From positions 1-64,000 of the forward strand of contig NZ_QXFM01000135.1 in the NCBI RefSeq assembly GCF_003584015.1: a stretch of DNA of 64,000 nucleotides, given 5' to 3'. Shown here one piece after another: positions 1 to 64,000 of this stretch. Each line of letters begins with the position of its first letter. Within the stretch, counting starts at the first letter, position 1. The notes under the pieces are model-generated. The model ran no database searches and was not told where the DNA came from. It was given only the letters and a program-made list of their open reading frames with translations. The translations under genes were made by a program, and so were the position numbers. This DNA comes from Aurantiacibacter xanthus (lineage in GTDB: Bacteria; Pseudomonadota; Alphaproteobacteria; Sphingomonadales; Sphingomonadaceae).

Positions 1-248
1 TGTGCCTGGCGAAAGGTCAGCCAGCGCTGCACGCCATAGCCACGCTCCATGACAGCCGCCCAAAGGATCAGGATATTGATCCCTGAATAGCGGCGCCCGG
101 TCACGCCATTTTCTGGCAGGGCACATCCACAGGCGCTCGCCTCCCAAGGCTGCACCCAGGGCAGCCGCCCCGCTTCAAGTTCTGCAATCACACGGTCGGT
201 CACCTCAGAATAGAGGCTCTGTCGTACATTCCCGCTGTTCCGCTTCAT
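1..248 (-). CDS. ArdC-type antirestriction protein, N-terminal part (cut by window start)
   Basis: The reverse strand from the ATG at 248 encodes about 82 residues running off the window. They match the N-terminal ssDNA-binding domain of ArdC-like antirestriction proteins: a YSEVTDRVIAELEAG helix, the LPWVQPW motif, RRYSGINILIL, and MERGYGVQRWLTFRQA. Family members are carried by conjugative plasmids and integrative elements and protect incoming single-stranded DNA. A good ribosome site (GGAAGGAG) lies just upstream of the ATG. The gene is preceded by a long GC-rich, hairpin-prone leader. The C-terminal (usually zincin-like) part lies outside the window, so intactness cannot be judged. Confidence 0.85.
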   Translation of the reverse strand, partial: MKRNSGNVRQSLYSEVTDRVIAELEAGRLPWVQPWEASACGCALPENGVTGRRYSGINILILWAAVMERGYGVQRWLTFRQA

Positions 249-721
249 GTCCTCACTCCTTCCTCAAACACCACACCGGCCCCGGAAGGGGGGTGGGCGG
301 CGAGGAGCGGACCGGCAGTCCCGCTTGAGCGGCGGGGTGCACCCGAAGGCCCGAAACAGGGTGGAGGACCCGCCAAAGGCGGGTTGCGGCACGTCGCGAC
401 GGGACTAGAGGGGAGCGTCGCCTACCCCCCTCCCGCGGCCGAAAAACCAAACGCCAGCGCGGCCGCGCTGACCGCATATGATCGCGTTAGCTGATCGTCA
501 CCGCGTCAGCGGCCGAGACCCGAAAGGGGCTCGGTGGAGCGCAAGCGGAATAGAGCACGGTCGCGCCAGATGGCGCGAAACGCCACTTCCACACTGGCTG
601 CTTCGCGCCCTAATTTCGGCCGTTCAGCCAAGGCTCGGCTGATCCCGAAACCGGCCGTTCGTCTCACTAATAGTACGGACGAGCAGGCCACGCTCAGTTG
701 CTTCTGCAAAGCAGCGCATTT
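249..721 (-). promoter_or_regulatory. GC-rich leader of the ardC-like gene; no gene seen
   Basis: About 470 bases without a convincing gene; the short reading frames here have no family resemblance. Read on the reverse strand, the part nearest ardC holds several GC hairpins, for example ACCCGCC/GGCGGGT around 367-383 and paired GGACCGG/CCGGTCC-type segments. It ends in a strong ribosome site. The rest (about 480-721) shows no recognisable signal. A structured 5' leader controlling ardC expression on DNA entry is an inference only. Confidence 0.35.
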
Positions 722-2041
722 CTACCCGGAAGCCTTGAGCTGGCGGGCCGCAGGGTCATCGCTGAAGGTGATAACGATATGGTCATCGTCGAACTCGGGG
801 CCGCCCGGTTCGAGACGCAGATCGGCGATTGTCTCGCCGCGATCGAGATGGGCTTTGACGACATTGCCAGCGGAGGAGTCGAAGATCCGCTTCGCCTGCT
901 CCGGCGTGATCCGGCCGGCGAGTAGATCGAGGAACGCGCGGGCGGAGAATTTGATCTCCGACTTGTCGCCTTTCCGCCAAGAGATGTTGGTGCTCAAATA
1001 TCTTCCCTTTGCAGTAGGTGCGAAGACAGATTGCTCGTGCAGCTGTCTACTTTGATACCCTTCGCGCTGAGGTGGGGGCAGTGTCGCGGCGAGACGCTCG
1101 AACCCGGCGGGATCGATTTTGACGTCTGGGCGGCAGCGTAGTCCGATCTTCCATTCGATTGTATCGCGGTAGCCGGTCAGGCCTGAGCTTCCGCGGTTCG
1201 GCGTGACAATCGCGACGACATCAATGCCAGGGTCAGCCTTACCGCTGAGGTAATGACCGACGATCTGACTGCCATAGTAGACGCGGCCCGTAGAGTCGGA
1301 TTGATCGAACCGGCGCAGCGCGGTGCTACCGACGTCCGCTAAGATCACGCACCGGATGCCCTTGAAATGGGCATTGCGGAGTTGCTTCGCCTTTGCCTCC
1401 AGCGCGCGGAAGAAGTAGTTATCCGAGATATGCCGAATTTCGGGCGGCATCGAGGTTGTGAAATTGTAGCGGCTCTGCACGCGGTCATGCCATGTTAGCA
1501 CGACTTTCAGCAGGCCCTCTACCAGTTGGAGCTTGTCGCCGTCCTTTCGGTCCTGACCCTTGATCCAGTGGCAAAGCTTTGCCCGCATGGCATTGGATAC
1601 GACCAGATCGCGCGGGACGCATACGCGTCGGATCGAAACCACCGTTTCCTCGTAAAAATAGTAGGAGAGGTGCCGCCCGGCGCCGCGCCGAAGTTTGCCG
1701 GCTTCTTGGGAAAGCTTGCGCGATGCATTGCGCATACCCTCATCGGCGGGCAGCACCGCGTCGGACAGGGCAGTAATCTCGATGATGGTTTCCCGTCCGG
1801 GGAGAAGATCGTCGGAGAATAGGTCGGGTAGGCGCTTTTCACTATACCATTCCGGTTCGATCTCGACCGGTCCGAGTTTGGCGATCGCCCATGTGAGGCC
1901 GAGTTCCATTTCTGCAGGCAAGGCCTGTTCGATTTCTTTGCTCTCCATGCGCCGGATCAAACCGCGAGATTGCTCCTCGTCCATCAGCGGGCCGAGTTCG
2001 TCGAGCATCGTCTGGAGGCGGCGGCGGGCGAAGATGGCCAT
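722..2041 (-). CDS. Hypothetical protein, possible degenerate PD-(D/E)XK-like fold
   Basis: A protein of about 439 residues. The chosen start is the internal ATG giving MAIFARRRLQTML, because the 36 residues before it are low-quality sequence and this N-terminus looks like a folded-domain start. Visible segments are an N-terminal helical region with EQALPAEMELGLTWAIAKLG, then EPEWYSEKRLPDLF followed by TIIEITALSDA. That order (E, PD, then a buried strand with E-I-T) resembles a restriction-endonuclease-like core in which the usual Lys of ExK is replaced by Thr. A later helical/strand region with VILADVGS follows. It lies between the ArdC gene and the tRNA fragment, so it is probably mobile-element cargo. 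Nuclease activity or a defence role is inference; I do not recognise the family by name. Confidence 0.6.
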   Translation of the reverse strand: MAIFARRRLQTMLDELGPLMDEEQSRGLIRRMESKEIEQALPAEMELGLTWAIAKLGPVEIEPEWYSEKRLPDLFSDDLLPGRETIIEITALSDAVLPADEGMRNASRKLSQEAGKLRRGAGRHLSYYFYEETVVSIRRVCVPRDLVVSNAMRAKLCHWIKGQDRKDGDKLQLVEGLLKVVLTWHDRVQSRYNFTTSMPPEIRHISDNYFFRALEAKAKQLRNAHFKGIRCVILADVGSTALRRFDQSDSTGRVYYGSQIVGHYLSGKADPGIDVVAIVTPNRGSSGLTGYRDTIEWKIGLRCRPDVKIDPAGFERLAATLPPPQREGYQSRQLHEQSVFAPTAKGRYLSTNISWRKGDKSEIKFSARAFLDLLAGRITPEQAKRIFDSSAGNVVKAHLDRGETIADLRLEPGGPEFDDDHIVITFSDDPAARQLKASG

Positions 2042-2313
2042 GCGGTTTCGGATTTCGCCATAGCAGTGCGCAGGATGCAAGTCAGTTGGCTCGAACGACC
2101 GCTTTGTCGACAATGCCACTGAAAAGCTGCTTGGCAGAAAGCGGCCCACTTTCTGCCGCTAGCTGGTGCCACGAATCGCGAGATGCTCCGGAGCGAGCGA
2201 CACCAGATCACAAGGCTAATCTTGTCCGGGCGAGCGCGCACGCATCCTCCAAAAGATATTTGGCGAATACTTGACAGATTGGATGCCGCTTCACCTAAAC
2301 CATTGAAAAGGAA
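2042..2313. other. Non-coding gap before the tRNA fragment
   Basis: No convincing gene on either strand. It should contain the promoter of the leftward hypothetical gene ending at 722, but no clear -35/-10 pair can be picked. Confidence 0.3.
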
Positions 2314-2361
2314 GGTGACCATACGGGAATTGAACCCGTGTTTTCACCGTGAGAGGGCGCC
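2314..2361 (-). pseudogene. tRNA-Glu(CTC)-like 3' fragment, candidate attachment site
   Basis: The reverse strand reads as the 3' half of a glutamate tRNA: an anticodon loop CTCTCAC (anticodon CTC) with a four-pair stem, a variable region, a perfect five-pair T stem with loop TTCAATT, then an acceptor strand ending ATGGTCACC. No complementary acceptor 5' strand (TGACCAT-like) is found upstream, so the gene is incomplete. Fragments running from the anticodon loop to the tRNA 3' end are typical of att sites left by tyrosine integrases. The nearby ArdC gene fits such an element. The orientation implies that the element that made this junction lay to the right, or that elements were in tandem. 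Confidence 0.55.
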
Positions 2362-2815
2362 ATCGACGTCTCCTACCACCGATGCCTGACGTTCTGCGGC
2401 TGCCGACCCAAGTCGCGCAGGCCATGAATATGCAGAGGGCAAATCAATCGAGAGGTCTATGTGGAATTCGCGTTCAACGCAGCTATCGGCGTGTTTCCCG
2501 CACCAGGTTTGAGTCCGCAACAGTTCAAATTTTCTTGGGGGCCCTGCCGGGGGCCTTTGGGAAAATCACATCAGGAATATAACGTAAAATCAATCTGTTA
2601 AACCATTGCTTGGGGTCCTGTAAGCGCACCATGGCTTTCAGCAAACAAACGGAAAGCTTTCTGTCGAAGTTGCTTTCGGCTGGTAGAGCGCTTGGGTTCT
2701 GGTGGGCTAGGCAACTGCCCCCTTCCCCTGTCATCGCCGTTTCAGCGAACGCTTCGGCCATTCAGGCGGCAATCGACCAGTTGAGTATCGTGCCCGATCA
2801 ACGCTACAGGCCAGT
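2362..2815. other. Intergenic region with no gene
   Basis: About 450 bases with no supported gene. A weak GGCCC/GGGCC inverted repeat near 2540-2560 is visible. Short reading frames here show no known motif. This may be the scar or the inner edge of the integrated element marked by the tRNA fragment. Confidence 0.3.
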
Positions 2816-3961
2816 ATGGATTTTGACCCCGCTACCTTCCTTCGCGACCATTGGCAGAAGACCCCGACCTTGATCCGCAACCCCTGGCCGGGTTGGGTCA
2901 ATCCGTTGACGCCGGACGAGCTTGCCGGACTGGCGTGCGAAGAGGGCGTCGAATCGCGGCTCGTGCGCCGGACGGCGCCCGGATCATGGGATCTGACCGA
3001 CGGCCCTCTGTCGAGCGCACACTTCGCACAGGTGGGCGCGGTGCCCTGGACGCTGCTTGTGCAGGCCGTCGATCATCATGTCCCCGACGTTGCCGCATTG
3101 CTGGAACCGTTCCGCTTCATTCCGGGCTGGCGGATCGACGATGTGATGGTGAGCTACGCAAGCGATGGCGGCGGAGTGGGACCGCATTTCGATCAGTACG
3201 ACGTCTTTCTGGTGCAGGGACTCGGGCGCAGGCGCTGGCAGGTGGGCGCGCGCTGCGATGAGCGCACCCCGCTCCTTCCCCATGACAGCTTGCGGTTGCT
3301 GGCGGATTTTCAGCCGTCTGAGGAATGGGTGCTGGAGCCTGGTGACATACTGTACCTGCCCCCCGGTTTCGCCCACGACGGGATTGCAGTGGGCGAGGAT
3401 TGCATGACCTATTCGATCGGCTTTCGCGCACCCTCGCGTGCCGAGCTGGTTACGGGCTGGGCCGATCATATCATCGACACGCTCGATGACGACGACCGCT
3501 ATTGCGATCCAGAACTCGAGCCCGCCGTCAATCCGGGCGAGATCGCACAAGAAGCACTCGACAAACTGCACCATATGGTGACCGAAGCGCTGGCAAACCG
3601 GGAAAGCTTCGCTCGCTGGGCGGGCGCTCTCGTCACCGCGCCCAAGCACGATCTTATCGACTGGGCCCCGGAGGATGCGGTCACCCCGCAGGAGATTGAG
3701 GACGAACTGGTTGCAGGCGGGCTGCTGGAACGCAATCCGGCGAGCCGCTTCGGGTTCATTCGCTCAGGGCTGGAAGGGCTTACGCTCTTCGTCGATGGCG
3801 AGGCGTATGATTGCAATGGCGCGGTCGCGCTCTTTGCCGAGCAATTGTGCGATCACGCGTCGCTGAGCATCGACACAGCATGGGCCGGATCTCCCCAAAT
3901 CGTGGGCCTGATATGCGAACTTGCCAATGGCGGGAGCGTCGCGATCACGTCCGAAGACTGA
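2816..3961 (+). CDS. roxA: JmjC-type ribosomal protein arginine hydroxylase (RoxA/YcfD-like)
   Basis: A 381-residue cupin protein. Family members are Fe(II)/2-oxoglutarate oxygenases that hydroxylate an arginine of ribosomal protein L16. The start MDFDPATFLRDHWQKTP and following LIRNPWPGW match the usual RoxA N-terminus. The iron triad is visible: HFD in GPHFDQYDVFL (near residue 123) and the distal His in PPGFAHDG (near residue 185). A GRRRWQVG strand sits between them. The C-terminal winged-helix-like dimer region (from about residue 270) is present, so the length is normal. It stands alone, convergent with rluE. It is probably core chromosome rather than mobile DNA. Confidence 0.88.
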   Translation: MDFDPATFLRDHWQKTPTLIRNPWPGWVNPLTPDELAGLACEEGVESRLVRRTAPGSWDLTDGPLSSAHFAQVGAVPWTLLVQAVDHHVPDVAALLEPFRFIPGWRIDDVMVSYASDGGGVGPHFDQYDVFLVQGLGRRRWQVGARCDERTPLLPHDSLRLLADFQPSEEWVLEPGDILYLPPGFAHDGIAVGEDCMTYSIGFRAPSRAELVTGWADHIIDTLDDDDRYCDPELEPAVNPGEIAQEALDKLHHMVTEALANRESFARWAGALVTAPKHDLIDWAPEDAVTPQEIEDELVAGGLLERNPASRFGFIRSGLEGLTLFVDGEAYDCNGAVALFAEQLCDHASLSIDTAWAGSPQIVGLICELANGGSVAITSED

Positions 3962-3988
3962 CCGCGCCCTATAACCACACACTCTCTG

Positions 3989-4531
3989 TCAGGCGGCGCG
4001 CCACACGCCGGGTGACAGCCCGTCCAGTGTCCAGTCGCCGACCGCCCAGCGTACCAGTCGCAAGGTCGGATGTCCGACCGCCGCCGTCATGCGGCGGACT
4101 TGCCGGTTGCGACCTTCCTGTATGGAGAGGCGCAGCCAGCTGTCGGGTATGGATTTGCGTACCCGGATCGGCGGGTCGCGCGGCCAGAGCATGGGATCGG
4201 CAATTCGCTCCACCGTCGCCGGCAAGGTCTGCCCGTCCTTCAACCGAACGCCCTGCCGCAACAGGTGAAGCGCCTCATCCATCGGTTCACCCTCGACCTG
4301 CACCAGATAGGTCTTCCTGAGCTTGTAGCGCGGGCTGGCGATGCGTGCCTGCAGGCGGCCATCGTTGGTGAGGACCATCAGACCTTCGCTGTCGAAGTCC
4401 AGCCGCCCTGCCGGATAATAGCCTGGCGCATCGACGAAGTCCGCCAGCGTGGGGCGCGGTTCGCCCTGCCGCTCGTCGGTGAACTGGGAGAGCACGCCGT
4501 AAGGCTTGTTCAGCAGGATTACGCCAGCCAT
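3989..4531 (-). CDS. rluE: 23S rRNA pseudouridine synthase, RluE type
   Basis: A 180-residue RsuA/RluB/E/F-family enzyme converting a uridine of 23S rRNA (U2457 in E. coli) to pseudouridine. The start [18 protein letters not shown] was chosen because the upstream extension is not protein-like and a GAGAGAAG ribosome site precedes this ATG. The catalytic Asp lies in [18 protein letters not shown]. The C-terminal motif [23 protein letters not shown] is present. There is no N-terminal S4 domain, as in RluE. Confidence 0.9.
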
Positions 4532-4765
4532 GTGCGCTTCTCTCGACCTCCTCGATCCTGGGCACCGCGCCCTATTTGACCATTGCGCCAATGTCGACCT
4601 CGGGCGATGGCTGGATCTACATCCCCCCACGATGCACTCGATGCCGCCGCCAGGGCCGGCCCCCTGCTGGTTCTCGTTTCCAGTTGCCCCGACCGCTCAC
4701 GCTAACCACACGGTGCGGGATTATCGCTCGCCAGTATCGCCGGGAAAGCGCAGGCCTTGCGTGCG

Positions 4766-5815
4766 CTAGGCAGCGACCATGCGTGGCGAGACTTCCTGCC
4801 GGACAATTGCCGCACCAGCGCTGAGGGCCGCCAGCTTGCCGCGCGACACATCGCGTGAGAGCGGTGCCATGCCGCAGTTGGTCGAGGGATAAAGCTTGTC
4901 CGCATCGACAAAGTCCAGCACCCGCCTCAGGGTAGCGGCCACCTCTTCCGGCGTTTCAATGGCAGTCGTCGCCACGTCGATCGCTCCGACCATCACCTTC
5001 TTGCCGCGCAGAAGTTCGATCAGGTCGAGCGGCACCTTCGAATTGTGGCATTCCAGCGAAACCAGATCGAGGCTCGATGCCTGAAGGCTGGGAAAGGTCC
5101 GCTCATACTGCCGCCATTGCGAGCCGAGCGTTTTCTTCCACTCGGTGTTCGCCTCAATCCCGTAGCCGTAGCAGATATGGACCGCCGTATCGCAGCGCAG
5201 GCCTTCTGCTGCCTTTTCCAGCGCAGCGATGCCCCAGTCGTTCACCTCGTCGAAGAACACGTTGAAAGCCGGTTCGTCGAACTGGACGATGTCCACCCCT
5301 GCGGCTTCAAGCGCCCGCGCTTCCTCGTTGAGGATACCGGCAAATTCCCAGGCGAGTTTTTCCCGGCTGCGATAGTGCGCGTCATACAGCGTATCGACCA
5401 TCGTCATCGGTCCCGGCAGCGCCCATTTGATCGGCTTGTCGGTGTGCGCACGCAGAAACCTCGCATCGTCGACGAACACCGGCTTCTCACGGAACACCGG
5501 GCCTACCACGGTGGGTACGCTCGCATCATAGCGATCACGGATCTTCACCGTCTCGCGCCGGGTAAAGTCGACCCCGGCGAGATGCTCGATGAAGGTGGTG
5601 ACGAAGTGCTGGCGGGTTTGCTCGCCGTCACTGACGATATCGATCCCTGCCCGGTCCTGCTCGGACAGGGTTACGAGGAGGGCATCCTGACGGCCCGCCG
5701 TCAGTTCGTCGCCTTCCAGCTTCCACGGCGACCAGAGTTTTTCCGGCGCCGCCAGCCAGGAGGGCTTGGGCAGGCTCCCGACGGTCGATGTTGGCAGCAG
5801 TGTGTTCATGGGCAT
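4766..5815 (-). CDS. mesD: Folate-independent methionine synthase, core MetE type (MesD)
   Basis: A 349-residue protein equal to the C-terminal catalytic barrel of MetE without the folate-binding N-terminal domain. Zinc ligands expected for this fold are visible: H-x-C in AVHICYGYG, E in VSLECHNS, and C in STNCGMAPLS. The N-terminus TSTVGSLPKP is typical. It directly follows a DUF1852 gene (24-base gap), and this pairing defines the MesD/MesX class, which makes methionine from homocysteine with a methyl donor other than methyl-folate and is linked to aerobic growth. The true methyl donor is not known from sequence. Transcribed leftward with mesX, probably under the MetR-like regulator upstream. 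Confidence 0.85.
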   Translation of the reverse strand: MPMNTLLPTSTVGSLPKPSWLAAPEKLWSPWKLEGDELTAGRQDALLVTLSEQDRAGIDIVSDGEQTRQHFVTTFIEHLAGVDFTRRETVKIRDRYDASVPTVVGPVFREKPVFVDDARFLRAHTDKPIKWALPGPMTMVDTLYDAHYRSREKLAWEFAGILNEEARALEAAGVDIVQFDEPAFNVFFDEVNDWGIAALEKAAEGLRCDTAVHICYGYGIEANTEWKKTLGSQWRQYERTFPSLQASSLDLVSLECHNSKVPLDLIELLRGKKVMVGAIDVATTAIETPEEVAATLRRVLDFVDADKLYPSTNCGMAPLSRDVSRGKLAALSAGAAIVRQEVSPRMVAA

Positions 5816-5839
5816 TGACCTTGCATGAGGTGTGGCAGT

Positions 5840-6817
5840 TCAGGCGGCCTGGCGCGCGGACCAGTCGTGGAGGATGGCGTGATAGGGCTCGATGAAGTGC
5901 GTCTGCGCGAACTTGCCCTGTGCGACGGCCAACTGGCTGCGTTCCTCGCGATCGTAGGCGATCCGGGTCAGCGAGTGGTCCGGGTTCTCCAGACTGGGTC
6001 GGAAAGTCTCGCCCGCGGCGGAGTTGGCGTTGTAGATCTCGGGCCGATAGATTTTCTGGAACGTCTCCATCGTGGCGATGGTGCCGATGAGCTCCAGATT
6101 GCTGTAATCATTGAGCAGATCGCCCGAGAAATAGAACGCCAGCGGCGCCGCACTGTTCGCGGGCATGAAATAGCGCACCTGCAGCCCCATCTTGCGGAAG
6201 TACTGCTCGGTGAGCGAATTGGCGCTCTTACAGTATTCGAAGCCCAGCACCGGGTGGCAATTGGCGGTGCGCCGATAGGTGCTGTTGTGCGAAACGCTCA
6301 GGCAGATGACCGGCGGCTTGGCGAAATTCTCCCGGTAGGTCGCCGAGGATACGAAGCTCTTGAACAGGTTGCCGTGCAGGTCGCCGAAGTCCTCGGGAAC
6401 GCTGTAGCTGTCGCGGCCCTTGTTGTGCTCGGGCAGAACCACGCTGAAATCGTAGTCACGCACATAGGATGAGAAGTTGTTGCCGACGATGCCTGCGATC
6501 CGCGCCCCGGTCGTGCGGTCGAGGATCGCCGCCTGCAGCATCTCGATCGCCGGGAACGCCTTGCCCGATGCGTTGATGTCGAGGTCGATCGAGATGATAT
6601 CGAGTTCGATACCGTAGCGGTCGCCAGCGGGATTATCCCACGGGATAAGCGCGTTGAGCCGGCTGTCGATCATCTGCAATGCGTTGCGAAGGTTCTGTTG
6701 CCGGCAGTTCCCTCGGGCAAGATTGGCGAAATTGGTGGTGAGCCGGGAACTTTCAGCCGGCGCGTAATCCTCGTCGAAACGCGTGCGTGTGATCGTGAAG
6801 GTGAAGGCATGGGGCAT
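5840..6817 (-). CDS. mesX: DUF1852 protein, MesD partner (MesX)
   Basis: A 325-residue DUF1852 protein starting MPHAFTFTITRTRFDEDY. The family is found almost only next to core-MetE genes and is needed for MesD-type methionine synthesis; its biochemical job is not settled. Features include a region with VGNNFSSYVRDYDFSVVLPEHNKGRD and conserved histidines and cysteines in NCHPVLGFEYCKSANS. No signal peptide or membrane segment is seen, so it is cytoplasmic. It lies first in the two-gene unit with mesD. Two palindromes in the 200-base upstream gap are probable regulator sites. Confidence 0.82.
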   Translation of the reverse strand: MPHAFTFTITRTRFDEDYAPAESSRLTTNFANLARGNCRQQNLRNALQMIDSRLNALIPWDNPAGDRYGIELDIISIDLDINASGKAFPAIEMLQAAILDRTTGARIAGIVGNNFSSYVRDYDFSVVLPEHNKGRDSYSVPEDFGDLHGNLFKSFVSSATYRENFAKPPVICLSVSHNSTYRRTANCHPVLGFEYCKSANSLTEQYFRKMGLQVRYFMPANSAAPLAFYFSGDLLNDYSNLELIGTIATMETFQKIYRPEIYNANSAAGETFRPSLENPDHSLTRIAYDREERSQLAVAQGKFAQTHFIEPYHAILHDWSARQAA

Positions 6818-6945
6818 GGCAGTCTGGTCTCCAGCTTCCCGAGCCGAGGCACGGGACAGATCCTTTTCAGGCAGGCATGGTCTGTCGGTGCTCGATCTGC
6901 ATCGACAGGGGCGGCGAGACCGGCCCTATGCCAAAGACCTTACAT

Positions 6946-6966
6946 GAGAAAAAATGATCATTTCTC
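6946..6966. promoter_or_regulatory. Inverted repeat GAGAAA-N9-TTTCTC upstream of mesX
   Basis: Perfect six-base arms around a nine-base centre that contains TGATCA. It lies about 130 bases before the mesX start and close to the second palindrome at 6973-6991. It could be part of the promoter or an operator. Confidence 0.4.
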
Positions 6967-6972
6967 AGGATA

Positions 6973-6991
6973 TCATGACGACATGTCATGA
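6973..6991. promoter_or_regulatory. Putative MetR-type operator before mesX
   Basis: TCATGAC-N5-GTCATGA, a perfect seven-base inverted repeat between metR and mesX. The half-site GTCATGA recurs in the palindrome before metR (7905-7917), suggesting the same LysR-type protein binds both. Confidence 0.55.
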
Positions 6992-7016
6992 TTTGCTGTC
7001 GGCGTGGGACAATAGC

Positions 7017-7889
7017 TTACAGCCGGACGCTCTTCGCCAGCTCGATGAACTCCTCCATGTAGCTGGCGGCGGGGCCCGAGCGATGGCCAAGATGGATGGA
7101 CTTGGCGATGCCCTGCCCCAGCCGCACCCCCGTCACCCCCTTGGCCGTGCGCAACAACCAGTCGGGCGTCGCACTGACAGCGCGGCCCGATGCCACGAGT
7201 TTCAGCATCAGATCGGTGGTCTCGACCGTGCGATGGCGGCCGGGCAGGACATGAGCCGGAACCAGAAAGCCGGTGTAGATATCCAGCCTCTCGCGCGGGA
7301 CGGGATAGGTGATCAGCACCTCACCAGCCAGATCTTCAGGCGCGATATGCGGTCTTTGCGCCAGAGGATGCCTGTCGGACACCGCCAGAACCAGCTCGTA
7401 GTCGAACACGGGCGTATAGGCGATGCCTGACTGCTCCACCGGGTCCGGGGTCACGAGAATATCGATTTCGTGGTTCTGTAGTGCCGCCAGCCCGCCGAAC
7501 TGAAAGGCGGTCGTCACATCGAGATCGACATCGGGCCATTGCGCCAGAAACGGGTCCACCACCCGCATCAGCCATTCCTGGCAGGGATGACATTCCATCC
7601 CGACCCGGATCGCCCCCCGTCGCCCGCGCGCATAGTCCGCGATCACATTTGCACCATGCTCAAGTTGCGGCAGTACGCGCAGTGCAAGCGCAAGCAGATA
7701 TTGTCCCGCCGGTGTCAGACGCAGCTTGTGCCCCTCGCGCTCCCACAGTTTGACCTGGTGACGATCTTCGAACCGGCGGATCGCATGGCTGACCGCAGAC
7801 TGGGTCAGGTTAAGCCGGTCGGCAGCGCGGCTCAGGCTGCCCATGCGATCGATCTCGCGGAGGATCGCCAGGGGTTGAATGTCGATCAT
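7017..7889 (-). CDS. metR: LysR-family regulator, MetR-like
   Basis: A 290-residue LysR-type regulator. The N-terminal winged helix-turn-helix has GSLSRAADRLNLTQSAVSHAI at about residues 17-37. The effector domain begins near residue 88 with GAIRVGMECHPCQEWL, and the MECHPC motif is characteristic of MetR proteins, which sense homocysteine. It lies upstream of and in the same direction as mesX-mesD, fitting a role as activator of methionine synthesis. A palindrome just upstream (7905-7917) suggests autoregulation. The MetR assignment rests on the MECHPC motif and context. Confidence 0.8.
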   Translation of the reverse strand: MIDIQPLAILREIDRMGSLSRAADRLNLTQSAVSHAIRRFEDRHQVKLWEREGHKLRLTPAGQYLLALALRVLPQLEHGANVIADYARGRRGAIRVGMECHPCQEWLMRVVDPFLAQWPDVDLDVTTAFQFGGLAALQNHEIDILVTPDPVEQSGIAYTPVFDYELVLAVSDRHPLAQRPHIAPEDLAGEVLITYPVPRERLDIYTGFLVPAHVLPGRHRTVETTDLMLKLVASGRAVSATPDWLLRTAKGVTGVRLGQGIAKSIHLGHRSGPAASYMEEFIELAKSVRL

Positions 7890-7904
7890 CGGGCATGAAT
7901 CCTT

Positions 7905-7917
7905 GTCATGATATGAC
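7905..7917. promoter_or_regulatory. Palindrome GTCAT-GAT-ATGAC before metR
   Basis: A perfect five-base inverted repeat 16 bases upstream of the metR start. It shares the GTCATGA half-site with 6973-6991. Probable autoregulatory MetR site. Confidence 0.5.
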
Positions 7918-8122
7918 GCCTTCCTTCAAACTCCCTTCATAGCAGGGCTTGGCGCAAAAAGGTGGCGCAATTGCGCAAGGGCCAGGTCAGAACACTCACC
8001 ATGACACCCTGTTCTTCACGCCTGATGTGATCCTCGTTCTCCGGCGGCTTGTGGCCAGAGGGCTTTCCATCGCGCACCGACATGCATAGGGATCGTGAGT
8101 GATCGCCACGCGAGGTTTGCCA

Positions 8123-9601
8123 ATGATACGGTGCGGTTCACGGATGCTGCTCGGGATTGCAGCCATGCTGGCACCCGCAGGGGCATCGGCGCAGTCCGGG
8201 ATAACCTATGACGCCGCGCGGATAGCGGCGCAATCCAGCGATCCTTCCACGCAGGCAGCCGATCTCTCGCTGTCCGCCGCCGAAGACAATGCGGCGGCGC
8301 TCGACAATCTCTATCGCCCCACCGTCACCGCAGCAGCGAGCGTCATCGCCTACCAGAAGACCCTGAGCGTCGACCTGTCGGGGGCCAAGGCCGACGTCAT
8401 GCAGCAGACCGGACAGTTTCTGGCCGGGCTGCCGGGCCAGTTCCCTCCCGAATTCTCGGCTCTGGTGTCGGCGGTCGCGGGGCGGATCGAAAGTGCCTTG
8501 CCTGGGCTCATCGGCCAGCTGCCCGATCAACTGGACTATACCGCGCGCGATACCATCGTGCGCCCGACGCTGAGCGCAGTGATGCCGCTCTATACCGGCG
8601 GTGCGCTGGAGGCGGTCTCGGATGCGGCGCGTGGCGGAGTGACCATTGCGCAAGGCCGCAGGCAGATCACCGCAGCTGCGCAGGAAGTATCGCTGGTACA
8701 GCGCTACTTCGGGCTGCAACTGGCCCGCAATCTGCGCGCTTCCGCCGAGGAACGCCTTGCCGCCAGCGAGCGCCACCTGTCGAGCGCGCAGGCGATGGAA
8801 AGCGCCGGCATTCTCCCCCACAGCGCAGTGCTCGATGTCACCGTGCTGCGCGATGCCGCTCAGCGCAGCCACGACCGCGCGGTGAGGGAGGAGTCCCTCG
8901 CAGTCCTCTCGCTCGAACGCATGCTTGGCCGTTCTGTCGATGCCCTGGCAACGCCGCTGTTCGTCAACACCGGCCCGCTGCCTCCCCTCGCCCGGTTCCA
9001 GAACGCCGCCGAAGCCAATGGCACCGGGCAGACGAGCCTCGCCAGAGGTCAGCAGGAAGTGGCGCAGGCCGGGGAACGGCTCGCCCGCGCGGCCCGGCGC
9101 CCGCGCGCCTTTGCCTTCGGCGCCTACAGCGTCGATCCGACAACCAACCTGCCGACCGAGCCCGACTGGGTCGTCGGCGCTACGGTCAGCTACACGCTGA
9201 TCTCGCCGGTCGACCGCGGGAGACTGGCCGACGCGGCACGGACCCGCAGCGCTGCGGCAGCCGCCGATCAGCGTGCCGCGGCAGACCGCGTCGCCGGAGA
9301 GATAGAACGCGCCCACGCGATGGCGGACAGCGCGCGCCGGTCCTTCCTCTCCATGGACTCCAGCGTGGCGGCGGCGCAGGAAAATCTGCGTCTTCAGGAA
9401 ATCGCCTTTCATGAGGGCGTTGGCACGGTGGACCGGCTGATGGCGGCACAGGCAGCGCTGGCCTCGGCCGAAAGCGAGCGCGCCGCCGCTGCCTACGAAT
9501 ACGATGTCTCGCTTGCCGCCTTGCTGGCCGCCAGCGGAGCGCCGCAAGACATGAGCGATTATGCGCGTCGGGAAGACAGGGTGACCGTCGATGGCAAATG
9601 A
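8123..9601 (+). CDS. TolC-family outer membrane efflux protein
   Basis: About 492 residues. The start at 8123 gives a clean signal peptide (RMLLGIAAMLAPAGASAQ); a GTG at 8099 would add eight residues. The two long Ala/Arg/Gln-rich coiled-coil repeats typical of TolC-like channels follow (about 190-300 and 370-470). The YTGGALEAV segment is a common family feature. It would form the outer-membrane tunnel of a tripartite exporter. It overlaps the next gene by 11 bases, so translation is probably coupled. Substrate unknown. Confidence 0.85.
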   Translation: MIRCGSRMLLGIAAMLAPAGASAQSGITYDAARIAAQSSDPSTQAADLSLSAAEDNAAALDNLYRPTVTAAASVIAYQKTLSVDLSGAKADVMQQTGQFLAGLPGQFPPEFSALVSAVAGRIESALPGLIGQLPDQLDYTARDTIVRPTLSAVMPLYTGGALEAVSDAARGGVTIAQGRRQITAAAQEVSLVQRYFGLQLARNLRASAEERLAASERHLSSAQAMESAGILPHSAVLDVTVLRDAAQRSHDRAVREESLAVLSLERMLGRSVDALATPLFVNTGPLPPLARFQNAAEANGTGQTSLARGQQEVAQAGERLARAARRPRAFAFGAYSVDPTTNLPTEPDWVVGATVSYTLISPVDRGRLADAARTRSAAAAADQRAAADRVAGEIERAHAMADSARRSFLSMDSSVAAAQENLRLQEIAFHEGVGTVDRLMAAQAALASAESERAAAAYEYDVSLAALLAASGAPQDMSDYARREDRVTVDGK

Positions 9602-10622
9602 AGCTGATCTCGCAACCGACCATCCGCCCCGAGGCGGCGCGCGCTCGCCCTCGCATCGTCTGGCCTTGACCGGATTGGCACTTGCCGTGGGGCTCGCCGC
9701 TGCCGGCTTGTGGTACGCATCGCGCCCAGCCCCGGCCCCCTTGCAGGGCGTGGTGGAAGCGGAGGAAGCCAGCGTCGCGACCAAGGCCTTCGCACGGGTG
9801 GTTTCGCTCGCTGCCGACGAGGGCGACGAGGTTCGGCAGGGGCAGATTCTCGGCGAGCTGTCCAGCCCCGCACTCGATCTGCTGGTCAACCAAAGCGAGG
9901 CAGGCCTGACCACGGCCGATGCTCTCAATGCGCTCGCCGATAACGGCGCGCGACCGGAAGATATCGCCAGCCTGCGCGAAGTTTCGGTCGCCGCCGACGC
10001 AGCCGCCGGTCTTGCAACGGTGACCGCACAGCGCATGGAGCGCCTCTATGCGCAGGGCGTGATCTCCGCCCAGCGCCGCGACGAGGCCACCGCAGGCCGC
10101 ACTGCGGCTGTCGCCAATGCCGCTGCGGCGCGGGCGCAATACCAGCGCGCCCTGGCCGGACGGCGCGAAGAGACCAGGACAATCACCGCTGCTCAGGACA
10201 AGGCCGCGGCCGAGCGTCTTGAGGCAGCGCGCGAGGCGGAGGCGGAAAAGCAATTGATCGCGCCCATGTCAGGGACGGTCGAGCGACGGCTGGCGGCTCC
10301 CGGCGAGGTGGTCGGTCCGGGTGTGCCGATATTCCGCATCATCGACACTGCGCACCCCTATGTGACCCTGCGCGTCGGCGAAAGCCGCCTGCAAGGCCTG
10401 CGCAAGGGCGCAAGGCTGGCAGGCCGGGTGCCGGCGCTCGGCGAGCGTGAACTGGAATTCGTCGTCACCTCGATCTCGGCCAGCGCGGACTACACGAGCG
10501 AACAGGCAACCCGGCAAGGCGGCGACTACGATGCGCGCAGCTTCGCACTCAAGCTGGCCCCCGTGCAGAACGATGGCGGCCTGCTGCCGGGCATGAGCGT
10601 GCTGTTCGACTGGCCGCAGTGA
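9591..10622 (+). CDS. HlyD/EmrA-type periplasmic adaptor
   Basis: A 343-residue membrane fusion protein. One N-terminal membrane anchor (about residues 22-42, LALTGLALAVGLAAAGLWY) is followed by the lipoyl half-motif VATKAFARVVSLAADEGDEVRQGQ. A long coiled-coil hairpin follows, then the second lipoyl half (LIAPMSGTVERRLAAPGEVVGPG) and a beta-barrel. It would bridge the inner-membrane permeases to the TolC-like channel. It overlaps the upstream gene and is followed 13 bases later by the first permease. Confidence 0.87.
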   Translation: MANEADLATDHPPRGGARSPSHRLALTGLALAVGLAAAGLWYASRPAPAPLQGVVEAEEASVATKAFARVVSLAADEGDEVRQGQILGELSSPALDLLVNQSEAGLTTADALNALADNGARPEDIASLREVSVAADAAAGLATVTAQRMERLYAQGVISAQRRDEATAGRTAAVANAAAARAQYQRALAGRREETRTITAAQDKAAAERLEAAREAEAEKQLIAPMSGTVERRLAAPGEVVGPGVPIFRIIDTAHPYVTLRVGESRLQGLRKGARLAGRVPALGERELEFVVTSISASADYTSEQATRQGGDYDARSFALKLAPVQNDGGLLPGMSVLFDWPQ

Positions 10623-10635
10623 TTGGCGGGAGCGA

Positions 10636-11763
10636 TTGGCCGCAGTGAACACCTTTCGCGCCGCGTTTTTCCGTGAACTGACGCTGATCCGCTCGTCGCG
10701 CCCGCTGCTAGCGGCGGTGACGATCCTGCCCGCGCTGTCGCTGCTGCTGATTGCTGCGATGCTGTCGCGAGGCGCGCTTGGCGACCTCCCGATCGCCATC
10801 GTCGATGCCAGCCACAGCCCGGCCAGCCGCAGCCTCGCCAGCGATATCGTTGCGCAAGGCGGACTGGTTATCGCGGCGGCCCCTGCCACCGAAAGCGAAG
10901 CGGATGCCCTACTGCGATCCGGCGATATCTGGGCCTACGCGGTCATTCCTGAAACGTTGGGCGACACGGCGCTGGGCGCAGACCCGGTCCGCATTGACGT
11001 CAATGCGACCTATCTGTCGGTCGGTTCGATCGTCGAACGAAAGATGCGCCGCGCCGTTCTGGGTGCCTTTGCACAAGAGGTGCAGGATCAGGTGTCGCGC
11101 AGCGGTCTCGCTGTGGATGGCGATGATCTGCCCGGCATCCAGGTCAATCTCCTTTTCAACCCCCAGTCGAGCCTCGAATTCTATCTCGAAGCGTTGATCC
11201 AGCCGGCGATACTGCAGCTCATGGCAGCCTGTGTGGGTGTGTTCGTGGTCGTTTCCGAAATGCGCGAGGGTTCGCTCGCTCGGTGGGTGGCAGAGACCGG
11301 AGGCGGGATCGCGGCATGGGCGGGCAAGTTCCTGCCCTATCTGGCGATCCTGAGTTGGTGGGGAGCCATGTGGATGATCTGGCTGGTCGGCTTTCGCGAG
11401 TGGCGCATGGAGGGCTCGCTGCTGTTCGCCATGTTGGCGCAGGCAACCCTGATCGCCGCCAGCCTCACCCTGTCGGGGGCGATTGCCGCGCTGACCCGGC
11501 AAAGCGGCATCGCGTTCTCCGCCAGCGCGCTCTACGCGGGTTCGGCGCTGGCCTATTCGGGCGGCTCCCTGCCGATTGAAGGCTCCGCAGCGCCCGTGGT
11601 GTGGTGGAGCGAGGCGCTGCCCTTCACGCACTACCTGCGCATCCAGATGGATCAGTTCCTCGGCTCGCCAATCGGCGTTGATCTGGCCGACCTGGCGCTG
11701 CTGCTCGCCTATTTCGCCGCTGGCCTCGGCCTGTGCCTGTTCGCCACGAGGGACGCGGCGTGA
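10636..11763 (+). CDS. ABC-2 type permease (first of pair)
   Basis: A 375-residue membrane protein with one N-terminal helix (about 17-38), a large extracytoplasmic domain (about 40-180) and five C-terminal helices, the YhhJ/YhiI-type ABC-2 export layout. The start is TTG at 10636 with GGGAG close upstream; GTG at 10645 is an alternative. No Walker A or ABC signature is present, so an ATPase must come from elsewhere. The stop overlaps the GTG of the next permease. Confidence 0.82.
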   Translation: MAAVNTFRAAFFRELTLIRSSRPLLAAVTILPALSLLLIAAMLSRGALGDLPIAIVDASHSPASRSLASDIVAQGGLVIAAAPATESEADALLRSGDIWAYAVIPETLGDTALGADPVRIDVNATYLSVGSIVERKMRRAVLGAFAQEVQDQVSRSGLAVDGDDLPGIQVNLLFNPQSSLEFYLEALIQPAILQLMAACVGVFVVVSEMREGSLARWVAETGGGIAAWAGKFLPYLAILSWWGAMWMIWLVGFREWRMEGSLLFAMLAQATLIAASLTLSGAIAALTRQSGIAFSASALYAGSALAYSGGSLPIEGSAAPVVWWSEALPFTHYLRIQMDQFLGSPIGVDLADLALLLAYFAAGLGLCLFATRDAA

Positions 11764-12845
11764 CGATCCGCGAGGCCTTTTTCGGCACCTTGCGCGAAGT
11801 GGTGCGCCAGCGCGACGTTGCTTCGCTGGTCGTGCTGGCCGTGCTGCTTTACGGCATCTATTACCCCGCACCCTATGCTCATCAGCGCGCCCGCGAAGTG
11901 CCGATGGCCGTCGTTGACCTCGAAGACAGCGCGCTTACCCGCAGGCTGGTGGCCACCCTCGACGCCAGCGACGGCGCTGCGGTGGTTGCGCAGCCCGACA
12001 GCCTTGCGCAGGGGCAGCAGTTGCTGAAGGCGCGCAAGGTCGAGGCGGTGCTGCTGATCCCGCGCGGGGTGACACGGGCGGCCCTGCGCGGCGAAGGCCC
12101 CCGGATCGCGCTGTGGATCGACGGCGTCTATCTGGTGCGCGCCAAAAGCATCGGGGCCGCGCTCCAAAGCGCTCTTGCCGGCATCTTCGCCGATCTTTCC
12201 GGCCCCTATCTCGGTGGGCACGGTGTCGCTGCCCCGCTGATCGTCACGCAGAGGTTCAACCCCGGCGGCGGCTATGCAAACTACATCTTCCCGGCGGTCA
12301 CGCCGGTCATCCTCCAGCAAACGCTGCTGTTCGGAACGGCCGTGCTGCTGGCTTTCCGGCGCAGGAGCGGGCGGGCAGCGCTTGCCGACGCCCGCGATCT
12401 TGCCGGAACATGGGCCGCGCTGACGACACTCTCGGTGCTGGCGGCGCTGTTCTATTTCGGCTGGTTCTTCGCCTTCCAGAGTCTGCCGCAGCAGGCCGAT
12501 GTTGCCCTGCGCGTCGCGATAGCGCTGGCAATGGGCGGCGCCACGGCGGCTTTCGCCCTGGCGGTGGGATCACTGTTCAGGCGCAGCGAAACCGCGCTGC
12601 TGATCCTTATGCCCACGACCCTGACAGCGTTCTTCCTCTCCGGCGCGACATGGCCGCGCGCAGCAATGCCGGACTGGGTGGCCTTTATCGGCGCGCTGCT
12701 GCCCGCCACCCACGGAGCCCGCGCCTTGCTCCTCGCCGACCAGATGGGCGCGCCCACGGCGGTGGTGCTGCCGGTGCTGGGCCAACTGCTCTTGCTGGGG
12801 GCCGCCTATCTCATTGTTGCTCTCGTAATCGGCCGACGAGCATAG
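11760..12845 (+). CDS. ABC-2 type permease (second of pair)
   Basis: A 361-residue permease starting at GTG 11760, which overlaps the previous stop (GTGA). It has the same plan as its neighbour: an N-terminal helix (LVVLAVLLYGIYYPAP), a large soluble domain and a six-helix ABC-2 core. The two permeases likely form a heterodimer exporting a drug or lipid through the upstream HlyD and TolC proteins. Neither has a nucleotide-binding domain and none is encoded nearby. Confidence 0.82.
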   Translation: MTIREAFFGTLREVVRQRDVASLVVLAVLLYGIYYPAPYAHQRAREVPMAVVDLEDSALTRRLVATLDASDGAAVVAQPDSLAQGQQLLKARKVEAVLLIPRGVTRAALRGEGPRIALWIDGVYLVRAKSIGAALQSALAGIFADLSGPYLGGHGVAAPLIVTQRFNPGGGYANYIFPAVTPVILQQTLLFGTAVLLAFRRRSGRAALADARDLAGTWAALTTLSVLAALFYFGWFFAFQSLPQQADVALRVAIALAMGGATAAFALAVGSLFRRSETALLILMPTTLTAFFLSGATWPRAAMPDWVAFIGALLPATHGARALLLADQMGAPTAVVLPVLGQLLLLGAAYLIVALVIGRRA

Positions 12846-12962
12846 GTACCAGCTGCTCGCCTGCACCTCGCCGCCTGGATAGGCTTGTTGGCACTGCCAA
12901 GCCGGCGGCGGTGGCCGAGAACAAGGTCATGATCGAAGCGCAGCAGCGCGGGATCGATTGCC

Positions 12963-14363
12963 CTAATCCTGTGAAAAATCGAACGGCACCCCGCTGTCGC
13001 GAAAGCGGCTCGGGGTGAGTTCGCGGCCGATCGGAGGGGCCGAACGGGCAATGCAGCGCGGCCGGTGGCACAACCGGCAGGCAACGCCGATGGGGGTCGG
13101 CTCGGCTCCCTTGAGGGCCTGCGCATAGACCAGAGCATCGAGGTGCTCGGCCGAGCAGGCGAGCGCCACCGAGCGCAGCACGCTGCGCGCGCCAAAGCCG
13201 CCACCCCCGGCGCGGACCGTGCGCGCGATGGAGACATAGCGCTGGCCATCGGGCAGGTCGATCAGCTGGGCATCGACATTGCCCGGCGTGGCGAAGACCT
13301 CGTGGATATTCCACAAGGGGCACCCCCCGCCATGGCGGGCGAGGGGAAAGCCCGCCCCGTCGAGCCGCTTCGACACGTTGCCCGCCCGGTCGACCCGCAG
13401 GAAGAAGAAGGGCACCCCCTCCTCTCCGGGGCGCTGCAAGGTGGTGAGACGATGCGCGGCCTGTTCGAAGCTGACCGAAAACCGCGCCGCCAGCGCCTCG
13501 ACATCGTAGCGCAGCTCCGCCGCAGCCTTGCGAAAGGCGCGATAGGGCATGAGCAGCGCGGCAGCCCAATAGGATTGCAACGCCCGGCGCGCCAGGCGCG
13601 CGCCATCCTCATCGGCAAACCGCCCTTCCGCAATCAGCTTGTCGATAGCCGGGCCGTGGCCCATGATCGCAATCTGCAAGGCCGCCTGAAAACGCCTGCC
13701 GGTGCTGTCGAGCCGTTCCGAGATATGCACCCGGCGGCGATGGTAATCGTACCAGCGCACGCTCCCCAGCAGCAGCCCGTCATCCGCCAGACACAGCTCC
13801 AGCCCGTAGACTTCGGCCATATGATCCTTCATCGAGTCGAAACTCGTGAGCCTGCGCGAGGCCTCTGCGGCGCTGTCATCGAGACTGGGGAAACAGTTGC
13901 GGCGCGCTGCCAGAAAAGCGCGGGCCTCGGCCACCGGATCGGCTACGGCAATGTCCGCGCGCACCGGCCCTTCCTCGCGCCGTGACGCGAGCGCCAGTTG
14001 CTCTTCCCCGAAGGCCGTGTGCAGCCGCAACAGGGCTTCGGCCATGCCGGGATAGCTGGTGGCGATATCCTCGATATCGAGCGGTTCGATGGCAATGTCC
14101 GAAAACAACGGATCGCGCAGGGCCGAATGCAGGCGCGCCGAAGTCTCGTCGGCGTCCTTGTCCGCAAGGTCGGCCACGTCGATCCGGTAGGTGGTCGCCA
14201 GTTTGAGCAGCATTTCGGCGGTCACCGGGCGCTGGTTGCGCTCCATCAGCGCGATGTAGCTCGCCGAGATATCGAGATCGGCGGCCATATTCGACTGCGT
14301 AAGGCCAAGCTCGCGGCGCAGCTTCTTGAGCCGGGGGCCAAGATAAAGGGTCTTTCCCGCCAT
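12963..14363 (-). CDS. XRE-family short-chain acyl-CoA-responsive regulator (ScfR/RamB-like)
   Basis: A 466-residue regulator starting MAGKTLYLGPRLKKLRREL. An N-terminal XRE helix-turn-helix (LGLTQSNMAADLDISASYIALMERN, about 17-41) is followed by a central IrrE-like/effector region and a C-terminal DUF2083 domain. That domain ends in a cysteine cluster, CRLCHRPRCIARSAPP. Relatives control acetate, propionate and glyoxylate metabolism in response to short-chain acyl-CoA. It is divergent from aceA. The 144-base gap holds an inverted repeat (14391-14419) that is a likely binding site. Confidence 0.86.
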   Translation of the reverse strand: MAGKTLYLGPRLKKLRRELGLTQSNMAADLDISASYIALMERNQRPVTAEMLLKLATTYRIDVADLADKDADETSARLHSALRDPLFSDIAIEPLDIEDIATSYPGMAEALLRLHTAFGEEQLALASRREEGPVRADIAVADPVAEARAFLAARRNCFPSLDDSAAEASRRLTSFDSMKDHMAEVYGLELCLADDGLLLGSVRWYDYHRRRVHISERLDSTGRRFQAALQIAIMGHGPAIDKLIAEGRFADEDGARLARRALQSYWAAALLMPYRAFRKAAAELRYDVEALAARFSVSFEQAAHRLTTLQRPGEEGVPFFFLRVDRAGNVSKRLDGAGFPLARHGGGCPLWNIHEVFATPGNVDAQLIDLPDGQRYVSIARTVRAGGGGFGARSVLRSVALACSAEHLDALVYAQALKGAEPTPIGVACRLCHRPRCIARSAPPIGRELTPSRFRDSGVPFDFSQD

Positions 14364-14390
14364 GCGCGCCTTCCCTGTGCAGTGCAGCAA

Positions 14391-14419
14391 TTTACAACAT
14401 TACATACAAATCTTGTAAA
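14391..14419. promoter_or_regulatory. Putative operator between scfR-like gene and aceA
   Basis: TTTACAA-N15-TTGTAAA, a perfect seven-base inverted repeat between divergent genes, within an AT-rich stretch where the promoters are expected. Probable site for the XRE-family regulator on the left, controlling both directions. Confidence 0.6.
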
Positions 14420-14507
14420 GTTTGACAACCTTACACCGAGGCGCGCGACGGCCCCACTTTCGGATGACACAAGGAGGCACGCCAATCACCCGAAGGATCT
14501 CGTTTCC

Positions 14508-16100
14508 ATGAGCTATTTTGAAGAAATCCACCGCCAGTCGAGCATCAAGCACCGTCTCGGCGATGACTGGCAGGGCATCGACCCGGAGTTCGCCGCGCGC
14601 CTGCGCGTGCAGAACCGCTTTCAGTCCGGGCTCGACATCGCTCGCCACACCGCCCGCATCATGCGCGCCGACATGGCGGCCTACGATCTCGATCCGGCCA
14701 ACTACACGCAGTCGCTGGGCTGCTGGCACGGGTTCATCGGTCAGCAGAAGATGATCTCGATCAAGAAGCACTTCGGCACCACCAAGGGCCGCTACCTCTA
14801 CCTTTCGGGCTGGATGATCGCCGCGCTGCGCAGCGAGTTCGGCCCCCTGCCCGACCAGTCGATGCACGAGAAGACCAGCGTCCCGGCGCTGATCGAGGAG
14901 CTGTACACCTTCCTGCGCCAAGCCGATGCGCGTGAACTGGGCGGCCTGTTCCGCGATCTCGACAAGGCCCGCAAGGCTGGCGACGAAGCTGCCGCCGCGC
15001 GTGCGCAGCAGGCCATCGACGCCCATGAAACGCACATCGTGCCGATCATTGCCGATATCGACGCCGGGTTCGGCAATGCCGAGGCGACCTATCTGCTGGC
15101 CAAGAAAATGATCGAGGCCGGAGCCTGCGCCATCCAGATCGAAAATCAGGTGTCCGACGAAAAGCAATGCGGCCATCAGGACGGCAAGGTCACCGTTCCG
15201 CACGAGGACTTCCTGCAGAAGATCCGCGCGGTCCGCTATGCCTTCCTCGAACTGGGCATTCCTGAAGGCGTGATCGTCGCCCGCACCGACTCGCTCGGCG
15301 CAGGCCTCACCAAGCAGATCGCCTTCAGCCGCGAGCCGGGCGACCTTGGCGACCAGTACAACAGCTTCCTCGATTGCGAGACCGTGGAAGGTGCTGGCCA
15401 GCCGGGCGACGTGTTGATCAACCGCGACGGCCTGCTGATGCGTCCGAAGCGCCTGCCCTCGAACCTCTACCAGTTCCGCCCCGGAACCGGCGAGGACCGC
15501 TGCGTGCTCGACTGCATCACCTCGCTGCAGAACGGCGCCGACCTGCTGTGGATCGAGACGGAGAAGCCGCATATCGAACAGATCGCCGGCATGGTCGACC
15601 GCATCCGCGAGGTCTGCCCGAACGCCAAGCTGGTCTACAACAACTCGCCCAGCTTCAACTGGACGCTGAACTTCCGCCAGCAGGTGTTCGACGCCTGGGA
15701 AGCGGAGGGCAAGGACCTGTCGCAATACGAGCGGGAGCGGTTGATGAGCGTGGACTACGACGACAGCGCGCTCGCGATCGAGGCGGACGAGAAGATCCGC
15801 ACCTTCCAGCGCGATGCTGCTGCGCGGGCGGGAATCTTCCACCACCTGATCACCCTGCCGACCTACCACACGGCAGCGCTCAGCACGGACAATCTCGCCA
15901 AGCGTTACTTCGGCGAGGAAGGGATGCTCGGCTACGTCAAGCAGGTGCAGCGCGAGGAAATCCGCCAGGGCATTGCCTGTGTGAAGCATCAGAACATGGC
16001 CGGCTCCGACATCGGGGACGACCACAAGGAGGCCTTTGCCGGAGAAGCGGCGCTGAAGGCAGGCGGTGCACACAACACCATGAACCAGTTTGCGGCCTGA
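14508..16100 (+). CDS. aceA: Isocitrate lyase
   Basis: A 530-residue isocitrate lyase splitting isocitrate to glyoxylate and succinate, the first glyoxylate-shunt enzyme. The start MSYFEEIHRQSSIKHR is the family N-terminus; the in-frame extension upstream is the operator region. The catalytic cysteine lies in SDEKQCGHQDGK (about residue 219). Other active-site segments include the metal-binding DIDAGFGNAEATY and LVYNNSPSFNW near the C-terminal half. It is longer than the E. coli type (about 434), as in the class common in sphingomonads. First in the aceA / small gene / glcB run. Confidence 0.95.
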   Translation: MSYFEEIHRQSSIKHRLGDDWQGIDPEFAARLRVQNRFQSGLDIARHTARIMRADMAAYDLDPANYTQSLGCWHGFIGQQKMISIKKHFGTTKGRYLYLSGWMIAALRSEFGPLPDQSMHEKTSVPALIEELYTFLRQADARELGGLFRDLDKARKAGDEAAAARAQQAIDAHETHIVPIIADIDAGFGNAEATYLLAKKMIEAGACAIQIENQVSDEKQCGHQDGKVTVPHEDFLQKIRAVRYAFLELGIPEGVIVARTDSLGAGLTKQIAFSREPGDLGDQYNSFLDCETVEGAGQPGDVLINRDGLLMRPKRLPSNLYQFRPGTGEDRCVLDCITSLQNGADLLWIETEKPHIEQIAGMVDRIREVCPNAKLVYNNSPSFNWTLNFRQQVFDAWEAEGKDLSQYERERLMSVDYDDSALAIEADEKIRTFQRDAAARAGIFHHLITLPTYHTAALSTDNLAKRYFGEEGMLGYVKQVQREEIRQGIACVKHQNMAGSDIGDDHKEAFAGEAALKAGGAHNTMNQFAA

Positions 16101-16133
16101 CGCCGCGATTCACGAAGCGAAGGAGAAGTTAAG

Positions 16134-16289
16134 ATGGCACACCCAACAATGGCTCGCCCGGTCTTCTCGACCGAAGACTTTGGTCTGATCCGCAACGCGC
16201 TGGCGATCGCCATCCGCAACAGCGAGGACACCGCCGAGAACCGCAAGCTGGCGAACCTCCACCACCGGCTGGGACGCTTCGGCCGATGA
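16134..16289 (+). CDS. 51-residue protein between aceA and glcB
   Basis: A short gene with an excellent ribosome site (AAGGAG seven to eight bases before the ATG) that encodes 51 residues. The stop overlaps the glcB start (ATGA). The product begins MAHPTMARPVFSTEDFGLIR, is rich in Arg and Asn and contains no signal or membrane segment. It is predicted to be mostly helical. Tight coupling to malate synthase suggests it is real and co-expressed in the shunt operon. I do not recognise a family; an accessory or translation-coupling role is guesswork. Confidence 0.7.
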   Translation: MAHPTMARPVFSTEDFGLIRNALAIAIRNSEDTAENRKLANLHHRLGRFGR

Positions 16290-18508
16290 CACCCGCAGTT
16301 GCACCCACATTGGAACGAGGGGCAACCACCGGACCGCGCGACAGCTTCGTCTGTCGCGCGGGACTGGCCGTCGATCCGGTTCTTGCCCGCTTCATCGAGA
16401 CCGAAGCGCTGCCCGGAACGAGCATCGATTCCGACAGCTTCTGGGCCAGCCTCGCGCGCCTCGCAGATGCGTTCACGCCCCGGAACCGGGCCCTGCTCGA
16501 ACGGCGCGAAGACCTGCAAACCGCGATTGACAACTGGCACCGGCAGAACCCCCAGAGCGGAACCGGAGTGCCCCCGCGCCTGCTGCGCGAAATGGGCTAT
16601 CTGGCGCCGGAGCCGGCCCCCTTCACCATCGGCACGCAGGGCCTCGACCGCGAGATCACCGCGCTGGCGGGGCCGCAACTCGTCGTGCCCGCGCTTAACG
16701 CCCGCTTCGTGCTCAACGCGGTCAACGCGCGCTGGGGCAGCCTCTATGATGCGCTTTACGGCACCGACGCTGTCGACGGCTCGCTGCCATCAGCGGGTGG
16801 CTATGATCCCGGTCGCGGCGCCGAGGTCATCGCCTGGGGCAAGGCCTTTCTCGACGCGTGCGTTCCGCTGGCGAACGGCAGCTGGTCGGACTGGACTGGC
16901 AGTGCGCCGCAACTGGCCGACGACGAGCAGTTCGCGGGCACGGCAGGAGACAACATTCTGCTCCGCAACAATGGCCTGCTGATCGAACTGGTGATCGACC
17001 GCGCGCACCCCATCGGCGCCAGCGACCCCGGCGGCATTGCCGATATTCGCCTCGAATCCGCGCTGTCCACCATCATCGACCTCGAAGACTCGGTCGCGGC
17101 GGTTGATGGTGAGGACAAGGTTGCCGGATACCGCAACTGGCTCGGCGCCCTGCGCGGAGACCTCACGGCCAGTTTCACCAAGGGCAATCGCACAGTGGAG
17201 CGCAGGGCCGAGCCCGACCGCACCTATCGCGATCCTCACGGGGAAGAGCGCGCGTTGCGCACCCGCAGCCTGTTGCTGGTCCGCAATGTCGGCCACCTGA
17301 TGACCACGCCCGCCGTGCGGCTTGCCGATGGCTCGGAGATGTTCGAGGGAGTGCTCGATGCCGCCGTCACCGCGCTCGCCGGGCTGCACGACCTCAAGGG
17401 GCTCGGGCCGCTGCGCAACAGCGAGAGCGGCGCGATCTACATCGTGAAGCCGAAAATGCACGGCCCCGAAGAATGCGCTTTCGCCAACGACCTGTTCGAC
17501 GCGGTCGAAGACATGCTCGGGCTCGCTCGCCACACGCTCAAGATCGGCGTAATGGACGAGGAACGGCGCACCAGCGCCAACCTTGCCGCGTGTATTCATG
17601 CCGTGAAGGACCGGGTGTTCTTCATCAACACCGGCTTCCTCGACCGTACGGGCGACGAGATCCACACCTCGATGCTGGCAGGGCCAATGCTGCGCAAGGC
17701 AGACATCAAGCAGGCCGAGTGGATCGCCGCCTATGAGGATCGCAATGTCCAGATCGGCCTTGCCTGCGGCTTTGCCGGGCGGGCGCAGATCAGCAAGGGG
17801 ATGTGGGCCGCGCCCGATGCCATGCACGCGATGCTGGCCGACAAGATCGCGCACCCCATGAGCGGGGCGAGCACGGCCTGGGTTCCGTCCCCCACTGCGG
17901 CCACGCTGCACGCCACGCATTACCATCGCTGCAACGTTGCCGAGCGCCAGCAGGAACGCCGCGCTGAACCGGTGGTGCCGTGCGAGAAGTTGCTCACCGT
18001 GCCATTGGCGGAAGACCCCAGGTGGTCGCCGGAGGAGGTTCAGGCCGAGCTCGACAACAACGTGCAGGGCATTCTCGGCTATATGGTGCGCTGGATCGAT
18101 GCCGGGATCGGGTGCTCCAAGGTGCCCGACATCAACGACATCGGGCTGATGGAGGATCGGGCCACGCTGCGCATTTCCAGCCAGCATATTGCCAACTGGC
18201 TTCTCCACGGCGTGGTTGACCGCTCCATGGTCGACGAGGCGCTGCAACGCATGGCGGCCAGGGTGGATGCCCAGAATGCCGGCAGCGCGGACTATGTCCC
18301 GATGGTGCGGGATGGGCCGCGCTCCATCGCCCTCACCGCAGCCAGCGACCTGATTTTCACAGGCACGTGCCAGCCTTCGGGCTACACCGAGCCGGTTCTG
18401 CATCAGGCGCGCGCGCAAGCGAAAAGACCGGAGCAGGACCGTCAGTTCGGCGCCACCGGTTCACCCCGAATGGCGACGGCCTTTGAGCAAAACCTGCCCT
18501 TTGGCTAG
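16286..18508 (+). CDS. glcB: Malate synthase G
   Basis: A 740-residue malate synthase G joining glyoxylate and acetyl-CoA to malate. The isoform G hallmarks are present: the inserted alpha/beta domain after about residue 130, TIIDLEDSVAAVDGEDK (catalytic-region acidic residues), GPLRNSESGAIYIVKPKMHGP with MDEERRTSANL, and the C-terminal helical plug with the general-base Asp region DINDIGLMEDRATLRIS. The start overlaps the stop of the 51-residue gene. It completes the glyoxylate shunt with aceA. Confidence 0.95.
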   Translation: MTPAVAPTLERGATTGPRDSFVCRAGLAVDPVLARFIETEALPGTSIDSDSFWASLARLADAFTPRNRALLERREDLQTAIDNWHRQNPQSGTGVPPRLLREMGYLAPEPAPFTIGTQGLDREITALAGPQLVVPALNARFVLNAVNARWGSLYDALYGTDAVDGSLPSAGGYDPGRGAEVIAWGKAFLDACVPLANGSWSDWTGSAPQLADDEQFAGTAGDNILLRNNGLLIELVIDRAHPIGASDPGGIADIRLESALSTIIDLEDSVAAVDGEDKVAGYRNWLGALRGDLTASFTKGNRTVERRAEPDRTYRDPHGEERALRTRSLLLVRNVGHLMTTPAVRLADGSEMFEGVLDAAVTALAGLHDLKGLGPLRNSESGAIYIVKPKMHGPEECAFANDLFDAVEDMLGLARHTLKIGVMDEERRTSANLAACIHAVKDRVFFINTGFLDRTGDEIHTSMLAGPMLRKADIKQAEWIAAYEDRNVQIGLACGFAGRAQISKGMWAAPDAMHAMLADKIAHPMSGASTAWVPSPTAATLHATHYHRCNVAERQQERRAEPVVPCEKLLTVPLAEDPRWSPEEVQAELDNNVQGILGYMVRWIDAGIGCSKVPDINDIGLMEDRATLRISSQHIANWLLHGVVDRSMVDEALQRMAARVDAQNAGSADYVPMVRDGPRSIALTAASDLIFTGTCQPSGYTEPVLHQARAQAKRPEQDRQFGATGSPRMATAFEQNLPFG

Positions 18509-18522
18509 CAGGCCAATCGCAG

Positions 18523-18584
18523 AGGTCCGGCAGATGGCCGCTGTGCGCTGCCTGAGCGGCAAAGGCGCGCCCGCCGCCGGACCT
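18523..18584. terminator. Possible hairpin between convergent glcB and DUF3237 gene
   Basis: Arms AGGTCCGGC and GCCGGACCT (nine pairs) separated by 44 bases, lying between the ends of two convergent genes. There is no clear U-run and the loop is long, so the terminator call is weak. Confidence 0.3.
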
Positions 18585-18610
18585 TGCATGGCAATCGGGC
18601 GGCCCGCCGC

Positions 18611-19099
18611 CTAGCGCACGGCGTAGTATTCGAACTGCGTCTCGTTGCCCTGCCGCTCGGCCGTGCCTACGAAGATCGTACGCCCGAGCCACGCATGCTT
18701 GCCCGCCGGCACCTCGAAACGCGGCGTGATGCGCAGATAGGTATCCTCCGGTGCCACCGGCTCGCCCGCTTCGATCTTGCGCAGCGTTTCCGGCGACGAA
18801 TAGGCGATGCCCCGGTTGTGGACATAGATCGGCGTGCCATCATCGGTTTCGAGCATGTAGTGGGCCTCGAAATCGATCAGCCCGCTCGCCCACATCATCG
18901 GCCAGTCGCCGCCCGAGTTCGGAACCACGATGCCGTTCAGCTGCGGTCCGTAGACATCACCCCCCGCAACCGAGACAAAGCCTCGGGTAAACTGCGAAAA
19001 GGCGGGCTGGAAGCGCGTGCGCGGCCCCTCGGGGAAGCGCAGGCGTACGCTGAAGGCATGTTCAAGTGAAGGTGTGGCGGCCAATTTGGAAATTCCCAT
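18611..19099 (-). CDS. DUF3237 protein
   Basis: A 162-residue DUF3237 protein with no signal peptide; it begins MGISKLAATPSLEHAFSVRL. Family-type segments are GGDVYGPQLNGIVVPNSGGDWPMM and YVHNRGIAYSS, then the C-terminal DTYLRITPRFEV and YEY strands. The family forms a small beta-barrel and is common in aromatic or steroid-like catabolic clusters, but its reaction is unknown. It follows the SnoaL-like gene by 38 bases and is co-directional, so the two are one unit under the operator at 19807. Confidence 0.8.
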   Translation of the reverse strand: MGISKLAATPSLEHAFSVRLRFPEGPRTRFQPAFSQFTRGFVSVAGGDVYGPQLNGIVVPNSGGDWPMMWASGLIDFEAHYMLETDDGTPIYVHNRGIAYSSPETLRKIEAGEPVAPEDTYLRITPRFEVPAGKHAWLGRTIFVGTAERQGNETQFEYYAVR

Positions 19100-19137
19100 C
19101 TTTCAAGTTGCAGTCTCAGGTGCCGGAGCAGGCCGGG

Positions 19138-19671
19138 TCAGCCGAACGGCGTGCCCGTGCCCACCATGCCGGGCTTGCGATCCTGAATGGCAATACCGGA
19201 ATTGAAGGCGGTGTCGGTCCACATCTTCACCGAAAGCACCTTGATGCGCCATCCCGCGGCGGTGCGGGTATAGCGGCAATGCCAGGTGCCGATCCGGAAG
19301 CTCGGGCCGCTGGGCCAGTAAGTCCGGTGGAACTCGTGCCGCAGCACCGCGCAATAGGCGTTGACGATCACATCGTCGCCATCGGGTTCGAGCCGTGGCG
19401 AACCGAAATGGTGTTGTAGCCCGTAGGCATTGGTGGGGCGGGCCTCCATATTGGCCAGAATCGCCGCGCGCACCGCATCGCGCCCGGTGTGGTAGCCGGG
19501 CTTGCCGTCCTTGGTCGGATGCTCAAGCGCGCCATCCTCGGCATAGCAATCGAGGTACTCCTCGATATCGCCGCTATCCCAGGCCCAGGCATAGCGGTTC
19601 ACCTCATCGAGGATTTGCAGCCGGTCGATGATGGCAACTCCGTTGATCCTGGTGGTTTCCAGTTCGCGCAT
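19138..19671 (-). CDS. SnoaL/NTF2-like protein (SnoaL_4 type)
   Basis: A 177-residue protein starting MRELETTRINGVAIIDRLQI; AGGGAAG lies upstream of this ATG. The N-terminal helix RLQILDEVNRYAWAWDSGDIEEYLDCYAEDG is the classic SnoaL-like cone-fold opening. A HFGSPRLEPDGDDVIVNAYC strand pair and IGTWHCRYTRTAAGWRIK follow. Members act as small isomerases, dehydratases or ring-modifying enzymes, or as dioxygenase small subunits. It is first in the leftward unit with DUF3237 and divergent from the SDR gene. Confidence 0.8.
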   Translation of the reverse strand: MRELETTRINGVAIIDRLQILDEVNRYAWAWDSGDIEEYLDCYAEDGALEHPTKDGKPGYHTGRDAVRAAILANMEARPTNAYGLQHHFGSPRLEPDGDDVIVNAYCAVLRHEFHRTYWPSGPSFRIGTWHCRYTRTAAGWRIKVLSVKMWTDTAFNSGIAIQDRKPGMVGTGTPFG

Positions 19672-19806
19672 TTTCGCTTCCCTTTCAGCTGTTCGCATTC
19701 AATTCCGACGGCCTCTCCGGCCGCCGCCGCCCTTTCTGGCGGAGGCCGACCACAGCCATCGGGAGACCATGATTCCTCTTCCTCATAACCAAGCCAGATT
19801 AAGAAA

Positions 19807-19822
19807 GTAAGTACTTTATTAC
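19807..19822. promoter_or_regulatory. TetR-type operator copy A
   Basis: GTAAGTACTTTATTAC, i.e. GTAA-N8-TTAC. It lies between the divergent SnoaL-like and SDR genes. Three further copies lie at 25193, 25269 and 26242, two of them flanking the tetR region. Confidence 0.65.
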
Positions 19823-19933
19823 CCGCTATCAAAGTGGCATGACCGCCTCAGCCGACAAGGCGATTGCCAGCACAATCCGCGAGGGAATGACGGTGGCTGG
19901 CCGCCTGCCTGGATTGCAGAAAGGAGAGCACAG

Positions 19934-20722
19934 GTGGACATAGGAATTCGAGGCCGGAAGGCGCTTATCAATGGGGGCAGTGCGGGCATGGGCCGCAGCG
20001 CGGCGCTCGCTCTGGCGCGCGAAGGGGCAGACATCTTCGTGACCGCGCGCACCGAGGATCGGCTTGTTGCCGCCTGCGAGGAAATCGCCCGCGAGACCGG
20101 CGCGAGCGTGACGCCGGTCTGCGCCGATCACAGCAGCGACGAAGGCCGCCAGCGCATTCTCGCCGCCTGCCCCGATCCCGATATTCTGGTGGGCACCTGC
20201 GCGCCCCCGCCGATGACGCCAGACTATCGCGACGTGACCGACGAGCAATGGCGCTCGGCGATCGACATTTCGCTGCTGTCGCCGATCCGCTTCATGCGCG
20301 AGGTGCTCGATGGAATGGTCGAGCGCAAGTGGGGGCGGATCGTCAACATCGCCACGGTCGCCGCCAAGTATCCGGCCGAAATCCGCCTGCTTTCGGGCAG
20401 CACGCGGGCGGCGCTCGCCAACTACACGGTGGCGATTTCCAAGGTGGTGGCGAAGCACAATGTCGTCATCAACAACCTGCTGCCCGGCATGCACCACTCC
20501 GCCTTCGTGGAGAAACAGTTTGGCGAACGCGCGGTAGCGGCGGGCAAGACCTACGACGAGGTGGTGCAAGAGTTCGCGCAGGACTGGCGCATCGCGGCCG
20601 AACGCTTCGGCGATTGCGACGATGTCGGCGCCTTCGTCGCAATGTTCTGCAGCGAGCAGGCCAACTACATCACGGGGCAAAGCCTGGTGATCGACGGCGG
20701 CGCAACAACCTCGGTCTTCTGA
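19934..20722 (+). CDS. Short-chain dehydrogenase/reductase family protein lacking the catalytic Tyr-Lys
   Basis: A 262-residue SDR protein starting at GTG with AAGGAG upstream. The Rossmann motif is GGSAGMGRSAAL (about 14-25), the second-strand end is VTARTEDRL, and the C-terminus QSLVIDGGATTSVF is typical. In the catalytic region, where YxxxK is expected, the sequence is SGSTRAAL: the Tyr is replaced by Ser and the Lys by Arg. NAD(P) binding looks intact, so it may be a non-oxidoreductase member (for example a hydrolase, isomerase or lyase) or use other residues. Divergent from the SnoaL-like gene under operator A. Confidence 0.85.
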   Translation: MDIGIRGRKALINGGSAGMGRSAALALAREGADIFVTARTEDRLVAACEEIARETGASVTPVCADHSSDEGRQRILAACPDPDILVGTCAPPPMTPDYRDVTDEQWRSAIDISLLSPIRFMREVLDGMVERKWGRIVNIATVAAKYPAEIRLLSGSTRAALANYTVAISKVVAKHNVVINNLLPGMHHSAFVEKQFGERAVAAGKTYDEVVQEFAQDWRIAAERFGDCDDVGAFVAMFCSEQANYITGQSLVIDGGATTSVF

Positions 20723-20737
20723 GGCAGACGAAACGAC

Positions 20738-20777
20738 AAGAGCCGCAGCTGCCCACCTGAAGGCAGCTGCGGCTCTT
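20738..20777. terminator. Strong bidirectional hairpin terminator
   Basis: A perfect 16-pair stem (AAGAGCCGCAGCTGCC with its complement) around an eight-base loop. The A-rich left flank and the CTT right end serve both directions. It lies between convergent SDR and TonB-receptor genes. Confidence 0.8.
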
Positions 20778-20786
20778 CACCAAGAA

Positions 20787-20820
20787 AGGCCGTCATCGGC
20801 GCGAACACCGATGACGGCCT
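20787..20820. terminator. Second hairpin terminator
   Basis: A perfect 13-pair stem (AGGCCGTCATCGG and complement) with an eight-base loop, immediately after the first terminator and just before the end of the TonB-receptor gene. Confidence 0.7.
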
Positions 20821-20831
20821 GAGTGCCTGAC

Positions 20832-23516
20832 CTAGAAGGCCTTGGCCAGCGAGAAGCTGACCACCCGCCCCAGCGCGCTCGCCGAGGAGGGATCGTAGCC
20901 CAGCCCGGCATCGACGAAGGGCTGATCGCGGTCGAACAGGTTGCGGATATTCACGCCCAGCCTCACCCCGTCGGCAACACTGCCCGTGCCGTCACCGAAG
21001 CTGTAGCTGAGGTCGACGTCGACGGTCAGATAGCTCGATACGTCGCGCACCAGATTGCTGGTCATGTTCTGGTAGGCCCCGAGATAGTTGACCGTTGTGC
21101 GGGTCGCGATCGGGCCGCGATCCCAGCCGAACATGGCCCGCGCGCGGAAATCGTTGGGATAGCCGTAGGTACCCAGCCGGTCGATCAGCTGGCCCGAGCC
21201 GGTCGAGTTCCTGTAGCTGAAGAACACGGTCGCATTGGCCGCGAGGCTGAAGTCGTTCTGCCCCGCCGCGAAGCTGTAGCCCAGTTCGAAGTCCATGCCG
21301 TTGGCCAGCGTGTTGCCGAGATTGGCCTTGCGGGCATCGATAATGCCATCGAGCTGGGCAAAGTTGATCGAGCCGGGATCATAATACTGTGTGCCGCTCA
21401 GCCAGGTGACGGCATCCTGCCAGTTCGCGCTGCCGTCGTTGAAGGTGAGGATGTCGGCAAAGTTCTGCGGCTCGGCCAGAACCTGCGGCAGGATCGTGTA
21501 AACGTCGAGCACCTGCGCTTCGTATTTCACGTCGAAATAGGTCGCGCTGAGCCGGAGTGCGGGCACGTCGGTCGGGGTGATGTCGATTCCGGCGGACCAG
21601 GTGGTCGCGGTTTCCGGCTGGAGATCGGGGTTGCCCGCCGCCAGCACGGCAAAGGTGCGCGGCACCGGGTTGCCCGGCACATTGAGCGACTGGGTGCGAA
21701 TGCCCGCCCCGCTCGAATTCGCGTTCACTTCGGCAAGGCCCGGCGCGCGGAACGAGGTGCCATAGCTGCCGCGCAGAACCACCCCGTCCATCGGGCTGTA
21801 GTTGAGGCCGATCTTCGGATTGGTGGTCGAGCCGAAGTCGCTGTAGTCCTCATGCCGCACCGCCGCGACCAGATCGAGGCGCGCCAGCCCCGGACTGGCG
21901 TTGTCGTCCCCGACAATCGGAATGAACACCTCGGTGAAGATGGCCTTCACGTCGCGATCGATATCTGTCGGCAGGCTGATCGGCGCGGTGACGCGGCCGA
22001 AGGTGAAGGCGCCGAACTGGCGCTCCTGCCGATACTCGGCCCCCAGCGCCATGCGCACTTCCCCGCCCGGCAGGCTGAACAGCGGGCCATTGGCGTCGAG
22101 CGCGACCGACTTCAGGCGGTTCGTGGCCGTGGGGTTGAAGGTATCGACATAGACCGCATCGGCCAGGGCCGGATCGAACGGCGTGGTGCCGAAAGGGTTG
22201 ATCGCGGTGGCGGGATCGGAATTGGCCAGCAGAGCGGACAGCGCCGAGGCACTCAGCGTGGGATCGCGCTTTTCCTCGTCGTAGCTCTCGCCATAGGATC
22301 CCGCGAGGGTCACTTCCCAGGCCTTGAGGCTGGCGCGCAGCCCGCCATTGATCAGATAGCTTTTCGACAGCCCCTGCGTGTTCCGCTCACCGCTGGCATC
22401 GGCAAAGTTCGTGCTGATCGAAATCGGCGTGGCCGGGGCATTGGTGGGGTAGAACGCGTTGCTGGTCGGCACCACGACGTTGTTGACCGCCGAAAGGGTC
22501 CAGGGCCCCGAAAATTCGCGCCGGGTGTAAAAGCCCTGCGCGAACACGCTGAACACCTCGCCAAGGCTCTGCTGCAGGCTGCCGTAGACGCTGACCCGCT
22601 CCTGCTGCGGGATCAGGAAGCTCGGCTTGACCAGATCGCAGCGGTTGACCGTGCCCGCCGCAAGGTCATTGAAGTCGAGCACCCCGGTGGCGCTGTCGGG
22701 CACGGCATAGGTGACACCGCCGCTGCTGATCGTGGAGCGCTGACAGGCGACCGAGCGCCCGTCCGCGCCGCCCCCATGCCGCCGGTCCGACGAGACGAAA
22801 TCGCGGTCGGTCCCGAGCAGGGCGTCGTTACGCACATAGTCGGCGGCGATGACGATATTGCCGCTGCCCCACGAGGTGCCGGCAAGGCCGCCGATCTGAT
22901 ACTCGGAATAGGCATCGGCAAAGCCTGCCCGGCCGCTCACCTCAACGCCTTCATAATTCTTGCGCGGAATGAGGTTGATGACACCCGCCACCGCATCCGA
23001 CCCGTAAATCGCCGAGGCCCCGTCAGCGATCACTTCGATGCGTTGCAGGGCCAGCGAGGGAACGAACGAGGGATCGACGAAATTGCCCTGCGTGCCCGAG
23101 ACCGGCACGCGCAGGCCATCGAACACCACCAGCGTTGCGGTGGAGCCAAGCCCGCGCAGGTTCGGCCCGGTGGCGCGGGTGATATTGCTGCTCGCCCCCG
23201 CCCCGGTCGCGCCTTCGGCATTGATGCTCAGCGAAGTGACCTGTGGCACCTGCCGCAGCACATCCGAAACGGTGGTGGAGCCCGATTTGGCAATGTCGGC
23301 GGCCCCCATCTGGATGAGGTTGGACCCGACCGGTGCCACCCCGCGAATACGGCTGCCGGTGACGACGATGACCTCGCCATCCCCGGCCTGTTGCGCGCCT
23401 TCGTCCGCGCTTTGCGCGCTGGCCGCGCCCCACGGCAGCAAGGCCGCCGCCACGCCTGCGAGCAATGCGCTGCGGCAGCGGCGCGACATCAATGAACTAT
23501 AGCTGGCATGTCTCAT
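20832..23516 (-). CDS. TonB-dependent outer membrane receptor
   Basis: An 894-residue receptor with a signal peptide (LLAGVAAALLPWGAASAQS). A TonB box-like EVIVVTGSRIRG is followed by a plug domain (about 60-170, with NLRGLGSTATLVVFDGLR and ASAIYGSDAVAGVINLI). A 22-strand barrel ends in Phe (VVSFSLAKAF). The start at 23516 has GAGAGGG upstream. The receptor lies 51 bases after the carboxylesterase gene and is co-transcribed with it. It probably imports the bulky substrate handled by this cluster, not iron, since no siderophore genes are near; that is inference. Confidence 0.92.
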   Translation of the reverse strand: MRHASYSSLMSRRCRSALLAGVAAALLPWGAASAQSADEGAQQAGDGEVIVVTGSRIRGVAPVGSNLIQMGAADIAKSGSTTVSDVLRQVPQVTSLSINAEGATGAGASSNITRATGPNLRGLGSTATLVVFDGLRVPVSGTQGNFVDPSFVPSLALQRIEVIADGASAIYGSDAVAGVINLIPRKNYEGVEVSGRAGFADAYSEYQIGGLAGTSWGSGNIVIAADYVRNDALLGTDRDFVSSDRRHGGGADGRSVACQRSTISSGGVTYAVPDSATGVLDFNDLAAGTVNRCDLVKPSFLIPQQERVSVYGSLQQSLGEVFSVFAQGFYTRREFSGPWTLSAVNNVVVPTSNAFYPTNAPATPISISTNFADASGERNTQGLSKSYLINGGLRASLKAWEVTLAGSYGESYDEEKRDPTLSASALSALLANSDPATAINPFGTTPFDPALADAVYVDTFNPTATNRLKSVALDANGPLFSLPGGEVRMALGAEYRQERQFGAFTFGRVTAPISLPTDIDRDVKAIFTEVFIPIVGDDNASPGLARLDLVAAVRHEDYSDFGSTTNPKIGLNYSPMDGVVLRGSYGTSFRAPGLAEVNANSSGAGIRTQSLNVPGNPVPRTFAVLAAGNPDLQPETATTWSAGIDITPTDVPALRLSATYFDVKYEAQVLDVYTILPQVLAEPQNFADILTFNDGSANWQDAVTWLSGTQYYDPGSINFAQLDGIIDARKANLGNTLANGMDFELGYSFAAGQNDFSLAANATVFFSYRNSTGSGQLIDRLGTYGYPNDFRARAMFGWDRGPIATRTTVNYLGAYQNMTSNLVRDVSSYLTVDVDLSYSFGDGTGSVADGVRLGVNIRNLFDRDQPFVDAGLGYDPSSASALGRVVSFSLAKAF

Positions 23517-23567
23517 GGTATTTCCCTCTCACCTGTTGTGTTTTCAAAGCGCCGGCACGCCCCGCCT

Positions 23568-25118
23568 TCAGCGACCCAGATGCCGGTCCAGAATTTCCAT
23601 CGTGGGCAGGAACAGCCGCGCTGTTGCGCCGACCTCACCGCCCAGTTGCATCACCTTGTCGGGAGCCTCGTGATAGGTCGGCCAGTGGGGCAGGCCCGGC
23701 CCGTTGGGGGTGCCGTTCGCCGCGAAGTTCACCCAGTATGCCATCATCTGGTCAGACAGCCGGCGGTCGGCGGCAGACCAGGGCCAGGCCTTGCTGTCGA
23801 GATTGCCCAGCGCGTAGGCAATCTCCGCCCCGTGCCAGGCCCCCGGAGAAGCCGCGTCCGGGCCACCGGGCCGTTCGGATTTCGGGATCGGCGGGTTCTG
23901 GATGAAGCGATAGACGTATAGCGGCGCGGTGCCGGTGCGCGCCTGCGCCCGCGCCCAGCTGTACATCGTGTAGTCGCCCAGCGTGATGGTGGAGAGCTGG
24001 CGATGGCTGGCGCGCGCCTCGGCATCGCTGGTGGCCGGGTGCAGCCGCAGCAGCGCCTCGGCATCGCGGCCATAGGTCGATTGCAGACGGTCGCGATAGG
24101 CGGCCAGCGTCATCGCGGGATCTTCGCCCGCCTCGTCGGCGTTGGAGCCGATCAGCATATCGACATCGTTCTGCGCGCCGTTGCGGTAGATCTCGGCAAG
24201 CGTCGCAGGCACGAGCCAGCCGTCGCGATTGGGCTCGAAGCTGCCCGAGGCAGGCCCCGCCGCTCGCACCAGCGTGGCTGCCGGGAGCGAGCGCAGATCG
24301 TCCACGCCCTCGGCGCCGACCTTGCGGGCAAAGTTCAGCCCTTCCGCCTCCGCCTGCGCCAGCGGACGCGGGGTGAGCAGGCCGAAGCCCGCCCCCGTCT
24401 CGCCGATCAGCCGGTGAAACTTGCCCGTGGCGAGCGGCGAGGCCGAGAGATAGCTGGTCGACATCGACCCCGCCGACTGGCCGAAGATCGTGATCCGCTC
24501 AGGATCGCCGCCGAACGAGGCGATGTTCCGCCTGATCCAGTCGAGCGCGGCAATCTGGTCCTGCAAGCCATAGTTGCCCGAGACATGCCGCGGCGATTCT
24601 GCCGACAGCCCCGGATGCGCCAGAAAGCCGAGCACGCCCACGCGATAGGCGATGCTGACGAAGACCACGCCCTTCCCGGCCAGCGCCGCCCCGTCATACT
24701 GGGGCAGATCGGTGGCCCCGGCGCGATAGCCCCCGCCGTAGATCCAGACCATGACCGGCCGCTTCTCCTCCGCGCTGTCCGCTGCGGTCCAGACATTGAG
24801 GTAGAGGCAATCCTCGTTCTCGCGCTCGGGAAGCACGGCGCTGTCGCCCGCCATGGCCCCACCGCCGAGCTGCGGGCAGGCAGGAGCGAAACGGTCGGCC
24901 CGCAAGACGCCTTGCCAGCGCTCGACCGGCTGCGGAGGCTGCCATCGCAGTGCATCGACCGGCGGGCGCGCGAAGGGAATGCCCTTGAACTCGACAAGGC
25001 CCCCCGCCGCCACGCCAACCACCTCGCCGCCGTCAACCGCCACGGGACGATCGATCCGGGCAATCGCCGGGCTGGCAAATCCGCACAGCATCAGGGCAAT
25101 CGCGAAGCCCTTTGTCAT
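23568..25118 (-). CDS. Secreted type B carboxylesterase
   Basis: A 516-residue carboxylesterase of the para-nitrobenzyl esterase type. A signal peptide (GFAIALMLCGFASPAIA) precedes the mature domain. The serine nucleophile is in TIFGQSAGSMS (about residue 210). The oxyanion-hole strand is VMVWIYGGGYRAGA, the acidic residue is in LIGSNADEAGE, and the His is in GAWHGAEIAYALG. The cysteine pair around EDCLYLNVW is typical. The start MTKGFAIAL follows GAGGAGAA. It likely hydrolyses an ester or lactone in the periplasm and is the first gene of the unit with the TonB receptor, under operator B. Confidence 0.88.
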   Translation of the reverse strand: MTKGFAIALMLCGFASPAIARIDRPVAVDGGEVVGVAAGGLVEFKGIPFARPPVDALRWQPPQPVERWQGVLRADRFAPACPQLGGGAMAGDSAVLPERENEDCLYLNVWTAADSAEEKRPVMVWIYGGGYRAGATDLPQYDGAALAGKGVVFVSIAYRVGVLGFLAHPGLSAESPRHVSGNYGLQDQIAALDWIRRNIASFGGDPERITIFGQSAGSMSTSYLSASPLATGKFHRLIGETGAGFGLLTPRPLAQAEAEGLNFARKVGAEGVDDLRSLPAATLVRAAGPASGSFEPNRDGWLVPATLAEIYRNGAQNDVDMLIGSNADEAGEDPAMTLAAYRDRLQSTYGRDAEALLRLHPATSDAEARASHRQLSTITLGDYTMYSWARAQARTGTAPLYVYRFIQNPPIPKSERPGGPDAASPGAWHGAEIAYALGNLDSKAWPWSAADRRLSDQMMAYWVNFAANGTPNGPGLPHWPTYHEAPDKVMQLGGEVGATARLFLPTMEILDRHLGR

Positions 25119-25192
25119 CCTCTGTTCTCCTCTTCCGCTTGCCTGGAGCAGCCTTCGCAGCGGGTCGACAGCACTCTTCACCGGCATTCGCA

Positions 25193-25208
25193 ATAAGTAC
25201 TTACTTAC
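25193..25208. promoter_or_regulatory. TetR-type operator copy B
   Basis: ATAAGTACTTACTTAC, one base off GTAA-N8-TTAC. It lies about 75 bases before the carboxylesterase start, in the gap between it and the divergent tetR gene. Confidence 0.55.
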
Positions 25209-25268
25209 CATATTTGGACAAGCAGCACCCTCTTCTCCCCCGCCCTGACAAGCGCCCAAGACGAGACA

Positions 25269-25284
25269 GTAAGTAAATGCTTAC
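25269..25284. promoter_or_regulatory. TetR-type operator copy C
   Basis: GTAAGTAAATGCTTAC, a full match to GTAA-N8-TTAC (also GTAAG...CTTAC). Upstream of tetR in the shared promoter region, suggesting autoregulation. The rest of this gap (25285-25511) holds no gene. Confidence 0.65.
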
Positions 25285-25511
25285 ATTGACGTATCGATTC
25301 GTCAAGAGTGCGCTGCATGCTCCGGCCGGGAGGCGTCGGCCTTCCCCGCTCGTACCGCGCACGGCGCAATTGGCGGGGATGAGCGCGGAGCGGGGTTGAC
25401 CTCCATCGGCGCATGGGGAAGTTGGCAGGAATGCCAGGTCGCGCCGACGGGATGCGCTGCCAAAGCGCCCCCCCGATTGGCCCGGGTTCCATCAAGGACG
25501 ACAGTGATACC

Positions 25512-26177
25512 GTGAAACGTCAGACGAAAAAGGCGCAAGCCGACCAAAAGAGCGAGACTGGCGCGGCGGGGCCCGATAGCCGGCAACGACTGCTCAAGGC
25601 CGCCTACGAGGAGTTTTCCGCGAACGGTTTTTCGGGCGCGCGGATCGAGCGCATCACCGCCGCCGCCGACGTCAACGTCCGCATGATCTACCATCATTTC
25701 GGCAACAAGCTCGGCCTGCTCGAAGCGGTTCTTTCGGAGATCTTCCTCAGCCGCCAGGAACAGATGGGCACGCTGCCCGAGCGGATCGACGATTTCCTGC
25801 TGTTCCTGTTCGACGGCTATGCCTCCGACCGCCACCGGGTGCGCCTGCTCGAATGGGAAGCGCTCGAAGCGACCGCTGTCGGCGCCGACCGCCCGCCGAG
25901 CCGCGACGTGACCGATGTCGAGGGCCGCAGGGCCGCCCTGCAACGCCGGGTCGACACGATTCGCGAGGCGCAGGAACGCGGCGAAGCCTCGTCCGAGATC
26001 GAGCCCGAAGTGCTTTATCTGATCCTCGTCGCGCTGGCGATTTACCCGATGAGCTTCCCCCAGTCGGTCAGCATCGCGCTTAACGAAGACCCCGAAAGCG
26101 AGGAATTCCAGGCGCGTTACCGCAAGGCGCTGAAGAAGGTCGGGCGGCTCCTGCTGCAACCCACGCGAGACGAGTAA
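25512..26177 (+). CDS. TetR-family regulator of the esterase/SDR cluster
   Basis: About 221 residues from the GTG at 25512; longer in-frame starts back to 25413 exist and the start is uncertain. The TetR helix-turn-helix is clear: SRQRLLKAAYEEFSANGFSG, then ITAAADVNVRMIYHHFGNKLGLLEAVL. The C-terminal ligand domain begins near residue 80. It is divergent from the esterase-TonB unit. Repeated GTAA-N8-TTAC sites around it and at 19807 and 26242 mark a probable regulon. The ligand is presumably the cluster substrate or a product. Confidence 0.87.
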   Translation: MKRQTKKAQADQKSETGAAGPDSRQRLLKAAYEEFSANGFSGARIERITAAADVNVRMIYHHFGNKLGLLEAVLSEIFLSRQEQMGTLPERIDDFLLFLFDGYASDRHRVRLLEWEALEATAVGADRPPSRDVTDVEGRRAALQRRVDTIREAQERGEASSEIEPEVLYLILVALAIYPMSFPQSVSIALNEDPESEEFQARYRKALKKVGRLLLQPTRDE

Positions 26178-26241
26178 GGCACCTCCCGCCCCGCTCTTTC
26201 GTCATTTCGCCGACGGAGACCGGTTGCCAAGCTCGAGGATG

Positions 26242-26257
26242 GTAAGTAAACGATTAC
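26242..26257. promoter_or_regulatory. TetR-type operator copy D
   Basis: GTAAGTAAACGATTAC, GTAA-N8-TTAC and nearly identical to copy C in its left two thirds. It lies between tetR and the DUF819 permease gene, so the permease probably has its own regulated promoter. Confidence 0.65.
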
Positions 26258-26284
26258 TTGAATGACCTTGGGAGGGTTGTCGAA

Positions 26285-26374
26285 ATGATCGGATTGCTTC
26301 GTTCTGCCGCAGGGGGCAGGCCTGAATCGGAAGCCGCATGTGCCGGGCCATGTCCGCAAGCGAGGGCCATGTGA
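26285..26374 (+). CDS. Possible 29-residue leader peptide before the permease
   Basis: ATG at 26285 follows GGGAGGG. The frame encodes 29 residues (start MIGLLRSAAGG) and ends in ATGTGA, where its stop overlaps a GTG in frame with the downstream permease. This arrangement would couple translation. There is no homology, so it is only a candidate. Confidence 0.3.
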   Translation: MIGLLRSAAGGRPESEAACAGPCPQARAM

Positions 26375-27522
26375 GCGCGCCACTCATCCCGGCAGGCGCG
26401 ATCTTTCCGATCATCTGGGTCTTTCTGGCCATCATCGCGCTCACGCTGGCGCTGGAACGGAGCCGGCTGAAGAAATATCTGCCCGGCCCGGTCACGGTGA
26501 TCATCATCCCCTGTGCGCTCGCCAATCTGGGGGTCATCCCCTCGTCCGCGCCCGAATACGATGCGATTTACCAGTTCAGCGTGCCGGTCGGCGTTGCGCT
26601 GCTGCTGCTGCGCGCCGACATCGGCGAAATCGTCCGCCGCTCGGGCAGCATGCTCGGCCTGTTCTTCGTCGGCCTGCTCGCCAGCTACATCGGCATCGGC
26701 ATCGCCTTCATGACCGTCGATGTGGGCGTACACGGGGCCGATGTGGCGGCGGTTCTGGTCGCCTATCTTACCGGAAGCACGGTGAATGTGGTGGCCACCG
26801 CGCAGGCCGTGCAGATGGACCCAACCTTCCTCACCGCCGCGATTGCGGGCTGTGCCTTTGTCCTGCCCGCCTATCTCGGCGCGGCCACCTATCTGATGCG
26901 CAGCGAGGCGCTTGGACGGTTCCTGCGCGCCGCCCCCGGCTCCAGCCTCGCCGCCGCTGCGCCCTCCGTCGCCGAAGCCGAACCGGTCGAAGAACAGGCC
27001 CCGCCGCGCCCGCCAATGGGGATGCTGATCGCGCTGCTCTATGGCATCGGCATCTTCGTTGCGGTGGACTGGGTGATGCGCGCACTCGGCCTTGGCCACC
27101 TGACGATCCTCGCGATCACCGTGGTGGCGATTGCAGTGCCCAACCTGTTCAAGGGGATCCGCCGACTTGTCAGCGGCGACCGTGAACTCGGCCTTGTCCT
27201 CATGTTCCTGTTCGTCAGCGCCATCGCCGCCCAGATCGACGTGTTCAGCATGGGCGAGCAGGCGCTGCAGGTCGCGCTGTTTGCGACGCTGGCACTGGTC
27301 ATCCATCTGGTGGTGCTGCTGATCGGCGGACGCATTCTGCGCGCCGATCCGCACCAGCTGTTCCTCGCCTCGCTGTGCGGAGTCGGCGGCCCGCCCTCGG
27401 CTGCCGCCGTCGCTGCGGCGCAGGGGCGTGAAGACCTCGTCATGCCGTCGATCCTGTGCGGACTGGCTGGCATCATGCTCGGCAATTTCGCCGCAATTGC
27501 CTGCTTCCACCTGCTCTCCTGA
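26371..27522 (+). CDS. DUF819 family membrane protein (putative permease)
   Basis: About 383 residues from the GTG at 26371, which has GAGGG at good spacing; ATGs at 26338 and 26350 are poorer starts. About ten or eleven hydrophobic segments, with family features TGSTVNVVATAQAV in the middle and CGVGGPPSAAAVAAAQGREDLVMPSILCGLAGIMLGN at the C-terminal end (described here by its glycine-rich start and conserved GIMLGN). DUF819 proteins resemble keto-acid/anion transporters, but substrates are unknown. Operator D upstream places it in the TetR regulon. Confidence 0.8.
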   Translation: MSAPLIPAGAIFPIIWVFLAIIALTLALERSRLKKYLPGPVTVIIIPCALANLGVIPSSAPEYDAIYQFSVPVGVALLLLRADIGEIVRRSGSMLGLFFVGLLASYIGIGIAFMTVDVGVHGADVAAVLVAYLTGSTVNVVATAQAVQMDPTFLTAAIAGCAFVLPAYLGAATYLMRSEALGRFLRAAPGSSLAAAAPSVAEAEPVEEQAPPRPPMGMLIALLYGIGIFVAVDWVMRALGLGHLTILAITVVAIAVPNLFKGIRRLVSGDRELGLVLMFLFVSAIAAQIDVFSMGEQALQVALFATLALVIHLVVLLIGGRILRADPHQLFLASLCGVGGPPSAAAVAAAQGREDLVMPSILCGLAGIMLGNFAAIACFHLLS

Positions 27523-27706
27523 GCGCCAGCAGACCGCTCCCGCCAGCTCACAATCCCGCAGGCCAATTCCAGCGCGTCCGCTTCAGGGCTCGCGAGACAG
27601 CGCGCGCATCGTCCTTTGTCATTGGCTTGAAAGCACAAAACCGATAGGCTGCTAAGCGGATCACTGTGCCTGCCCCGGGCGCTCATGAATGCGGGAGAAT
27701 AGCGAC

Positions 27707-28180
27707 ATGGCCATCACGGTCACCATCAACAACGAAACGCGCGAGATCGACGCGCCGGGCGAGATGCCCCTGCTCTGGGCGCTGCGCCAGGAACTGGGCA
27801 TGGTCGGCACCAAGTTCGGCTGCGGCATCGGCATGTGCGGTGCCTGCACCGTCCACCTCGACGGGCAGGCCGTGCGCTCGTGCTCGCTGCCGCTTTCGGC
27901 TATTGGCGACAAGAAAGTCTCCACCATCGAACACCTCGCGCAGTCCGAGGTCGGACAGGCGCTGCAACAGGCGTGGCTCGATGAGGACGTGATGCAGTGC
28001 GGCTATTGCCAGGCCGGACAGCTGATGAGCGCCACCGCGCTGCTCAACAAGAACGCCACCCCCTCGGATGCCGAGATCGACGCGGCCATGCAGGGCAACA
28101 TCTGCCGCTGCGCCTGCTACACCCGGATCAAGACCGCCATCGCGCAGGTCTCGCGCAAGGAGGACACGGTCAATGTCTGA
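27707..28180 (+). CDS. Molybdenum hydroxylase small subunit, 2x[2Fe-2S] (IorA-like)
   Basis: A 157-residue iron-sulfur subunit. The N-terminal plant-type cluster has CGCGIGMCGACTVHLDG plus a later Cys. The C-terminal helical cluster has CGYCQAGQLMSA and NICRCACYTRI. The final motif reads CRCACY rather than the usual CRCGTY. It passes electrons from the molybdopterin subunit encoded next, overlapping it by eight bases. Isoquinoline 1-oxidoreductase and aldehyde oxidases have this two-subunit plan. Confidence 0.92.
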   Translation: MAITVTINNETREIDAPGEMPLLWALRQELGMVGTKFGCGIGMCGACTVHLDGQAVRSCSLPLSAIGDKKVSTIEHLAQSEVGQALQQAWLDEDVMQCGYCQAGQLMSATALLNKNATPSDAEIDAAMQGNICRCACYTRIKTAIAQVSRKEDTVNV

Positions 28181-30383
28181 GGCAACCACCCTTTCGCGCC
28201 GCACCCTGCTCAAGGTTTCGGCGCTGGCCGGCGGCGGCTTTGCGCTGAGCGCCACCATGCCGATGGTCGCCCGCGCCGTTGGCGCCGAGGCGGCGGCTCC
28301 GGCCGAGCTGACGGCCTTCGTCACCATCGCGCCCGACAACACGATCACCATCATCGGCAAGAACCCGGAGATCGGTCAGGGCATCAAGACCTCGCTGCCG
28401 ATGATCGTGGCCGAGGAACTCGATGCCGACTGGGATCTGGTCAGAATCGAGATGGCCGATACCAACATGGCCAAATACGGCCCTCAGCTGGCAGGCGGCT
28501 CGTTCTCGACTCCGATGAACTGGATGCCGATGCGCCAGACCGGCGCCACGGCGCGCGCGATGCTGATCGCCGCCGCGGCGCAGAAGTGGGGTGTCCCCGT
28601 CGCTTCGCTCGGCACCGAGCCGGGCAAGGTGGTCGAGAAAGCCTCGGGCCGCTCGGCGACCTATGGCGAACTGGCCAGTCTCGCTGCCACCATGCCGGTG
28701 CCCGATCCCGAGAGCCTGACGCTCAAGGATCAGGCCGATTTCCGCATCATCGGTCGCGCCATCGGCGGGATCGACAGCCCGAAGATCGTGCGCGGTGAGC
28801 CGATCTTCGGTGTCGATACGCAGCTGCCCGGTATGGTCTATGCCGCCTACGAGCGCTCGCCCGTGTTCGGTGCCTCGCTCAAGGGCGCCGATGTCGAGGC
28901 CGCCAAGGCCCAGCCCGGCGTGATCGACGCCTTCATCGTGCGCGGCAACGGCAAGGCCGACGAGCTGGTCGACGGCGTGGCCGTGGTCGCCTCCAACTGG
29001 TGGCTCGCCAACCGCGCCCGCAGCGTATTGAAGCCCGAGTGGGACAACGGCGAATGGGCCAGCCACTCCACCGCAGGCTATGCCGCGCGGGCCAAGGAGC
29101 TGATGGACGGCGGCAAGGCGGCCCAGGTGTTCGGCGAACGCGGCGACATGGCCGCAGCGCTCGCCTCGGCGGCCAAGGTCGTCACGGCCGACTATGCCTA
29201 TCCGTTCCTCGCCCACGCGGCGATGGAGCCGATGAACTGCACCGCGCTGATGCGTGAAGACGGCGTGATGGAGATGTGGGCTCCCTCGCAGACTCCGCAG
29301 GGCGGCCTTGCCTCCGTAGCGGAGTATCTCGGAGTGCCGCCGGAGAAGGTGATCGTCCACATCACCCGCATGGGCGGCGGCTTCGGGCGGCGTCTGAACA
29401 ACGACTACATGGTGCAGGTCGCGGCCATCGCCAAGGAAATGCCCGGCACCCCGGTGCAGCTGATCTGGAGCCGCGAGGACGACGTGCGGAGCGACTTCTA
29501 TCGCCCCGCCGGCTGGCACCGCCTGACCGCCTCGCTCGACGCCGACGGCAAGATGACGGGCCTGAAGGACCACTTCGTCACCTTCGATCTGGGCGACAGC
29601 CCGTTCAATCCGGCGCTGATGGCGCCCGACACCTTCCCCGCCAAGCTGATGGACAACCTGCTGCTTGAGCAGGACATGCTGCGGACCGCGATCCCGATGG
29701 GTGCCCTGCGCGCGCCCAACAGCAACGCGCTGGCCTTCGTCACGCAGAGCTTCCTCGACGAGGTGGCCCACGAAACGGGCAAGGATCTGCCGACGCTGCT
29801 GATGGAGATCGTGGAGGGCGCCGAGACCGAACCGACCACCATGGGCTTCACCGGCCCCACCCCCGGCTTCAACCCCGACCGCCTGCGCGCAGTCACGCGC
29901 AAGGTCATGGACATGGCCGAATGGGGCAAGCCGGTGGCTGACGGGCACGCGCTTGGCTTCGGCTATTACTGGAGCCACCAGGGCTATTTCGCCGAGGTGG
30001 TCGAGGTGTCGCTGTCCGACCGCAAGCAGGTCCAGGTGCACAATGTCTGGTGTGCGGGCGATGTCGGCAACCAGATCATCAACCCGTTCGGCGCGCTCAA
30101 TCAGGTGCAGGGCTCGATCATCGACGGCATCGGTCAGGCCATGCAGCTCGCGGTCGAGATCGAGGGCGGCGCGGCGAAGCAGTCGAACTTCCACAACTAC
30201 CCGCTGCCGCGCATGCCGATGACACCGCAGATCCACATCGAGTGGGTGAAGTCGGACCATGCGCCGACCGGGCTTGGCGAACCGGCCCTGCCGCCGGTGA
30301 TCCCGGCGCTGACCAACGCGCTGTTTGCCCTCACCGGCAAGCGCGTGCGCAGCCTGCCGATCGATACGAGCCTGTTTGCCTGA
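28173..30383 (+). CDS. Molybdenum hydroxylase large subunit (IorB-like)
   Basis: A 736-residue molybdopterin cytosine dinucleotide-type subunit. The start at 28173 overlaps the previous stop and has AAGGAGG upstream. A Tat signal (LSRRTLLKVSALAGGGFALS) sends it to the periplasm. Cofactor-binding segments include ITRMGGGFGRRLNNDY and GALRAPNSNALAFV. The catalytic Glu is in GLGEPALPPVIPALTNAL near the C-terminus. No FAD subunit or XdhC-type chaperone is adjacent. The substrate could be an aldehyde or N-heterocycle. It follows the TetR cluster, but no TetR operator was found in front of it. modABC lies downstream. Confidence 0.9.
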   Translation: MSEATTLSRRTLLKVSALAGGGFALSATMPMVARAVGAEAAAPAELTAFVTIAPDNTITIIGKNPEIGQGIKTSLPMIVAEELDADWDLVRIEMADTNMAKYGPQLAGGSFSTPMNWMPMRQTGATARAMLIAAAAQKWGVPVASLGTEPGKVVEKASGRSATYGELASLAATMPVPDPESLTLKDQADFRIIGRAIGGIDSPKIVRGEPIFGVDTQLPGMVYAAYERSPVFGASLKGADVEAAKAQPGVIDAFIVRGNGKADELVDGVAVVASNWWLANRARSVLKPEWDNGEWASHSTAGYAARAKELMDGGKAAQVFGERGDMAAALASAAKVVTADYAYPFLAHAAMEPMNCTALMREDGVMEMWAPSQTPQGGLASVAEYLGVPPEKVIVHITRMGGGFGRRLNNDYMVQVAAIAKEMPGTPVQLIWSREDDVRSDFYRPAGWHRLTASLDADGKMTGLKDHFVTFDLGDSPFNPALMAPDTFPAKLMDNLLLEQDMLRTAIPMGALRAPNSNALAFVTQSFLDEVAHETGKDLPTLLMEIVEGAETEPTTMGFTGPTPGFNPDRLRAVTRKVMDMAEWGKPVADGHALGFGYYWSHQGYFAEVVEVSLSDRKQVQVHNVWCAGDVGNQIINPFGALNQVQGSIIDGIGQAMQLAVEIEGGAAKQSNFHNYPLPRMPMTPQIHIEWVKSDHAPTGLGEPALPPVIPALTNALFALTGKRVRSLPIDTSLFA

Positions 30384-30493
30384 GGGTGACGGGTCAGGAC
30401 TCAGGTTCCTGACCCCGCCCCGATCCGTCACCCCGCGCTTGATGCGGGGCCAGGCTTTCCTGGCCTGGAGTGGGATGCCATAGCATCGACGCC

Positions 30494-30615
30494 CAAAGCC
30501 CTTCCCTGTGGGGAAGGGTTGGGATGGGGGTTCCCACGCCAGCCAGCGTCGAGCCCCCACCCCCAGCCCCTCCCCAAGGGGAGGGGAGCAAGGTGGATCA
30601 GCGTAATGTCATCAG
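30494..30615. repeat. Dispersed intergenic repeat, copy 1
   Basis: About 120 bases closely similar to 60882-61000, sharing CCTGTGGGGAA, GGTTGGGATGGGGGTT, CAGCGTCGAGCCCCCACC and CCCCTCCCCAAGGGGA. The halves are imperfectly complementary, so it can fold into a long hairpin. It lies in the 300-base gap between the molybdenum hydroxylase and modC. The rest of the gap holds no gene. Confidence 0.75.
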
Positions 30616-30683
30616 AAGCTGCGCCCCGGCCCGCATCACGTGTGGGCCGAGGCAAGGCGGAGAGGGCACGACCCTCGCCTCCC

Positions 30684-31313
30684 TCACCCCATCTCCACCA
30701 CCTGCCCTGCCAGCCGCTCGACCTCGGCGCGGCTGTGGCTGACGAGCAGGATCGGCACGCCTATCGCATCGCGAATGCGCTCGATCAGGCCGAGCAGCGC
30801 CTCGGCGCGGGCGGCGTCGAGCGAAGCGGTCGGCTCGTCGAGCAACAGGAAGCGCGGGGCCGCCAATAGCGCACGGGCAATCGCCACACGGCGGACCTCG
30901 CCGCCCGAGAGATTGGCGGTCCGCCGGTCCAGCAGATCGCCAATGTCGAGCAGGCCCGCCACCTCGTCGCGCGTGATCCAGCGCTCAGCAGGCAGGGCCA
31001 GCCGCTCGCCATAGGCAAGGTTCGCACGCACGCTCATATGCGGGAACAGCCGTCCGTCCTGAAACACGTAACCGGCCCGGCGTGCTTCGGGGGCAAGGTC
31101 GATCCGCTGTGCGCTGTCGAACAGCACCTCGCCTGCGGCCACCACCCGCCCCTCGTGCGGGCGCAGCAGTCCGGCGATGGCGTTCAGCACGCTGGTCTTG
31201 CCCGCGCCCGAGGGGCCGACCAGCGCGGTCAGCCGCGCCTCGGAGGCGAAGTCGGCGGCGATCTCCGCCTCCCCCAGCGACAGTCTCAGCCGCACCTCAA
31301 AGGACATGGGCAC
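30684..31313 (-). CDS. modC: Molybdate ABC transporter ATPase
   Basis: A 209-residue ATPase: Walker A GPSGAGKTS (about 33-41), ABC signature LSGGEVRR, Walker B FLLLDEPTASLD and the switch His in VSHSRAEV. It is short: the C-terminal molybdate-binding MOP domain of many ModC proteins is absent. It overlaps the end of modB, and with modB and modA makes a three-gene molybdate import unit. Confidence 0.88.
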   Translation of the reverse strand: MPMSFEVRLRLSLGEAEIAADFASEARLTALVGPSGAGKTSVLNAIAGLLRPHEGRVVAAGEVLFDSAQRIDLAPEARRAGYVFQDGRLFPHMSVRANLAYGERLALPAERWITRDEVAGLLDIGDLLDRRTANLSGGEVRRVAIARALLAAPRFLLLDEPTASLDAARAEALLGLIERIRDAIGVPILLVSHSRAEVERLAGQVVEMG

Positions 31314-31998
31314 GGCTCCCGCCCGAGCGGCGCACCAGCCACTCCGACACCATCAGCGCCCCCAGCGACAGCACGATGGCCATGATCGCCAGCCGCGCCA
31401 CCGCCCCCTCGCTGCCCGGGACTTGCAGCCCGGTGTAGATGGCGAGCGGCAGGGTGCGGGTCTGCCCCGCGATATTGGCGGCAAAGGTAATGGTCGCGCC
31501 GAACTCGCCCAGCGAGCGGGCAAAGCCCAGCATTGCGCCCGCCGCAATCCCCGGCAGGCTGAGCGGCAAGGTGATCGTGACGAAGGCGCGCAAGGGCGAT
31601 GCCCCCAGCGTGCGCGCCGCCTCGACCAGCTTGCGGTCCACCGCCTCGATCGAGAGCCGCATCGCGCGCACCATCAGCGGCAGCGCCATCACCGCCGCCG
31701 CCAGCGCCGCGCCGGCCCATGTGAACACCAGCGAGATGCCAAAGGTCTGTTCAAGCCAGTGGCCAATCGGTCCGTTGCGTCCGAAGGCCAGCAACAGCAG
31801 CCAGCCCGTCACCACCGGCGGCAGCACCAGCGGCAGGTGTACCGCGGCATCGAGCAGCATCCGCCCCGGAAACCGCCGCCGCGCGATCAGCCAGGCCAGC
31901 GCATAGGCCACCGGCAGGCTCGCCAGCACCGCCACGAGGCTCACCTTGAGCGACAGGGCGATCACCGCCCATTCGGCTGCTGACAACCAGCCGCTCAT
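31297..31998 (-). CDS. modB: Molybdate ABC transporter permease
   Basis: A 233-residue permease with five or so membrane segments and the EAA loop EAARTLGASPLRAFVTITLPLSLPG. The N-terminal region WAVIALSLKVSLVAVLASLPVA and PLVLPPVVTGWLLL are characteristic of ModB. It overlaps modA (4 bases) and modC (17 bases), indicating one transcript. Confidence 0.92.
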   Translation of the reverse strand: MSGWLSAAEWAVIALSLKVSLVAVLASLPVAYALAWLIARRRFPGRMLLDAAVHLPLVLPPVVTGWLLLLAFGRNGPIGHWLEQTFGISLVFTWAGAALAAAVMALPLMVRAMRLSIEAVDRKLVEAARTLGASPLRAFVTITLPLSLPGIAAGAMLGFARSLGEFGATITFAANIAGQTRTLPLAIYTGLQVPGSEGAVARLAIMAIVLSLGALMVSEWLVRRSGGSRAHVL

Positions 31999-32768
31999 CG
32001 ACTGGCGGAAAAGCCGTGCCGGGCAAGAATCGCCTGACCTGCGGGGGATGCCAGGTACGTGGCGAACTCCTCTGCCTCCGGATGGTTGGAAGCAGCCAGC
32101 GCAGCCATCGGATAACGGATCGGCTCATGCGTTTCAGGGGGGAAGGTAGCCAGCACCCTGACCTTGTCCGAAGCCAGCGCATCGGTGGCATAGACGATGC
32201 CAAGGTCGACCTCGCCCCGCTCGACCAGCGCCAGCGCGGCGCGCACGTTCTCGGCCGGGACGATCCGTTGGGCAAAACTCCCGGCCAGACCCATCTGCGT
32301 GAGCGCCGCCATGGCATAGCGACCCGCGGGCACGGTCTCCGGCTCGGCGATGGCAAGGCGTCCGCTATAGGCGCGCAGTACGTCAGCGGCCTCCGCGCTG
32401 CTGCTTTCAGGCTTGCCCGGTGCCACCAGCACCAGCGTATTGCCCGCGACAGTGCGCCGCGTGCCGGGGCGCAGCAGGTGCTCGCCCTCCATCCAGTCCA
32501 TCCACTGCTCGTCAGCGGTCACGACCAGATCCGCCGGCGCGCCCTCGGCGGCCTGACGCGCGACAACCGCGCTCGATGCGAAGGACAGCAGCGGACGCGC
32601 ATGGCCGGTGTCGGCCCAGTTTTGGGCAGCTTCCTCCAGCGCTTCCTGCATACTTGCCGCGGCCAGCACCACGGGCGCATCGCTCGCCTCGCTCTCGCCC
32701 TGGCAAGCAACCAGCAAGGCACTGACCAGAGCCAGAAACAGGGCGAAAAATGACGGAAAACTGCGCAT
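31995..32768 (-). CDS. modA: Molybdate-binding periplasmic protein (lipoprotein)
   Basis: A 257-residue binding protein. A lipoprotein signal (FLALVSALLVAC) precedes the mature domain, which starts with VVLAAASMQEALEEAAQNW, the ModA opening strand with the serine that holds the oxyanion. Later segments LLSFASSAVVARQAAEGAPADL, VAGNTLVLVAPG and GEVDLGIVYATDAL fit the family. First gene of modABC; a ModE-type box lies nine bases upstream of the ATG. Confidence 0.9.
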   Translation of the reverse strand: MRSFPSFFALFLALVSALLVACQGESEASDAPVVLAAASMQEALEEAAQNWADTGHARPLLSFASSAVVARQAAEGAPADLVVTADEQWMDWMEGEHLLRPGTRRTVAGNTLVLVAPGKPESSSAEAADVLRAYSGRLAIAEPETVPAGRYAMAALTQMGLAGSFAQRIVPAENVRAALALVERGEVDLGIVYATDALASDKVRVLATFPPETHEPIRYPMAALAASNHPEAEEFATYLASPAGQAILARHGFSASR

Positions 32769-32776
32769 GTTCCGCA

Positions 32777-32800
32777 CGCTATATATCCATGTATATGGCA
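32777..32800. promoter_or_regulatory. ModE-type molybdate box before modA
   Basis: CGCTATATA-N6-TATATGGCA, close to the known ModE site (CGNTATATA-N6-TATATNNCG). It lies where it would block the modABC promoter when molybdate is plentiful. No modE gene is seen in this window, so the regulator must be elsewhere. Confidence 0.7.
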
Positions 32801-32845
32801 GGTCCATCGCAAACGCCGATACCGGCCTGACGGGAATGCAGCTTT

Positions 32846-34603
32846 CTAGCGCCCTTGCGCCTCGACCCGCGAAGCGATGCGCCCCTTGCGCGCACGCTTG
32901 CCCTGCTTCGTGAGTGCTCCTGCACGCAGGGCAAATTCGCGCGGACGCCGGATCGGCACGCACATCACGCAGCGCACGCCCTCGGGCTCGAAGGTCAGTT
33001 CGACCGGGTTGCTGAGTTCGTGGGCAACGATACGCTCGATCAGATCGGTGCCGAACCCGCGCCCGCGCTCCTGCTTGACCGGCGGGCCGCCGCGCTCCAG
33101 CCATTCGATCCGCACCAGCTCGGCGCTGACGATCTCCCAAGTCACCCGCAGATTGCCATCGGGCACGCTGAGCGCGCCGTATTTGGCGGCATTGGTGGCC
33201 AGCTCGTGCACCGCAAGCCCGAGCGACAGGGCCTCGTTGGGGGCCAGGTTCACCGCCTCACCTTCGATCACCAGCGTATGATCGCCGCTGGTGGCATAGG
33301 GCAGCAGTTCGGCCTCGATCACCGCGCCGACCGGGGTCGATCCCCAATCGGACTGGGTCAGCAGATCGTGCGTGGCCGACAGCGCGCGGATGCGCCCGGT
33401 AAGCGATTCGGCGAAGCTGTCGAGATCCTCGCTGCGACGGCGGGTCAGCGAGATGATCGACAGCACGTTGGCGAGCGTGTTCTTCACCCGGTGGTTCAGC
33501 TCGCGCGTGAGAGAATTGCGGATCGAAGCCTGCTCGCCATACCAGGCAAGCGCCGCCTCGTCCTCCTCGGCCTGTTGCGTGAGCAGGCGCACCACCACGG
33601 CCAGCAGGCTTGCCACCAGCAGGCCGAAGATCAGCGTCGCAAAGGCAAGGCCCGACAGCAATCCGCCACCGCTGCGGCTTACCACCAGCAGCCAGGTGTT
33701 GTTGGCAATGGTCACTTCGCGCCGGTTGCGATGGGCGCCGGGGTCCTCTTCGCCGATCGTGCTCGCCATCAACGTGCCGGGGTGGGCCCGGTCGCCATCG
33801 AACAGCTGGACGCCATATTGCCCGGCCTCCTCAAGTTCGAGCGCCGCGTGGAGGAACTGGTCGGCGCTGAAGGGGCTGTAGATATACCCCTTGAGCGCAC
33901 GCCCGCCGCGGGCCGGAGAATAGACGGGCATGTAGATCAGAAAGCCCGGCGCATCGCCGCCGCCTTCCTGCTGCAGCACCACCGCATCGCTCGCCGTCGG
34001 GCTGGCCGAGACCGCCGCCTCGATCATGGCAGACCGGCGCAAGGGCTCCGAATACATGTCATAGCCCAGCGCACGCAGCGCACGATCGTTCTGGGGATGA
34101 AGGTAGGTGACCGGGACGGCAAAGGGCTGGCTGCCGTCAGGGCGCGGATACAGCGGATGCGGCGAGCCGTAGTCGCGCAGCATCAGCGCATTGAACGCAT
34201 CCTCCTCGCCTGGCCGCACGACTGCCGCCCAACCGATGCCGTCGTTGCCGCGGAAATCGGAATCGAGCCGCAATTCGGATACGAACCGGCGGAATTCCCC
34301 TTCCGGGATTTCGCCAAGCGTCGACAGCAGGGCGGCACCGGCGCGCAGGTAAGCGCTGGAGGCATTGGCGCGGCGTTCCAGCGCGGAGGCGATCGCATCG
34401 GTGCGCGCGGTCAACTGCGCCGAAGCGCGTTGTGCCTCGCCACGCTCAATGGCGAAAGCGCTGAGCACGGCGATGGCGCTGATGAGCAGAAAAATGCCAA
34501 GCGGCAGGGCTCGCGGGAACTGCACCAGCCACCGCTTCGCATCCTTGCGTCTGCCCTGCTGCTGAGAGTTCACCAGTTGCCCTTCAACACCCCGGATGCG
34601 CAC
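32846..34603 (-). CDS. CHASE-domain HWE/HisKA_2 sensor histidine kinase
   Basis: A 585-residue membrane kinase. An N-terminal helix (LPLGIFLLISAIAVLSAFAI) is followed by a periplasmic CHASE domain (about 75-275, with GIGWAAVVRPGEE and YDMYSEPLRRSAMIEAA). A second helix comes near residue 315. The HisKA_2/HWE dimerisation motif ELNHRVKNTLANVLSIISL carries the phospho-His. The catalytic domain has LAVHELATNAAKYGAL and a C-terminal RGFGTDLIER. Kinases of this class feed PhyR in the alphaproteobacterial general stress response, and this one is divergent from nepR-ecfG. Confidence 0.9.
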   Translation of the reverse strand: MRIRGVEGQLVNSQQQGRRKDAKRWLVQFPRALPLGIFLLISAIAVLSAFAIERGEAQRASAQLTARTDAIASALERRANASSAYLRAGAALLSTLGEIPEGEFRRFVSELRLDSDFRGNDGIGWAAVVRPGEEDAFNALMLRDYGSPHPLYPRPDGSQPFAVPVTYLHPQNDRALRALGYDMYSEPLRRSAMIEAAVSASPTASDAVVLQQEGGGDAPGFLIYMPVYSPARGGRALKGYIYSPFSADQFLHAALELEEAGQYGVQLFDGDRAHPGTLMASTIGEEDPGAHRNRREVTIANNTWLLVVSRSGGGLLSGLAFATLIFGLLVASLLAVVVRLLTQQAEEDEAALAWYGEQASIRNSLTRELNHRVKNTLANVLSIISLTRRRSEDLDSFAESLTGRIRALSATHDLLTQSDWGSTPVGAVIEAELLPYATSGDHTLVIEGEAVNLAPNEALSLGLAVHELATNAAKYGALSVPDGNLRVTWEIVSAELVRIEWLERGGPPVKQERGRGFGTDLIERIVAHELSNPVELTFEPEGVRCVMCVPIRRPREFALRAGALTKQGKRARKGRIASRVEAQGR

Positions 34604-34696
34604 ACTACCGTCACTCGTGGCATCCTGTAACTGCCCATAGCCGGATCAGCCCTCTTGGCAATTTCTCCGGCTCAATTTACTTCACAAGCAATTCGG

Positions 34697-34721
34697 GGAA
34701 CCAGACGCGAGCCGTTTCGTT
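34697..34721 (+). promoter_or_regulatory. EcfG-type promoter for nepR-ecfG
   Basis: GGAAC, a 16-base spacer, then CGTT: the general stress sigma factor consensus. It lies about 70 bases before nepR. On the opposite strand GGAAC (34719-34723), 16 bases and GGTT (34699-34702) overlap it, so a weaker promoter may drive the kinase gene. Confidence 0.72.
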
Positions 34722-34792
34722 CCAAGAAAGCCAATTCATATGCCCGAACACCGATGGGCACACTCTGATAAACGGAAAAGTGCGGACCAACG

Positions 34793-34963
34793 ATGACGAA
34801 AGGCCAAACCGGCAAGGAAAAAGCGATGGGTGAACCCGAATGGGCCAATGGGCTCAAACAACTTTATGACTCCGTCGTGGATGAACCACTGCCCGATTCC
34901 TTTCGCGATCTTCTGTCCAAACTCGACGGCAGCGCCCAGGGAGAAAGCAGCGCACAGCAATGA
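34793..34963 (+). CDS. nepR: Anti-sigma factor NepR
   Basis: A 56-residue NepR protein. The core LKQLYDSVVDEPLPDSFRDLLSKL matches the two-helix NepR signature that binds EcfG. It is released when phosphorylated PhyR binds it instead. An internal ATG at 34826 is possible. The stop overlaps the ecfG start (ATGA). No phyR gene is beside it, unlike many relatives. Confidence 0.9.
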   Translation: MTKGQTGKEKAMGEPEWANGLKQLYDSVVDEPLPDSFRDLLSKLDGSAQGESSAQQ

Positions 34964-35595
34964 GCGGCTCTGTGAGGGAAGCGCCGAGCAAGCGCGAGCG
35001 TAGCGCCGCTGATCGTAGCGATTTCAAACGGGAACTGACCGAGGTCATCCCCCACCTGCGCGCCTTTGCGCGCGGTTTGTGCGGCAGGCCCGACATGGCC
35101 GACGATCTGGTGCAGGAAGCGCTGATGAAAGCCTGGGCCGCGCAAGAGCGGTTCGAACCGGGCACGTCGATGCGCGCATGGACCTTCGTGATCCTGCGCA
35201 ATGCCTATCTCACCGACATGCGCCGCAATCGTTTCCGCGGCGAATACGACGAAGGCGTGGCCGAACGCACGCTGACCGAGCCCGCCGGTCAGGAAGAGCC
35301 GATGCACCTGTCGGACATGCACCGTGCGCTGCTGACGCTGCCGGCAGAACGGCGCGAGGCGCTGCTGCTGGTCGGCGCAGGCGGCTTCTCTTACGAAGAG
35401 GCTGCCGAGATCTGCGGCTGTGCTGTGGGCACGATCAAGAGCCGCGTGGGCCGGGCCCGCTCGGCACTGTCGGCCATGCTCGAAAGCGGTAACATTCCCG
35501 ACCGGTCAAGCGACGATCCATCCGCCCACCGCGCCATTCTCGATGAGCTGGGCAGGGTCGCCGCCGGAATGGGCGTGGCCGAACCGACCCGATGA
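34960..35595 (+). CDS. ecfG: General stress ECF sigma factor EcfG
   Basis: A 211-residue ECF sigma factor. Region 2 has RPDMADDLVQEALMKAWAAQ and MRAWTFVILRNAYLTDMRRN. Region 4 has LPAERREALLLVGAGGFSYEEAAEICGCAVGTIKSRVGRAR (helix-turn-helix, about 125-165). Translationally coupled to nepR; an EcfG promoter upstream gives positive autoregulation. Held inactive by NepR until stress. Confidence 0.93.
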   Translation: MSGSVREAPSKRERSAADRSDFKRELTEVIPHLRAFARGLCGRPDMADDLVQEALMKAWAAQERFEPGTSMRAWTFVILRNAYLTDMRRNRFRGEYDEGVAERTLTEPAGQEEPMHLSDMHRALLTLPAERREALLLVGAGGFSYEEAAEICGCAVGTIKSRVGRARSALSAMLESGNIPDRSSDDPSAHRAILDELGRVAAGMGVAEPTR

Positions 35596-35616
35596 CCAGC
35601 ACCCGGTGAGCGTCGG

Positions 35617-36774
35617 GTGAGCGTCGAGCCGACGGGCCACACGGCCGAACCTGATCCCCAGCCCGGCCAGCAACTCAGCTTTGCCGCGCAAGAGCTGCGC
35701 CTGATTTCGGCGTTGGTGTTCCTGATGGCGCTGGGGCTATTTCTCGCGCTGCCCTTTGTGCTGTCGATCGGCTCGGTGGTGTTCCTGCCGCTGGTCTCGG
35801 CGGTGATCCTCACCATTATCCTCTCGCCGCTGGCCGACAAGCTGGCGAGCTGGGGGGTGCCGAACTTCCCGGCGTCGCTGCTGGCACTGCTGGCCTTTCT
35901 CGGCGTGCTGGCACTCGCCCTCACGGTCGTGCTGCAACCGGCGGTGTCGCTGTTCGACGACGTACCCGCCATGGTGGCGCAGGTGCAGAAGCACTTTGCC
36001 GAACTGCGCGTGACCTTCAGCTGGGTGACCGACCTCAACCAGCAACTCGGCGGCTTCGACGAGGGCAAGGAAGTGCGCGAGGTGGTGCTGGCGACGCCCA
36101 GTTTCCTCGAACAGCTGGCCTTTGCCACGCCAACCGTGCTGCTGGAGGTGCTGCTCACCTTCATGATGGCCTTTTTCATGATCGAAGCGCGCATTCGCCT
36201 GCGCCGCCGCCTGCTGCTTGATCGCCAGCAGGTGGGCGCCAGCCTCAAGGCCGCGCGCGCCATGCGCGAGGTGCAGGACCGGGTCGCGGCCTATATCCTT
36301 ACCGTCGGGCTCATCAACACCGGGGTCGGTGTCGTGGTAACGCTGGGGGCCTGGGTGATGGGTCTTGATGCGCCGATGATGTGGGGCGGCCTTGCTGCCC
36401 TGCTCAATTTCGTGCCCTATGTCGGCCCATTGGCGATGGTCGGGCTGCTGTCGCTGTTCGGGATCGGCTCGGCGGATCACCTGCTGGTCGGCCTCATTCC
36501 GGCGGCTGCCTATCTCGGGCTGCACACGATCGAAGCCAATATCGTGACCCCCGCCGTGCTCGGCGCACGCTTCACGATGAACCCGGTGCTGATCCTGCTT
36601 GCTCTCACCTATTTCGGGTGGATCTGGGGCGTGGCGGGCGCTCTGCTGTCGGTGCCGATCCTGCTGACGCTGACCGCGCTGATCGATCACCTCGGCCGGC
36701 CCAATTTCATCGGCTTCCTGTTCGGCGAGCCGCTGTTCGCCGCCAACGTGCTCGATCTGCAAAACGACGACTGA
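35617..36774 (+). CDS. AI-2E family membrane protein
   Basis: A 385-residue polytopic protein of the AI-2E (YdgG/TqsA/PerM) family, starting at GTG 21 bases after ecfG. Eight or so membrane segments; conserved features are LSPLADKLASWGVPNFPAS near the second helix, GGLAALLNFVPYVGPLAMVG and the C-terminal FGWIWGVAGALLSVPI. The family moves autoinducer-2, indole or ions; the substrate here is unknown. The position makes it likely that it is part of the EcfG transcript. Confidence 0.87.
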   Translation: MSVEPTGHTAEPDPQPGQQLSFAAQELRLISALVFLMALGLFLALPFVLSIGSVVFLPLVSAVILTIILSPLADKLASWGVPNFPASLLALLAFLGVLALALTVVLQPAVSLFDDVPAMVAQVQKHFAELRVTFSWVTDLNQQLGGFDEGKEVREVVLATPSFLEQLAFATPTVLLEVLLTFMMAFFMIEARIRLRRRLLLDRQQVGASLKAARAMREVQDRVAAYILTVGLINTGVGVVVTLGAWVMGLDAPMMWGGLAALLNFVPYVGPLAMVGLLSLFGIGSADHLLVGLIPAAAYLGLHTIEANIVTPAVLGARFTMNPVLILLALTYFGWIWGVAGALLSVPILLTLTALIDHLGRPNFIGFLFGEPLFAANVLDLQNDD

Positions 36775-36782
36775 CGCCGATA

Positions 36783-36825
36783 CGAAAAGACCCGCCCCGG
36801 CCTGATGCCAGAGCGGGTCTTTTCG
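36783..36825. terminator. Bidirectional hairpin terminator
   Basis: A 13-pair stem (CGAAAAGACCCGC with its complement) with a 17-base loop, AAAA on one side and TTTT on the other, between the convergent AI-2E and sodB genes. Confidence 0.8.
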
Positions 36826-36844
36826 TGATTATCGGACCGTCAGA

Positions 36845-37456
36845 TCAGGCCGGGTAGGTCCAGGCCGAACCGCGGGCGAGGTTATCCGCCGCGAAGTCCC
36901 AGTTCAGGTGGCCATCGACCACCGCCGAGAGATAGCTCGGGCGGGCGTTCTGGTGATCGAGGTAGTAGGCGTGCTCCCACACGTCGATGGTCAGCAGCGG
37001 GTTGAAGCCGCTGTCGGCCAGCGTGTCGCCGTCGTGGGTCTCTTCGATCGAGAGCTTGCCGTCCTTCTCGGCCAGCCACACCCAGCCGCTGGCGAAGTGA
37101 CCGGCGCCGCGATCCTTCAGCTTGGTCTTCAGCTCGTCGAGCGAGCCGAAAGCCTCGTCGATCTTGCTGGCGAGATCGCCCGAGGGGCCATTGGTCGAGG
37201 GAGCGAGCGAGTGCCAGTAGAACCCGTGGTTCCAGCTCTGCGCCGCGTTGTTGAACAGGCCCTGGTTCGAGCCGCGCGCGGCCACGATCACGTCTTCGAG
37301 CGGCTTGCCATCAAGCTCGCCGCCTTCGACGGCAGCGTTGGTCTTGTCGATATAGGCCTTGTGGTGCTTGCCGTGGTGGAAGCTGAGCGTCTCGGCGGTG
37401 ACGGCCGGGGCCAGCGCTTCGCTGTCGTAGGGCAGGTCGATAAGGGTGAATGCCAT
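36845..37456 (-). CDS. sodB: Superoxide dismutase [Fe] type
   Basis: A 203-residue iron/manganese superoxide dismutase. Metal ligands are His in [15 protein letters not shown], His in [11 protein letters not shown], and Asp/His in [18 protein letters not shown]. The [11 protein letters not shown] segment and the Gln early in the protein (GLFNNAAQ) favour the iron type. The start [11 protein letters not shown] has GGAAGGA upstream. No signal peptide, so cytoplasmic. Confidence 0.94.
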
Positions 37457-37618
37457 TTGAGGGTCCTTCCTGTCTCTCGGGTCGTAACTGATTTCCCAAC
37501 GCGCGAACCGCAGCCGGGTTGCATAAGCAAGACAAGGAGCCATCTCGGGCGTGACAAGCCCGATTTCAAGCGGCAAAGCAGAGCCAGCACGCGCATTTCG
37601 ACAAGTTCAGGGAATTCA

Positions 37619-38956
37619 ATGGGACGCACCTACTTCGGAACCGACGGCATTCGCGGCCGCGCCAACGGCAAAAAGCTGACCGCATCGCTGGCGATGAAGG
37701 TCGGCATGGCGGCGGGCCAGCACTTCCTGCGCGGCACGCACCGGCACCGGGTGGTGATCGGCAAGGACACGCGCCTGTCGGGCTACATGATGGAGAACGC
37801 GCTGGTGGCAGGCTTCACCAGCGTGGGCATGGACGTGATCATGACCGGCCCCCTGCCCACCCCCGCTGTGGCCCTGCTCGCGCGCGAAATGCGCGCCGAT
37901 CTTGGCGTGATGATCTCGGCCAGCCACAACCCCTTCGGTGACAACGGCATCAAGCTGTTCGGCCCTGACGGGTTCAAACTGTCGGACGAGGACGAACGGC
38001 AGATCGAACAACTGCTCGGCGAGGAACAGACTCTCGCCGAGGGGGCCGACATCGGCCGTGCCCGCCGGATCGAAGACGCGCGCGGGCGTTATATTCACGC
38101 GGTGAAGCAGTCGCTGCCAAGCAACGTGCGGCTCGACGGCCTCAAGATCGTGGTCGATTGCGCCCATGGCGCGGCCTATCAGGTCGCCCCCACCGCGATC
38201 TGGGAGCTGGGCGCGAAGGTCATCGCCATGGGTGTCGAACCCAATGGCCTCAACATCAACGACGGCGTCGGTTCGACTTCGCTCGATGCGGTGAAGGCGC
38301 GCGTGGTCGCGGAAGGGGCCGACCTTGGCATTGCGCTCGATGGCGATGCCGACCGGCTGATCGTGATCGACGAGAAAGGCGAGGCGGTCGACGGCGACCA
38401 GATCATGGCGCTGATCGGCTCGCGCCTTGCCGAACGCGGCCAGCTCAAGGGCGGCGGCGTGGTGGCGACGGTGATGAGCAACCTCGGGCTCGAACGCTTC
38501 CTCGATGCGCGCGGGCTGGCGCTGGTGCGCGCCAAGGTCGGCGACCGCTACGTGCTCGAAGCGATGAAGGCGGGCGGATACAACGTCGGCGGCGAACAGT
38601 CCGGGCATATGATCCTGCTCGACCACGCCACCACCGGCGATGGCACCGTGGCCGCGCTGCAAGTGCTGGCGGCGCTGGTACAGAGCGGCAAGCCCGCGAG
38701 CGAATTGCTCCACCTGTTCGATCCGGTGCCGCAGCTGCTGAAGAACGTGCGCTACGATGGCGGCGACCCGCTGGCGGCGGACAGTGTGCAGACGGTGATC
38801 GCCGAGGCCGAGCGCGAGCTGGTCGGCAAGGGCCGGCTGGTGATCCGCAAGTCGGGCACCGAGCCGCTGGTGCGCGTCATGGCCGAGGGTGACGATGCGG
38901 CGCAGGTCGAGGCGGTGGTGGACCGGATCTGCGACGCGGTGCAGGCAGCGGCGTGA
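37619..38956 (+). CDS. glmM: Phosphoglucosamine mutase
   Basis: A 445-residue GlmM, converting glucosamine-6-phosphate to glucosamine-1-phosphate for peptidoglycan and lipopolysaccharide. Start [16 protein letters not shown]. The phosphoserine loop is [13 protein letters not shown], the metal loop [11 protein letters not shown], the sugar loop [10 protein letters not shown] and the phosphate loop [12 protein letters not shown]. Full length. Confidence 0.96.
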
Positions 38957-38965
38957 CTGTCCAGC

Positions 38966-39070
38966 CGCTCGCCCTGAGCCCACCCCCGCTCGCCCTGAGC
39001 TTGTCGAAGGGCAGCCACCACATTGCGGCAAGGGCTGTGGCTATCCTTCCACAAGCTCAGGATGAGCGGG
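38966..39070. repeat. CTGAGCTTGTCGAAG palindromic repeat unit
   Basis: Two forward copies of GCTCGCCCTGAGC (the second extended to ...TTGTCGAAGG) and an inverted ACAAGCTCAGGATGAGCGGG. This forms a large stem-loop between glmM and thiD. The same unit recurs at 39851-39943. Common dispersed element in sphingomonads. Confidence 0.75.
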
Positions 39071-39080
39071 AGGGGCGACA

Positions 39081-39839
39081 ATGAGCAAGCGCCCTCCCCG
39101 CGTCCTCGTCATCGCCGGATCGGACAGCTCCGGCGGCGCGGGCATTCAGGCCGACATCAAGACCATCACCATGCTCGGCGGCTATGCGATGACCGCGATC
39201 ACCGCCGTCACCGCACAGAATACCCGCGGCGTGCGCGGGGTGGAGGTGCTGTCGCCCGACTTCGTGGCGGCGCAGATCGACGCCTGCATGGAGGACATCG
39301 GCGTTGAGGCGGTGAAGATCGGCATGCTCGGCAATGCCGATGTCGCCGAGGTCGTGGCTGACCGGCTGGAAGACCTGCCCTGCCCGATCGTGTTCGATCC
39401 GGTCATGGTGACGACGAGCGGCTCGGTGCTGGCAGACGAAGCCACCATAGAGGTGTTCGAGTGGCTGATGGAGCTGGCCACGCTGACGACACCCAATGTG
39501 CCCGAACTCGAAGTGCTTGGCGGTGCAGCGGCGCTGACGAGCAAGGGCATTGCCTTTCTCGCCAAGGGCGGCGATGCCGATGGACCGATGGTGGAAGACC
39601 GGCTCGTGCTGCCGGGCAAGCCGGACAAGGTGTGGAGCGAGGCGCGCATCGTCACCCGCCACACCCACGGCACCGGCTGCACGCTCGCCAGCGCGATCGC
39701 GACACACCTCGCGCGCGGGGCTCCGCTTGAGGAAGCGATTGAGAAAGCCCGTCAGTTCGTGCGCGAGGCACTCCACGCCGCGCCCGGTTATGGTGGCGGC
39801 GCGGGGCCGATGGGGCATCAGGCGGTGCGGCTGGATTAA
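39081..39839 (+). CDS. thiD: Hydroxymethylpyrimidine/phosphomethylpyrimidine kinase
   Basis: A 252-residue ribokinase-fold enzyme phosphorylating HMP and HMP-P in thiamine synthesis. Motifs: VLVIAGSDSSGGAGIQADIK (N-terminal), GVEAVKIGMLGN-like stretch, VFDPVMVTTSG and the anion-hole HTHGTGCTLASAIA near the C-terminus. Stands alone between two palindromic repeats. Confidence 0.94.
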   Translation: MSKRPPRVLVIAGSDSSGGAGIQADIKTITMLGGYAMTAITAVTAQNTRGVRGVEVLSPDFVAAQIDACMEDIGVEAVKIGMLGNADVAEVVADRLEDLPCPIVFDPVMVTTSGSVLADEATIEVFEWLMELATLTTPNVPELEVLGGAAALTSKGIAFLAKGGDADGPMVEDRLVLPGKPDKVWSEARIVTRHTHGTGCTLASAIATHLARGAPLEEAIEKARQFVREALHAAPGYGGGAGPMGHQAVRLD

Positions 39840-39850
39840 GCACACCAAAC

Positions 39851-39943
39851 CCGCTCATCCTGAGCTTGTCGAAGGACTGCTTTTCCTTCCGCGCCAAGGT
39901 TCAAGGCAAAGAACAATGCTTCGACAAGCTCAGCATGAGCGGG
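39851..39943. repeat. CTGAGCTTGTCGAAG palindromic repeat unit, second copy
   Basis: CCGCTCATCCTGAGCTTGTC... and its inverse CTTCGACAAGCTCAGCATGAG... about 44 bases apart, making a long hairpin between the convergent thiD and LOG-family genes. It may act as a transcription stop. Confidence 0.75.
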
Positions 39944-39964
39944 AAAAAGACTGGAGGTGTTCCC

Positions 39965-40843
39965 CTAAGCCTCCAGCTCGTAAAACTGGGCAATGTGCTT
40001 CCACGCCTGCTCGGCCGTCTCGACCCGCTGAAACAGGTCAAGGTCGGCGGCATTGATCGTGCCCTCCTCGACCAGCGCCTCGAAGTTGATCACCCGGTCC
40101 CAGAAATTCTTGCCGAACAGCAGCACCGGGATCGGCTTCATCTTGCCGGTCTGGATCAGCGTCAGCAGTTCGAACAGCTCGTCACAGGTGCCGAAGCCGC
40201 CGGGGAACACCGCCACGGCCCGCGCGCGGATCAGGAAGTGCATCTTGCGCAGCGCGAAATAGTGGAAGTTGAGCGACAGATAGGGCGTCACATAGGTGTT
40301 GGGCGCCTGCTCATGCGGCAGCACGATGTTGAGTCCGACGCTCTCGGCCCCGGCCTCGCTCGCGCCGCGGTTGGCCGCCTCCATGATCGACGGCCCGCCG
40401 CCCGAGCAGACCACGAACTGGCGCTGCCCGTTCTCGATAATGCTCTTCTCGCTCACCAGCTTCGCCAGCTTCTGCGCCTCGACGTAGTAGCGTGACTTCT
40501 CCGCCAGCTTCTCGGCAATCTTCTTTTCTTCCGGCGTCTTTGCGCGCGCCATCACCTCGTCGATCTGCTCGGGCGCGGGGATGCGGGCCGAACCGTACAT
40601 CACCAGCGTCGAGCCGACCCGCGCTTCCTCCAGCACCATCTCCGGCTTGAGCAGTTCAAGCTGGAAGCGGATCGGGCGCAGTTCCTCGCGCAACAGGAAA
40701 TCGGTGTCGCGGAAGGCCAGTTTGTAGCTGGGGTGGCGCGTCTGCGCCGTATCCTCGGGGGCACGGTCGGCGAACCCGGCTTCGGCATCGGCATGATAGA
40801 ACTTGTGGTCGACCAAATCGCGGTCGCTGGGCTTCTCGCTCAC
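39965..40843 (-). CDS. LOG-family (TIGR00730-type) protein
   Basis: A 292-residue Rossmann-fold protein from GTG at 40843. The family motif PGGFGTCDELFELL and SGGGPSIMEAANRGASEAG mark the lysine-decarboxylase-like/LOG superfamily, whose tested members release cytokinin-type bases from nucleotide 5'-monophosphates. It has an extra N-terminal segment of about 90 residues, as in the longer alphaproteobacterial type. Physiological role uncertain. Confidence 0.85.
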   Translation of the reverse strand: MSEKPSDRDLVDHKFYHADAEAGFADRAPEDTAQTRHPSYKLAFRDTDFLLREELRPIRFQLELLKPEMVLEEARVGSTLVMYGSARIPAPEQIDEVMARAKTPEEKKIAEKLAEKSRYYVEAQKLAKLVSEKSIIENGQRQFVVCSGGGPSIMEAANRGASEAGAESVGLNIVLPHEQAPNTYVTPYLSLNFHYFALRKMHFLIRARAVAVFPGGFGTCDELFELLTLIQTGKMKPIPVLLFGKNFWDRVINFEALVEEGTINAADLDLFQRVETAEQAWKHIAQFYELEA

Positions 40844-40963
40844 AGGCGGTCCTCTTCTCGCTTCGTTCGAAGTCCGCCTAGAGGTTCGCCGGGCAAGACG
40901 GAAGAGGAGATGGCCGGGATCGCTCCCGACCACCTGACAATTGGCTGCCGGAACCGCGCTGGC

Positions 40964-41281
40964 TCAGTCGACCGGCGCGACCGTGATGTGCGCAAGGTCG
41001 AGCGTCGCGTCGAGCGGCACCTGACATGCCAGACGCGAACCTGCCGCGCGATGGTCCGAACCGTCGAGCAGGCCGCCCTCGTCACGCGAAACCGGCGACA
41101 ACCGCGGCAGAAAGGCCTCGTCGATGATCACATGGCAGGTGGCGCACGAGCAATGGCCGCCGCACAGCGCGAATTCGTCGGTCAGGCCATAGTCGCGGAT
41201 CGCCTCCATCAAGGTGCCATCGGGCGTGGTCTTGATGGCATGGGTCTTCCCATCGCGATCGGTGAGGGTGAACGTAATCAT
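40964..41281 (-). CDS. 2Fe-2S ferredoxin of the hydroxylase operon
   Basis: A 105-residue adrenodoxin/plant-type ferredoxin. The cluster cysteines are in CGGHCSCATCHVIID and the last in RLACQVPL. The spacing (C-x5-C-x2-C...C) is that of ferredoxins serving oxygenases. It is the last of three co-directional genes behind a membrane di-iron hydroxylase, so it is likely its electron donor; a reductase gene is not present nearby. Confidence 0.88.
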   Translation of the reverse strand: MITFTLTDRDGKTHAIKTTPDGTLMEAIRDYGLTDEFALCGGHCSCATCHVIIDEAFLPRLSPVSRDEGGLLDGSDHRAAGSRLACQVPLDATLDLAHITVAPVD

Positions 41282-41341
41282 TGCACAATGCTCCTGTGGG
41301 CGCGGATCGCGCCGGGTGTAGATGGATGCTGCGGTGCAGGC

Positions 41342-42061
41342 TCAGCCTGCGTGGCCGGGTTCCAGTGTCTCGGCCGGGCTGTCCGCCGTCTCGGCCAGCT
41401 CCAGATCAAGCGCGCGCCTGAGGGTGCGGCGGAACAGGTAGGGCTCAAGGAAGCGGCCGAGAAGATAGAGCGCAACGAACAGACCGGCGAGAACATAGGA
41501 CGGCGTCGTCGGCAGCTTTTCCTTCTTCTGCTCGCCCTCCTGTTCCATCCGCGCCTTCTTCTGCTCCAGCGTTTCGGGAGCCGGTGCGCCCAGCGCCTCG
41601 TCGATCCAGTGATGCGGCGCGGGCTCTTTCTCTTCCTCGTCACCGGCCTTCTCGCCCTTGGCCTCCACCGCTTCGGCCTTGCGGTCTTCCCAATGGTTGA
41701 TGGCGACCGCGATCTGCGCAAAACCCACGAAGAACAGCGGTGCCAGCAGCACCAGCGCCAGCGCATTGCTCTTCACATCGTAGAGGAGCCGGGTCAGTCC
41801 ACCCTGCTGCTCGACGGCGAACACGCCTCGGGAGAAGGTCGCCAGCCGGTCCTGCGCCGCCGGATTGCCCTTCACATAGGTCAGCGTGTTGTCGCCATAG
41901 TCGCAGCGGGTGCTGTCTTCGTCGACCAGCGGTTTGAGCCGGGCGAAGGTCTCTTCGGTGGTCAGCGGCGGGTCGATGGCGATCGCACCGCGGGTGCGCC
42001 AGGCCCAGTCGATGAAAGGCAGGTTCACTGTGGCAATCTCCGGTTCCTGGCGCGCAGGCAC
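41342..42061 (-). CDS. Unknown membrane protein in the hydroxylase-ferredoxin operon
   Basis: About 239 residues (a GTG at 42028 would shorten it by 11). An N-terminal globular part of about 95 residues has the cysteine-containing EDSTRCDYGDNTL. Then come a membrane segment (about 99-121, LALVLLAPLFFVGFAQIAVAI), a charged Glu/Lys-rich stretch (about 125-185), a second membrane segment (YVLAGLFVALYLLGRFL) and a short tail. No family recognised. It lies between the di-iron hydroxylase and the ferredoxin on the same strand, so it may anchor or assemble them. Confidence 0.75.
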   Translation of the reverse strand: MPARQEPEIATVNLPFIDWAWRTRGAIAIDPPLTTEETFARLKPLVDEDSTRCDYGDNTLTYVKGNPAAQDRLATFSRGVFAVEQQGGLTRLLYDVKSNALALVLLAPLFFVGFAQIAVAINHWEDRKAEAVEAKGEKAGDEEEKEPAPHHWIDEALGAPAPETLEQKKARMEQEGEQKKEKLPTTPSYVLAGLFVALYLLGRFLEPYLFRRTLRRALDLELAETADSPAETLEPGHAG

Positions 42062-42163
42062 AGGCCGACCGTCCCGCCCGAACAGGGGGCGAGGTGGTGA
42101 CGGCGTGCTTGCAATGAACTTGGCTGGGGCCCCCGGCCCGCGTGTCAGGCCGGGGGTGGGGTA

Positions 42164-43156
42164 TTATTCAGCGGGTACGGCGCTCGGCTTGTGAAACTTC
42201 GCCCGCAGCCACTGTTTGGTGGTGTTGTATCCCTCGGAGAACGGGAAATGCATGGCTTCCGAGATCGTCATCCGGCGGCCACCCTCCATGCCGAGCTTTT
42301 CCGCCTCGCCATCGACACAGGTGCCGAACAGGCGATCGAAGATGATCCAGGTGGAGCCGTAGTTGCTGCGGCTGGCTTCATAGTCCTGCGAGTGGTGCAC
42401 GCTGTGATGCTCGGTGGTGTTGAACAGGAACCGCCACCAGCCCGGCGTATTGAAGCGCACGTTGATGTGCTGATAGGTGCCGATAGCGAGGCCGAAGGTG
42501 CCCGCCAGCAGCGCCGCACGCGGCAGGAAGTCGAAGAAGCCGCCGACGCCAAGGCCGATCAGGAACAACTCGACCGGGTTGCCGACCGCGCCCTTGTTGA
42601 TGTTGAGTTGGGTGATGTAGTGGTGCGGCGCGTGGGTCAGCCACAGCGGATACCAGTTGTGCATCCCGCGGTGCATCCAGTACTGGCCGAAGTCGAACAG
42701 CAGCGAGATCGCCAGCGCCTGTATCAGCAGCGGCATCCCTGCGAACCAGTCCAGTTTGCTCCAGTCGGCGGCGCCCTGCACCGCCTCGATGATGACATCG
42801 TCGCCCAGATAGGCGCCCATCATGCGCACGACGGTGTAGCCCATGCCGACGTAGAACAGGTCGGTCACCGCCTCTTTCCAGGTCAACATCCAGCTGCGGT
42901 GGCGCGGCGCCATGAATTCGAGCGCAATCAGGAAGGCCCGGAAGCTCAGGCTGATGATGATCGCCGTCTGCGCAGTGGCGATGGAATTTGGCGCGTAATA
43001 CCAGAAGGCCAGCAGCGCGAGCAGACTCGCGGGCTGAAAATAGGTGAAGAAAGCCACTTTCCACGGCCCGCCCTGCACCTTCGGTACATTCTCCCAACCC
43101 ACCGTTACCGGTGCTTCGGTGCCAATGATTCTGTTCCCTACTCGGACCCCGGCCAT
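42164..43156 (-). CDS. Sterol desaturase/fatty acid hydroxylase superfamily protein (copy 1)
   Basis: A 330-residue membrane di-iron enzyme. The eight-histidine metal set is visible: QYWMHRGMHNW, LTHAPHHYITQLN and TTEHHSVHHSQDY. Four or five hydrophobic segments surround it. The ATG at 43156 was preferred to 43162 for ribosome-site spacing. It is a close paralogue of the protein at 57167, sharing GAVGNPVELFLI and LTWKE-TDLFYV. First gene of a unit with an unknown membrane protein and a ferredoxin. An RHH-type operator lies about 100 bases upstream. Substrate unknown; hydroxylation or oxidative N-dealkylation is inferred from context. Confidence 0.88.
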   Translation of the reverse strand: MAGVRVGNRIIGTEAPVTVGWENVPKVQGGPWKVAFFTYFQPASLLALLAFWYYAPNSIATAQTAIIISLSFRAFLIALEFMAPRHRSWMLTWKEAVTDLFYVGMGYTVVRMMGAYLGDDVIIEAVQGAADWSKLDWFAGMPLLIQALAISLLFDFGQYWMHRGMHNWYPLWLTHAPHHYITQLNINKGAVGNPVELFLIGLGVGGFFDFLPRAALLAGTFGLAIGTYQHINVRFNTPGWWRFLFNTTEHHSVHHSQDYEASRSNYGSTWIIFDRLFGTCVDGEAEKLGMEGGRRMTISEAMHFPFSEGYNTTKQWLRAKFHKPSAVPAE

Positions 43157-43254
43157 GCGCATTCTCCATTTGCCGGGCCTCTGCGGCCCGGGCGATTGCA
43201 GAATCTCTCCCGGCGAACGTTGTGCTCTTATGGCTATGAAGAGGAGGCTATAGG

Positions 43255-43280
43255 TATTAACGATCAGGTCAAGCGTAATA
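43255..43280. promoter_or_regulatory. RHH-type operator, copy 2 (hydroxylase 1)
   Basis: TATTAA-N14-GTAATA, five of six palindromic matches, in front of the leftward hydroxylase operon. Same spacing as 50727, 53544 and 57041. Confidence 0.65.
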
Positions 43281-43327
43281 ACGCAGGAAAAGTCAATTTT
43301 TGCGAGTCAACCACGCACGATTGCGGC

Positions 43328-45094
43328 TCAACCGCGCGCGATATAAGCACGCCAACCACCCAGAGAGGTGATTTCCTCCGCTCCATCGGTGGCGCGCGGC
43401 TCGGCGACGAATCCCTTTACGCTGGTGCCGTCGGCGAGAGTGACGGTGCCGATGGCGAGCGGCGCGGGCACCTCGGCGGTGAAGCTGCCGAAGGCGGCGA
43501 CATCCAGCTCATAGACCTCGACCGCGATGGCCGCGCCATCCTCGCTGTAGACCAGCGCAGGCTTGGGCGGGACGCTGTTGGCCATGGCATAGAGGCGGTA
43601 GCTGGGCGCGGTTTCGGTCGCGCAGACGAACTTTGCCTCGCGCGAGGTCAGCTGCCAGTGCAGCGGCATATCCTTGAGGTGCGCGCCGACGACGGCCAGT
43701 TTCACGGTTTCCATCTTTCCCTCCATGTCGAGCGGCGGCGGAGCAGGCAGCTCCGCTCCGGCGAGATAGGTTTTTCCGGCCTCGACCAGCGCCAGGTCGC
43801 TGCCCGCCGGGCCGATCAGCGTGATGCCGAAGCCGGTCCCGTTGGCGCGCTGGCCCGCCGGCAGCGCGAGCGCGGCCATGTCGAGCAGGTTCACGAAATT
43901 GGTGTAGGCCCCGAGGTTCGAGTTGAGCGCGACCGGCGCGGCGGCCAGTTCGCTCACGCGGTAGGTGGTGCCGGTGGTGGGGAAGGCGAGCATCCCCACC
44001 TCTTCCCACATCTGCTCGGCCTGCCGTTGCAGTGCGGCAAGGCGGTAGATCCCGTTGAACAACGCGACCGCCGAAATGTCCTCCCCCGGCGCGACCACGG
44101 TGCGAACCGTGGGGTCGATGGCCTCGGGGTTGCTTTTGAGCAGCGCCTCGATGGCGGCGGTGCGCTCGGCCACCCACGGGCCGGAATAGAGCAAGGCCGC
44201 CGCTTCGGAGAGAAAAGCGGTGTCGATCTCGACGATCTCGCCCTGCCCCGCCAGCTTTTCCAGCGCCTGATCGTAGAGGTATTCTGAGCGCGCATCGCCG
44301 AAGAACTGGCGCTGATTGCGCATGGGCACGCCAATACGCGTCGAGGGCAGCGGACGGTCGACCAGTGGCTTGGAATAGGCATCGACCGGATCGAACCCGG
44401 CAATCACCTCGTCGACCAGCGCGGCATCGTCGAGCTTGTCGGTGAACACCGAGATGCAGTCGAGCGTGCGGCAGGCCGGGACCAGTCCTTGCGTGCTCCA
44501 GCGCCCCTTGCTCGGCTTGAGCCCGATGAGGTGATTGAACGCCGCAGGCACCCGGCCCGAACCGGCGGTATCGGTGCCGAGCGCAAAGGCCACCAGCCCC
44601 GCCGCCACGGCCACCGCCGAGCCCGAACTCGATCCGCCGCTTACGTAAGCGAGGTTCGAGGTGTTGCGCGGAATGCCATAAGGGCTGCGCGTGCCGACCA
44701 GCCCGGTGGCGAACTGATCGAGGTTGGTCTTGCCGACACAGATCGCCCCCGCCGCCAGCAGCTTGCGCACCACCGTGGCCGAATCGTCGGGATCGTAGGC
44801 GAAGTCCGGACAGGCGGCGGTGGTCATGAAGCCGAGGACGTCGATATTGTCCTTCACCGCGAAGGGCACGCCCGCCAGCGGCAGGCTCTGGCCCGCGGCA
44901 ATCCGCGCATCGACCGCCTGCGCCGCCGCCAGCAGCGCGGAAGGTTCGGCACGGCTGATCCATGCTTGCGGCTGGACCTTGTCGTAGAGCGCAAGCCGTT
45001 CGAGCACGTCGGCGATCACGTCCTGCGCCGAGGTCTCCCCGGCATTGACCTTGGCGGCGATAGCCCCCGCGCTCAGGCGTTCGAGCGCGCTCAT
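43328..45094 (-). CDS. atzF: Allophanate hydrolase
   Basis: A 588-residue amidase-signature enzyme splitting allophanate to ammonia and CO2. The catalytic Lys is in GVPFAVKDNIDV, the cis-Ser and nucleophilic Ser in SGGSSSGSAVAVAAGL and GTDTAGSGRVPA. The C-terminal domain (from about 460, MEGKMETVKLAVVGAHLKDMPL) is the AtzF-specific extension that makes free CO2. The start overlaps the carboxylase stop (ATGA). It is the last step of the ATP-dependent urea/guanidine route. Confidence 0.93.
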   Translation of the reverse strand: MSALERLSAGAIAAKVNAGETSAQDVIADVLERLALYDKVQPQAWISRAEPSALLAAAQAVDARIAAGQSLPLAGVPFAVKDNIDVLGFMTTAACPDFAYDPDDSATVVRKLLAAGAICVGKTNLDQFATGLVGTRSPYGIPRNTSNLAYVSGGSSSGSAVAVAAGLVAFALGTDTAGSGRVPAAFNHLIGLKPSKGRWSTQGLVPACRTLDCISVFTDKLDDAALVDEVIAGFDPVDAYSKPLVDRPLPSTRIGVPMRNQRQFFGDARSEYLYDQALEKLAGQGEIVEIDTAFLSEAAALLYSGPWVAERTAAIEALLKSNPEAIDPTVRTVVAPGEDISAVALFNGIYRLAALQRQAEQMWEEVGMLAFPTTGTTYRVSELAAAPVALNSNLGAYTNFVNLLDMAALALPAGQRANGTGFGITLIGPAGSDLALVEAGKTYLAGAELPAPPPLDMEGKMETVKLAVVGAHLKDMPLHWQLTSREAKFVCATETAPSYRLYAMANSVPPKPALVYSEDGAAIAVEVYELDVAAFGSFTAEVPAPLAIGTVTLADGTSVKGFVAEPRATDGAEEITSLGGWRAYIARG

Positions 45095-48000
45095 GCGCCA
45101 GCCGCCAGCGCCAGCAGCGGCGCGCCGGGGGTGATGTTCTGCGCCTCCTCGATATAGAGCGCGGAGATGGTCCCCGCAGCGGGGCTTTCGAGCGGGCATT
45201 CCATCTTCATCGCCTCGATCACGGCGATGGTCTGGCCCGCCTCGACCGCGTCGCCCTGCTTGACCAGCAGCTTCCACACGTTGCCGCCAAACGGAGCCTC
45301 CACCACCTCGGAGCCCTCGGGCACCTCGACCGCCGGCTCGTCCAGAACCGCGCCCTCCGCATCCTCGACCAGTTCGGACACACGGTCGAACTCTCCGTTA
45401 CGCTCCCACTCGGCGCGTTCGGCGTCGAACGCGGCCTGGCGGTGCTGCTGGAAGGCCTCGATGGACTCCGCGTTATCAGCGAGGAACTGGCGGTAGTCGG
45501 CCAGCCGGAACTCCGACTGCTCGACCTCGATGCTGCGACGACCGGCGGGAAAATCGCGCCGCCATTCCTCCAGCTCCTCGGCGCTGACCTCATAGAAGCG
45601 GATCTGGTCGAAGAAGCGCAGCAGCCACGGTTTGCCATCGACGAAGGCGTCGGTCTGGCGATAGGTGTTCCACACCTGAATGGTGCGCCCGAACAGCTGA
45701 TAACCGCCCGGCCCCTCCATCCCGTAGATGCACATATAGGCCCCGCCGATGCCGACCACGTTGGGCGGGGTCCAGGTGCGCGCGGGGTTGTACTTCGTCG
45801 TCACCAGCCGGTGGCGCGGATCGACCGGCGTGGCGACCGGCGCGCCGAGGTAAACGTCGCCCAGACCCATCACCAGATAGCTGGCGTCGAACACCACGGA
45901 GCGCACCGCGTCCTCGTCTTCCAACCCGTTGATGCGGCGGATGAACTCGATGTTGTCGGGGCACCAGGGCGCGTCCTTGCGCACGGCGGCAATGTACTTC
46001 TCGATGGTTTCGAGCGTCGCCGGATCGCGCCAGCTCAGCGGCAGGTGGACGATGCGCGAGGGGATGGTGAAATCGTCGAGTTCGCCCAGCTCCTCTTCCG
46101 CCGCCATCAGCGCCGCGAGCGCGGCGGCCTGATCGAGTTGCTTGCCATCGAAGTGAAGCTGCAACGAGCGGATACCGGGCACGATGTCGATCACGCCCGC
46201 CAATGCCTTGGCCTCCAGCACCGTCATCAGCGCGTGGACGCGGATGCGCAGCTCCAGATCGAGTACGATCGGGCCATATTCGACGAGGATATTGCGGTCG
46301 CCCTGCTGGCGATAGACGGTGCGCGGACGGTGCCCGCTGGCCTCGGTCTGCGCGAGCACCGGCGAGAGGTCGGCCACGGCCTTGCCGCTCTCCGCCACCT
46401 CGGGCTTGCCGAAAGCGAGCGCCTCGCGGTTGGCCGCCTCTGCCGTGGCGATATCGACCGGCAAGAAGCGCAGCCGGTTGCCCGGCGCGAGCTGGCCGAT
46501 CTTCCACCGGTCTGCCGCGATCACCACGAAGGGGCAGACGAACCCGCCCAGCGACGGCCCGTCCGGCCCGAGAATGATCGGCATATCGCCGGTAAAGTCG
46601 ACCGCACCGATGGCATAGGGGTTGTCGTGGATGTTCGAGGGGTGGAGCCCCGCCTCACCGCCGTCCTTGCGCGCCCATTCGGGCTTGGGGCCGACCAGCC
46701 GCACGCCGGTGCGGTTGGAGTTGTAATGCACCTTCCACTCGGCCTCGACCACGCTGGCGATGTCGGCCTCGGTGAAGAAGTCAGGCGCGCCGTGGGGGCC
46801 GTACAGCACGCGGATTTCCCAGCGCTGGCCATAGTCCTCCTGCGCGCCCACACCCTCGGCCAGCGCCGGATCGACCGGAGCGCCGCCAAGGTGCAGCGTA
46901 TCGCCGGCCAGCAGACGCCGCGCGGCATGGCCGCCGAACTGGCCCAGCTCGAAGGTCGCATGGCTATCGAGATAGGGCGCGATATCGAGCCCGCCCGCAA
47001 ACAGGATATAGCCGCGCATCCCGCCGCCGCTCACCCGGCCCAGCGCCAGCGTCTGCCCCTCGGCAACCGAGAAGGGCACGCCGCGCGCCACCGGCTCGCC
47101 ATCGAGCTTTGCACCGAAATCGGCCCCGGTCAGGCATAGCGTGGCGGGCGCGTTGAACTGGAGCGTCGGGCCGGTGAAGGTGACTTCGAGCCCCGCCGTC
47201 CCTTCCGGATTGCCGAGCGCCAGATTGCCCATGCGGAACGAGTTATCGTCCATCGGACCTGACGGCGGCACCCCGATCGACCACAATCCCTCGCGGCCCG
47301 GCCAGTCCTGCACGGTGGTCGCGGTGCCACCGGAAATCACGCGGACCGAGCGCGGGTGATAGCCCACGGTGTCGAGCATTCGGGTGTAGACCTGTCCGCT
47401 TGCGAACCGCTCGTCGCGCACGACATCGCGCAGCCAGCGCAGGTTGGTCTCGATCCCGTCAATCCGGCTTTCGCCCAGCGCGCTCTGCATGGCGGCAATG
47501 GCGGCTTCGCGGCTCTCGGCATGGGTGATCAGCTTGGCGATCATCGGATCGTACCAGGCGCTGACCGTGCTGCCCGCCTCGCACCAGGTATCGGCGCGGA
47601 TATTGGCCGGGAATTGCAGCGCGGTGAGCGTGCCTGTGGTGGGGCGATAGTCGAGCGCCGGATCTTCGGCATAGACGCGCACCTGCACCGCGTGGCCCCT
47701 GGGCTCGGGCGCGGGGGCGTCGAGGTAGGCATAGTCGCCCGTGCCGCCGCGCAGCATCCATTCGACCAGATCGATCCCCATCACCTCTTCGGTGACGCCG
47801 TGTTCGACCTGCAGCCGGGTGTTCATTTCGAGGAAGTAGAACTCCTCACGCTCGGCATCGTAGAGGAACTCCACCGTCCCCGCCGAGCGATAGCTGGCCG
47901 CCTCGGCCAGCCGCACTGCCGCCGCCAGCAGGTTCTCGCGCACCGCCTGCGGCAGAAGCGGCGCGGGCGCTTCCTCGACCACCTTCTGGTTGCGCCGTTG

Positions 48001-48693
48001 CAGCGAGCAGTCGCGCTCGCCCAGCGCCATGACGCGGCCTTCGCCGTCGCCAAAGATCTGCACCTCGATATGGCGCGCCTTCGCGATGTAGCGTTCGAGG
48101 AACACACCCGTATCGCCGAAGCTCGCCCCGCCCTGCCGTGCGACCCCAGCAAAGCCGTCACGCACCTCGGCCTCGCTCTGGCAGATGCGCATGCCGATGC
48201 CGCCGCCGCCAGCGGTCGCCTTGAGGATGACCGGATAGCCGATGGCGTTCGCCGCCGCCGCCGCCTCGTCCTCGTCGGTGAGGAGGTTGGTGCCGGGCGC
48301 GAGCGGGATCGCGTGCTCCTCGGCCAAGGCGCGCGCGCTGTGCTTGAGGCCGAACACGCGGATATGCTCGGGGCGCGGGCCGACGAAGGCGATGCCCGCC
48401 GCCTCGCAGGCCTCGGCGAATTCGGCGTTCTCGGCGAGGAAGCCATAGCCCGGATGGATCATCGTCGCGCCGGTTTCCTTCGCGGCGGCGAGGATCGCGG
48501 GCACGTTGAGATAGCTTTCCGCCGCCGCTGCCGGGCCGATGCACACGGCGGCATCGGCCTGCGCCACGTGAAGCGATTCCGCGTCAGCTTCCGAATAGAC
48601 CGCGACCGAGCGCAGCCCCATCTGGCGGACGGTGCGGATGATGCGGGTGGCGATCGCTCCACGGTTGGCGATCAGAACCGTGCCCTTGCTCAT
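45091..48693 (-). CDS. uca: Biotin-dependent urea (or guanidine) carboxylase
   Basis: A 1200-residue multidomain enzyme. Biotin carboxylase domain about 1-450 (ATP loop KATAGGGGIGMRI, metal site FLEMNTRLQVEHGVTE), then the KipA/AHS2-like domain (from DWPGREGLWSIGVPPSGPMDD), the KipI/AHS1-like domain, and a C-terminal biotinyl domain with VIEAMKMEC. It makes carboxyurea (allophanate) or carboxyguanidine. The two DUF1989 partner genes upstream point to guanidine as a real possibility, because that pair acts as carboxyguanidine deiminase in studied bacteria. The deciding substrate-site residue could not be located by eye. Confidence 0.92.
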   Translation of the reverse strand: MSKGTVLIANRGAIATRIIRTVRQMGLRSVAVYSEADAESLHVAQADAAVCIGPAAAAESYLNVPAILAAAKETGATMIHPGYGFLAENAEFAEACEAAGIAFVGPRPEHIRVFGLKHSARALAEEHAIPLAPGTNLLTDEDEAAAAANAIGYPVILKATAGGGGIGMRICQSEAEVRDGFAGVARQGGASFGDTGVFLERYIAKARHIEVQIFGDGEGRVMALGERDCSLQRRNQKVVEEAPAPLLPQAVRENLLAAAVRLAEAASYRSAGTVEFLYDAEREEFYFLEMNTRLQVEHGVTEEVMGIDLVEWMLRGGTGDYAYLDAPAPEPRGHAVQVRVYAEDPALDYRPTTGTLTALQFPANIRADTWCEAGSTVSAWYDPMIAKLITHAESREAAIAAMQSALGESRIDGIETNLRWLRDVVRDERFASGQVYTRMLDTVGYHPRSVRVISGGTATTVQDWPGREGLWSIGVPPSGPMDDNSFRMGNLALGNPEGTAGLEVTFTGPTLQFNAPATLCLTGADFGAKLDGEPVARGVPFSVAEGQTLALGRVSGGGMRGYILFAGGLDIAPYLDSHATFELGQFGGHAARRLLAGDTLHLGGAPVDPALAEGVGAQEDYGQRWEIRVLYGPHGAPDFFTEADIASVVEAEWKVHYNSNRTGVRLVGPKPEWARKDGGEAGLHPSNIHDNPYAIGAVDFTGDMPIILGPDGPSLGGFVCPFVVIAADRWKIGQLAPGNRLRFLPVDIATAEAANREALAFGKPEVAESGKAVADLSPVLAQTEASGHRPRTVYRQQGDRNILVEYGPIVLDLELRIRVHALMTVLEAKALAGVIDIVPGIRSLQLHFDGKQLDQAAALAALMAAEEELGELDDFTIPSRIVHLPLSWRDPATLETIEKYIAAVRKDAPWCPDNIEFIRRINGLEDEDAVRSVVFDASYLVMGLGDVYLGAPVATPVDPRHRLVTTKYNPARTWTPPNVVGIGGAYMCIYGMEGPGGYQLFGRTIQVWNTYRQTDAFVDGKPWLLRFFDQIRFYEVSAEELEEWRRDFPAGRRSIEVEQSEFRLADYRQFLADNAESIEAFQQHRQAAFDAERAEWERNGEFDRVSELVEDAEGAVLDEPAVEVPEGSEVVEAPFGGNVWKLLVKQGDAVEAGQTIAVIEAMKMECPLESPAAGTISALYIEEAQNITPGAPLLALAAGA

Positions 48694-49325
48694 GCTGCGA
48701 CGATCATCCGCACCGGGGTGGGGTTGAAGGCGTTGCACGGGTTGTTGATCTGCGGGCAATTCGAAACGACCACGATAATATCCATCTCGGCGCGCAGATC
48801 GACCGTGAGGCCGGGCGCGGAAATTCCGTCGACAATGCCCAGCGAGCCATCGGCTTCGACCGGCACGTTCATGAAGAAGTTGATGTTGGGCACCATGTCG
48901 CGCTTGCCCCGCCCCTCGGTGAGGTTGGCTTCGAGGAAGTTGTCGACACAGGCATGCTGCGCCTTGGTGTGGTGGCCATAGCGCAGCGTGTTCGATTCGC
49001 ACGAACAGGCGCCGCCGATGGTATCGTGATAGTCGACCGAGGTGCCGGTGATCGTCGCCATGGGCCGCCCCTCGTTCGAGCGCAGCACGCTGCCCTGCCG
49101 CAGAAACAGGTTGCCCTGCGCCGAGACGGTGTCCTGCGCGCTGTAGCGCTCGACATCGTCGGCGGCGGAATAGAGCAGGAAGTCGACCGCCTGATTGCCC
49201 TCGACATCGACGATGCGCAGGGTCTGGCCCTTGGCCACGTGGTGCAGCCATGGCGCGCGAGCGGGCACCAGTTCGTCGTGGATTATGGTGCCGGAAAGGC
49301 CTTCAGTTCCCGGGTCAGCAGTCAT
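48690..49325 (-). CDS. DUF1989 protein UAAP2 (carboxyguanidine deiminase subunit candidate)
   Basis: A 211-residue DUF1989 protein, the urea amidolyase-associated protein 2 type. Cysteines in GGACSCESNTLRYGHH, QHACVDNFL, SNCPQINNPCN and the motif MVPNINFFMNVPVEADG are characteristic. In guanidine-degrading bacteria the UAAP1/UAAP2 pair (also named CgdA/CgdB) removes ammonia from carboxyguanidine. It overlaps the carboxylase start (ATGA) and lies 20 bases after UAAP1. Confidence 0.87.
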   Translation of the reverse strand: MTADPGTEGLSGTIIHDELVPARAPWLHHVAKGQTLRIVDVEGNQAVDFLLYSAADDVERYSAQDTVSAQGNLFLRQGSVLRSNEGRPMATITGTSVDYHDTIGGACSCESNTLRYGHHTKAQHACVDNFLEANLTEGRGKRDMVPNINFFMNVPVEADGSLGIVDGISAPGLTVDLRAEMDIIVVVSNCPQINNPCNAFNPTPVRMIVAA

Positions 49326-49345
49326 CGTTGGGCAAACCTTTCCGT

Positions 49346-50182
49346 TTAGCGGCGGTAGTAATCTTCGACGTTCTCGAAGGCGCGCAGGCCCTCGGGCGTG
49401 GCGAGGCGGATGGGATCGCCCGCCGGCGTAGTCGCCCCGCGCCAGGCGGTGAGCCGCAGCGGCGTGACGCTCCAGCTGTCGCGCGGGTCGAGCACATGCG
49501 GGCAATTGGCGATCACCACGATCACGTCCATTTCGGCGCGCAGCACCACCTGCCGACCACCCGCGAACGGGCCGACCTGCGGGGTGATCGTGCCATCGGG
49601 CTCGATTTTCGTACCCTTGAACAGGTTGACGCACGGGTGGACATCGCGGCGCAGCAGGCCGTGCTTGGACGAGCCTAACAGCAGCCGGTCGCGCCCGTTG
49701 GGATAGGCCCCGCTGTTGCGGCCCTCACCATACTTCGCCGCGTTGGTGGCGGCGTTCGAGGTGCCGCAGAAGGCGTCGTGGGTGCCCGCGCTGTCGTCGG
49801 TGATGCTCATCAGCACCCGGCCCATGTCGCTGAGCAGCAGCTTGCCCTCACCGAGATAGGCGTTCCACTGCACCTTCACCGTGTCGGCCACGTTGAGCCG
49901 CTCGGTCGGCATTTCGGCGTTGTAGATCAGCAGCGAGGCGCAGGCATCGCCCGCAAGGTCGATCAGCCGCAGCCGCGAACCGCGCGGCAGCTTGCGCGAG
50001 GAATAGCCCCCGGCGGCCACGGTCTCTTCCCACAGCAGATCGTCCGCCGACACGCCTTCAGGCAGGTCGTCCGCCTCGGGCGGCAACATCGGCATGGCCT
50101 CGACCTTCGTCCCCGCCATGGCGCGAGCATGGTCGCGCGCGGCCAGCGGGTTGGCGAGCGGGCTGGTTGCCGTGTCGCTCAT
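49346..50182 (-). CDS. DUF1989 protein UAAP1 (carboxyguanidine deiminase subunit candidate)
   Basis: A 278-residue DUF1989 protein of the UAAP1 type, paralogous to the next gene. Key segments: FCGTSNAATNAAKYGEGR, LLRRDVHPCVNLFKGTKIEPDG and VVIANCPHVLDPRDSW, whose Cys/His residues suggest a metal or catalytic site. The ATGA overlap with the RHH regulator gene upstream shows co-translation. Probable heteromeric partner of UAAP2. Confidence 0.87.
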   Translation of the reverse strand: MSDTATSPLANPLAARDHARAMAGTKVEAMPMLPPEADDLPEGVSADDLLWEETVAAGGYSSRKLPRGSRLRLIDLAGDACASLLIYNAEMPTERLNVADTVKVQWNAYLGEGKLLLSDMGRVLMSITDDSAGTHDAFCGTSNAATNAAKYGEGRNSGAYPNGRDRLLLGSSKHGLLRRDVHPCVNLFKGTKIEPDGTITPQVGPFAGGRQVVLRAEMDVIVVIANCPHVLDPRDSWSVTPLRLTAWRGATTPAGDPIRLATPEGLRAFENVEDYYRR

Positions 50183-50709
50183 GCCGCAGCCCTCCCGCGC
50201 TTGCCCTTCTTGACGGGCACGACCTCGGCATCATCCTTGGCCGCCGCTTCGGCGCTCTCATCCTCGCTGTGATCGTGCAGCGGCGGGAGCAGCGCGGTGG
50301 TCGAGACGAGCTGCAGCTGGTGCACGCCGCGAATGCTGCGCAAGGCATCGCACAACTCTTTCAGGCGCACCGCCGGGCCCTGCACCAGCAGCACCTCGAG
50401 CGACTGGTCCTCTTCGAGGAACACGTGCTGCGAGGAGATGACCTCCTTCAGATAGTCGGTCTGCGTCTTCGCCAATTGCTGGCGAATCGAGCCACGATCG
50501 CCGCGGTAAACCAATGTAATAGTTCCCGCTATCGTCTCTTCAGGACGAACGTTCGCCTCGTGCGCCACGAGCGCGTGGCGGATCAGTTCGGCAATCAGTT
50601 GCGAGCGCGAAGGCAGTCCGCGCTCTTCCACCATCGCATCAAGCTGGCGGAACAGTTCGGCGGGCAGGCTCATGCTCAGACGGGCAAGGCTGGTAGGTTC
50701 GGTGGACAT
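50179..50709 (-). CDS. NikR-like ribbon-helix-helix regulator without nickel ligands
   Basis: A 176-residue RHH protein. N-terminal RHH domain RLSMSLPAELFRQLDAMVEERGLPSRSQLIAELIRHAL (strand plus two helices), then an ACT-like NikR C-domain (about 60-135). Of the NikR nickel ligands, only one His (SSQHVF) is kept; the second His is Phe, the Cys is Ser, and the His-rich loop is absent. A charged Lys/Arg tail follows. It therefore probably senses an organic ligand. Its gene has its own operator at 50727 and overlaps UAAP1. Confidence 0.85.
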   Translation of the reverse strand: MSTEPTSLARLSMSLPAELFRQLDAMVEERGLPSRSQLIAELIRHALVAHEANVRPEETIAGTITLVYRGDRGSIRQQLAKTQTDYLKEVISSQHVFLEEDQSLEVLLVQGPAVRLKELCDALRSIRGVHQLQLVSTTALLPPLHDHSEDESAEAAAKDDAEVVPVKKGKRGRAAA

Positions 50710-50721
50710 GGCTTTGTCCTC

Positions 50722-51540
50722 TCAGTTATTATCGAATCTGTCAATCGTAATACCGGCGTCATCCGGCACAATCGACAGGGGTTGTGTGGCATCGTCTTGC
50801 GACAGGCTCTCCTGCTTGTTGCGTTCGAGCGGGATGTCGTAGACGACCTTGGCGCCGTAGCGGTGCGGGGCGTGCGGGTCATGCCGCCATTTATCGAGCG
50901 TGAGCACCCGTGTGCCCAGCTTGAAGGCCTCGCCGATATCGTGCGTGACCATGATCACGGTCAGCTTGTAGTCGGTCCAGAGCCGGGTGATGAGCTGGTG
51001 CATATCGTTGCGGATGCCCGGATCGAGCGCGCCGAACGGCTCGTCGAGCAACAGGATGCGCGGACGCTTGATCAGTGCCTGTGCGATGGCGAGTCGCTGC
51101 TGCATCCCGCCCGACATCTGCGCCGGGTAGGAATGCATGGCCTCCTTGAGCCCGACCTCTTCGAGCATGGCCGCAGCCTCTTCGCGCGCCTGCCGCCGGG
51201 CTGCTCCGGTGAGCTTGGCTAGCAGCGGCGACTGCGCGCATTCGAGCCCGAACATCACATTGCCCAGCGCGGTGAGGTGCGGGAACACCGAATAGTGCTG
51301 GAACACCACCCCGCGATCCGGCCCGCATTCGGGAGCCAACGGAATGTCGTCGAGCAGGATCGTGCCGCGCGTCGGCGCTTCCTGCCCGAGCGCCAGCCGC
51401 AGGAGGCTGCTCTTGCCCGCACCCGAAGGCCCGATCACCGATACGAAGGCCCCCTCCTCGATGGTGAGGTTGATGCGTTCGAGCACGATCTTGTCGCCAT
51501 ACTCGACCCACACGTCCTTGAACGACAGCAGCGCGGTCAT
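50722..51540 (-). CDS. ABC importer ATPase of the urea/guanidine operon (SsuB-like)
   Basis: A 272-residue ATPase. Walker A GPSGAGKSS (about 38-46), signature MSGGMQQRLAIAQAL, Walker B ILLLDEPFGALD, switch His in VTHDIGEA. An extra C-terminal tail of about 45 residues follows the core. Overlaps the permease stop. The gene end contains the operator for the RHH regulator gene. Confidence 0.9.
   Translation of the reverse strand: MTALLSFKDVWVEYGDKIVLERINLTIEEGAFVSVIGPSGAGKSSLLRLALGQEAPTRGTILLDDIPLAPECGPDRGVVFQHYSVFPHLTALGNVMFGLECAQSPLLAKLTGAARRQAREEAAAMLEEVGLKEAMHSYPAQMSGGMQQRLAIAQALIKRPRILLLDEPFGALDPGIRNDMHQLITRLWTDYKLTVIMVTHDIGEAFKLGTRVLTLDKWRHDPHAPHRYGAKVVYDIPLERNKQESLSQDDATQPLSIVPDDAGITIDRFDNN
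50727..50752. promoter_or_regulatory. RHH-type operator, copy 3 (RHH gene)
   Basis: TATTAT-N14-GTAATA, located in the last codons of the ATPase gene, 18 bases before the RHH regulator start. Indicates an internal, autoregulated promoter. Confidence 0.65.
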
Positions 51541-52352
51541 CGGCGGCCTCCATGCGCCCAGGGGAAGGCCTTGCGGTTGGTCCAGACGAGGATCATGTCG
51601 AGCACTGCGGCCAGCAGCGCGATCCAGGCGACATAGGGCAGGATCACGTCCATCGCGAGATAGCGGCGGACGAGGAAGATGCGGTAGCCGAGCCCGATAT
51701 CGGCGGCGATGGCCTCGGCCGAGATCAGGAACACCCAGGCCGGGCCGAGCGACAGCCGCACCGCCTCGATCAGGCGCGGCAAGACCTGCGGCAGCGCCAC
51801 ACGGATCATCAGCTGCCAGGTGCTCGCCCCGAGCGTCTGCGCCTTGAGGATCTGTTCGCGCGGCAGGGCGGCGACATGGCCGGCGATGTCGCGGATCATG
51901 AACGGCGCGATGCCGATCACGATCAGCGCCACCTTGGCCGTTTCGCCGAGGCCAAAGGCGATGAACAGGATCGGCAGCAGCGCAATCGGCGGGATCACCG
52001 CAATGCCTGTCACCAGCGTGCCGAAGGTCGCCCGGACCGGCGGCAGCAGGCCGAGCAACAGCCCCACCAACAGGGCGCTCAGCGTCGAGATGCCCAGCCC
52101 CAGGAACAGCCGCTGCAGGCTCGCCAGCGTATCGGCCCAGAACAGCAGCCGCCCGGAGAGCTGGTCGGGCACGAACAGCAGGCCCCACATCGCCTCGACC
52201 ATCGCGCCGGGCAGCGGCAGGATCTTGTCGCTGGGGTTGGCTGCGTGCCGCTCGGCGGCGATCACGAGGTAGAGCACCACCAGCAGCACGATCGGGATGG
52301 CGCCCATCATCGCCGAACGGCTGCGGCTGACATGGCGGTTTACCCAGCGCAT
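51537..52352 (-). CDS. ABC importer permease of the urea/guanidine operon (SsuC-like)
   Basis: A 271-residue BPD-type permease with about six membrane segments and the EAA-type loop ILKAQTLGASTWQLMIRVALPQVLPRLIEAV. It pairs with the ATPase (4-base overlap) and the binding lipoprotein. Confidence 0.9.
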   Translation of the reverse strand: MRWVNRHVSRSRSAMMGAIPIVLLVVLYLVIAAERHAANPSDKILPLPGAMVEAMWGLLFVPDQLSGRLLFWADTLASLQRLFLGLGISTLSALLVGLLLGLLPPVRATFGTLVTGIAVIPPIALLPILFIAFGLGETAKVALIVIGIAPFMIRDIAGHVAALPREQILKAQTLGASTWQLMIRVALPQVLPRLIEAVRLSLGPAWVFLISAEAIAADIGLGYRIFLVRRYLAMDVILPYVAWIALLAAVLDMILVWTNRKAFPWAHGGRR

Positions 52353-52394
52353 GGAATCTCCTGCTTGCTTGAGCCGAACCGGAACAGCGCGGGC

Positions 52395-53480
52395 TTAGAG
52401 CGCACCATCGGCAGCCATCTGCATGAAGCTGTCGTCAAAGCGCAGGGTGATGTTGTTGGTGTCGCCCAGCGTCTTGCCGCCGGGGAACGCCATGCCGATG
52501 GCGTCGGCGGAGCTGGCGCCCTGCCCGAACAGGCCCTGTGCAAAGCTGAAGTCGCGCACGCGGGTCATGTTCTCGATCAGCGTCGGCGAGCGGGTCGCTT
52601 CGACCGCCGCCTTCGGATCGACATAGAGGAAGGTGGTCGCCAGCTGGCTGTCGAACATTGCGGGTGTCGTACCCGCGAGTTCGGCCATGGCGGCTCGGGC
52701 CTTGGCCCCGGCTTCGTTCTGCTGCTCCATCAGCGCCAGCGTCTCGTACCAGATGCCGGCCAGCGCCTTGCCCAGATTGGGGTTGGCTTCCACCGCCTTG
52801 GTGTCGACCACCAGCAGGTCGAGAATCTCGCCGGGGATATCCTTCGAGCTGAACACGAGGTGCGCATCGGGCTGCTGCATCATGGTGGTGAGCTGCGGGT
52901 TCCACGCCACCGCCGCGGTCACCTGCGGCGAGGTGAAGGCGCTGGCGATATCGGCATCGGCGGTGTTGACCGTGCGCACATCGGTCAGCGCGAGGCCTTC
53001 CTTTTCCAGCGCACGCGCCAGCAGATAGTGCGACACCGAAAGCTCGACCAGATTGACCTGCCGCCCCTTGATCGCGGAGAGCTGGTCGCTGCCCTTGAGC
53101 AGCACGCCATCATTGCCGTTGGAATAGTCGCCGACGATGATCGCGGTGGTATCGTGCCCCTGCGCCGCCGGAATGGTGAGTGCGTCCATGTTAGCCACGG
53201 TCACACCGTCGAGCTGGCCTGCGGCATATTGGGTGACCGATTCGACATAGTCGTTGACCTGCACGATCTGGATCTCGATGCCGTACTTGTCGGCCCACTT
53301 CTTCACGATTCCCGCCTGCTCGGCATAGGGCCAGGGCATCCACCCGGCGTAAATCGACCAGCCGATCTTGAACGAGGTCTTCGGTTCGGCCGCCTCTTCG
53401 CCCCCCGAGGAGCACGAGGCCAGCATCAAAGCGCCTGCCATCATCGCGATAGAACCAAGGCGGCGTACAGCACTCATCAT
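52395..53480 (-). CDS. Substrate-binding lipoprotein of the urea/guanidine importer
   Basis: A 361-residue binding protein. The lipoprotein signal ALMLASCSSGG shows the lipobox; AAGGAG precedes the ATG at 53480. The mature N-terminus KIGWSIYAGWMPWPYAEQAG matches the periplasmic protein found in urea-carboxylase regions. NMT1/taurine-type fold with VANMDALTIPAAQG and IVGDYSNG. First gene of the leftward eight-gene run; an RHH-type operator lies 64 bases upstream. Confidence 0.9.
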   Translation of the reverse strand: MMSAVRRLGSIAMMAGALMLASCSSGGEEAAEPKTSFKIGWSIYAGWMPWPYAEQAGIVKKWADKYGIEIQIVQVNDYVESVTQYAAGQLDGVTVANMDALTIPAAQGHDTTAIIVGDYSNGNDGVLLKGSDQLSAIKGRQVNLVELSVSHYLLARALEKEGLALTDVRTVNTADADIASAFTSPQVTAAVAWNPQLTTMMQQPDAHLVFSSKDIPGEILDLLVVDTKAVEANPNLGKALAGIWYETLALMEQQNEAGAKARAAMAELAGTTPAMFDSQLATTFLYVDPKAAVEATRSPTLIENMTRVRDFSFAQGLFGQGASSADAIGMAFPGGKTLGDTNNITLRFDDSFMQMAADGAL

Positions 53481-53543
53481 CGGCACAACTCCTTTTTCGC
53501 AATCGCAGCATTGCCGCAAACGCAAGGCATGTCCAGCGCAATT

Positions 53544-53569
53544 TATTACTATTGTCATCTTGCGTAATA
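53544..53569. promoter_or_regulatory. RHH-type operator, copy 1 (importer / MBL divergence)
   Basis: TATTAC-N14-GTAATA, the only perfect copy, midway between the divergent importer and MBL-fold genes. It probably controls both. Confidence 0.7.
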
Positions 53570-53672
53570 TCCATATGCTCGCGGCCATTCAGACGTGAGG
53601 GGCGCGAACCCTCCGCAGGATGAGGGCATGCATCGAAGGCACAGGCACGGCCGCCAACCCGGCGGCCCAAGC

Positions 53673-54776
53673 ATGGAGTTTTCGATGCCGCAGTCCCAGC
53701 CGACCTACAGCCCCGCGCTGTCAGGGAATCCGCAATCGGCGACGTCGCGGAGCTATCCGAACGGCAACCCCGATGCGGGTTACAACCCGCCCGGCGTGCG
53801 CAACACGGATTCGGCGCTGCCGCTGCATCCGGCAGAGCCGGTCATGCACAATTACGATGCCGAGGGCCCCGCTGCCGGCCAGCTGGGGTTCCGCTGGACC
53901 TATGGCAGCAACGTCGCGGCCAAGAACCGCGATCCGCGCGTGCAGGTGGTGCAATACAACGAGGATACCTTCGTGATGCGCCAGAACGTCTGCATCGACT
54001 GGCAGGCCCCTTTCACCCACCTTCTGTTCGGCAACAAGGGCGCACTGCTCATCGACACCGGCGCTACCGCCAATGGCGCTTACTACCCCTTGCGCGAAAC
54101 CGTCGATGCGGTGATCGAACGCTGGGCCTATGCGCGCGGGCGCAAGAAAGTGCCGCTGACCATCGCCTTCACCAGTGGCGAGGACGTGGCGCAAAATCAG
54201 GGCCTCGTGCAGTTCATGGACCGGCCCGACACCACCGTGGTGCCCAAGCCGCTGGGCGTGATGAAGCAGCACTATGGCCTGTCATCGAGCTGGCCCGATG
54301 GCACCGGCACCATCGACCTTGGCGACCGCGTAATCACCGTCATCCCCACGCCCGGCACGCACAAGGACGGGGTCAGCTTCTACGATCCCTATTGCGACAT
54401 CCTGTTCACCGGCGACCTGCTGTTTCCCGGCTGCATCAACATCAGCAACGAGGGTGATTTCATCACCTCGCTGGAACGCCTGCAGGGCTTTGCGGCGGCC
54501 AATCCGGTGCAATGGATCCTCGGCGGGCACATCGACATGATGTTCGTCCCCGGCAAGCACTACCCCCGCTTTGCCGCCTACAAACCGTATGAGCGGGTGC
54601 TCGAAATGACGCCTGCCCTGATCGACGATGCGCTCGCCAGCGCCCGCGCGGTGCAGGGGCGCGAGGTCAAGTTCATCCGGCCCGATTTCGTCCTGTTCAA
54701 CGGGGTCAGCCCCGATGCACGCGCGGGCGAATGGCCAGAGGGCGTGCCCGACATCAATCCGCCCCGGCCCTACTAA
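53673..54776 (+). CDS. MBL-fold protein with degenerate metal motif
   Basis: A 367-residue metallo-beta-lactamase-fold protein. The long N-terminal stretch (about 70 residues) is Pro/Asn-rich with no signal peptide. Where HxHxDH is expected the sequence is FTSGEDVAQNQG, so the first metal site is lost. Later residues survive: His in IPTPGTHKDG, Asp in ILFTGDLLFPG and His in LGGHIDMMF. It is paired with the intact, exported paralogue downstream (24-base gap). It may be a non-catalytic partner or use a single metal. The GTG at 53595 gives a longer but less likely start. Confidence 0.82.
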   Translation: MEFSMPQSQPTYSPALSGNPQSATSRSYPNGNPDAGYNPPGVRNTDSALPLHPAEPVMHNYDAEGPAAGQLGFRWTYGSNVAAKNRDPRVQVVQYNEDTFVMRQNVCIDWQAPFTHLLFGNKGALLIDTGATANGAYYPLRETVDAVIERWAYARGRKKVPLTIAFTSGEDVAQNQGLVQFMDRPDTTVVPKPLGVMKQHYGLSSSWPDGTGTIDLGDRVITVIPTPGTHKDGVSFYDPYCDILFTGDLLFPGCINISNEGDFITSLERLQGFAAANPVQWILGGHIDMMFVPGKHYPRFAAYKPYERVLEMTPALIDDALASARAVQGREVKFIRPDFVLFNGVSPDARAGEWPEGVPDINPPRPY

Positions 54777-54800
54777 GATTTTCGCAGGAGACCCAAGCAG

Positions 54801-55805
54801 ATGGATCGTCGCACCTTCCTGTCATACAATGCCGCAGCGGTCGCCGTGCCGACGGCGCTGACCACCTTCAGCAGCGCGGCAAAGGCCGCCACCAGCCCCG
54901 AGCCGATCGACTTCACCAGCAACCTGCCCGCTCCCGGCAGCTTTCCCGACAAGTGGATATGCGGTTCGGAATCCTTGATGGACAACACCGATCCGCCGGT
55001 TCAGGTCCATTGGTATAATGCCCATTCCGCGATCCTGCGGCAGAACAAGGCCTACAGCTACGAAGCGCCGTTCGCCCCGCTCTACTTCGGCAACGACCGG
55101 GTGCTGCTGCTGGACGAGGGCTTTACCACCTGGCGCAACGACTGGGATCTGCGCGGCGTGGTGGATGAATGCATCAACGACTGGTGCGCACGCAACGGGC
55201 GCGATCCGGCGGATATGGAGCTGCTGGTCGCCTTCAGCCACCTGCACGCCGACCACTATGCCGCCGTCAACCAGTTCGCCGACCGGCCCAAGACCCGCTA
55301 TATGGGCCTGACCCACGAAGAGATGGTCGGCTTCTGGGGCATGACCAACTTTCCCGAAGAGCAGGTCACGCTCGATCTCGGCGGGCGTGAAATCCTGATC
55401 TGGGGCTCGCCCGGCCACGTAATCTCCGAATTCGCCTATTACGACAGCTACACCCAGATCCTCTACACCGGCGACATGTTCTACCGCGGCCGCTGCTACA
55501 TCAGCTTCTGGGAGCCGTGGTTTGCAAGCATGGGTCGGCTGATCGATTTCGTCGACACCCATCCGGTGACCCACGTGATGGGCTGCCACGTGGAAATCAG
55601 CAAGGACGGTCAGGACTACCCCTATGGCATGACCTGGCAACCCGACGAAGCGCCCGTGCAAATGACCGTCGAGCAACTGCGCGAAACCTACGAATTCGCC
55701 AAGACCATCACCGAACCTGGCATCTATTTCACCGGCACCGTGTTCCTGTGCAACCAGACGCGCGGCACCACCACCATCGACGTCAACCCCTACCGCTACA
55801 GCTGA
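54801..55805 (+). CDS. Exported MBL-fold hydrolase
   Basis: A 334-residue MBL-fold protein with an apparent Tat-like signal (MDRRTFLSYNAAAVAVPTAL). The metal motif is intact: FSHLHADHYAA, then the His in GSPGHVIS, the Asp in YTGDMFY and the His in VMGCHVEIS. It shares its N-terminal strand pattern and the YEAPFAPLYFGN segment with its degenerate neighbour. Role in the cluster unknown; hydrolysis of an oxidised intermediate in the periplasm is possible. Confidence 0.84.
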   Translation: MDRRTFLSYNAAAVAVPTALTTFSSAAKAATSPEPIDFTSNLPAPGSFPDKWICGSESLMDNTDPPVQVHWYNAHSAILRQNKAYSYEAPFAPLYFGNDRVLLLDEGFTTWRNDWDLRGVVDECINDWCARNGRDPADMELLVAFSHLHADHYAAVNQFADRPKTRYMGLTHEEMVGFWGMTNFPEEQVTLDLGGREILIWGSPGHVISEFAYYDSYTQILYTGDMFYRGRCYISFWEPWFASMGRLIDFVDTHPVTHVMGCHVEISKDGQDYPYGMTWQPDEAPVQMTVEQLRETYEFAKTITEPGIYFTGTVFLCNQTRGTTTIDVNPYRYS

Positions 55806-55836
55806 GCCCGGCGCGGTTCGTTTGAGGAGCTTACCC

Positions 55837-56775
55837 ATGAAGACATCCATCGCCCTTGCCGCCTTGTTGCTCGGTGCCTGTAGCGCTGCCGAGGCCGATC
55901 CCGCCGATGGCGACGCGGCGAACGGCGGATATGCCGAACAGGTGATCGAAGTGCCCGACTTTGCCGATTTCCTGCTGGTGGACGGAGCCACGGTCTGGGC
56001 CACCAACAAGGGCCGGATCGAGCAGTGGTCGACCATGGGCAAGGTGACCTCGGTCGCGGTGCCGCGCCCCTGCGGCACGATGGCCATGGCGGCGGAGTCG
56101 CTGTGGGTCGGCAACTGCGACGGCGGCGAGCTTTACCGGGTGAACCCGCGCACCGGAGAGGTGCTCGAGAAAATCCCCGCCGGCATCGGGCCGAGCGGCG
56201 AGCAGAACGTGGTGGCGGGCGCAGGCTCGGTCTGGGCGCCAAATCAGGCCAAGGGCACGATCTCGCGCATCGACCCGGAAACCAACACCATCATCGCCAG
56301 CATCCCGGTCGCCGCCGGCACCACCTATCTCGCCTATGGCTTCGACGCACTGTGGGCAGCGAGCGGCGAAGGCGGCACCATGCAGCGGATCGACCCGCAG
56401 ACCAACACCGTCACCGACACCATCGAGCTGGGCAAGACTCCCGGCTTCCTCGTCGCGGGCGAAGGCATGGTGTGGATTCAGGAACAGGGCGACGGCACGC
56501 TGGCACGGATCGACCCGGAAACGCGCACGGTGGTCGGCCGCACCAAGGTCGGCGATAACCTCAAGTGGGGCGACATCGACACCGGCGACGGCAAGGTGTT
56601 CCTGCGCACCACCGACGACCAGACCTTCGTGGTGATCGACGCCGCCAGTGCCGAGGTGATCGCGCGTGTCGGCCGCGCCGAAGGCAGCGGCGCGCTGCGC
56701 TATACGCCGGAAGGCATCTGGACCAGCGCCCACGACGTCCATTCGCTGACATGGTGGACTGCGGCCAGCAACTGA
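55837..56775 (+). CDS. Beta-propeller lipoprotein (YncE-like)
   Basis: A 312-residue lipoprotein: signal ALAALLLGACSA with lipobox cysteine. Repeats of the type SRIDPETNTIIASIPV, QRIDPQTNTVTDTIEL and ARIDPETRTVVGRTKV indicate a six- or seven-bladed propeller. Proteins of this sort bind small molecules or scaffold others. It follows the MBL pair by 31 bases on the same strand with GAGGAG upstream. No catalytic motif seen. Confidence 0.82.
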   Translation: MKTSIALAALLLGACSAAEADPADGDAANGGYAEQVIEVPDFADFLLVDGATVWATNKGRIEQWSTMGKVTSVAVPRPCGTMAMAAESLWVGNCDGGELYRVNPRTGEVLEKIPAGIGPSGEQNVVAGAGSVWAPNQAKGTISRIDPETNTIIASIPVAAGTTYLAYGFDALWAASGEGGTMQRIDPQTNTVTDTIELGKTPGFLVAGEGMVWIQEQGDGTLARIDPETRTVVGRTKVGDNLKWGDIDTGDGKVFLRTTDDQTFVVIDAASAEVIARVGRAEGSGALRYTPEGIWTSAHDVHSLTWWTAASN

Positions 56776-57040
56776 ACACCGCCCTTCGCAATCCCCAGCA
56801 AAGCCAAGGCGATGAGCGGCACTCCTGCACGGGAGCATTGCTCGTCGCCGCTTGGCATTTGGGGAGGCGCGCACCGATTCGCGCACGGCCCGGCCCGACC
56901 TGTGGCATCTCGATTACACTTCAGACACATTCCGGAAAAAATCCGGCAATAACGCTCGAATTTTCTGCGCCAAGAGTCTCGAAATAACAAGGATTTTGGC
57001 CGGATGCGCAGGAATCCCAACCCATGTTGCATAGCAGCAT
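56776..57040. other. Intergenic gap upstream of hydroxylase 2
   Basis: About 265 bases with no gene on either strand. It ends in the RHH-type operator at 57041, after which a further 100 bases of leader precede the hydroxylase start. Confidence 0.4.
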
Positions 57041-57066
57041 TAATACTCTTGACCGATTAGGTAATA
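57041..57066. promoter_or_regulatory. RHH-type operator, copy 4 (hydroxylase 2)
   Basis: TAATAC-N14-GTAATA, five of six palindromic matches, about 100 bases before the second hydroxylase gene. Spacing identical to the other three. Confidence 0.6.
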
Positions 57067-57166
57067 TCTATAGCCTGTATCGCATCGCAGCATAGAACTG
57101 CGGACCTGTTCGGAGCGGAGGATCTGCAACTGGAGGCCGACTGGCAGCCATTTTTGGAGATTGTCT

Positions 57167-58153
57167 ATGCAGCGAGCAACGAACGGCCAGACCGGCGGCG
57201 AAGGCACTCTGACAGCGGCCGCGTTCGACGCCGATGCTCCGGCATCTTCGGACACATTCACCGAAAAGTTCAAGCTCGCGCTGATCAACGCCGTGCCGCT
57301 GGCCACGCTGCTGGCCGTGGTCGCCTTCTGGCTGCTGGCGCCGCGCTCCATCACTGCAAACGAGTGGAGCCTCGTGGTCGTGACCACCGCGATCACCTTC
57401 TTCATCCTCGGCCTCGAATTCGTGCTCGAACGCCATTCGGGCTGGAGGCTGACCTGGAAGGAATTCCTCACCGACCTGTTCTACGTGATCCTGATGGCGA
57501 CCGCGATCGGCTGGCTGGTCGAGACCTTCGCCGATGGCCCGCTTGCCTCAGTGAAGGACAGGCTCGGCCTGTCGACCCCGTGGATACTCACGCTGCCGGT
57601 GGTGGTTCAGGCGTTCATGGTCGTGTTCCTGATCGAGTTCGGCCAGTACTGGATGCACCGCTGGATGCACAACTGGCTGCCGCTGTGGCTGACCCACGCG
57701 CCGCATCACCATGTGACCCAGCTCAACGCGATGAAGGGCGCAGTCGGCAACCCCATCGAGCTGTTCCTGATCAGCCTCTCGGTGGTGGCGCTGTTCGATT
57801 TCGACATCGTCGCGATCTTCTGCGGCCTGTCGATGATGACGGTGATCTCGACCTTCGCCCATGCCAACGTCCGCTCGAACCCGCCGCTGGTCTATGGCTT
57901 CCTGTTCACCACCATCCGTAACCACAGCCTGCACCACACCGCCCTCAGCTACGAGGACACGCGCTACAACTACGGCAATTCGGTGATCGTGTTCGACCGC
58001 ATCTTCGGCACCTACCGCGACGGCGAATCCGCCGTGGTCGGGCAGGACGATCGCAAGCGGCTGAGCATCTACGAGCAATTCATGTTCCCGTTCCAGCCGC
58101 TGCTCGACAAGGCCAGCGCTGCGCGGGCGAAAACCGCCGACGCAGACGGCTGA
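57167..58153 (+). CDS. Sterol desaturase/fatty acid hydroxylase superfamily protein (copy 2)
   Basis: A 328-residue membrane di-iron protein. Histidine sets QYWMHRWMHNW, LTHAPHHHVTQLN and RNHSLHHTAL are complete. It parallels copy 1 closely through the core (LTWKE-TDLFYV, GAVGNPIELFLI, NVR..PP..GFLFTT). The start at 57167 has TTTTGGAGA upstream. The N-terminal 30 residues are variable. Substrate unknown. TonB receptor gene follows about 200 bases later. Confidence 0.88.
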   Translation: MQRATNGQTGGEGTLTAAAFDADAPASSDTFTEKFKLALINAVPLATLLAVVAFWLLAPRSITANEWSLVVVTTAITFFILGLEFVLERHSGWRLTWKEFLTDLFYVILMATAIGWLVETFADGPLASVKDRLGLSTPWILTLPVVVQAFMVVFLIEFGQYWMHRWMHNWLPLWLTHAPHHHVTQLNAMKGAVGNPIELFLISLSVVALFDFDIVAIFCGLSMMTVISTFAHANVRSNPPLVYGFLFTTIRNHSLHHTALSYEDTRYNYGNSVIVFDRIFGTYRDGESAVVGQDDRKRLSIYEQFMFPFQPLLDKASAARAKTADADG

Positions 58154-58177
58154 TCCAGCAAGGCAAGGGAGCAAAAG

Positions 58178-58203
58178 CCCACCAGAATACCCCACCAGAA
58201 TAC
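58178..58203. repeat. Tandem 13-base direct repeat
   Basis: CCCACCAGAATAC twice in direct succession, in the gap between the hydroxylase and the TonB receptor genes. No function evident. Confidence 0.5.
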
Positions 58204-58359
58204 AAGGCCGCGAACCAACACCGGCAAGCAACGGCCTCAAAGGTTCCGGCAAGGGAAGAACCAACGGCCAGCGCCACTGCTCTTCAATTCTGAGATTTTC
58301 AGGTTTCGGCGCGCTCCGGAGCCCGGACGAACACAACCAAAAGCATGAGGGATTGCGCA

Positions 58360-60783
58360 ATGAAAAAATGCTCCAGAATCAAGCTGAAACTGATGGTGGC
58401 AACCGCCATCACCGGCACGGCGGCCACTGCCACTCCGGCGCTCGCGCAGGACGTGACCACCACAACCACCAACGATGCGATCGTCGTCACCGCCACCCGC
58501 CGCGCGACCACGCTGATGGATACGCCGATCAACATCAGCGCCCTCTCCGGCGACGAGCTTGCACGGCAGAAGGTCGAGGACATCCGCGACATTGCCGATT
58601 TCACCCCCGGCATGACCATTTCCGACACCGGCCCCGGCTCGACCGGCACCATCGTGCTGCGCGGCCTGCGCGCTTCCGACGTAGGCGCGGGCGGCGCTAT
58701 CTATGATAACGCGATGGGCATCTACCTCGGCGAAGTGCCGATGTATTATGACTTCAAGTTCATCGACATTGCGCGCGTCGAAACGCTGCTCGGTCCGCAG
58801 GGCACGCTGTATGGCCTCGGCACGCTGGCCGGTGCAATCCGCTACATCCCCAATCGCCCCAACCTCGACAAGTTCGAAGGCGAGGTGCTCGGCGGCCTTT
58901 CGATGAAGGCGCACGGCGACGATGTCGGCTTCAAGGCCGAAGGCGTTATCAACATTCCGATCATGCGCGATCACATCGCCTTCCGTTCGGCGACGGGCTA
59001 CACCTACGATCCCGGCTTTATCGACTATCCGCTGCTGGTGCAGGAACCGGGCATTTCGATCCCGCAGCCGGGCGGGCCTGGCAATCCGACCTACACCGAC
59101 GCCGAATACGACGCGAACCTCTATCGCCGTGACAACCTCAACTACGAGCGCACCGTCACCACCCGCAACCAGCTGCTGGTGGCCCCGAGCGACGATATCA
59201 GCTTCAACTTCACCTATGCCTTCCAGCAGACCAAAACCGAAGGGTCGCAAAGCAACAGCAATGGTGTGATGGGCACCGGCATTTATGAAAATGCCAGCCG
59301 CTACGCCGAGCCGGTCGACCGCTACGCTCATCTGGCAAGCGTCGAAGTCAACGCCAACATTGCGGACGTGGTCGATCTGGTGGCAACCGCCGCCTATACC
59401 GAGAGCCTGTTCACCGATAGCGTCGATGTGACCGACCTGCTGCTTGACCTCGACTACGGCTACGAAAACTATCCGGGCTTCTCAGCCTACACCGAGTCCG
59501 AACGCCGGCGTAAGCAGCACAATGTCGAGGTCCGTTTCGTCTCCACGCACGGCGGCCCCGTCAACTGGGTGCTCGGCGGGTTCTTCAACCGCGACGAATA
59601 TCAGAGCGACTATGCCGAAATGACGCCCAACCACCCGTGGTGCGACCAGGACGGCAATCCCTCGTGTTTCGAATATGTGAGCTACATCAGTTCCGAGGTG
59701 AAGGAAAAGGCGATCTTCGGTGAAGCCACCCTCCAGATCATTCCCCAGTGGCAAATCACCGGCGGCGCGCGATACTTCGACTACACCTCGCAAATCGCCG
59801 GCGCCGCAACCTTGCCGCTGCTCGGCCAGCCGCTCAGCCCTTATGACCGCAACGCGAGCGGCGGCACCGGTGGCGAGGATGGCTGGGTCTGGAAACTCAA
59901 CACCTCGTTCGACATTGCCGACGAGCTGATGATCTACGGCACCTTCTCGAAGGGCTATCGTATTGGCGGACCCAACCGCGTCGCGCCCTGCCCCGAAGGC
60001 ACACCGACCGATCCCACCCAGTACAACGGGCCGCAGCTTATCTGCGCACTGCCGAGCGAAATCCAGTATGGCCCCGATGAAACCAAGAACCTTGAAATCG
60101 GCGCCCGCCTGGAGCTGTTCGATCGGCGTCTGAACCTGAACCTGGCCTATTTCCACATCGACTGGGACGGTATTCAGGTTGCATCGGCCACGACCTATGG
60201 TGTGACCGGGATCACGATCAACGGCGGCAAGGCATTGTCGGAAGGTTTTGAAGCAACCTTCCAGGCCCGCCCGATCCCCGAACTGAGCATTCAGGGCAGC
60301 TTCTCCTACGTCGATGCCCATCTGACCGAAGACGTGCCCGACATCATCTCGGTCAACAGCCCGGCTGGCAGCTATCCAAGCGCTCCGATCAAGATCGATG
60401 CGCTGGCGGGCGACCGTCTGCCCGGTTCGGCCAAGCACTCCGGCTCGCTGGGGGCGATCTACACCCTGCCCGTCGGCGACAACGATCTGGTGCTGAACTG
60501 GACCGCCACCTATCGCGGCAACGTGGTCTCGCGGCTGGGCTGGGATCGTGCTTCCGGCACGGTCATCCCGAGCTACACCGTGCACCGCGCCTCGATCTCT
60601 TACGAGATGCAGAACTACACCATCTCGCTCTACGCCAACAACATCTTCGACAAGTACGCGGTGGTCTCGACCGCCAACGATCTGTCGCAGACCGGCTACA
60701 ACGACGGCATCCTGCTGCGCTACTATCGTCAGGCCGTGCTCAATCCGCGCACGGTCGGGATCGAGGCGCGCATGAAGTTCTGA
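58360..60783 (+). CDS. TonB-dependent outer membrane receptor of the hydroxylase cluster
   Basis: An 807-residue receptor. Signal peptide (LMVATAITGTAATATPALAQ), TonB-box-like DAIVVTATRR, plug with GSTGTIVLRGLRASDV and RVETLLGPQGTLYGLGTLAGAIRYI, then a barrel ending in Phe (VGIEARMKF). An ATG at 58345 adds five residues. It belongs to the family of receptors with a FIDIARVE-type plug often found in sphingomonad catabolic clusters. It probably imports the substrate of the adjoining oxygenase/MBL genes; that is inference. Confidence 0.9.
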   Translation: MKKCSRIKLKLMVATAITGTAATATPALAQDVTTTTTNDAIVVTATRRATTLMDTPINISALSGDELARQKVEDIRDIADFTPGMTISDTGPGSTGTIVLRGLRASDVGAGGAIYDNAMGIYLGEVPMYYDFKFIDIARVETLLGPQGTLYGLGTLAGAIRYIPNRPNLDKFEGEVLGGLSMKAHGDDVGFKAEGVINIPIMRDHIAFRSATGYTYDPGFIDYPLLVQEPGISIPQPGGPGNPTYTDAEYDANLYRRDNLNYERTVTTRNQLLVAPSDDISFNFTYAFQQTKTEGSQSNSNGVMGTGIYENASRYAEPVDRYAHLASVEVNANIADVVDLVATAAYTESLFTDSVDVTDLLLDLDYGYENYPGFSAYTESERRRKQHNVEVRFVSTHGGPVNWVLGGFFNRDEYQSDYAEMTPNHPWCDQDGNPSCFEYVSYISSEVKEKAIFGEATLQIIPQWQITGGARYFDYTSQIAGAATLPLLGQPLSPYDRNASGGTGGEDGWVWKLNTSFDIADELMIYGTFSKGYRIGGPNRVAPCPEGTPTDPTQYNGPQLICALPSEIQYGPDETKNLEIGARLELFDRRLNLNLAYFHIDWDGIQVASATTYGVTGITINGGKALSEGFEATFQARPIPELSIQGSFSYVDAHLTEDVPDIISVNSPAGSYPSAPIKIDALAGDRLPGSAKHSGSLGAIYTLPVGDNDLVLNWTATYRGNVVSRLGWDRASGTVIPSYTVHRASISYEMQNYTISLYANNIFDKYAVVSTANDLSQTGYNDGILLRYYRQAVLNPRTVGIEARMKF

Positions 60784-60808
60784 GCGTAGGTCAGAGTTTC
60801 CTCACGGG

Positions 60809-60843
60809 CGGGGCGTCTGTCTTCACTGACAGGCGCCCCGTTT
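60809..60843 (+). terminator. Hairpin terminator after the TonB receptor
   Basis: CGGGGCGTCTGTC with its near-complement (one G-U pair), six-base loop, followed by TTT. Confidence 0.7.
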
Positions 60844-60881
60844 GCGTTGGAGGAATAGCAGAATGACGTCCGATGGACTCG

Positions 60882-61000
60882 CAAGCCCTGCCCCTGTGGG
60901 GAAAGGTTGGGATGGGGGTTCCGCGCCCGCCAGCGTCGAGCCCCCACCCCCAGCCCCTCCCCAAGGGGAAGGGAGCATGGTGGGTCAGGCTAATGTCCTC
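60882..61000. repeat. Dispersed intergenic repeat, copy 2
   Basis: Close copy of 30494-30615 (see there); same orientation and same hairpin potential, again just outside the end of a gene. Confidence 0.75.
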
Positions 61001-61005
61001 AGACT

Positions 61006-62586
61006 TCAGGCCTTCCAGGCTGCTTCAGGATCGATCCCCTGCTCCGCCAGCCATACCCGCGCGGGTTCGAGCGCCTCGGCATGGGTGCGCCACTTGCCGA
61101 TGGCCTCGGCATTGAGCGGACGGCGCACCTGAGCAGCGCTCGGGGTGGCCACCGCCGCGCGGTTCTGGTGGAAGGCTAAGCAGGCCGGATCCCAGCCAAG
61201 CCCGCAATGGGCCAGAAGCCGCCTCGTCTGCCCCTCCTGATCGGCCACCAGCTCCTCGTAGCCGAGTTGCAGCACCCGCCCCGGCATCAGCTCCTCCCAC
61301 AGGCGCAGCAGCCGGTCGAACCGGGCATAGTAGCGGGCTGCGTCGAGCAGATCGTAGGAATAGCCGTAATAGGCCGAGTGGCTGGCGAAGAGGTTTTTGT
61401 AATTGCTCCAGATCGTGTCCATCGGCTGCCGGCGCAAACACACGATCCGTGCCTCGGGCAAGGCCCGCGCGATATGTCCGGCATAGAGGAAGTTGGCGGG
61501 CAGCTTGTCGATAAACCGGGCCGAGCCCTGCGGGCGCTGGTGCGCGGCCTGTGCGAGATAGGCCTTGCCGATGGCCGCCGCATCGACCGCCGCGCTGGCC
61601 GCCACGGTCTCGGCATCGATCACCTTGCGCGAGCGGGTCTGCGCCAGCCGCTTCACCGCCACCGGCATGGCCTGCAATTCCCCCGCCGAGCCGACTTCGG
61701 GATGCGACGACAGGATCCGGTCGACCAGCGTGGTGCCCGTGCGCGGCAGGCCGATCACAAAAATCGGCGCTTCGGATCGCTCGCCCTCGCTGGTGAACAG
61801 AGCTCCCTCGCCGCTGCCGAACAGCTGTTCCAGCGCATCGAACACCGCCTCGTCCTGCGCGAAGTCGTAGCCGATGGTGCGCTTGTGCTCGTCGTTGGCG
61901 GCCTTGAGGTAAGTGAACGAGCGCGGATCGCCGATATCCTCCAGTTCCTTGGCCAGAGCGTAGCGAATGCGCAGCCGGTCATCGGCGCTGTTCGCCTGCT
62001 CCAGCGCGGCCTGCATCCGGGCTACGTGATTGTTCTGCGCCGTATGCCGCGCCAGCAGCGCCAGCGCATAGTGCACCCGCGCATTGCCCGGCTCTTCGGC
62101 AAGGACCGCCTCATAGAGCGCCCGCGCCTCCTCAACCTTGCCGGTGAACCCGCAGGCCGCCGCAAGGTTATAGCGATAGTCCAGATTTTCAGGCGCCTTG
62201 GCCACCGCCGCCCGGAACGGCGCGAGCGAGCCCTCATGGTCGCCCAGCCGGGTGAAGACGCAGCCGATGGTATCGAGCGTCATCGCCTCTTGCGGCTCAA
62301 GAGCATAGGCCGCGCGCGCTGCCTTCGCGGCATCGCCCTCGCGGTGGAGCAGGCTCAACACCCGCGCCAGTTGCGCCAGATGCTCGGCCTCGGGCCCGCG
62401 CTGCACGGCTGCCTCAAGCAGCGCCAGTGCGTTCGCCATGTCGCCCACTTCCGCCGCGACGATCCCCAACAGGAAATAGCCGACCGGCTTGCTCTGGTCT
62501 TCGAGCACAAGCGCCTTCGCCGCCGCCGAGGCCGCGGCCAGATCACCCCGTTGCAGGGCCTGACGGGCGTTGGTTTCGAGGCTCAT
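61006..62586 (-). CDS. TPR-repeat sulfotransferase family protein
   Basis: A 526-residue protein: N-terminal TPR array (about 1-240) and a C-terminal sulfotransferase domain. The PAPS 5'-phosphosulfate loop is FVIGLPRTGTTLVDRILSSHP (about 275-295), and RIVCLRRQPMDTIWSNYKN holds the 3'-phosphate-binding Arg. Such two-domain proteins are frequent in sphingomonads, but acceptors are unknown. It lies alone; no sulfate activation genes nearby. Confidence 0.87.
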   Translation of the reverse strand: MSLETNARQALQRGDLAAASAAAKALVLEDQSKPVGYFLLGIVAAEVGDMANALALLEAAVQRGPEAEHLAQLARVLSLLHREGDAAKAARAAYALEPQEAMTLDTIGCVFTRLGDHEGSLAPFRAAVAKAPENLDYRYNLAAACGFTGKVEEARALYEAVLAEEPGNARVHYALALLARHTAQNNHVARMQAALEQANSADDRLRIRYALAKELEDIGDPRSFTYLKAANDEHKRTIGYDFAQDEAVFDALEQLFGSGEGALFTSEGERSEAPIFVIGLPRTGTTLVDRILSSHPEVGSAGELQAMPVAVKRLAQTRSRKVIDAETVAASAAVDAAAIGKAYLAQAAHQRPQGSARFIDKLPANFLYAGHIARALPEARIVCLRRQPMDTIWSNYKNLFASHSAYYGYSYDLLDAARYYARFDRLLRLWEELMPGRVLQLGYEELVADQEGQTRRLLAHCGLGWDPACLAFHQNRAAVATPSAAQVRRPLNAEAIGKWRTHAEALEPARVWLAEQGIDPEAAWKA

Positions 62587-62647
62587 GCGAGCCCCATGGC
62601 GCCTCTGGCCCGCCCCCTTGGGAGGCGGGCGAAGAGGCTTTGGGCAC

Positions 62648-63004
62648 TCAGCGGTTCAGCGCCAGCTGCACCGGAGCGACATCGTCCGAACGCGCGGCAG
62701 CGAGACGGGTCTCGATCTGATCGCGGATCTGGGCATGGACGCGGGTGCGGCATGCACGCGCTTCGGCAGCCGCCTGCAAGTGCACGGTGTCGAGACCCTC
62801 GCCGCAAACGGAGCGCGCGGCGGCGTCCATGCGGATCGCGAGGCGCTGCTGCCCATCGACCGTCGCAAGGTCCAGCCCGTCGAGGCGCAGCGTGGCCGAC
62901 GACGCGGTGAACGGATCGGCGTTGGAAGTGTCGGAATTGGTATCTGCCAGAGCCGGCGTCGCGAGAGCGACTGCGGCCAGGGCCATGAGGCCTGCCTTCA
63001 TCAT
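62648..63004 (-). CDS. UrcA family protein
   Basis: A 118-residue secreted protein: signal peptide LMALAAVALATPALA, then SSATLRLDGLDLATVDGQQRLAIRMDAAARSVCG and a later Cys in EARACRTRVHAQI, the two-cysteine pattern of the UrcA family. AGGAG lies before the ATG. Function unknown; periplasmic. Confidence 0.82.
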   Translation of the reverse strand: MMKAGLMALAAVALATPALADTNSDTSNADPFTASSATLRLDGLDLATVDGQQRLAIRMDAAARSVCGEGLDTVHLQAAAEARACRTRVHAQIRDQIETRLAAARSDDVAPVQLALNR

Positions 63005-63106
63005 CGTAATCTCCTATGTCCGTAAGGTGCCGCTCTGCGTCGGCTCGCCGGTCATCTAGGACTTTGAACGATGGCATGCAAGGAGGGGGACCGAAGATGG
63101 GCGCGC

Positions 63107-63538
63107 TCAGGAAGCAGTCACGCGAATCGCCTCAAGATCGGTGGTATCGCCCAGCAAGCCGATAGGCAGGCGGGCAAAGTCGCGGCTCGCGCTGCGGGTG
63201 TCGGGGTGCAACAGCGTGACTTCGAGCCTGCGCGCGCCCTGTTCCGCAATCTGCCTGACCGTGGCGAGCGGCAAGGTAATCCGCCAGCTTTCCGCCCCGT
63301 GGACCTCCATCGGCGCGCCATTGATCGCGACCACAGTGCCGGCATTTTCGCGGTGCCCCTCGATTCGCAGGCAGCTTTGCTCGCCGCAGGTAACGAGCCG
63401 CGTGGTCGGCCGGTCGTGGGCCGCAGCAGGAGAGGCAGAGAACAGGCCAGCTGCAAGCAACGTCGCGCAGGATATCTTCACAAACGCGGCAGCAGCCGAG
63501 CTGTTGAGATGAAAACGAGCGCCAAATTTCGCAATCAT
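63107..63538 (-). CDS. Small secreted protein of unknown function
   Basis: A 143-residue protein with a long N-terminal signal region (FVKISCATLLAAGLFSASPAAA, about 19-40). The mature part has a VTCGEQSCLRIEG pair of cysteines likely to form a disulfide, then beta-rich sequence. No family recognised. Start at 63538 chosen so that the signal is near the N-terminus. Confidence 0.65.
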   Translation of the reverse strand: MIAKFGARFHLNSSAAAAFVKISCATLLAAGLFSASPAAAHDRPTTRLVTCGEQSCLRIEGHRENAGTVVAINGAPMEVHGAESWRITLPLATVRQIAEQGARRLEVTLLHPDTRSASRDFARLPIGLLGDTTDLEAIRVTAS

Positions 63539-63721
63539 GTAAAATCTCCAACCAGCGCACGCCAACAGGCAGCGCAATACGACGAGATTCCTGCGAACTT
63601 TGTTTGTTTTCTGATGGCGAGCTTAGGCCAAAGCCTGGCGCGGTCAAGGCCTTGATGGGGCGCACAGCGGCAGCCCCGCCGCGATTGGCGAGGGCTTCAA
63701 CGAAGGTGTGGGAGAAAAAAC

Positions 63722-63795
63722 TGGATGCCCCGCAAGGATTCGAACCTTGATTGACGGAGTCAGAGTCCGCTCTCTTACCATTAGAGGACGGGGCA
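63722..63795 (-). tRNA. tRNA-Gln(CTG)
   Basis: Cloverleaf on the reverse strand: acceptor TGCCCCG with CGGGGCA, D arm with AATGGTAAG loop, anticodon loop CTCTGAC (anticodon CTG), T loop TTCGAAT in a five-pair stem, discriminator T, and an encoded CCA (63722-63724). Confidence 0.93.
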
Positions 63796-63861
63796 ACGCA
63801 GGGGCGCGCCTCTATCGCGGGCGCTCGGCGTAATCAAGAGGATTTGCGCAGCAAAATGCTA

Positions 63862-64000
63862 TCACCCTGATCTGGCGGGCCAAATTCGTTTACGACAGAA
63901 CGGCCCGAGACACCCCTCCACCTCCAGCGCGCCATCTGCTCCGGCGCGCACCACGGTGCGGTAGGTCTCGCCGTCCTCGGGGTTGTAAACCTCGCCGCGC
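63862..64000 (-). CDS. DUF2147 protein, C-terminal part (cut by window end)
   Basis: The reverse strand encodes 46 residues to the stop at 63862. GEVYNPEDGETYRT and EVEGCLGPFCRKRIW are the C-terminal motif of DUF2147 proteins, small exported beta-barrel-like proteins of unknown function. The N-terminus is outside the window. Confidence 0.8.
   Translation of the reverse strand, partial: RGEVYNPEDGETYRTVVRAGADGALEVEGCLGPFCRKRIWPARSG

Follow-up and report, generated by a model that had tools for sequence, protein, structure and literature searches.

A predicted guanidine carboxylase operon shares a conserved cluster and NikR-type palindromes with membrane hydroxylases and a TonB-dependent receptor in sphingomonads

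In Aurantiacibacter xanthus, a 64,000-nucleotide stretch of contig NZ_QXFM01000135.1 (the window) carries a complete, predicted guanidine carboxylase operon with accessory genes on both flanks. These encode two membrane di-iron hydroxylase paralogues, a 2Fe-2S ferredoxin, a membrane protein, two MBL-fold proteins, a propeller lipoprotein, and a TonB receptor. A preliminary description of this DNA had named the same genes and called the hydroxylases paralogous; we found every named gene, and FAH1 and FAH2 are 40% identical. It had set the limits of the cluster at 40964 and 60783, and its content stands, but a TPR-sulfotransferase gene beyond that end also belongs to the block. The features are as follows.

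40964 to 41281, minus strand: Fdx, adrenodoxin-type 2Fe-2S ferredoxin (Pfam Fer2, E = 7.6e-9; CX5CX2C...C motif)
41342 to 42028, minus strand: Unk240, small soluble domain plus two long helices (Pfam and NCBIfam profile search, no match)
42164 to 43162, minus strand: FAH1, membrane di-iron hydroxylase (FA_hydroxylase, Pfam PF04116, E = 4e-23)
43255 to 43281, minus strand: operator-like palindrome TTATTACGCTTGACCTGATCGTTAATA, before FAH1
43328 to 45094, minus strand: AtzF, allophanate hydrolase (TIGR02713, 730 bits; cut-off, 511)
45091 to 48693, minus strand: UCA, predicted biotin-dependent guanidine carboxylase (TIGR02712, 1767.7 bits; cut-off, 1303.85; Asp700)
48690 to 49325, minus strand: UAAP2, predicted carboxyguanidine deiminase subunit (DUF1989; TIGR03424, 329 bits; cut-off, 284.7; function after the CgdAB literature)
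49346 to 50182, minus strand: UAAP1, predicted carboxyguanidine deiminase subunit (DUF1989; TIGR03425, 311.9 bits; cut-off, 205.95)
50179 to 50709, minus strand: NikR-like ribbon-helix-helix regulator, nickel site incomplete (NikR_C, E = 6.2e-21)
50722 to 51543, minus strand: ABC transporter ATPase (Pfam ABC_tran)
50726 to 50752, plus strand: operator-like palindrome within the end of the ATPase gene, immediately preceding the regulator gene
51537 to 52352, minus strand: ABC transporter permease (BPD_transp_1)
52395 to 53480, minus strand: periplasmic binding lipoprotein of a urea/guanidine ABC transporter (TIGR03427, 524 bits; cut-off, 334)
53543 to 53569, plus strand: operator-like palindrome in the gap separating the ABC/uca unit from the divergent MBL unit (perfect match)
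53673 to 54776, plus strand: MBL1, MBL-fold protein without HxHxDH (Lactamase_B, E = 3.5e-11)
54801 to 55805, plus strand: MBL2, MBL-fold hydrolase with intact HLHADH (Lactamase_B, E = 1.2e-7; Tat-like leader read by eye)
55837 to 56775, plus strand: beta-propeller lipoprotein (beta_rpt_yvtn repeats, E = 1.7e-14; lipobox-like LLLGAC by eye)
57040 to 57066, plus strand: operator-like palindrome before FAH2
57161 to 58153, plus strand: FAH2, second membrane di-iron hydroxylase (PF04116, E = 4.2e-23)
58345 to 60783, plus strand: TonB-dependent receptor (Plug and beta-barrel Pfam domains)
61006 to 62586, minus strand: TPR-sulfotransferase, cluster edge (Sulfotransfer_3, E = 1.8e-51)

The preliminary description had left the carboxylase as one for urea or guanidine. 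Asp700 of the enzyme aligns with Asn1330 of the Kluyveromyces lactis urea enzyme (5i8i), and all 10 full-length orthologues compared, the window's own included, have Asp there. Asp at K. lactis position 1330 is a criterion for distinguishing guanidine from urea carboxylases (PMC11410670). A second residue of this kind is Asp at K. lactis position 1584; Asp947 (GLGD), which is conserved in the orthologues, is a candidate counterpart, one residue off by counting. CgdAB is recognized by two adjacent DUF1989 subunits, and both are found here above the UAAP1/UAAP2 cut-offs. Because Asp700 occupies the discriminating residue, free guanidine rather than urea is the expected entry compound, and the enzyme is expected to be a guanidine carboxylase. 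Judging from their families and from the Asp700 signature, we assign to the carboxylase, the deiminase, and AtzF a predicted route to ammonia and CO2. The alternative that an N-substituted urea is oxidized and urea then carboxylated could draw on the name of the carboxylase model, urea carboxylase, and on the fact that oxidative N-dealkylation would suit ureas too. However, both Asp700 and the paired deiminase subunits, superfluous for urea, speak against it, and we consider it very unlikely.

The cluster has all the enzymes, the transporter, and the Asp signature of the known guanidine carboxylase pathway (Gca, CgdAB, AtzF, and an ABC importer). Where that pathway has a guanidine riboswitch, an Rfam search of window positions 38000 to 64000 found none, its sole gathering-level match being a tRNA; none was found in 20 fetched carboxylase operon regions either, where a tRNA, present in 18 regions, was the only gathering-level match. 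In its place are a NikR-like gene and DNA palindromes. The cluster also adds the two hydroxylases, the receptor, the MBL proteins, the propeller lipoprotein, and the sulfotransferase.

The NikR-like protein combines ribbon-helix-helix and NikR_C domains, as NikR does, and barely passes the NikR model PRK04460 (105.6 bits; cut-off, 105). In NikR, the square-planar nickel site is formed by His-His-His-Cys. At the positions of these H-H-H-C ligands in Pyrococcus horikoshii NikR, all 11 cluster regulators read x-H-F-S, as do 9 other distinct homologues that were aligned; three of the four nickel ligands are replaced. The palindromes of the cluster share the operator layout of NikR, GTGTTAC-N13/14-GTAACAC (PMC545781). 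This layout and the narrow pass of the model would suit a nickel-responsive NikR regulon in which urease is exchanged for a nickel-free enzyme and nickel is taken up through the TonB receptor. However, three of the four ligands are replaced in every regulator aligned, and we hold a nickel regulon to be highly improbable. The neighbors, unlike those of NikR, are genes of guanidine use. The automatic label of nickel regulator is probably wrong; the protein is likely the regulator of the cluster and may control its own gene through the palindrome at 50726 to 50752.

In the 4.38-Mb genome, TTATTAC-N14-GTAATA with at most one mismatch occurs at five distinct places, four of them within the cluster, and the stricter TTAWTACN{12,16}GTWATA has two matches, both in the cluster, versus none for the reversed pattern. 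With up to two mismatches, the genome count (15) was no higher than that of the reversed control (16), and therefore only near-perfect sites are informative. Thus, the shared operators that the preliminary description saw as linking the units hold up as four near-perfect palindromes but not at the looser threshold. Across 11 cluster regions (434,237 bases), there were 38 sites with at most one mismatch versus none in each of five Markov-1 simulations. Where the carboxylase is 79 kb or more distant or on a different contig, a site with up to three mismatches lies just before FAH1 in 17 of 24 loci, compared with 4 of 395 control windows; the other 7 have no site directly before FAH1, nor do 34 of the 48 loci whose carboxylase is nearby. 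Twenty carboxylase operons fetched from genomes of the far-separated type, 19 of them distant from FAH1, all contain a NikR-like gene as well as a palindrome with no more than one mismatch. The palindromes are thus common to these genes even when they are far apart, and the units would appear to be switched together through them.

The block, with one to four palindromes each time, was found again in 10 related genomes, as the preliminary description had proposed checking. FAH-type genes occur in 11 of 99 genomes (the source genome and 98 relatives), exactly the 11 that bear the carboxylase (10 full length, 1 interrupted by a contig end). Among 296 genomes of the order, taken as raw counts that include kinship among genomes, 26 have the carboxylase and FAH1, 1 has the carboxylase only, 2 have FAH1 only, and 267 have neither. 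These counts support the view that the genes form one set, which is kept together as a unit in many sphingomonads. Among the best 80 FAH1 loci from GTDB genomes, the carboxylase lies within 10 kb in 48 and elsewhere in the genome in 30 others (at 11 to 17 kb in 5); the remaining 2, both from MAGs, are in genomes without it. The patchy distribution, 11 of 99 genomes, is what chance neighbors traveling with a mobile block might give. However, the co-occurrence outlasts rearrangement and separation, and distant copies retain the palindrome, which makes chance extremely unlikely.

Hydroxylase, MBL, or TonB genes without the carboxylase would, by the preliminary description, have counted against a common pathway. 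For the most part they are missing from the 269 carboxylase-negative genomes, with few exceptions: FAH1 in two, only an FAH2-like gene in three, and the receptor in one. A close MBL2 orthologue was found in none of them, and a divergent MBL-fold relative occurs in five, all of them genomes of another family. FAH1 occurs with the propeller lipoprotein in G243 and G309, and an FAH2-like gene in G219, G326, and G335, all five genomes lacking the carboxylase. The hydroxylase is therefore partly independent of the carboxylase. Conversely, G143 has two carboxylase copies and no FAH1. The receptor is present in 21 of 27 carboxylase-positive genomes versus 1 of 269 negative ones; the six lacking it are five of genus g49 and G143.

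The histidine boxes of FAH1 (HX3H, HX2HH, HX2HH) are complete and conserved. In the window's FAH2, the third box, RNHSLHH, is one His short, and FAH2 of G020 has lost its middle part. A PDB sequence search with FAH1 found no match, and its predicted model is of low confidence. Fdx, present in 8 of 11 cluster regions, likely supplies electrons to the hydroxylases. Unk240, whose helices are probably membrane spanning, accompanies FAH1 in all of the best 80 loci; its AF2 model (mean pLDDT, 78) gave weak fold matches only. The only NCBIfam match of FAH1 and FAH2 is OlsE (NF052566), at 73.8 and 68.2 bits versus a cut-off of 475. OlsE, an ornithine lipid hydroxylase, is of the same superfamily, but the score is far below the cut-off and the gene context differs. 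This match and the hydroxylase genes beside the propeller lipoprotein in carboxylase-free G243, G309, G219, and G326 would fit an envelope role, in which FAH1 and FAH2, much like OlsE on ornithine lipid, hydroxylate a membrane lipid in answer to guanidine or a shortage of nitrogen, the MBL proteins and receptor likewise serve the envelope, and the ABC-carboxylase operon alone handles guanidine. We regard this as unlikely, although worth keeping in view: the co-occurrence of FAH1 and the carboxylase is near strict even at a distance, the receptor tracks the carboxylase, and substrate supply fits better.

Both MBL-fold proteins have the fold, as described before; the HxHxDH metal motif is intact in MBL2 but not in MBL1, where a TSGEDVAQ-type segment replaces it in 9 of 9 aligned orthologues. 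The TPR-sulfotransferase is present in all 10 relative regions read, and the receptor scores best with a siderophore receptor model, below the cut-off (107.9 versus 223.5 bits). These two observations could point to a cluster for the synthesis or recycling of a lipid or metallophore that bears guanidine and perhaps sulfate, with the carboxylase operon clearing by-product guanidine. However, the 18 annotated genes include no amidinotransferase, NRPS, PKS, or exporter, and an ABC transporter with a periplasmic binding protein is an importer trait, so we judge this reading improbable.

We infer instead, with confidence evenly divided, a guanidine acquisition regulon in which a guanidine-bearing compound is imported through TonB and oxidized, guanidine is freed, and its nitrogen is used. 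The TonB receptor would bring the compound through the outer membrane, periplasmic MBL2 and MBL1 and the propeller lipoprotein would trim it, and the ABC transporter would import the resulting smaller guanidino compound. With electrons from the ferredoxin and help from Unk240, FAH1 and FAH2 would hydroxylate the carbon adjoining the guanidino nitrogen, and the hemiaminal would break up, releasing guanidine together with a ketone or aldehyde. Neither a lyase nor an aldehyde dehydrogenase was seen in the annotated set of 18 genes. Guanidine carboxylase, the CgdAB-type UAAP1/UAAP2 deiminase, and AtzF would then yield ammonia and CO2. The NikR-derived regulator would act at the NikR-type palindromes and may have guanidine or a similar compound as its signal. 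We read the oxygenase reaction, the imported compound, the MBL roles, and the regulation from gene content and context. That this is a new guanidine-freeing route, by membrane di-iron N-dealkylation under a formerly nickel-dependent NikR descendant serving as a guanidine protein sensor instead of a riboswitch, is a more speculative suggestion that we make tentatively.

Two known systems provide chemical precedents. In Vreelandella boliviensis, MgdH/MgdL demethylate methylguanidine; their genes lie in a guanidine carboxylase operon under riboswitch control, and MgdH is a 2OG/Fe(II) dioxygenase (PMC12508155). By description, the cluster is similar in having an oxygenase beside guanidine carboxylase that would free guanidine from an N-alkyl derivative. 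In contrast, it has membrane di-iron hydroxylases and an outer membrane receptor, which suggests a larger or more hydrophobic substrate. Alkylglycerol monooxygenase has the fatty acid hydroxylase motif and hydroxylates beside an ether oxygen, releasing an aldehyde (PMC3617469). The proposed model resembles it in motif and in heteroatom-adjacent hydroxylation followed by fragmentation, but with a guanidino nitrogen and ferredoxin rather than an ether oxygen and tetrahydrobiopterin.

Few guanidine-releasing enzymes are known, according to the introduction of PMC12508155, and the cluster bears on the natural origin of free guanidine. A gene set conserved in sphingomonads that links membrane oxygenases and an outer membrane receptor with the use of guanidine suggests that the nutrient is a larger, guanidine-bearing one, and the NikR-like protein is a candidate protein regulator of guanidine use where a riboswitch was not found. 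A second oxygenase, of the 2OG type, fits an oxidative step without proving one and lies inside the cluster in five loci of other genomes; its nearest relatives are enzymes that form little or no guanidine (PMC12329707).

A compact gene block spans positions 40964-62586 of the window, and every gene named in the preliminary description is present in it. The models for the four enzymes, and TIGR03427 for the binding protein, exceeded their curated cut-offs.

Gene block and operator-like palindromes
Left part, minus strand: FAH1 (membrane di-iron hydroxylase), Unk240 (probable membrane protein), ferredoxin
Centre, minus strand: ABC binding protein (TIGR03427), permease, ATPase, NikR-like regulator, UAAP1 and UAAP2 (carboxyguanidine deiminase subunits), carboxylase, allophanate hydrolase
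Right part, plus strand: MBL1 and MBL2 (MBL-fold proteins), propeller lipoprotein, then FAH2 (paralogue of FAH1) and TonB receptor
61006-62586, minus strand: TPR-sulfotransferase, at the block edge
43255-43281, 50726-50752, 53543-53569, 57040-57066: TTATTAC-N14-GTAATA palindromes, with one unit downstream of each

The preliminary description had proposed the oxidative breakdown of an N-substituted urea or guanidine, a proposal that is partly supported and that residue 700 of the carboxylase narrows to guanidine. This residue is Asp and aligns to Asn1330 of the Kluyveromyces lactis urea enzyme; in PMC11410670, Asp at the equivalent position is used to call guanidine carboxylases, and the same Asp/Asn rule appears in PMC12186494. 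Asp was found in all 10 full-length orthologues compared, the window's included. Because of this signature and because both subunits of carboxyguanidine deiminase are in the block, the end of the pathway is predicted to run from guanidine through carboxyguanidine and allophanate to ammonia and CO2. The guanidine carboxylase pathway is of a known kind. New in the literature searched, which covered few subscription papers, is the link between this pathway and membrane di-iron hydroxylases, a TonB receptor, and a NikR-like regulator whose nickel site is incomplete: no paper found there connects enzymes of the fatty-acid-hydroxylase type, a TonB receptor, or NikR with guanidine carboxylase, and these terms do not occur in the review PMC12186494.

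The block recurs in 10 relatives, and the earlier observation as a whole was confirmed by gene content, by this conservation, and by shared sites. Of 99 genomes, the window's own plus 98 from relatives, 11 had FAH-type genes (E<=1e-20), and these same 11 carry the carboxylase. Among the matches listed by E-value, most genomes matched only through other biotin carboxylases; the carboxylase itself matched at full length in 10 of the 11, and the G027 copy ends at a contig edge. All 10 relative regions contained FAH1 with Unk240 (on a separate contig in G027), FAH2 (lacking its middle in G020), the receptor, the propeller lipoprotein, and the sulfotransferase, some of the last three being interrupted in the fragmented G027. 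The sulfotransferase lies outside the stretch first described. A close MBL2 was present in 8 of the 10; it is divergent in G040 and absent from G021. In G059, G052, and G040, the genes stand in a rearranged order. Across 10 genomes, the pairwise identities of 10 of 11 other genes tracked those of the carboxylase (r 0.62-0.99) and those of MBL2 correlated weakly (r 0.41, permutation p 0.116), values that ignore species phylogeny and are not proof of co-inheritance.

The association extended to the order. With kinship ignored, 27 of 296 genomes had the carboxylase (E<=1e-180), 28 had a FAH1-type gene (E<1e-150), and 26 had both; the receptor (E<=1e-180) occurred in 22, of which 21 were carboxylase positive, the exception being G241. 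Close MBL2 orthologues were found in 11 genomes, every one carboxylase positive, and only divergent MBL-fold relatives in 8 carboxylase-positive and 5 carboxylase-negative genomes, again with kinship ignored. Six of the 296 genomes had the carboxylase without the receptor (G229, G275, G301, G336, G358, and G143), and G143 alone had it without FAH1. This genome, from another family, has two carboxylase operons (L189 and L190) with NikR-like genes at 57-59% identity. Conversely, FAH1 occurred without the carboxylase in G243 and G309, whose neighborhoods contain FAH1, Unk240, and the propeller lipoprotein and lack guanidine pathway genes, and only FAH2-like genes occurred in the carboxylase-free G219, G326, and G335. 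In these few genomes, the hydroxylase is either of use independently of guanidine carboxylase or a leftover.

When GTDB genomes were scanned with a FAH1 alignment, the best 80 of 225 relatives were all from Sphingomonadales, judged by the genera that their titles name, and Unk240 lay beside FAH1 in all 80 loci. The carboxylase was within 10 kb in 48 of these 80, a count lowered from 49 by excluding the L152 match (48% identity) as another biotin carboxylase. Searching the remaining 32 genomes located it in 30, two of them with partial genes: 11-17 kb away in 5 (L089, L105, L126, L149, and L155) and, in 25, either on a different contig or separated by 79 kb or more. No carboxylase was found in the other two, the metagenome-assembled genomes of L109 and L125, one of which has allophanate hydrolase next to FAH1. 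Near FAH1, in L085, L149, and other loci, genes named by eye were histidine kinase-like (13 of the 80 loci), response regulator-like (11), and LysR-like (15), and in such loci control by other regulators is possible.

The preliminary description had also linked most units through shared operators, and four near-perfect palindromes, each before one unit, fit this; that at 50726-50752 directly precedes the regulator gene. The 11 cluster regions (434,237 bases) contained 38 sites with <=1 mismatch, 1 to 4 per region, versus 0 in each of five Markov-1 simulations. A more independent test came from FAH1 loci far from the carboxylase. Of the 80 loci, upstream DNA was scored for the 48 near ones and for 31 others (L139 was dropped, its upstream DNA being too short), and removing the five 11-17-kb loci and L109 and L125 from the 31 left 24 far loci. 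In 17 of these, a site with <=3 mismatches lay between -56 and -72 relative to FAH1, versus 4 of 395 random windows from the 79 loci scored. L148, counted as far, is on an 8.5-kb contig, adjoins allophanate hydrolase, and may in truth be near the carboxylase. Sites also preceded FAH1 in 3 of the 5 loci at 11-17 kb and in one of L109 and L125; among the 48 near loci, 14 had a site with <=2 mismatches and 34 had none. DNA upstream of the carboxylase was fetched for 20 of the 30 genomes (19 of them far), and all 20 operons contained a NikR-like gene and a <=1-mismatch site, with MBL1, FAH2, the receptor, or a second NikR-like gene past the binding-protein gene. Since both the far FAH1 loci and the fetched operons carry them, sites are shared even without shared location. 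Two NikR-like genes flank the ABC genes in six fetched operons (L229, L230, L231, L232, L233, and L239).

Genome wide (4.38 Mb), we used only sites with <=1 mismatch because the looser pattern (<=2) gave 15 sites versus 16 for a reversed control. One place beyond the four was found, C133:29370-29396 (L216, position 7371), a few bases before a 206-amino-acid lipoprotein-like gene; it is possibly an extra regulon member or chance.

A nickel regulon was favored at first by the NikR-like gene (50179-50709) and by the palindrome, whose layout is that of the delta-proteobacterial NikR site, GTGTTAC-N13/14-GTAACAC (PMC545781). The NCBIfam model PRK04460 (NikR) matched the regulator at 105.6 bits (cut-off, 105) and would name it nickel responsive despite its incomplete nickel site. 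We dropped this reading because three of the four ligands are replaced: the ligand positions read x-H-F-S rather than H-H-H-C in all 11 cluster regulators, and the same holds for 9 other distinct homologues, including G669, which comes from beyond the order. That alignment counts L212 and L217 once, as the same gene, and L104 yielded no match for it. Three more distant homologues have x-H-H-T; of these, L219 is also within a guanidine carboxylase cluster and L218 is beside a related ABC transporter. We infer that the NikR-like protein binds these palindromes. Because no guanidine riboswitch was found either in positions 38000-64000 of the window or, among the 20 operons fetched, in 18, our guess is that it is a protein sensor of guanidine.

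A TonB receptor usually pays for scarce or large compounds. The most economical reading, by analogy, is that FAH1 and FAH2 with the ferredoxin would hydroxylate the carbon beside the guanidino nitrogen of a hydrophobic or large guanidino compound, which would then break up. Enzymes carrying the fatty acid hydroxylase motif work in the membrane; one of them, alkylglycerol monooxygenase, hydroxylates the carbon next to an ether oxygen, and the product breaks down to yield an aldehyde (PMC3617469). A like hydroxylation beside a guanidino nitrogen is described in PMC12508155 for MgdH, from a guanidine carboxylase operon, with the lyase MgdL speeding break-up. In five loci (L090, L092, L102, L132, and L146), a LysR-like gene and a 2-oxoglutarate (2OG) oxygenase are present in addition. 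The solved structures closest to this oxygenase are 9ovh, which a study of reconstructed ethylene-forming enzyme ancestors cites (PMC12329707), and 6jyv, which we infer to be the PaIPNS of that study. Since PaIPNS, according to that paper, made little ethylene and no detectable arginine hydroxylation product, this oxygenase is weak support for the oxidative step.

MBL1 lacks the metal motif, and matches of MBL1, MBL2, and the propeller protein to "quinoprotein relay" and PQQ-associated models were all below cut-off. PDB sequence searches with MBL2, the receptor, and a FAH profile gave no match at the thresholds applied, nor did the AF2 model of FAH1 (mean pLDDT, 65) at E<=0.001. The Unk240 model (pLDDT, 78) best matched a COXG-type protein (E=5.5e-3), a likeness that is a lead only. 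Finally, the third His box of the window's FAH2 (57161-58153) is RNHSLHH, versus RHHSLHH in all five other aligned FAH2 proteins; together with the loss of the middle of the gene in G020, this suggests that FAH2 may be decaying in this lineage.
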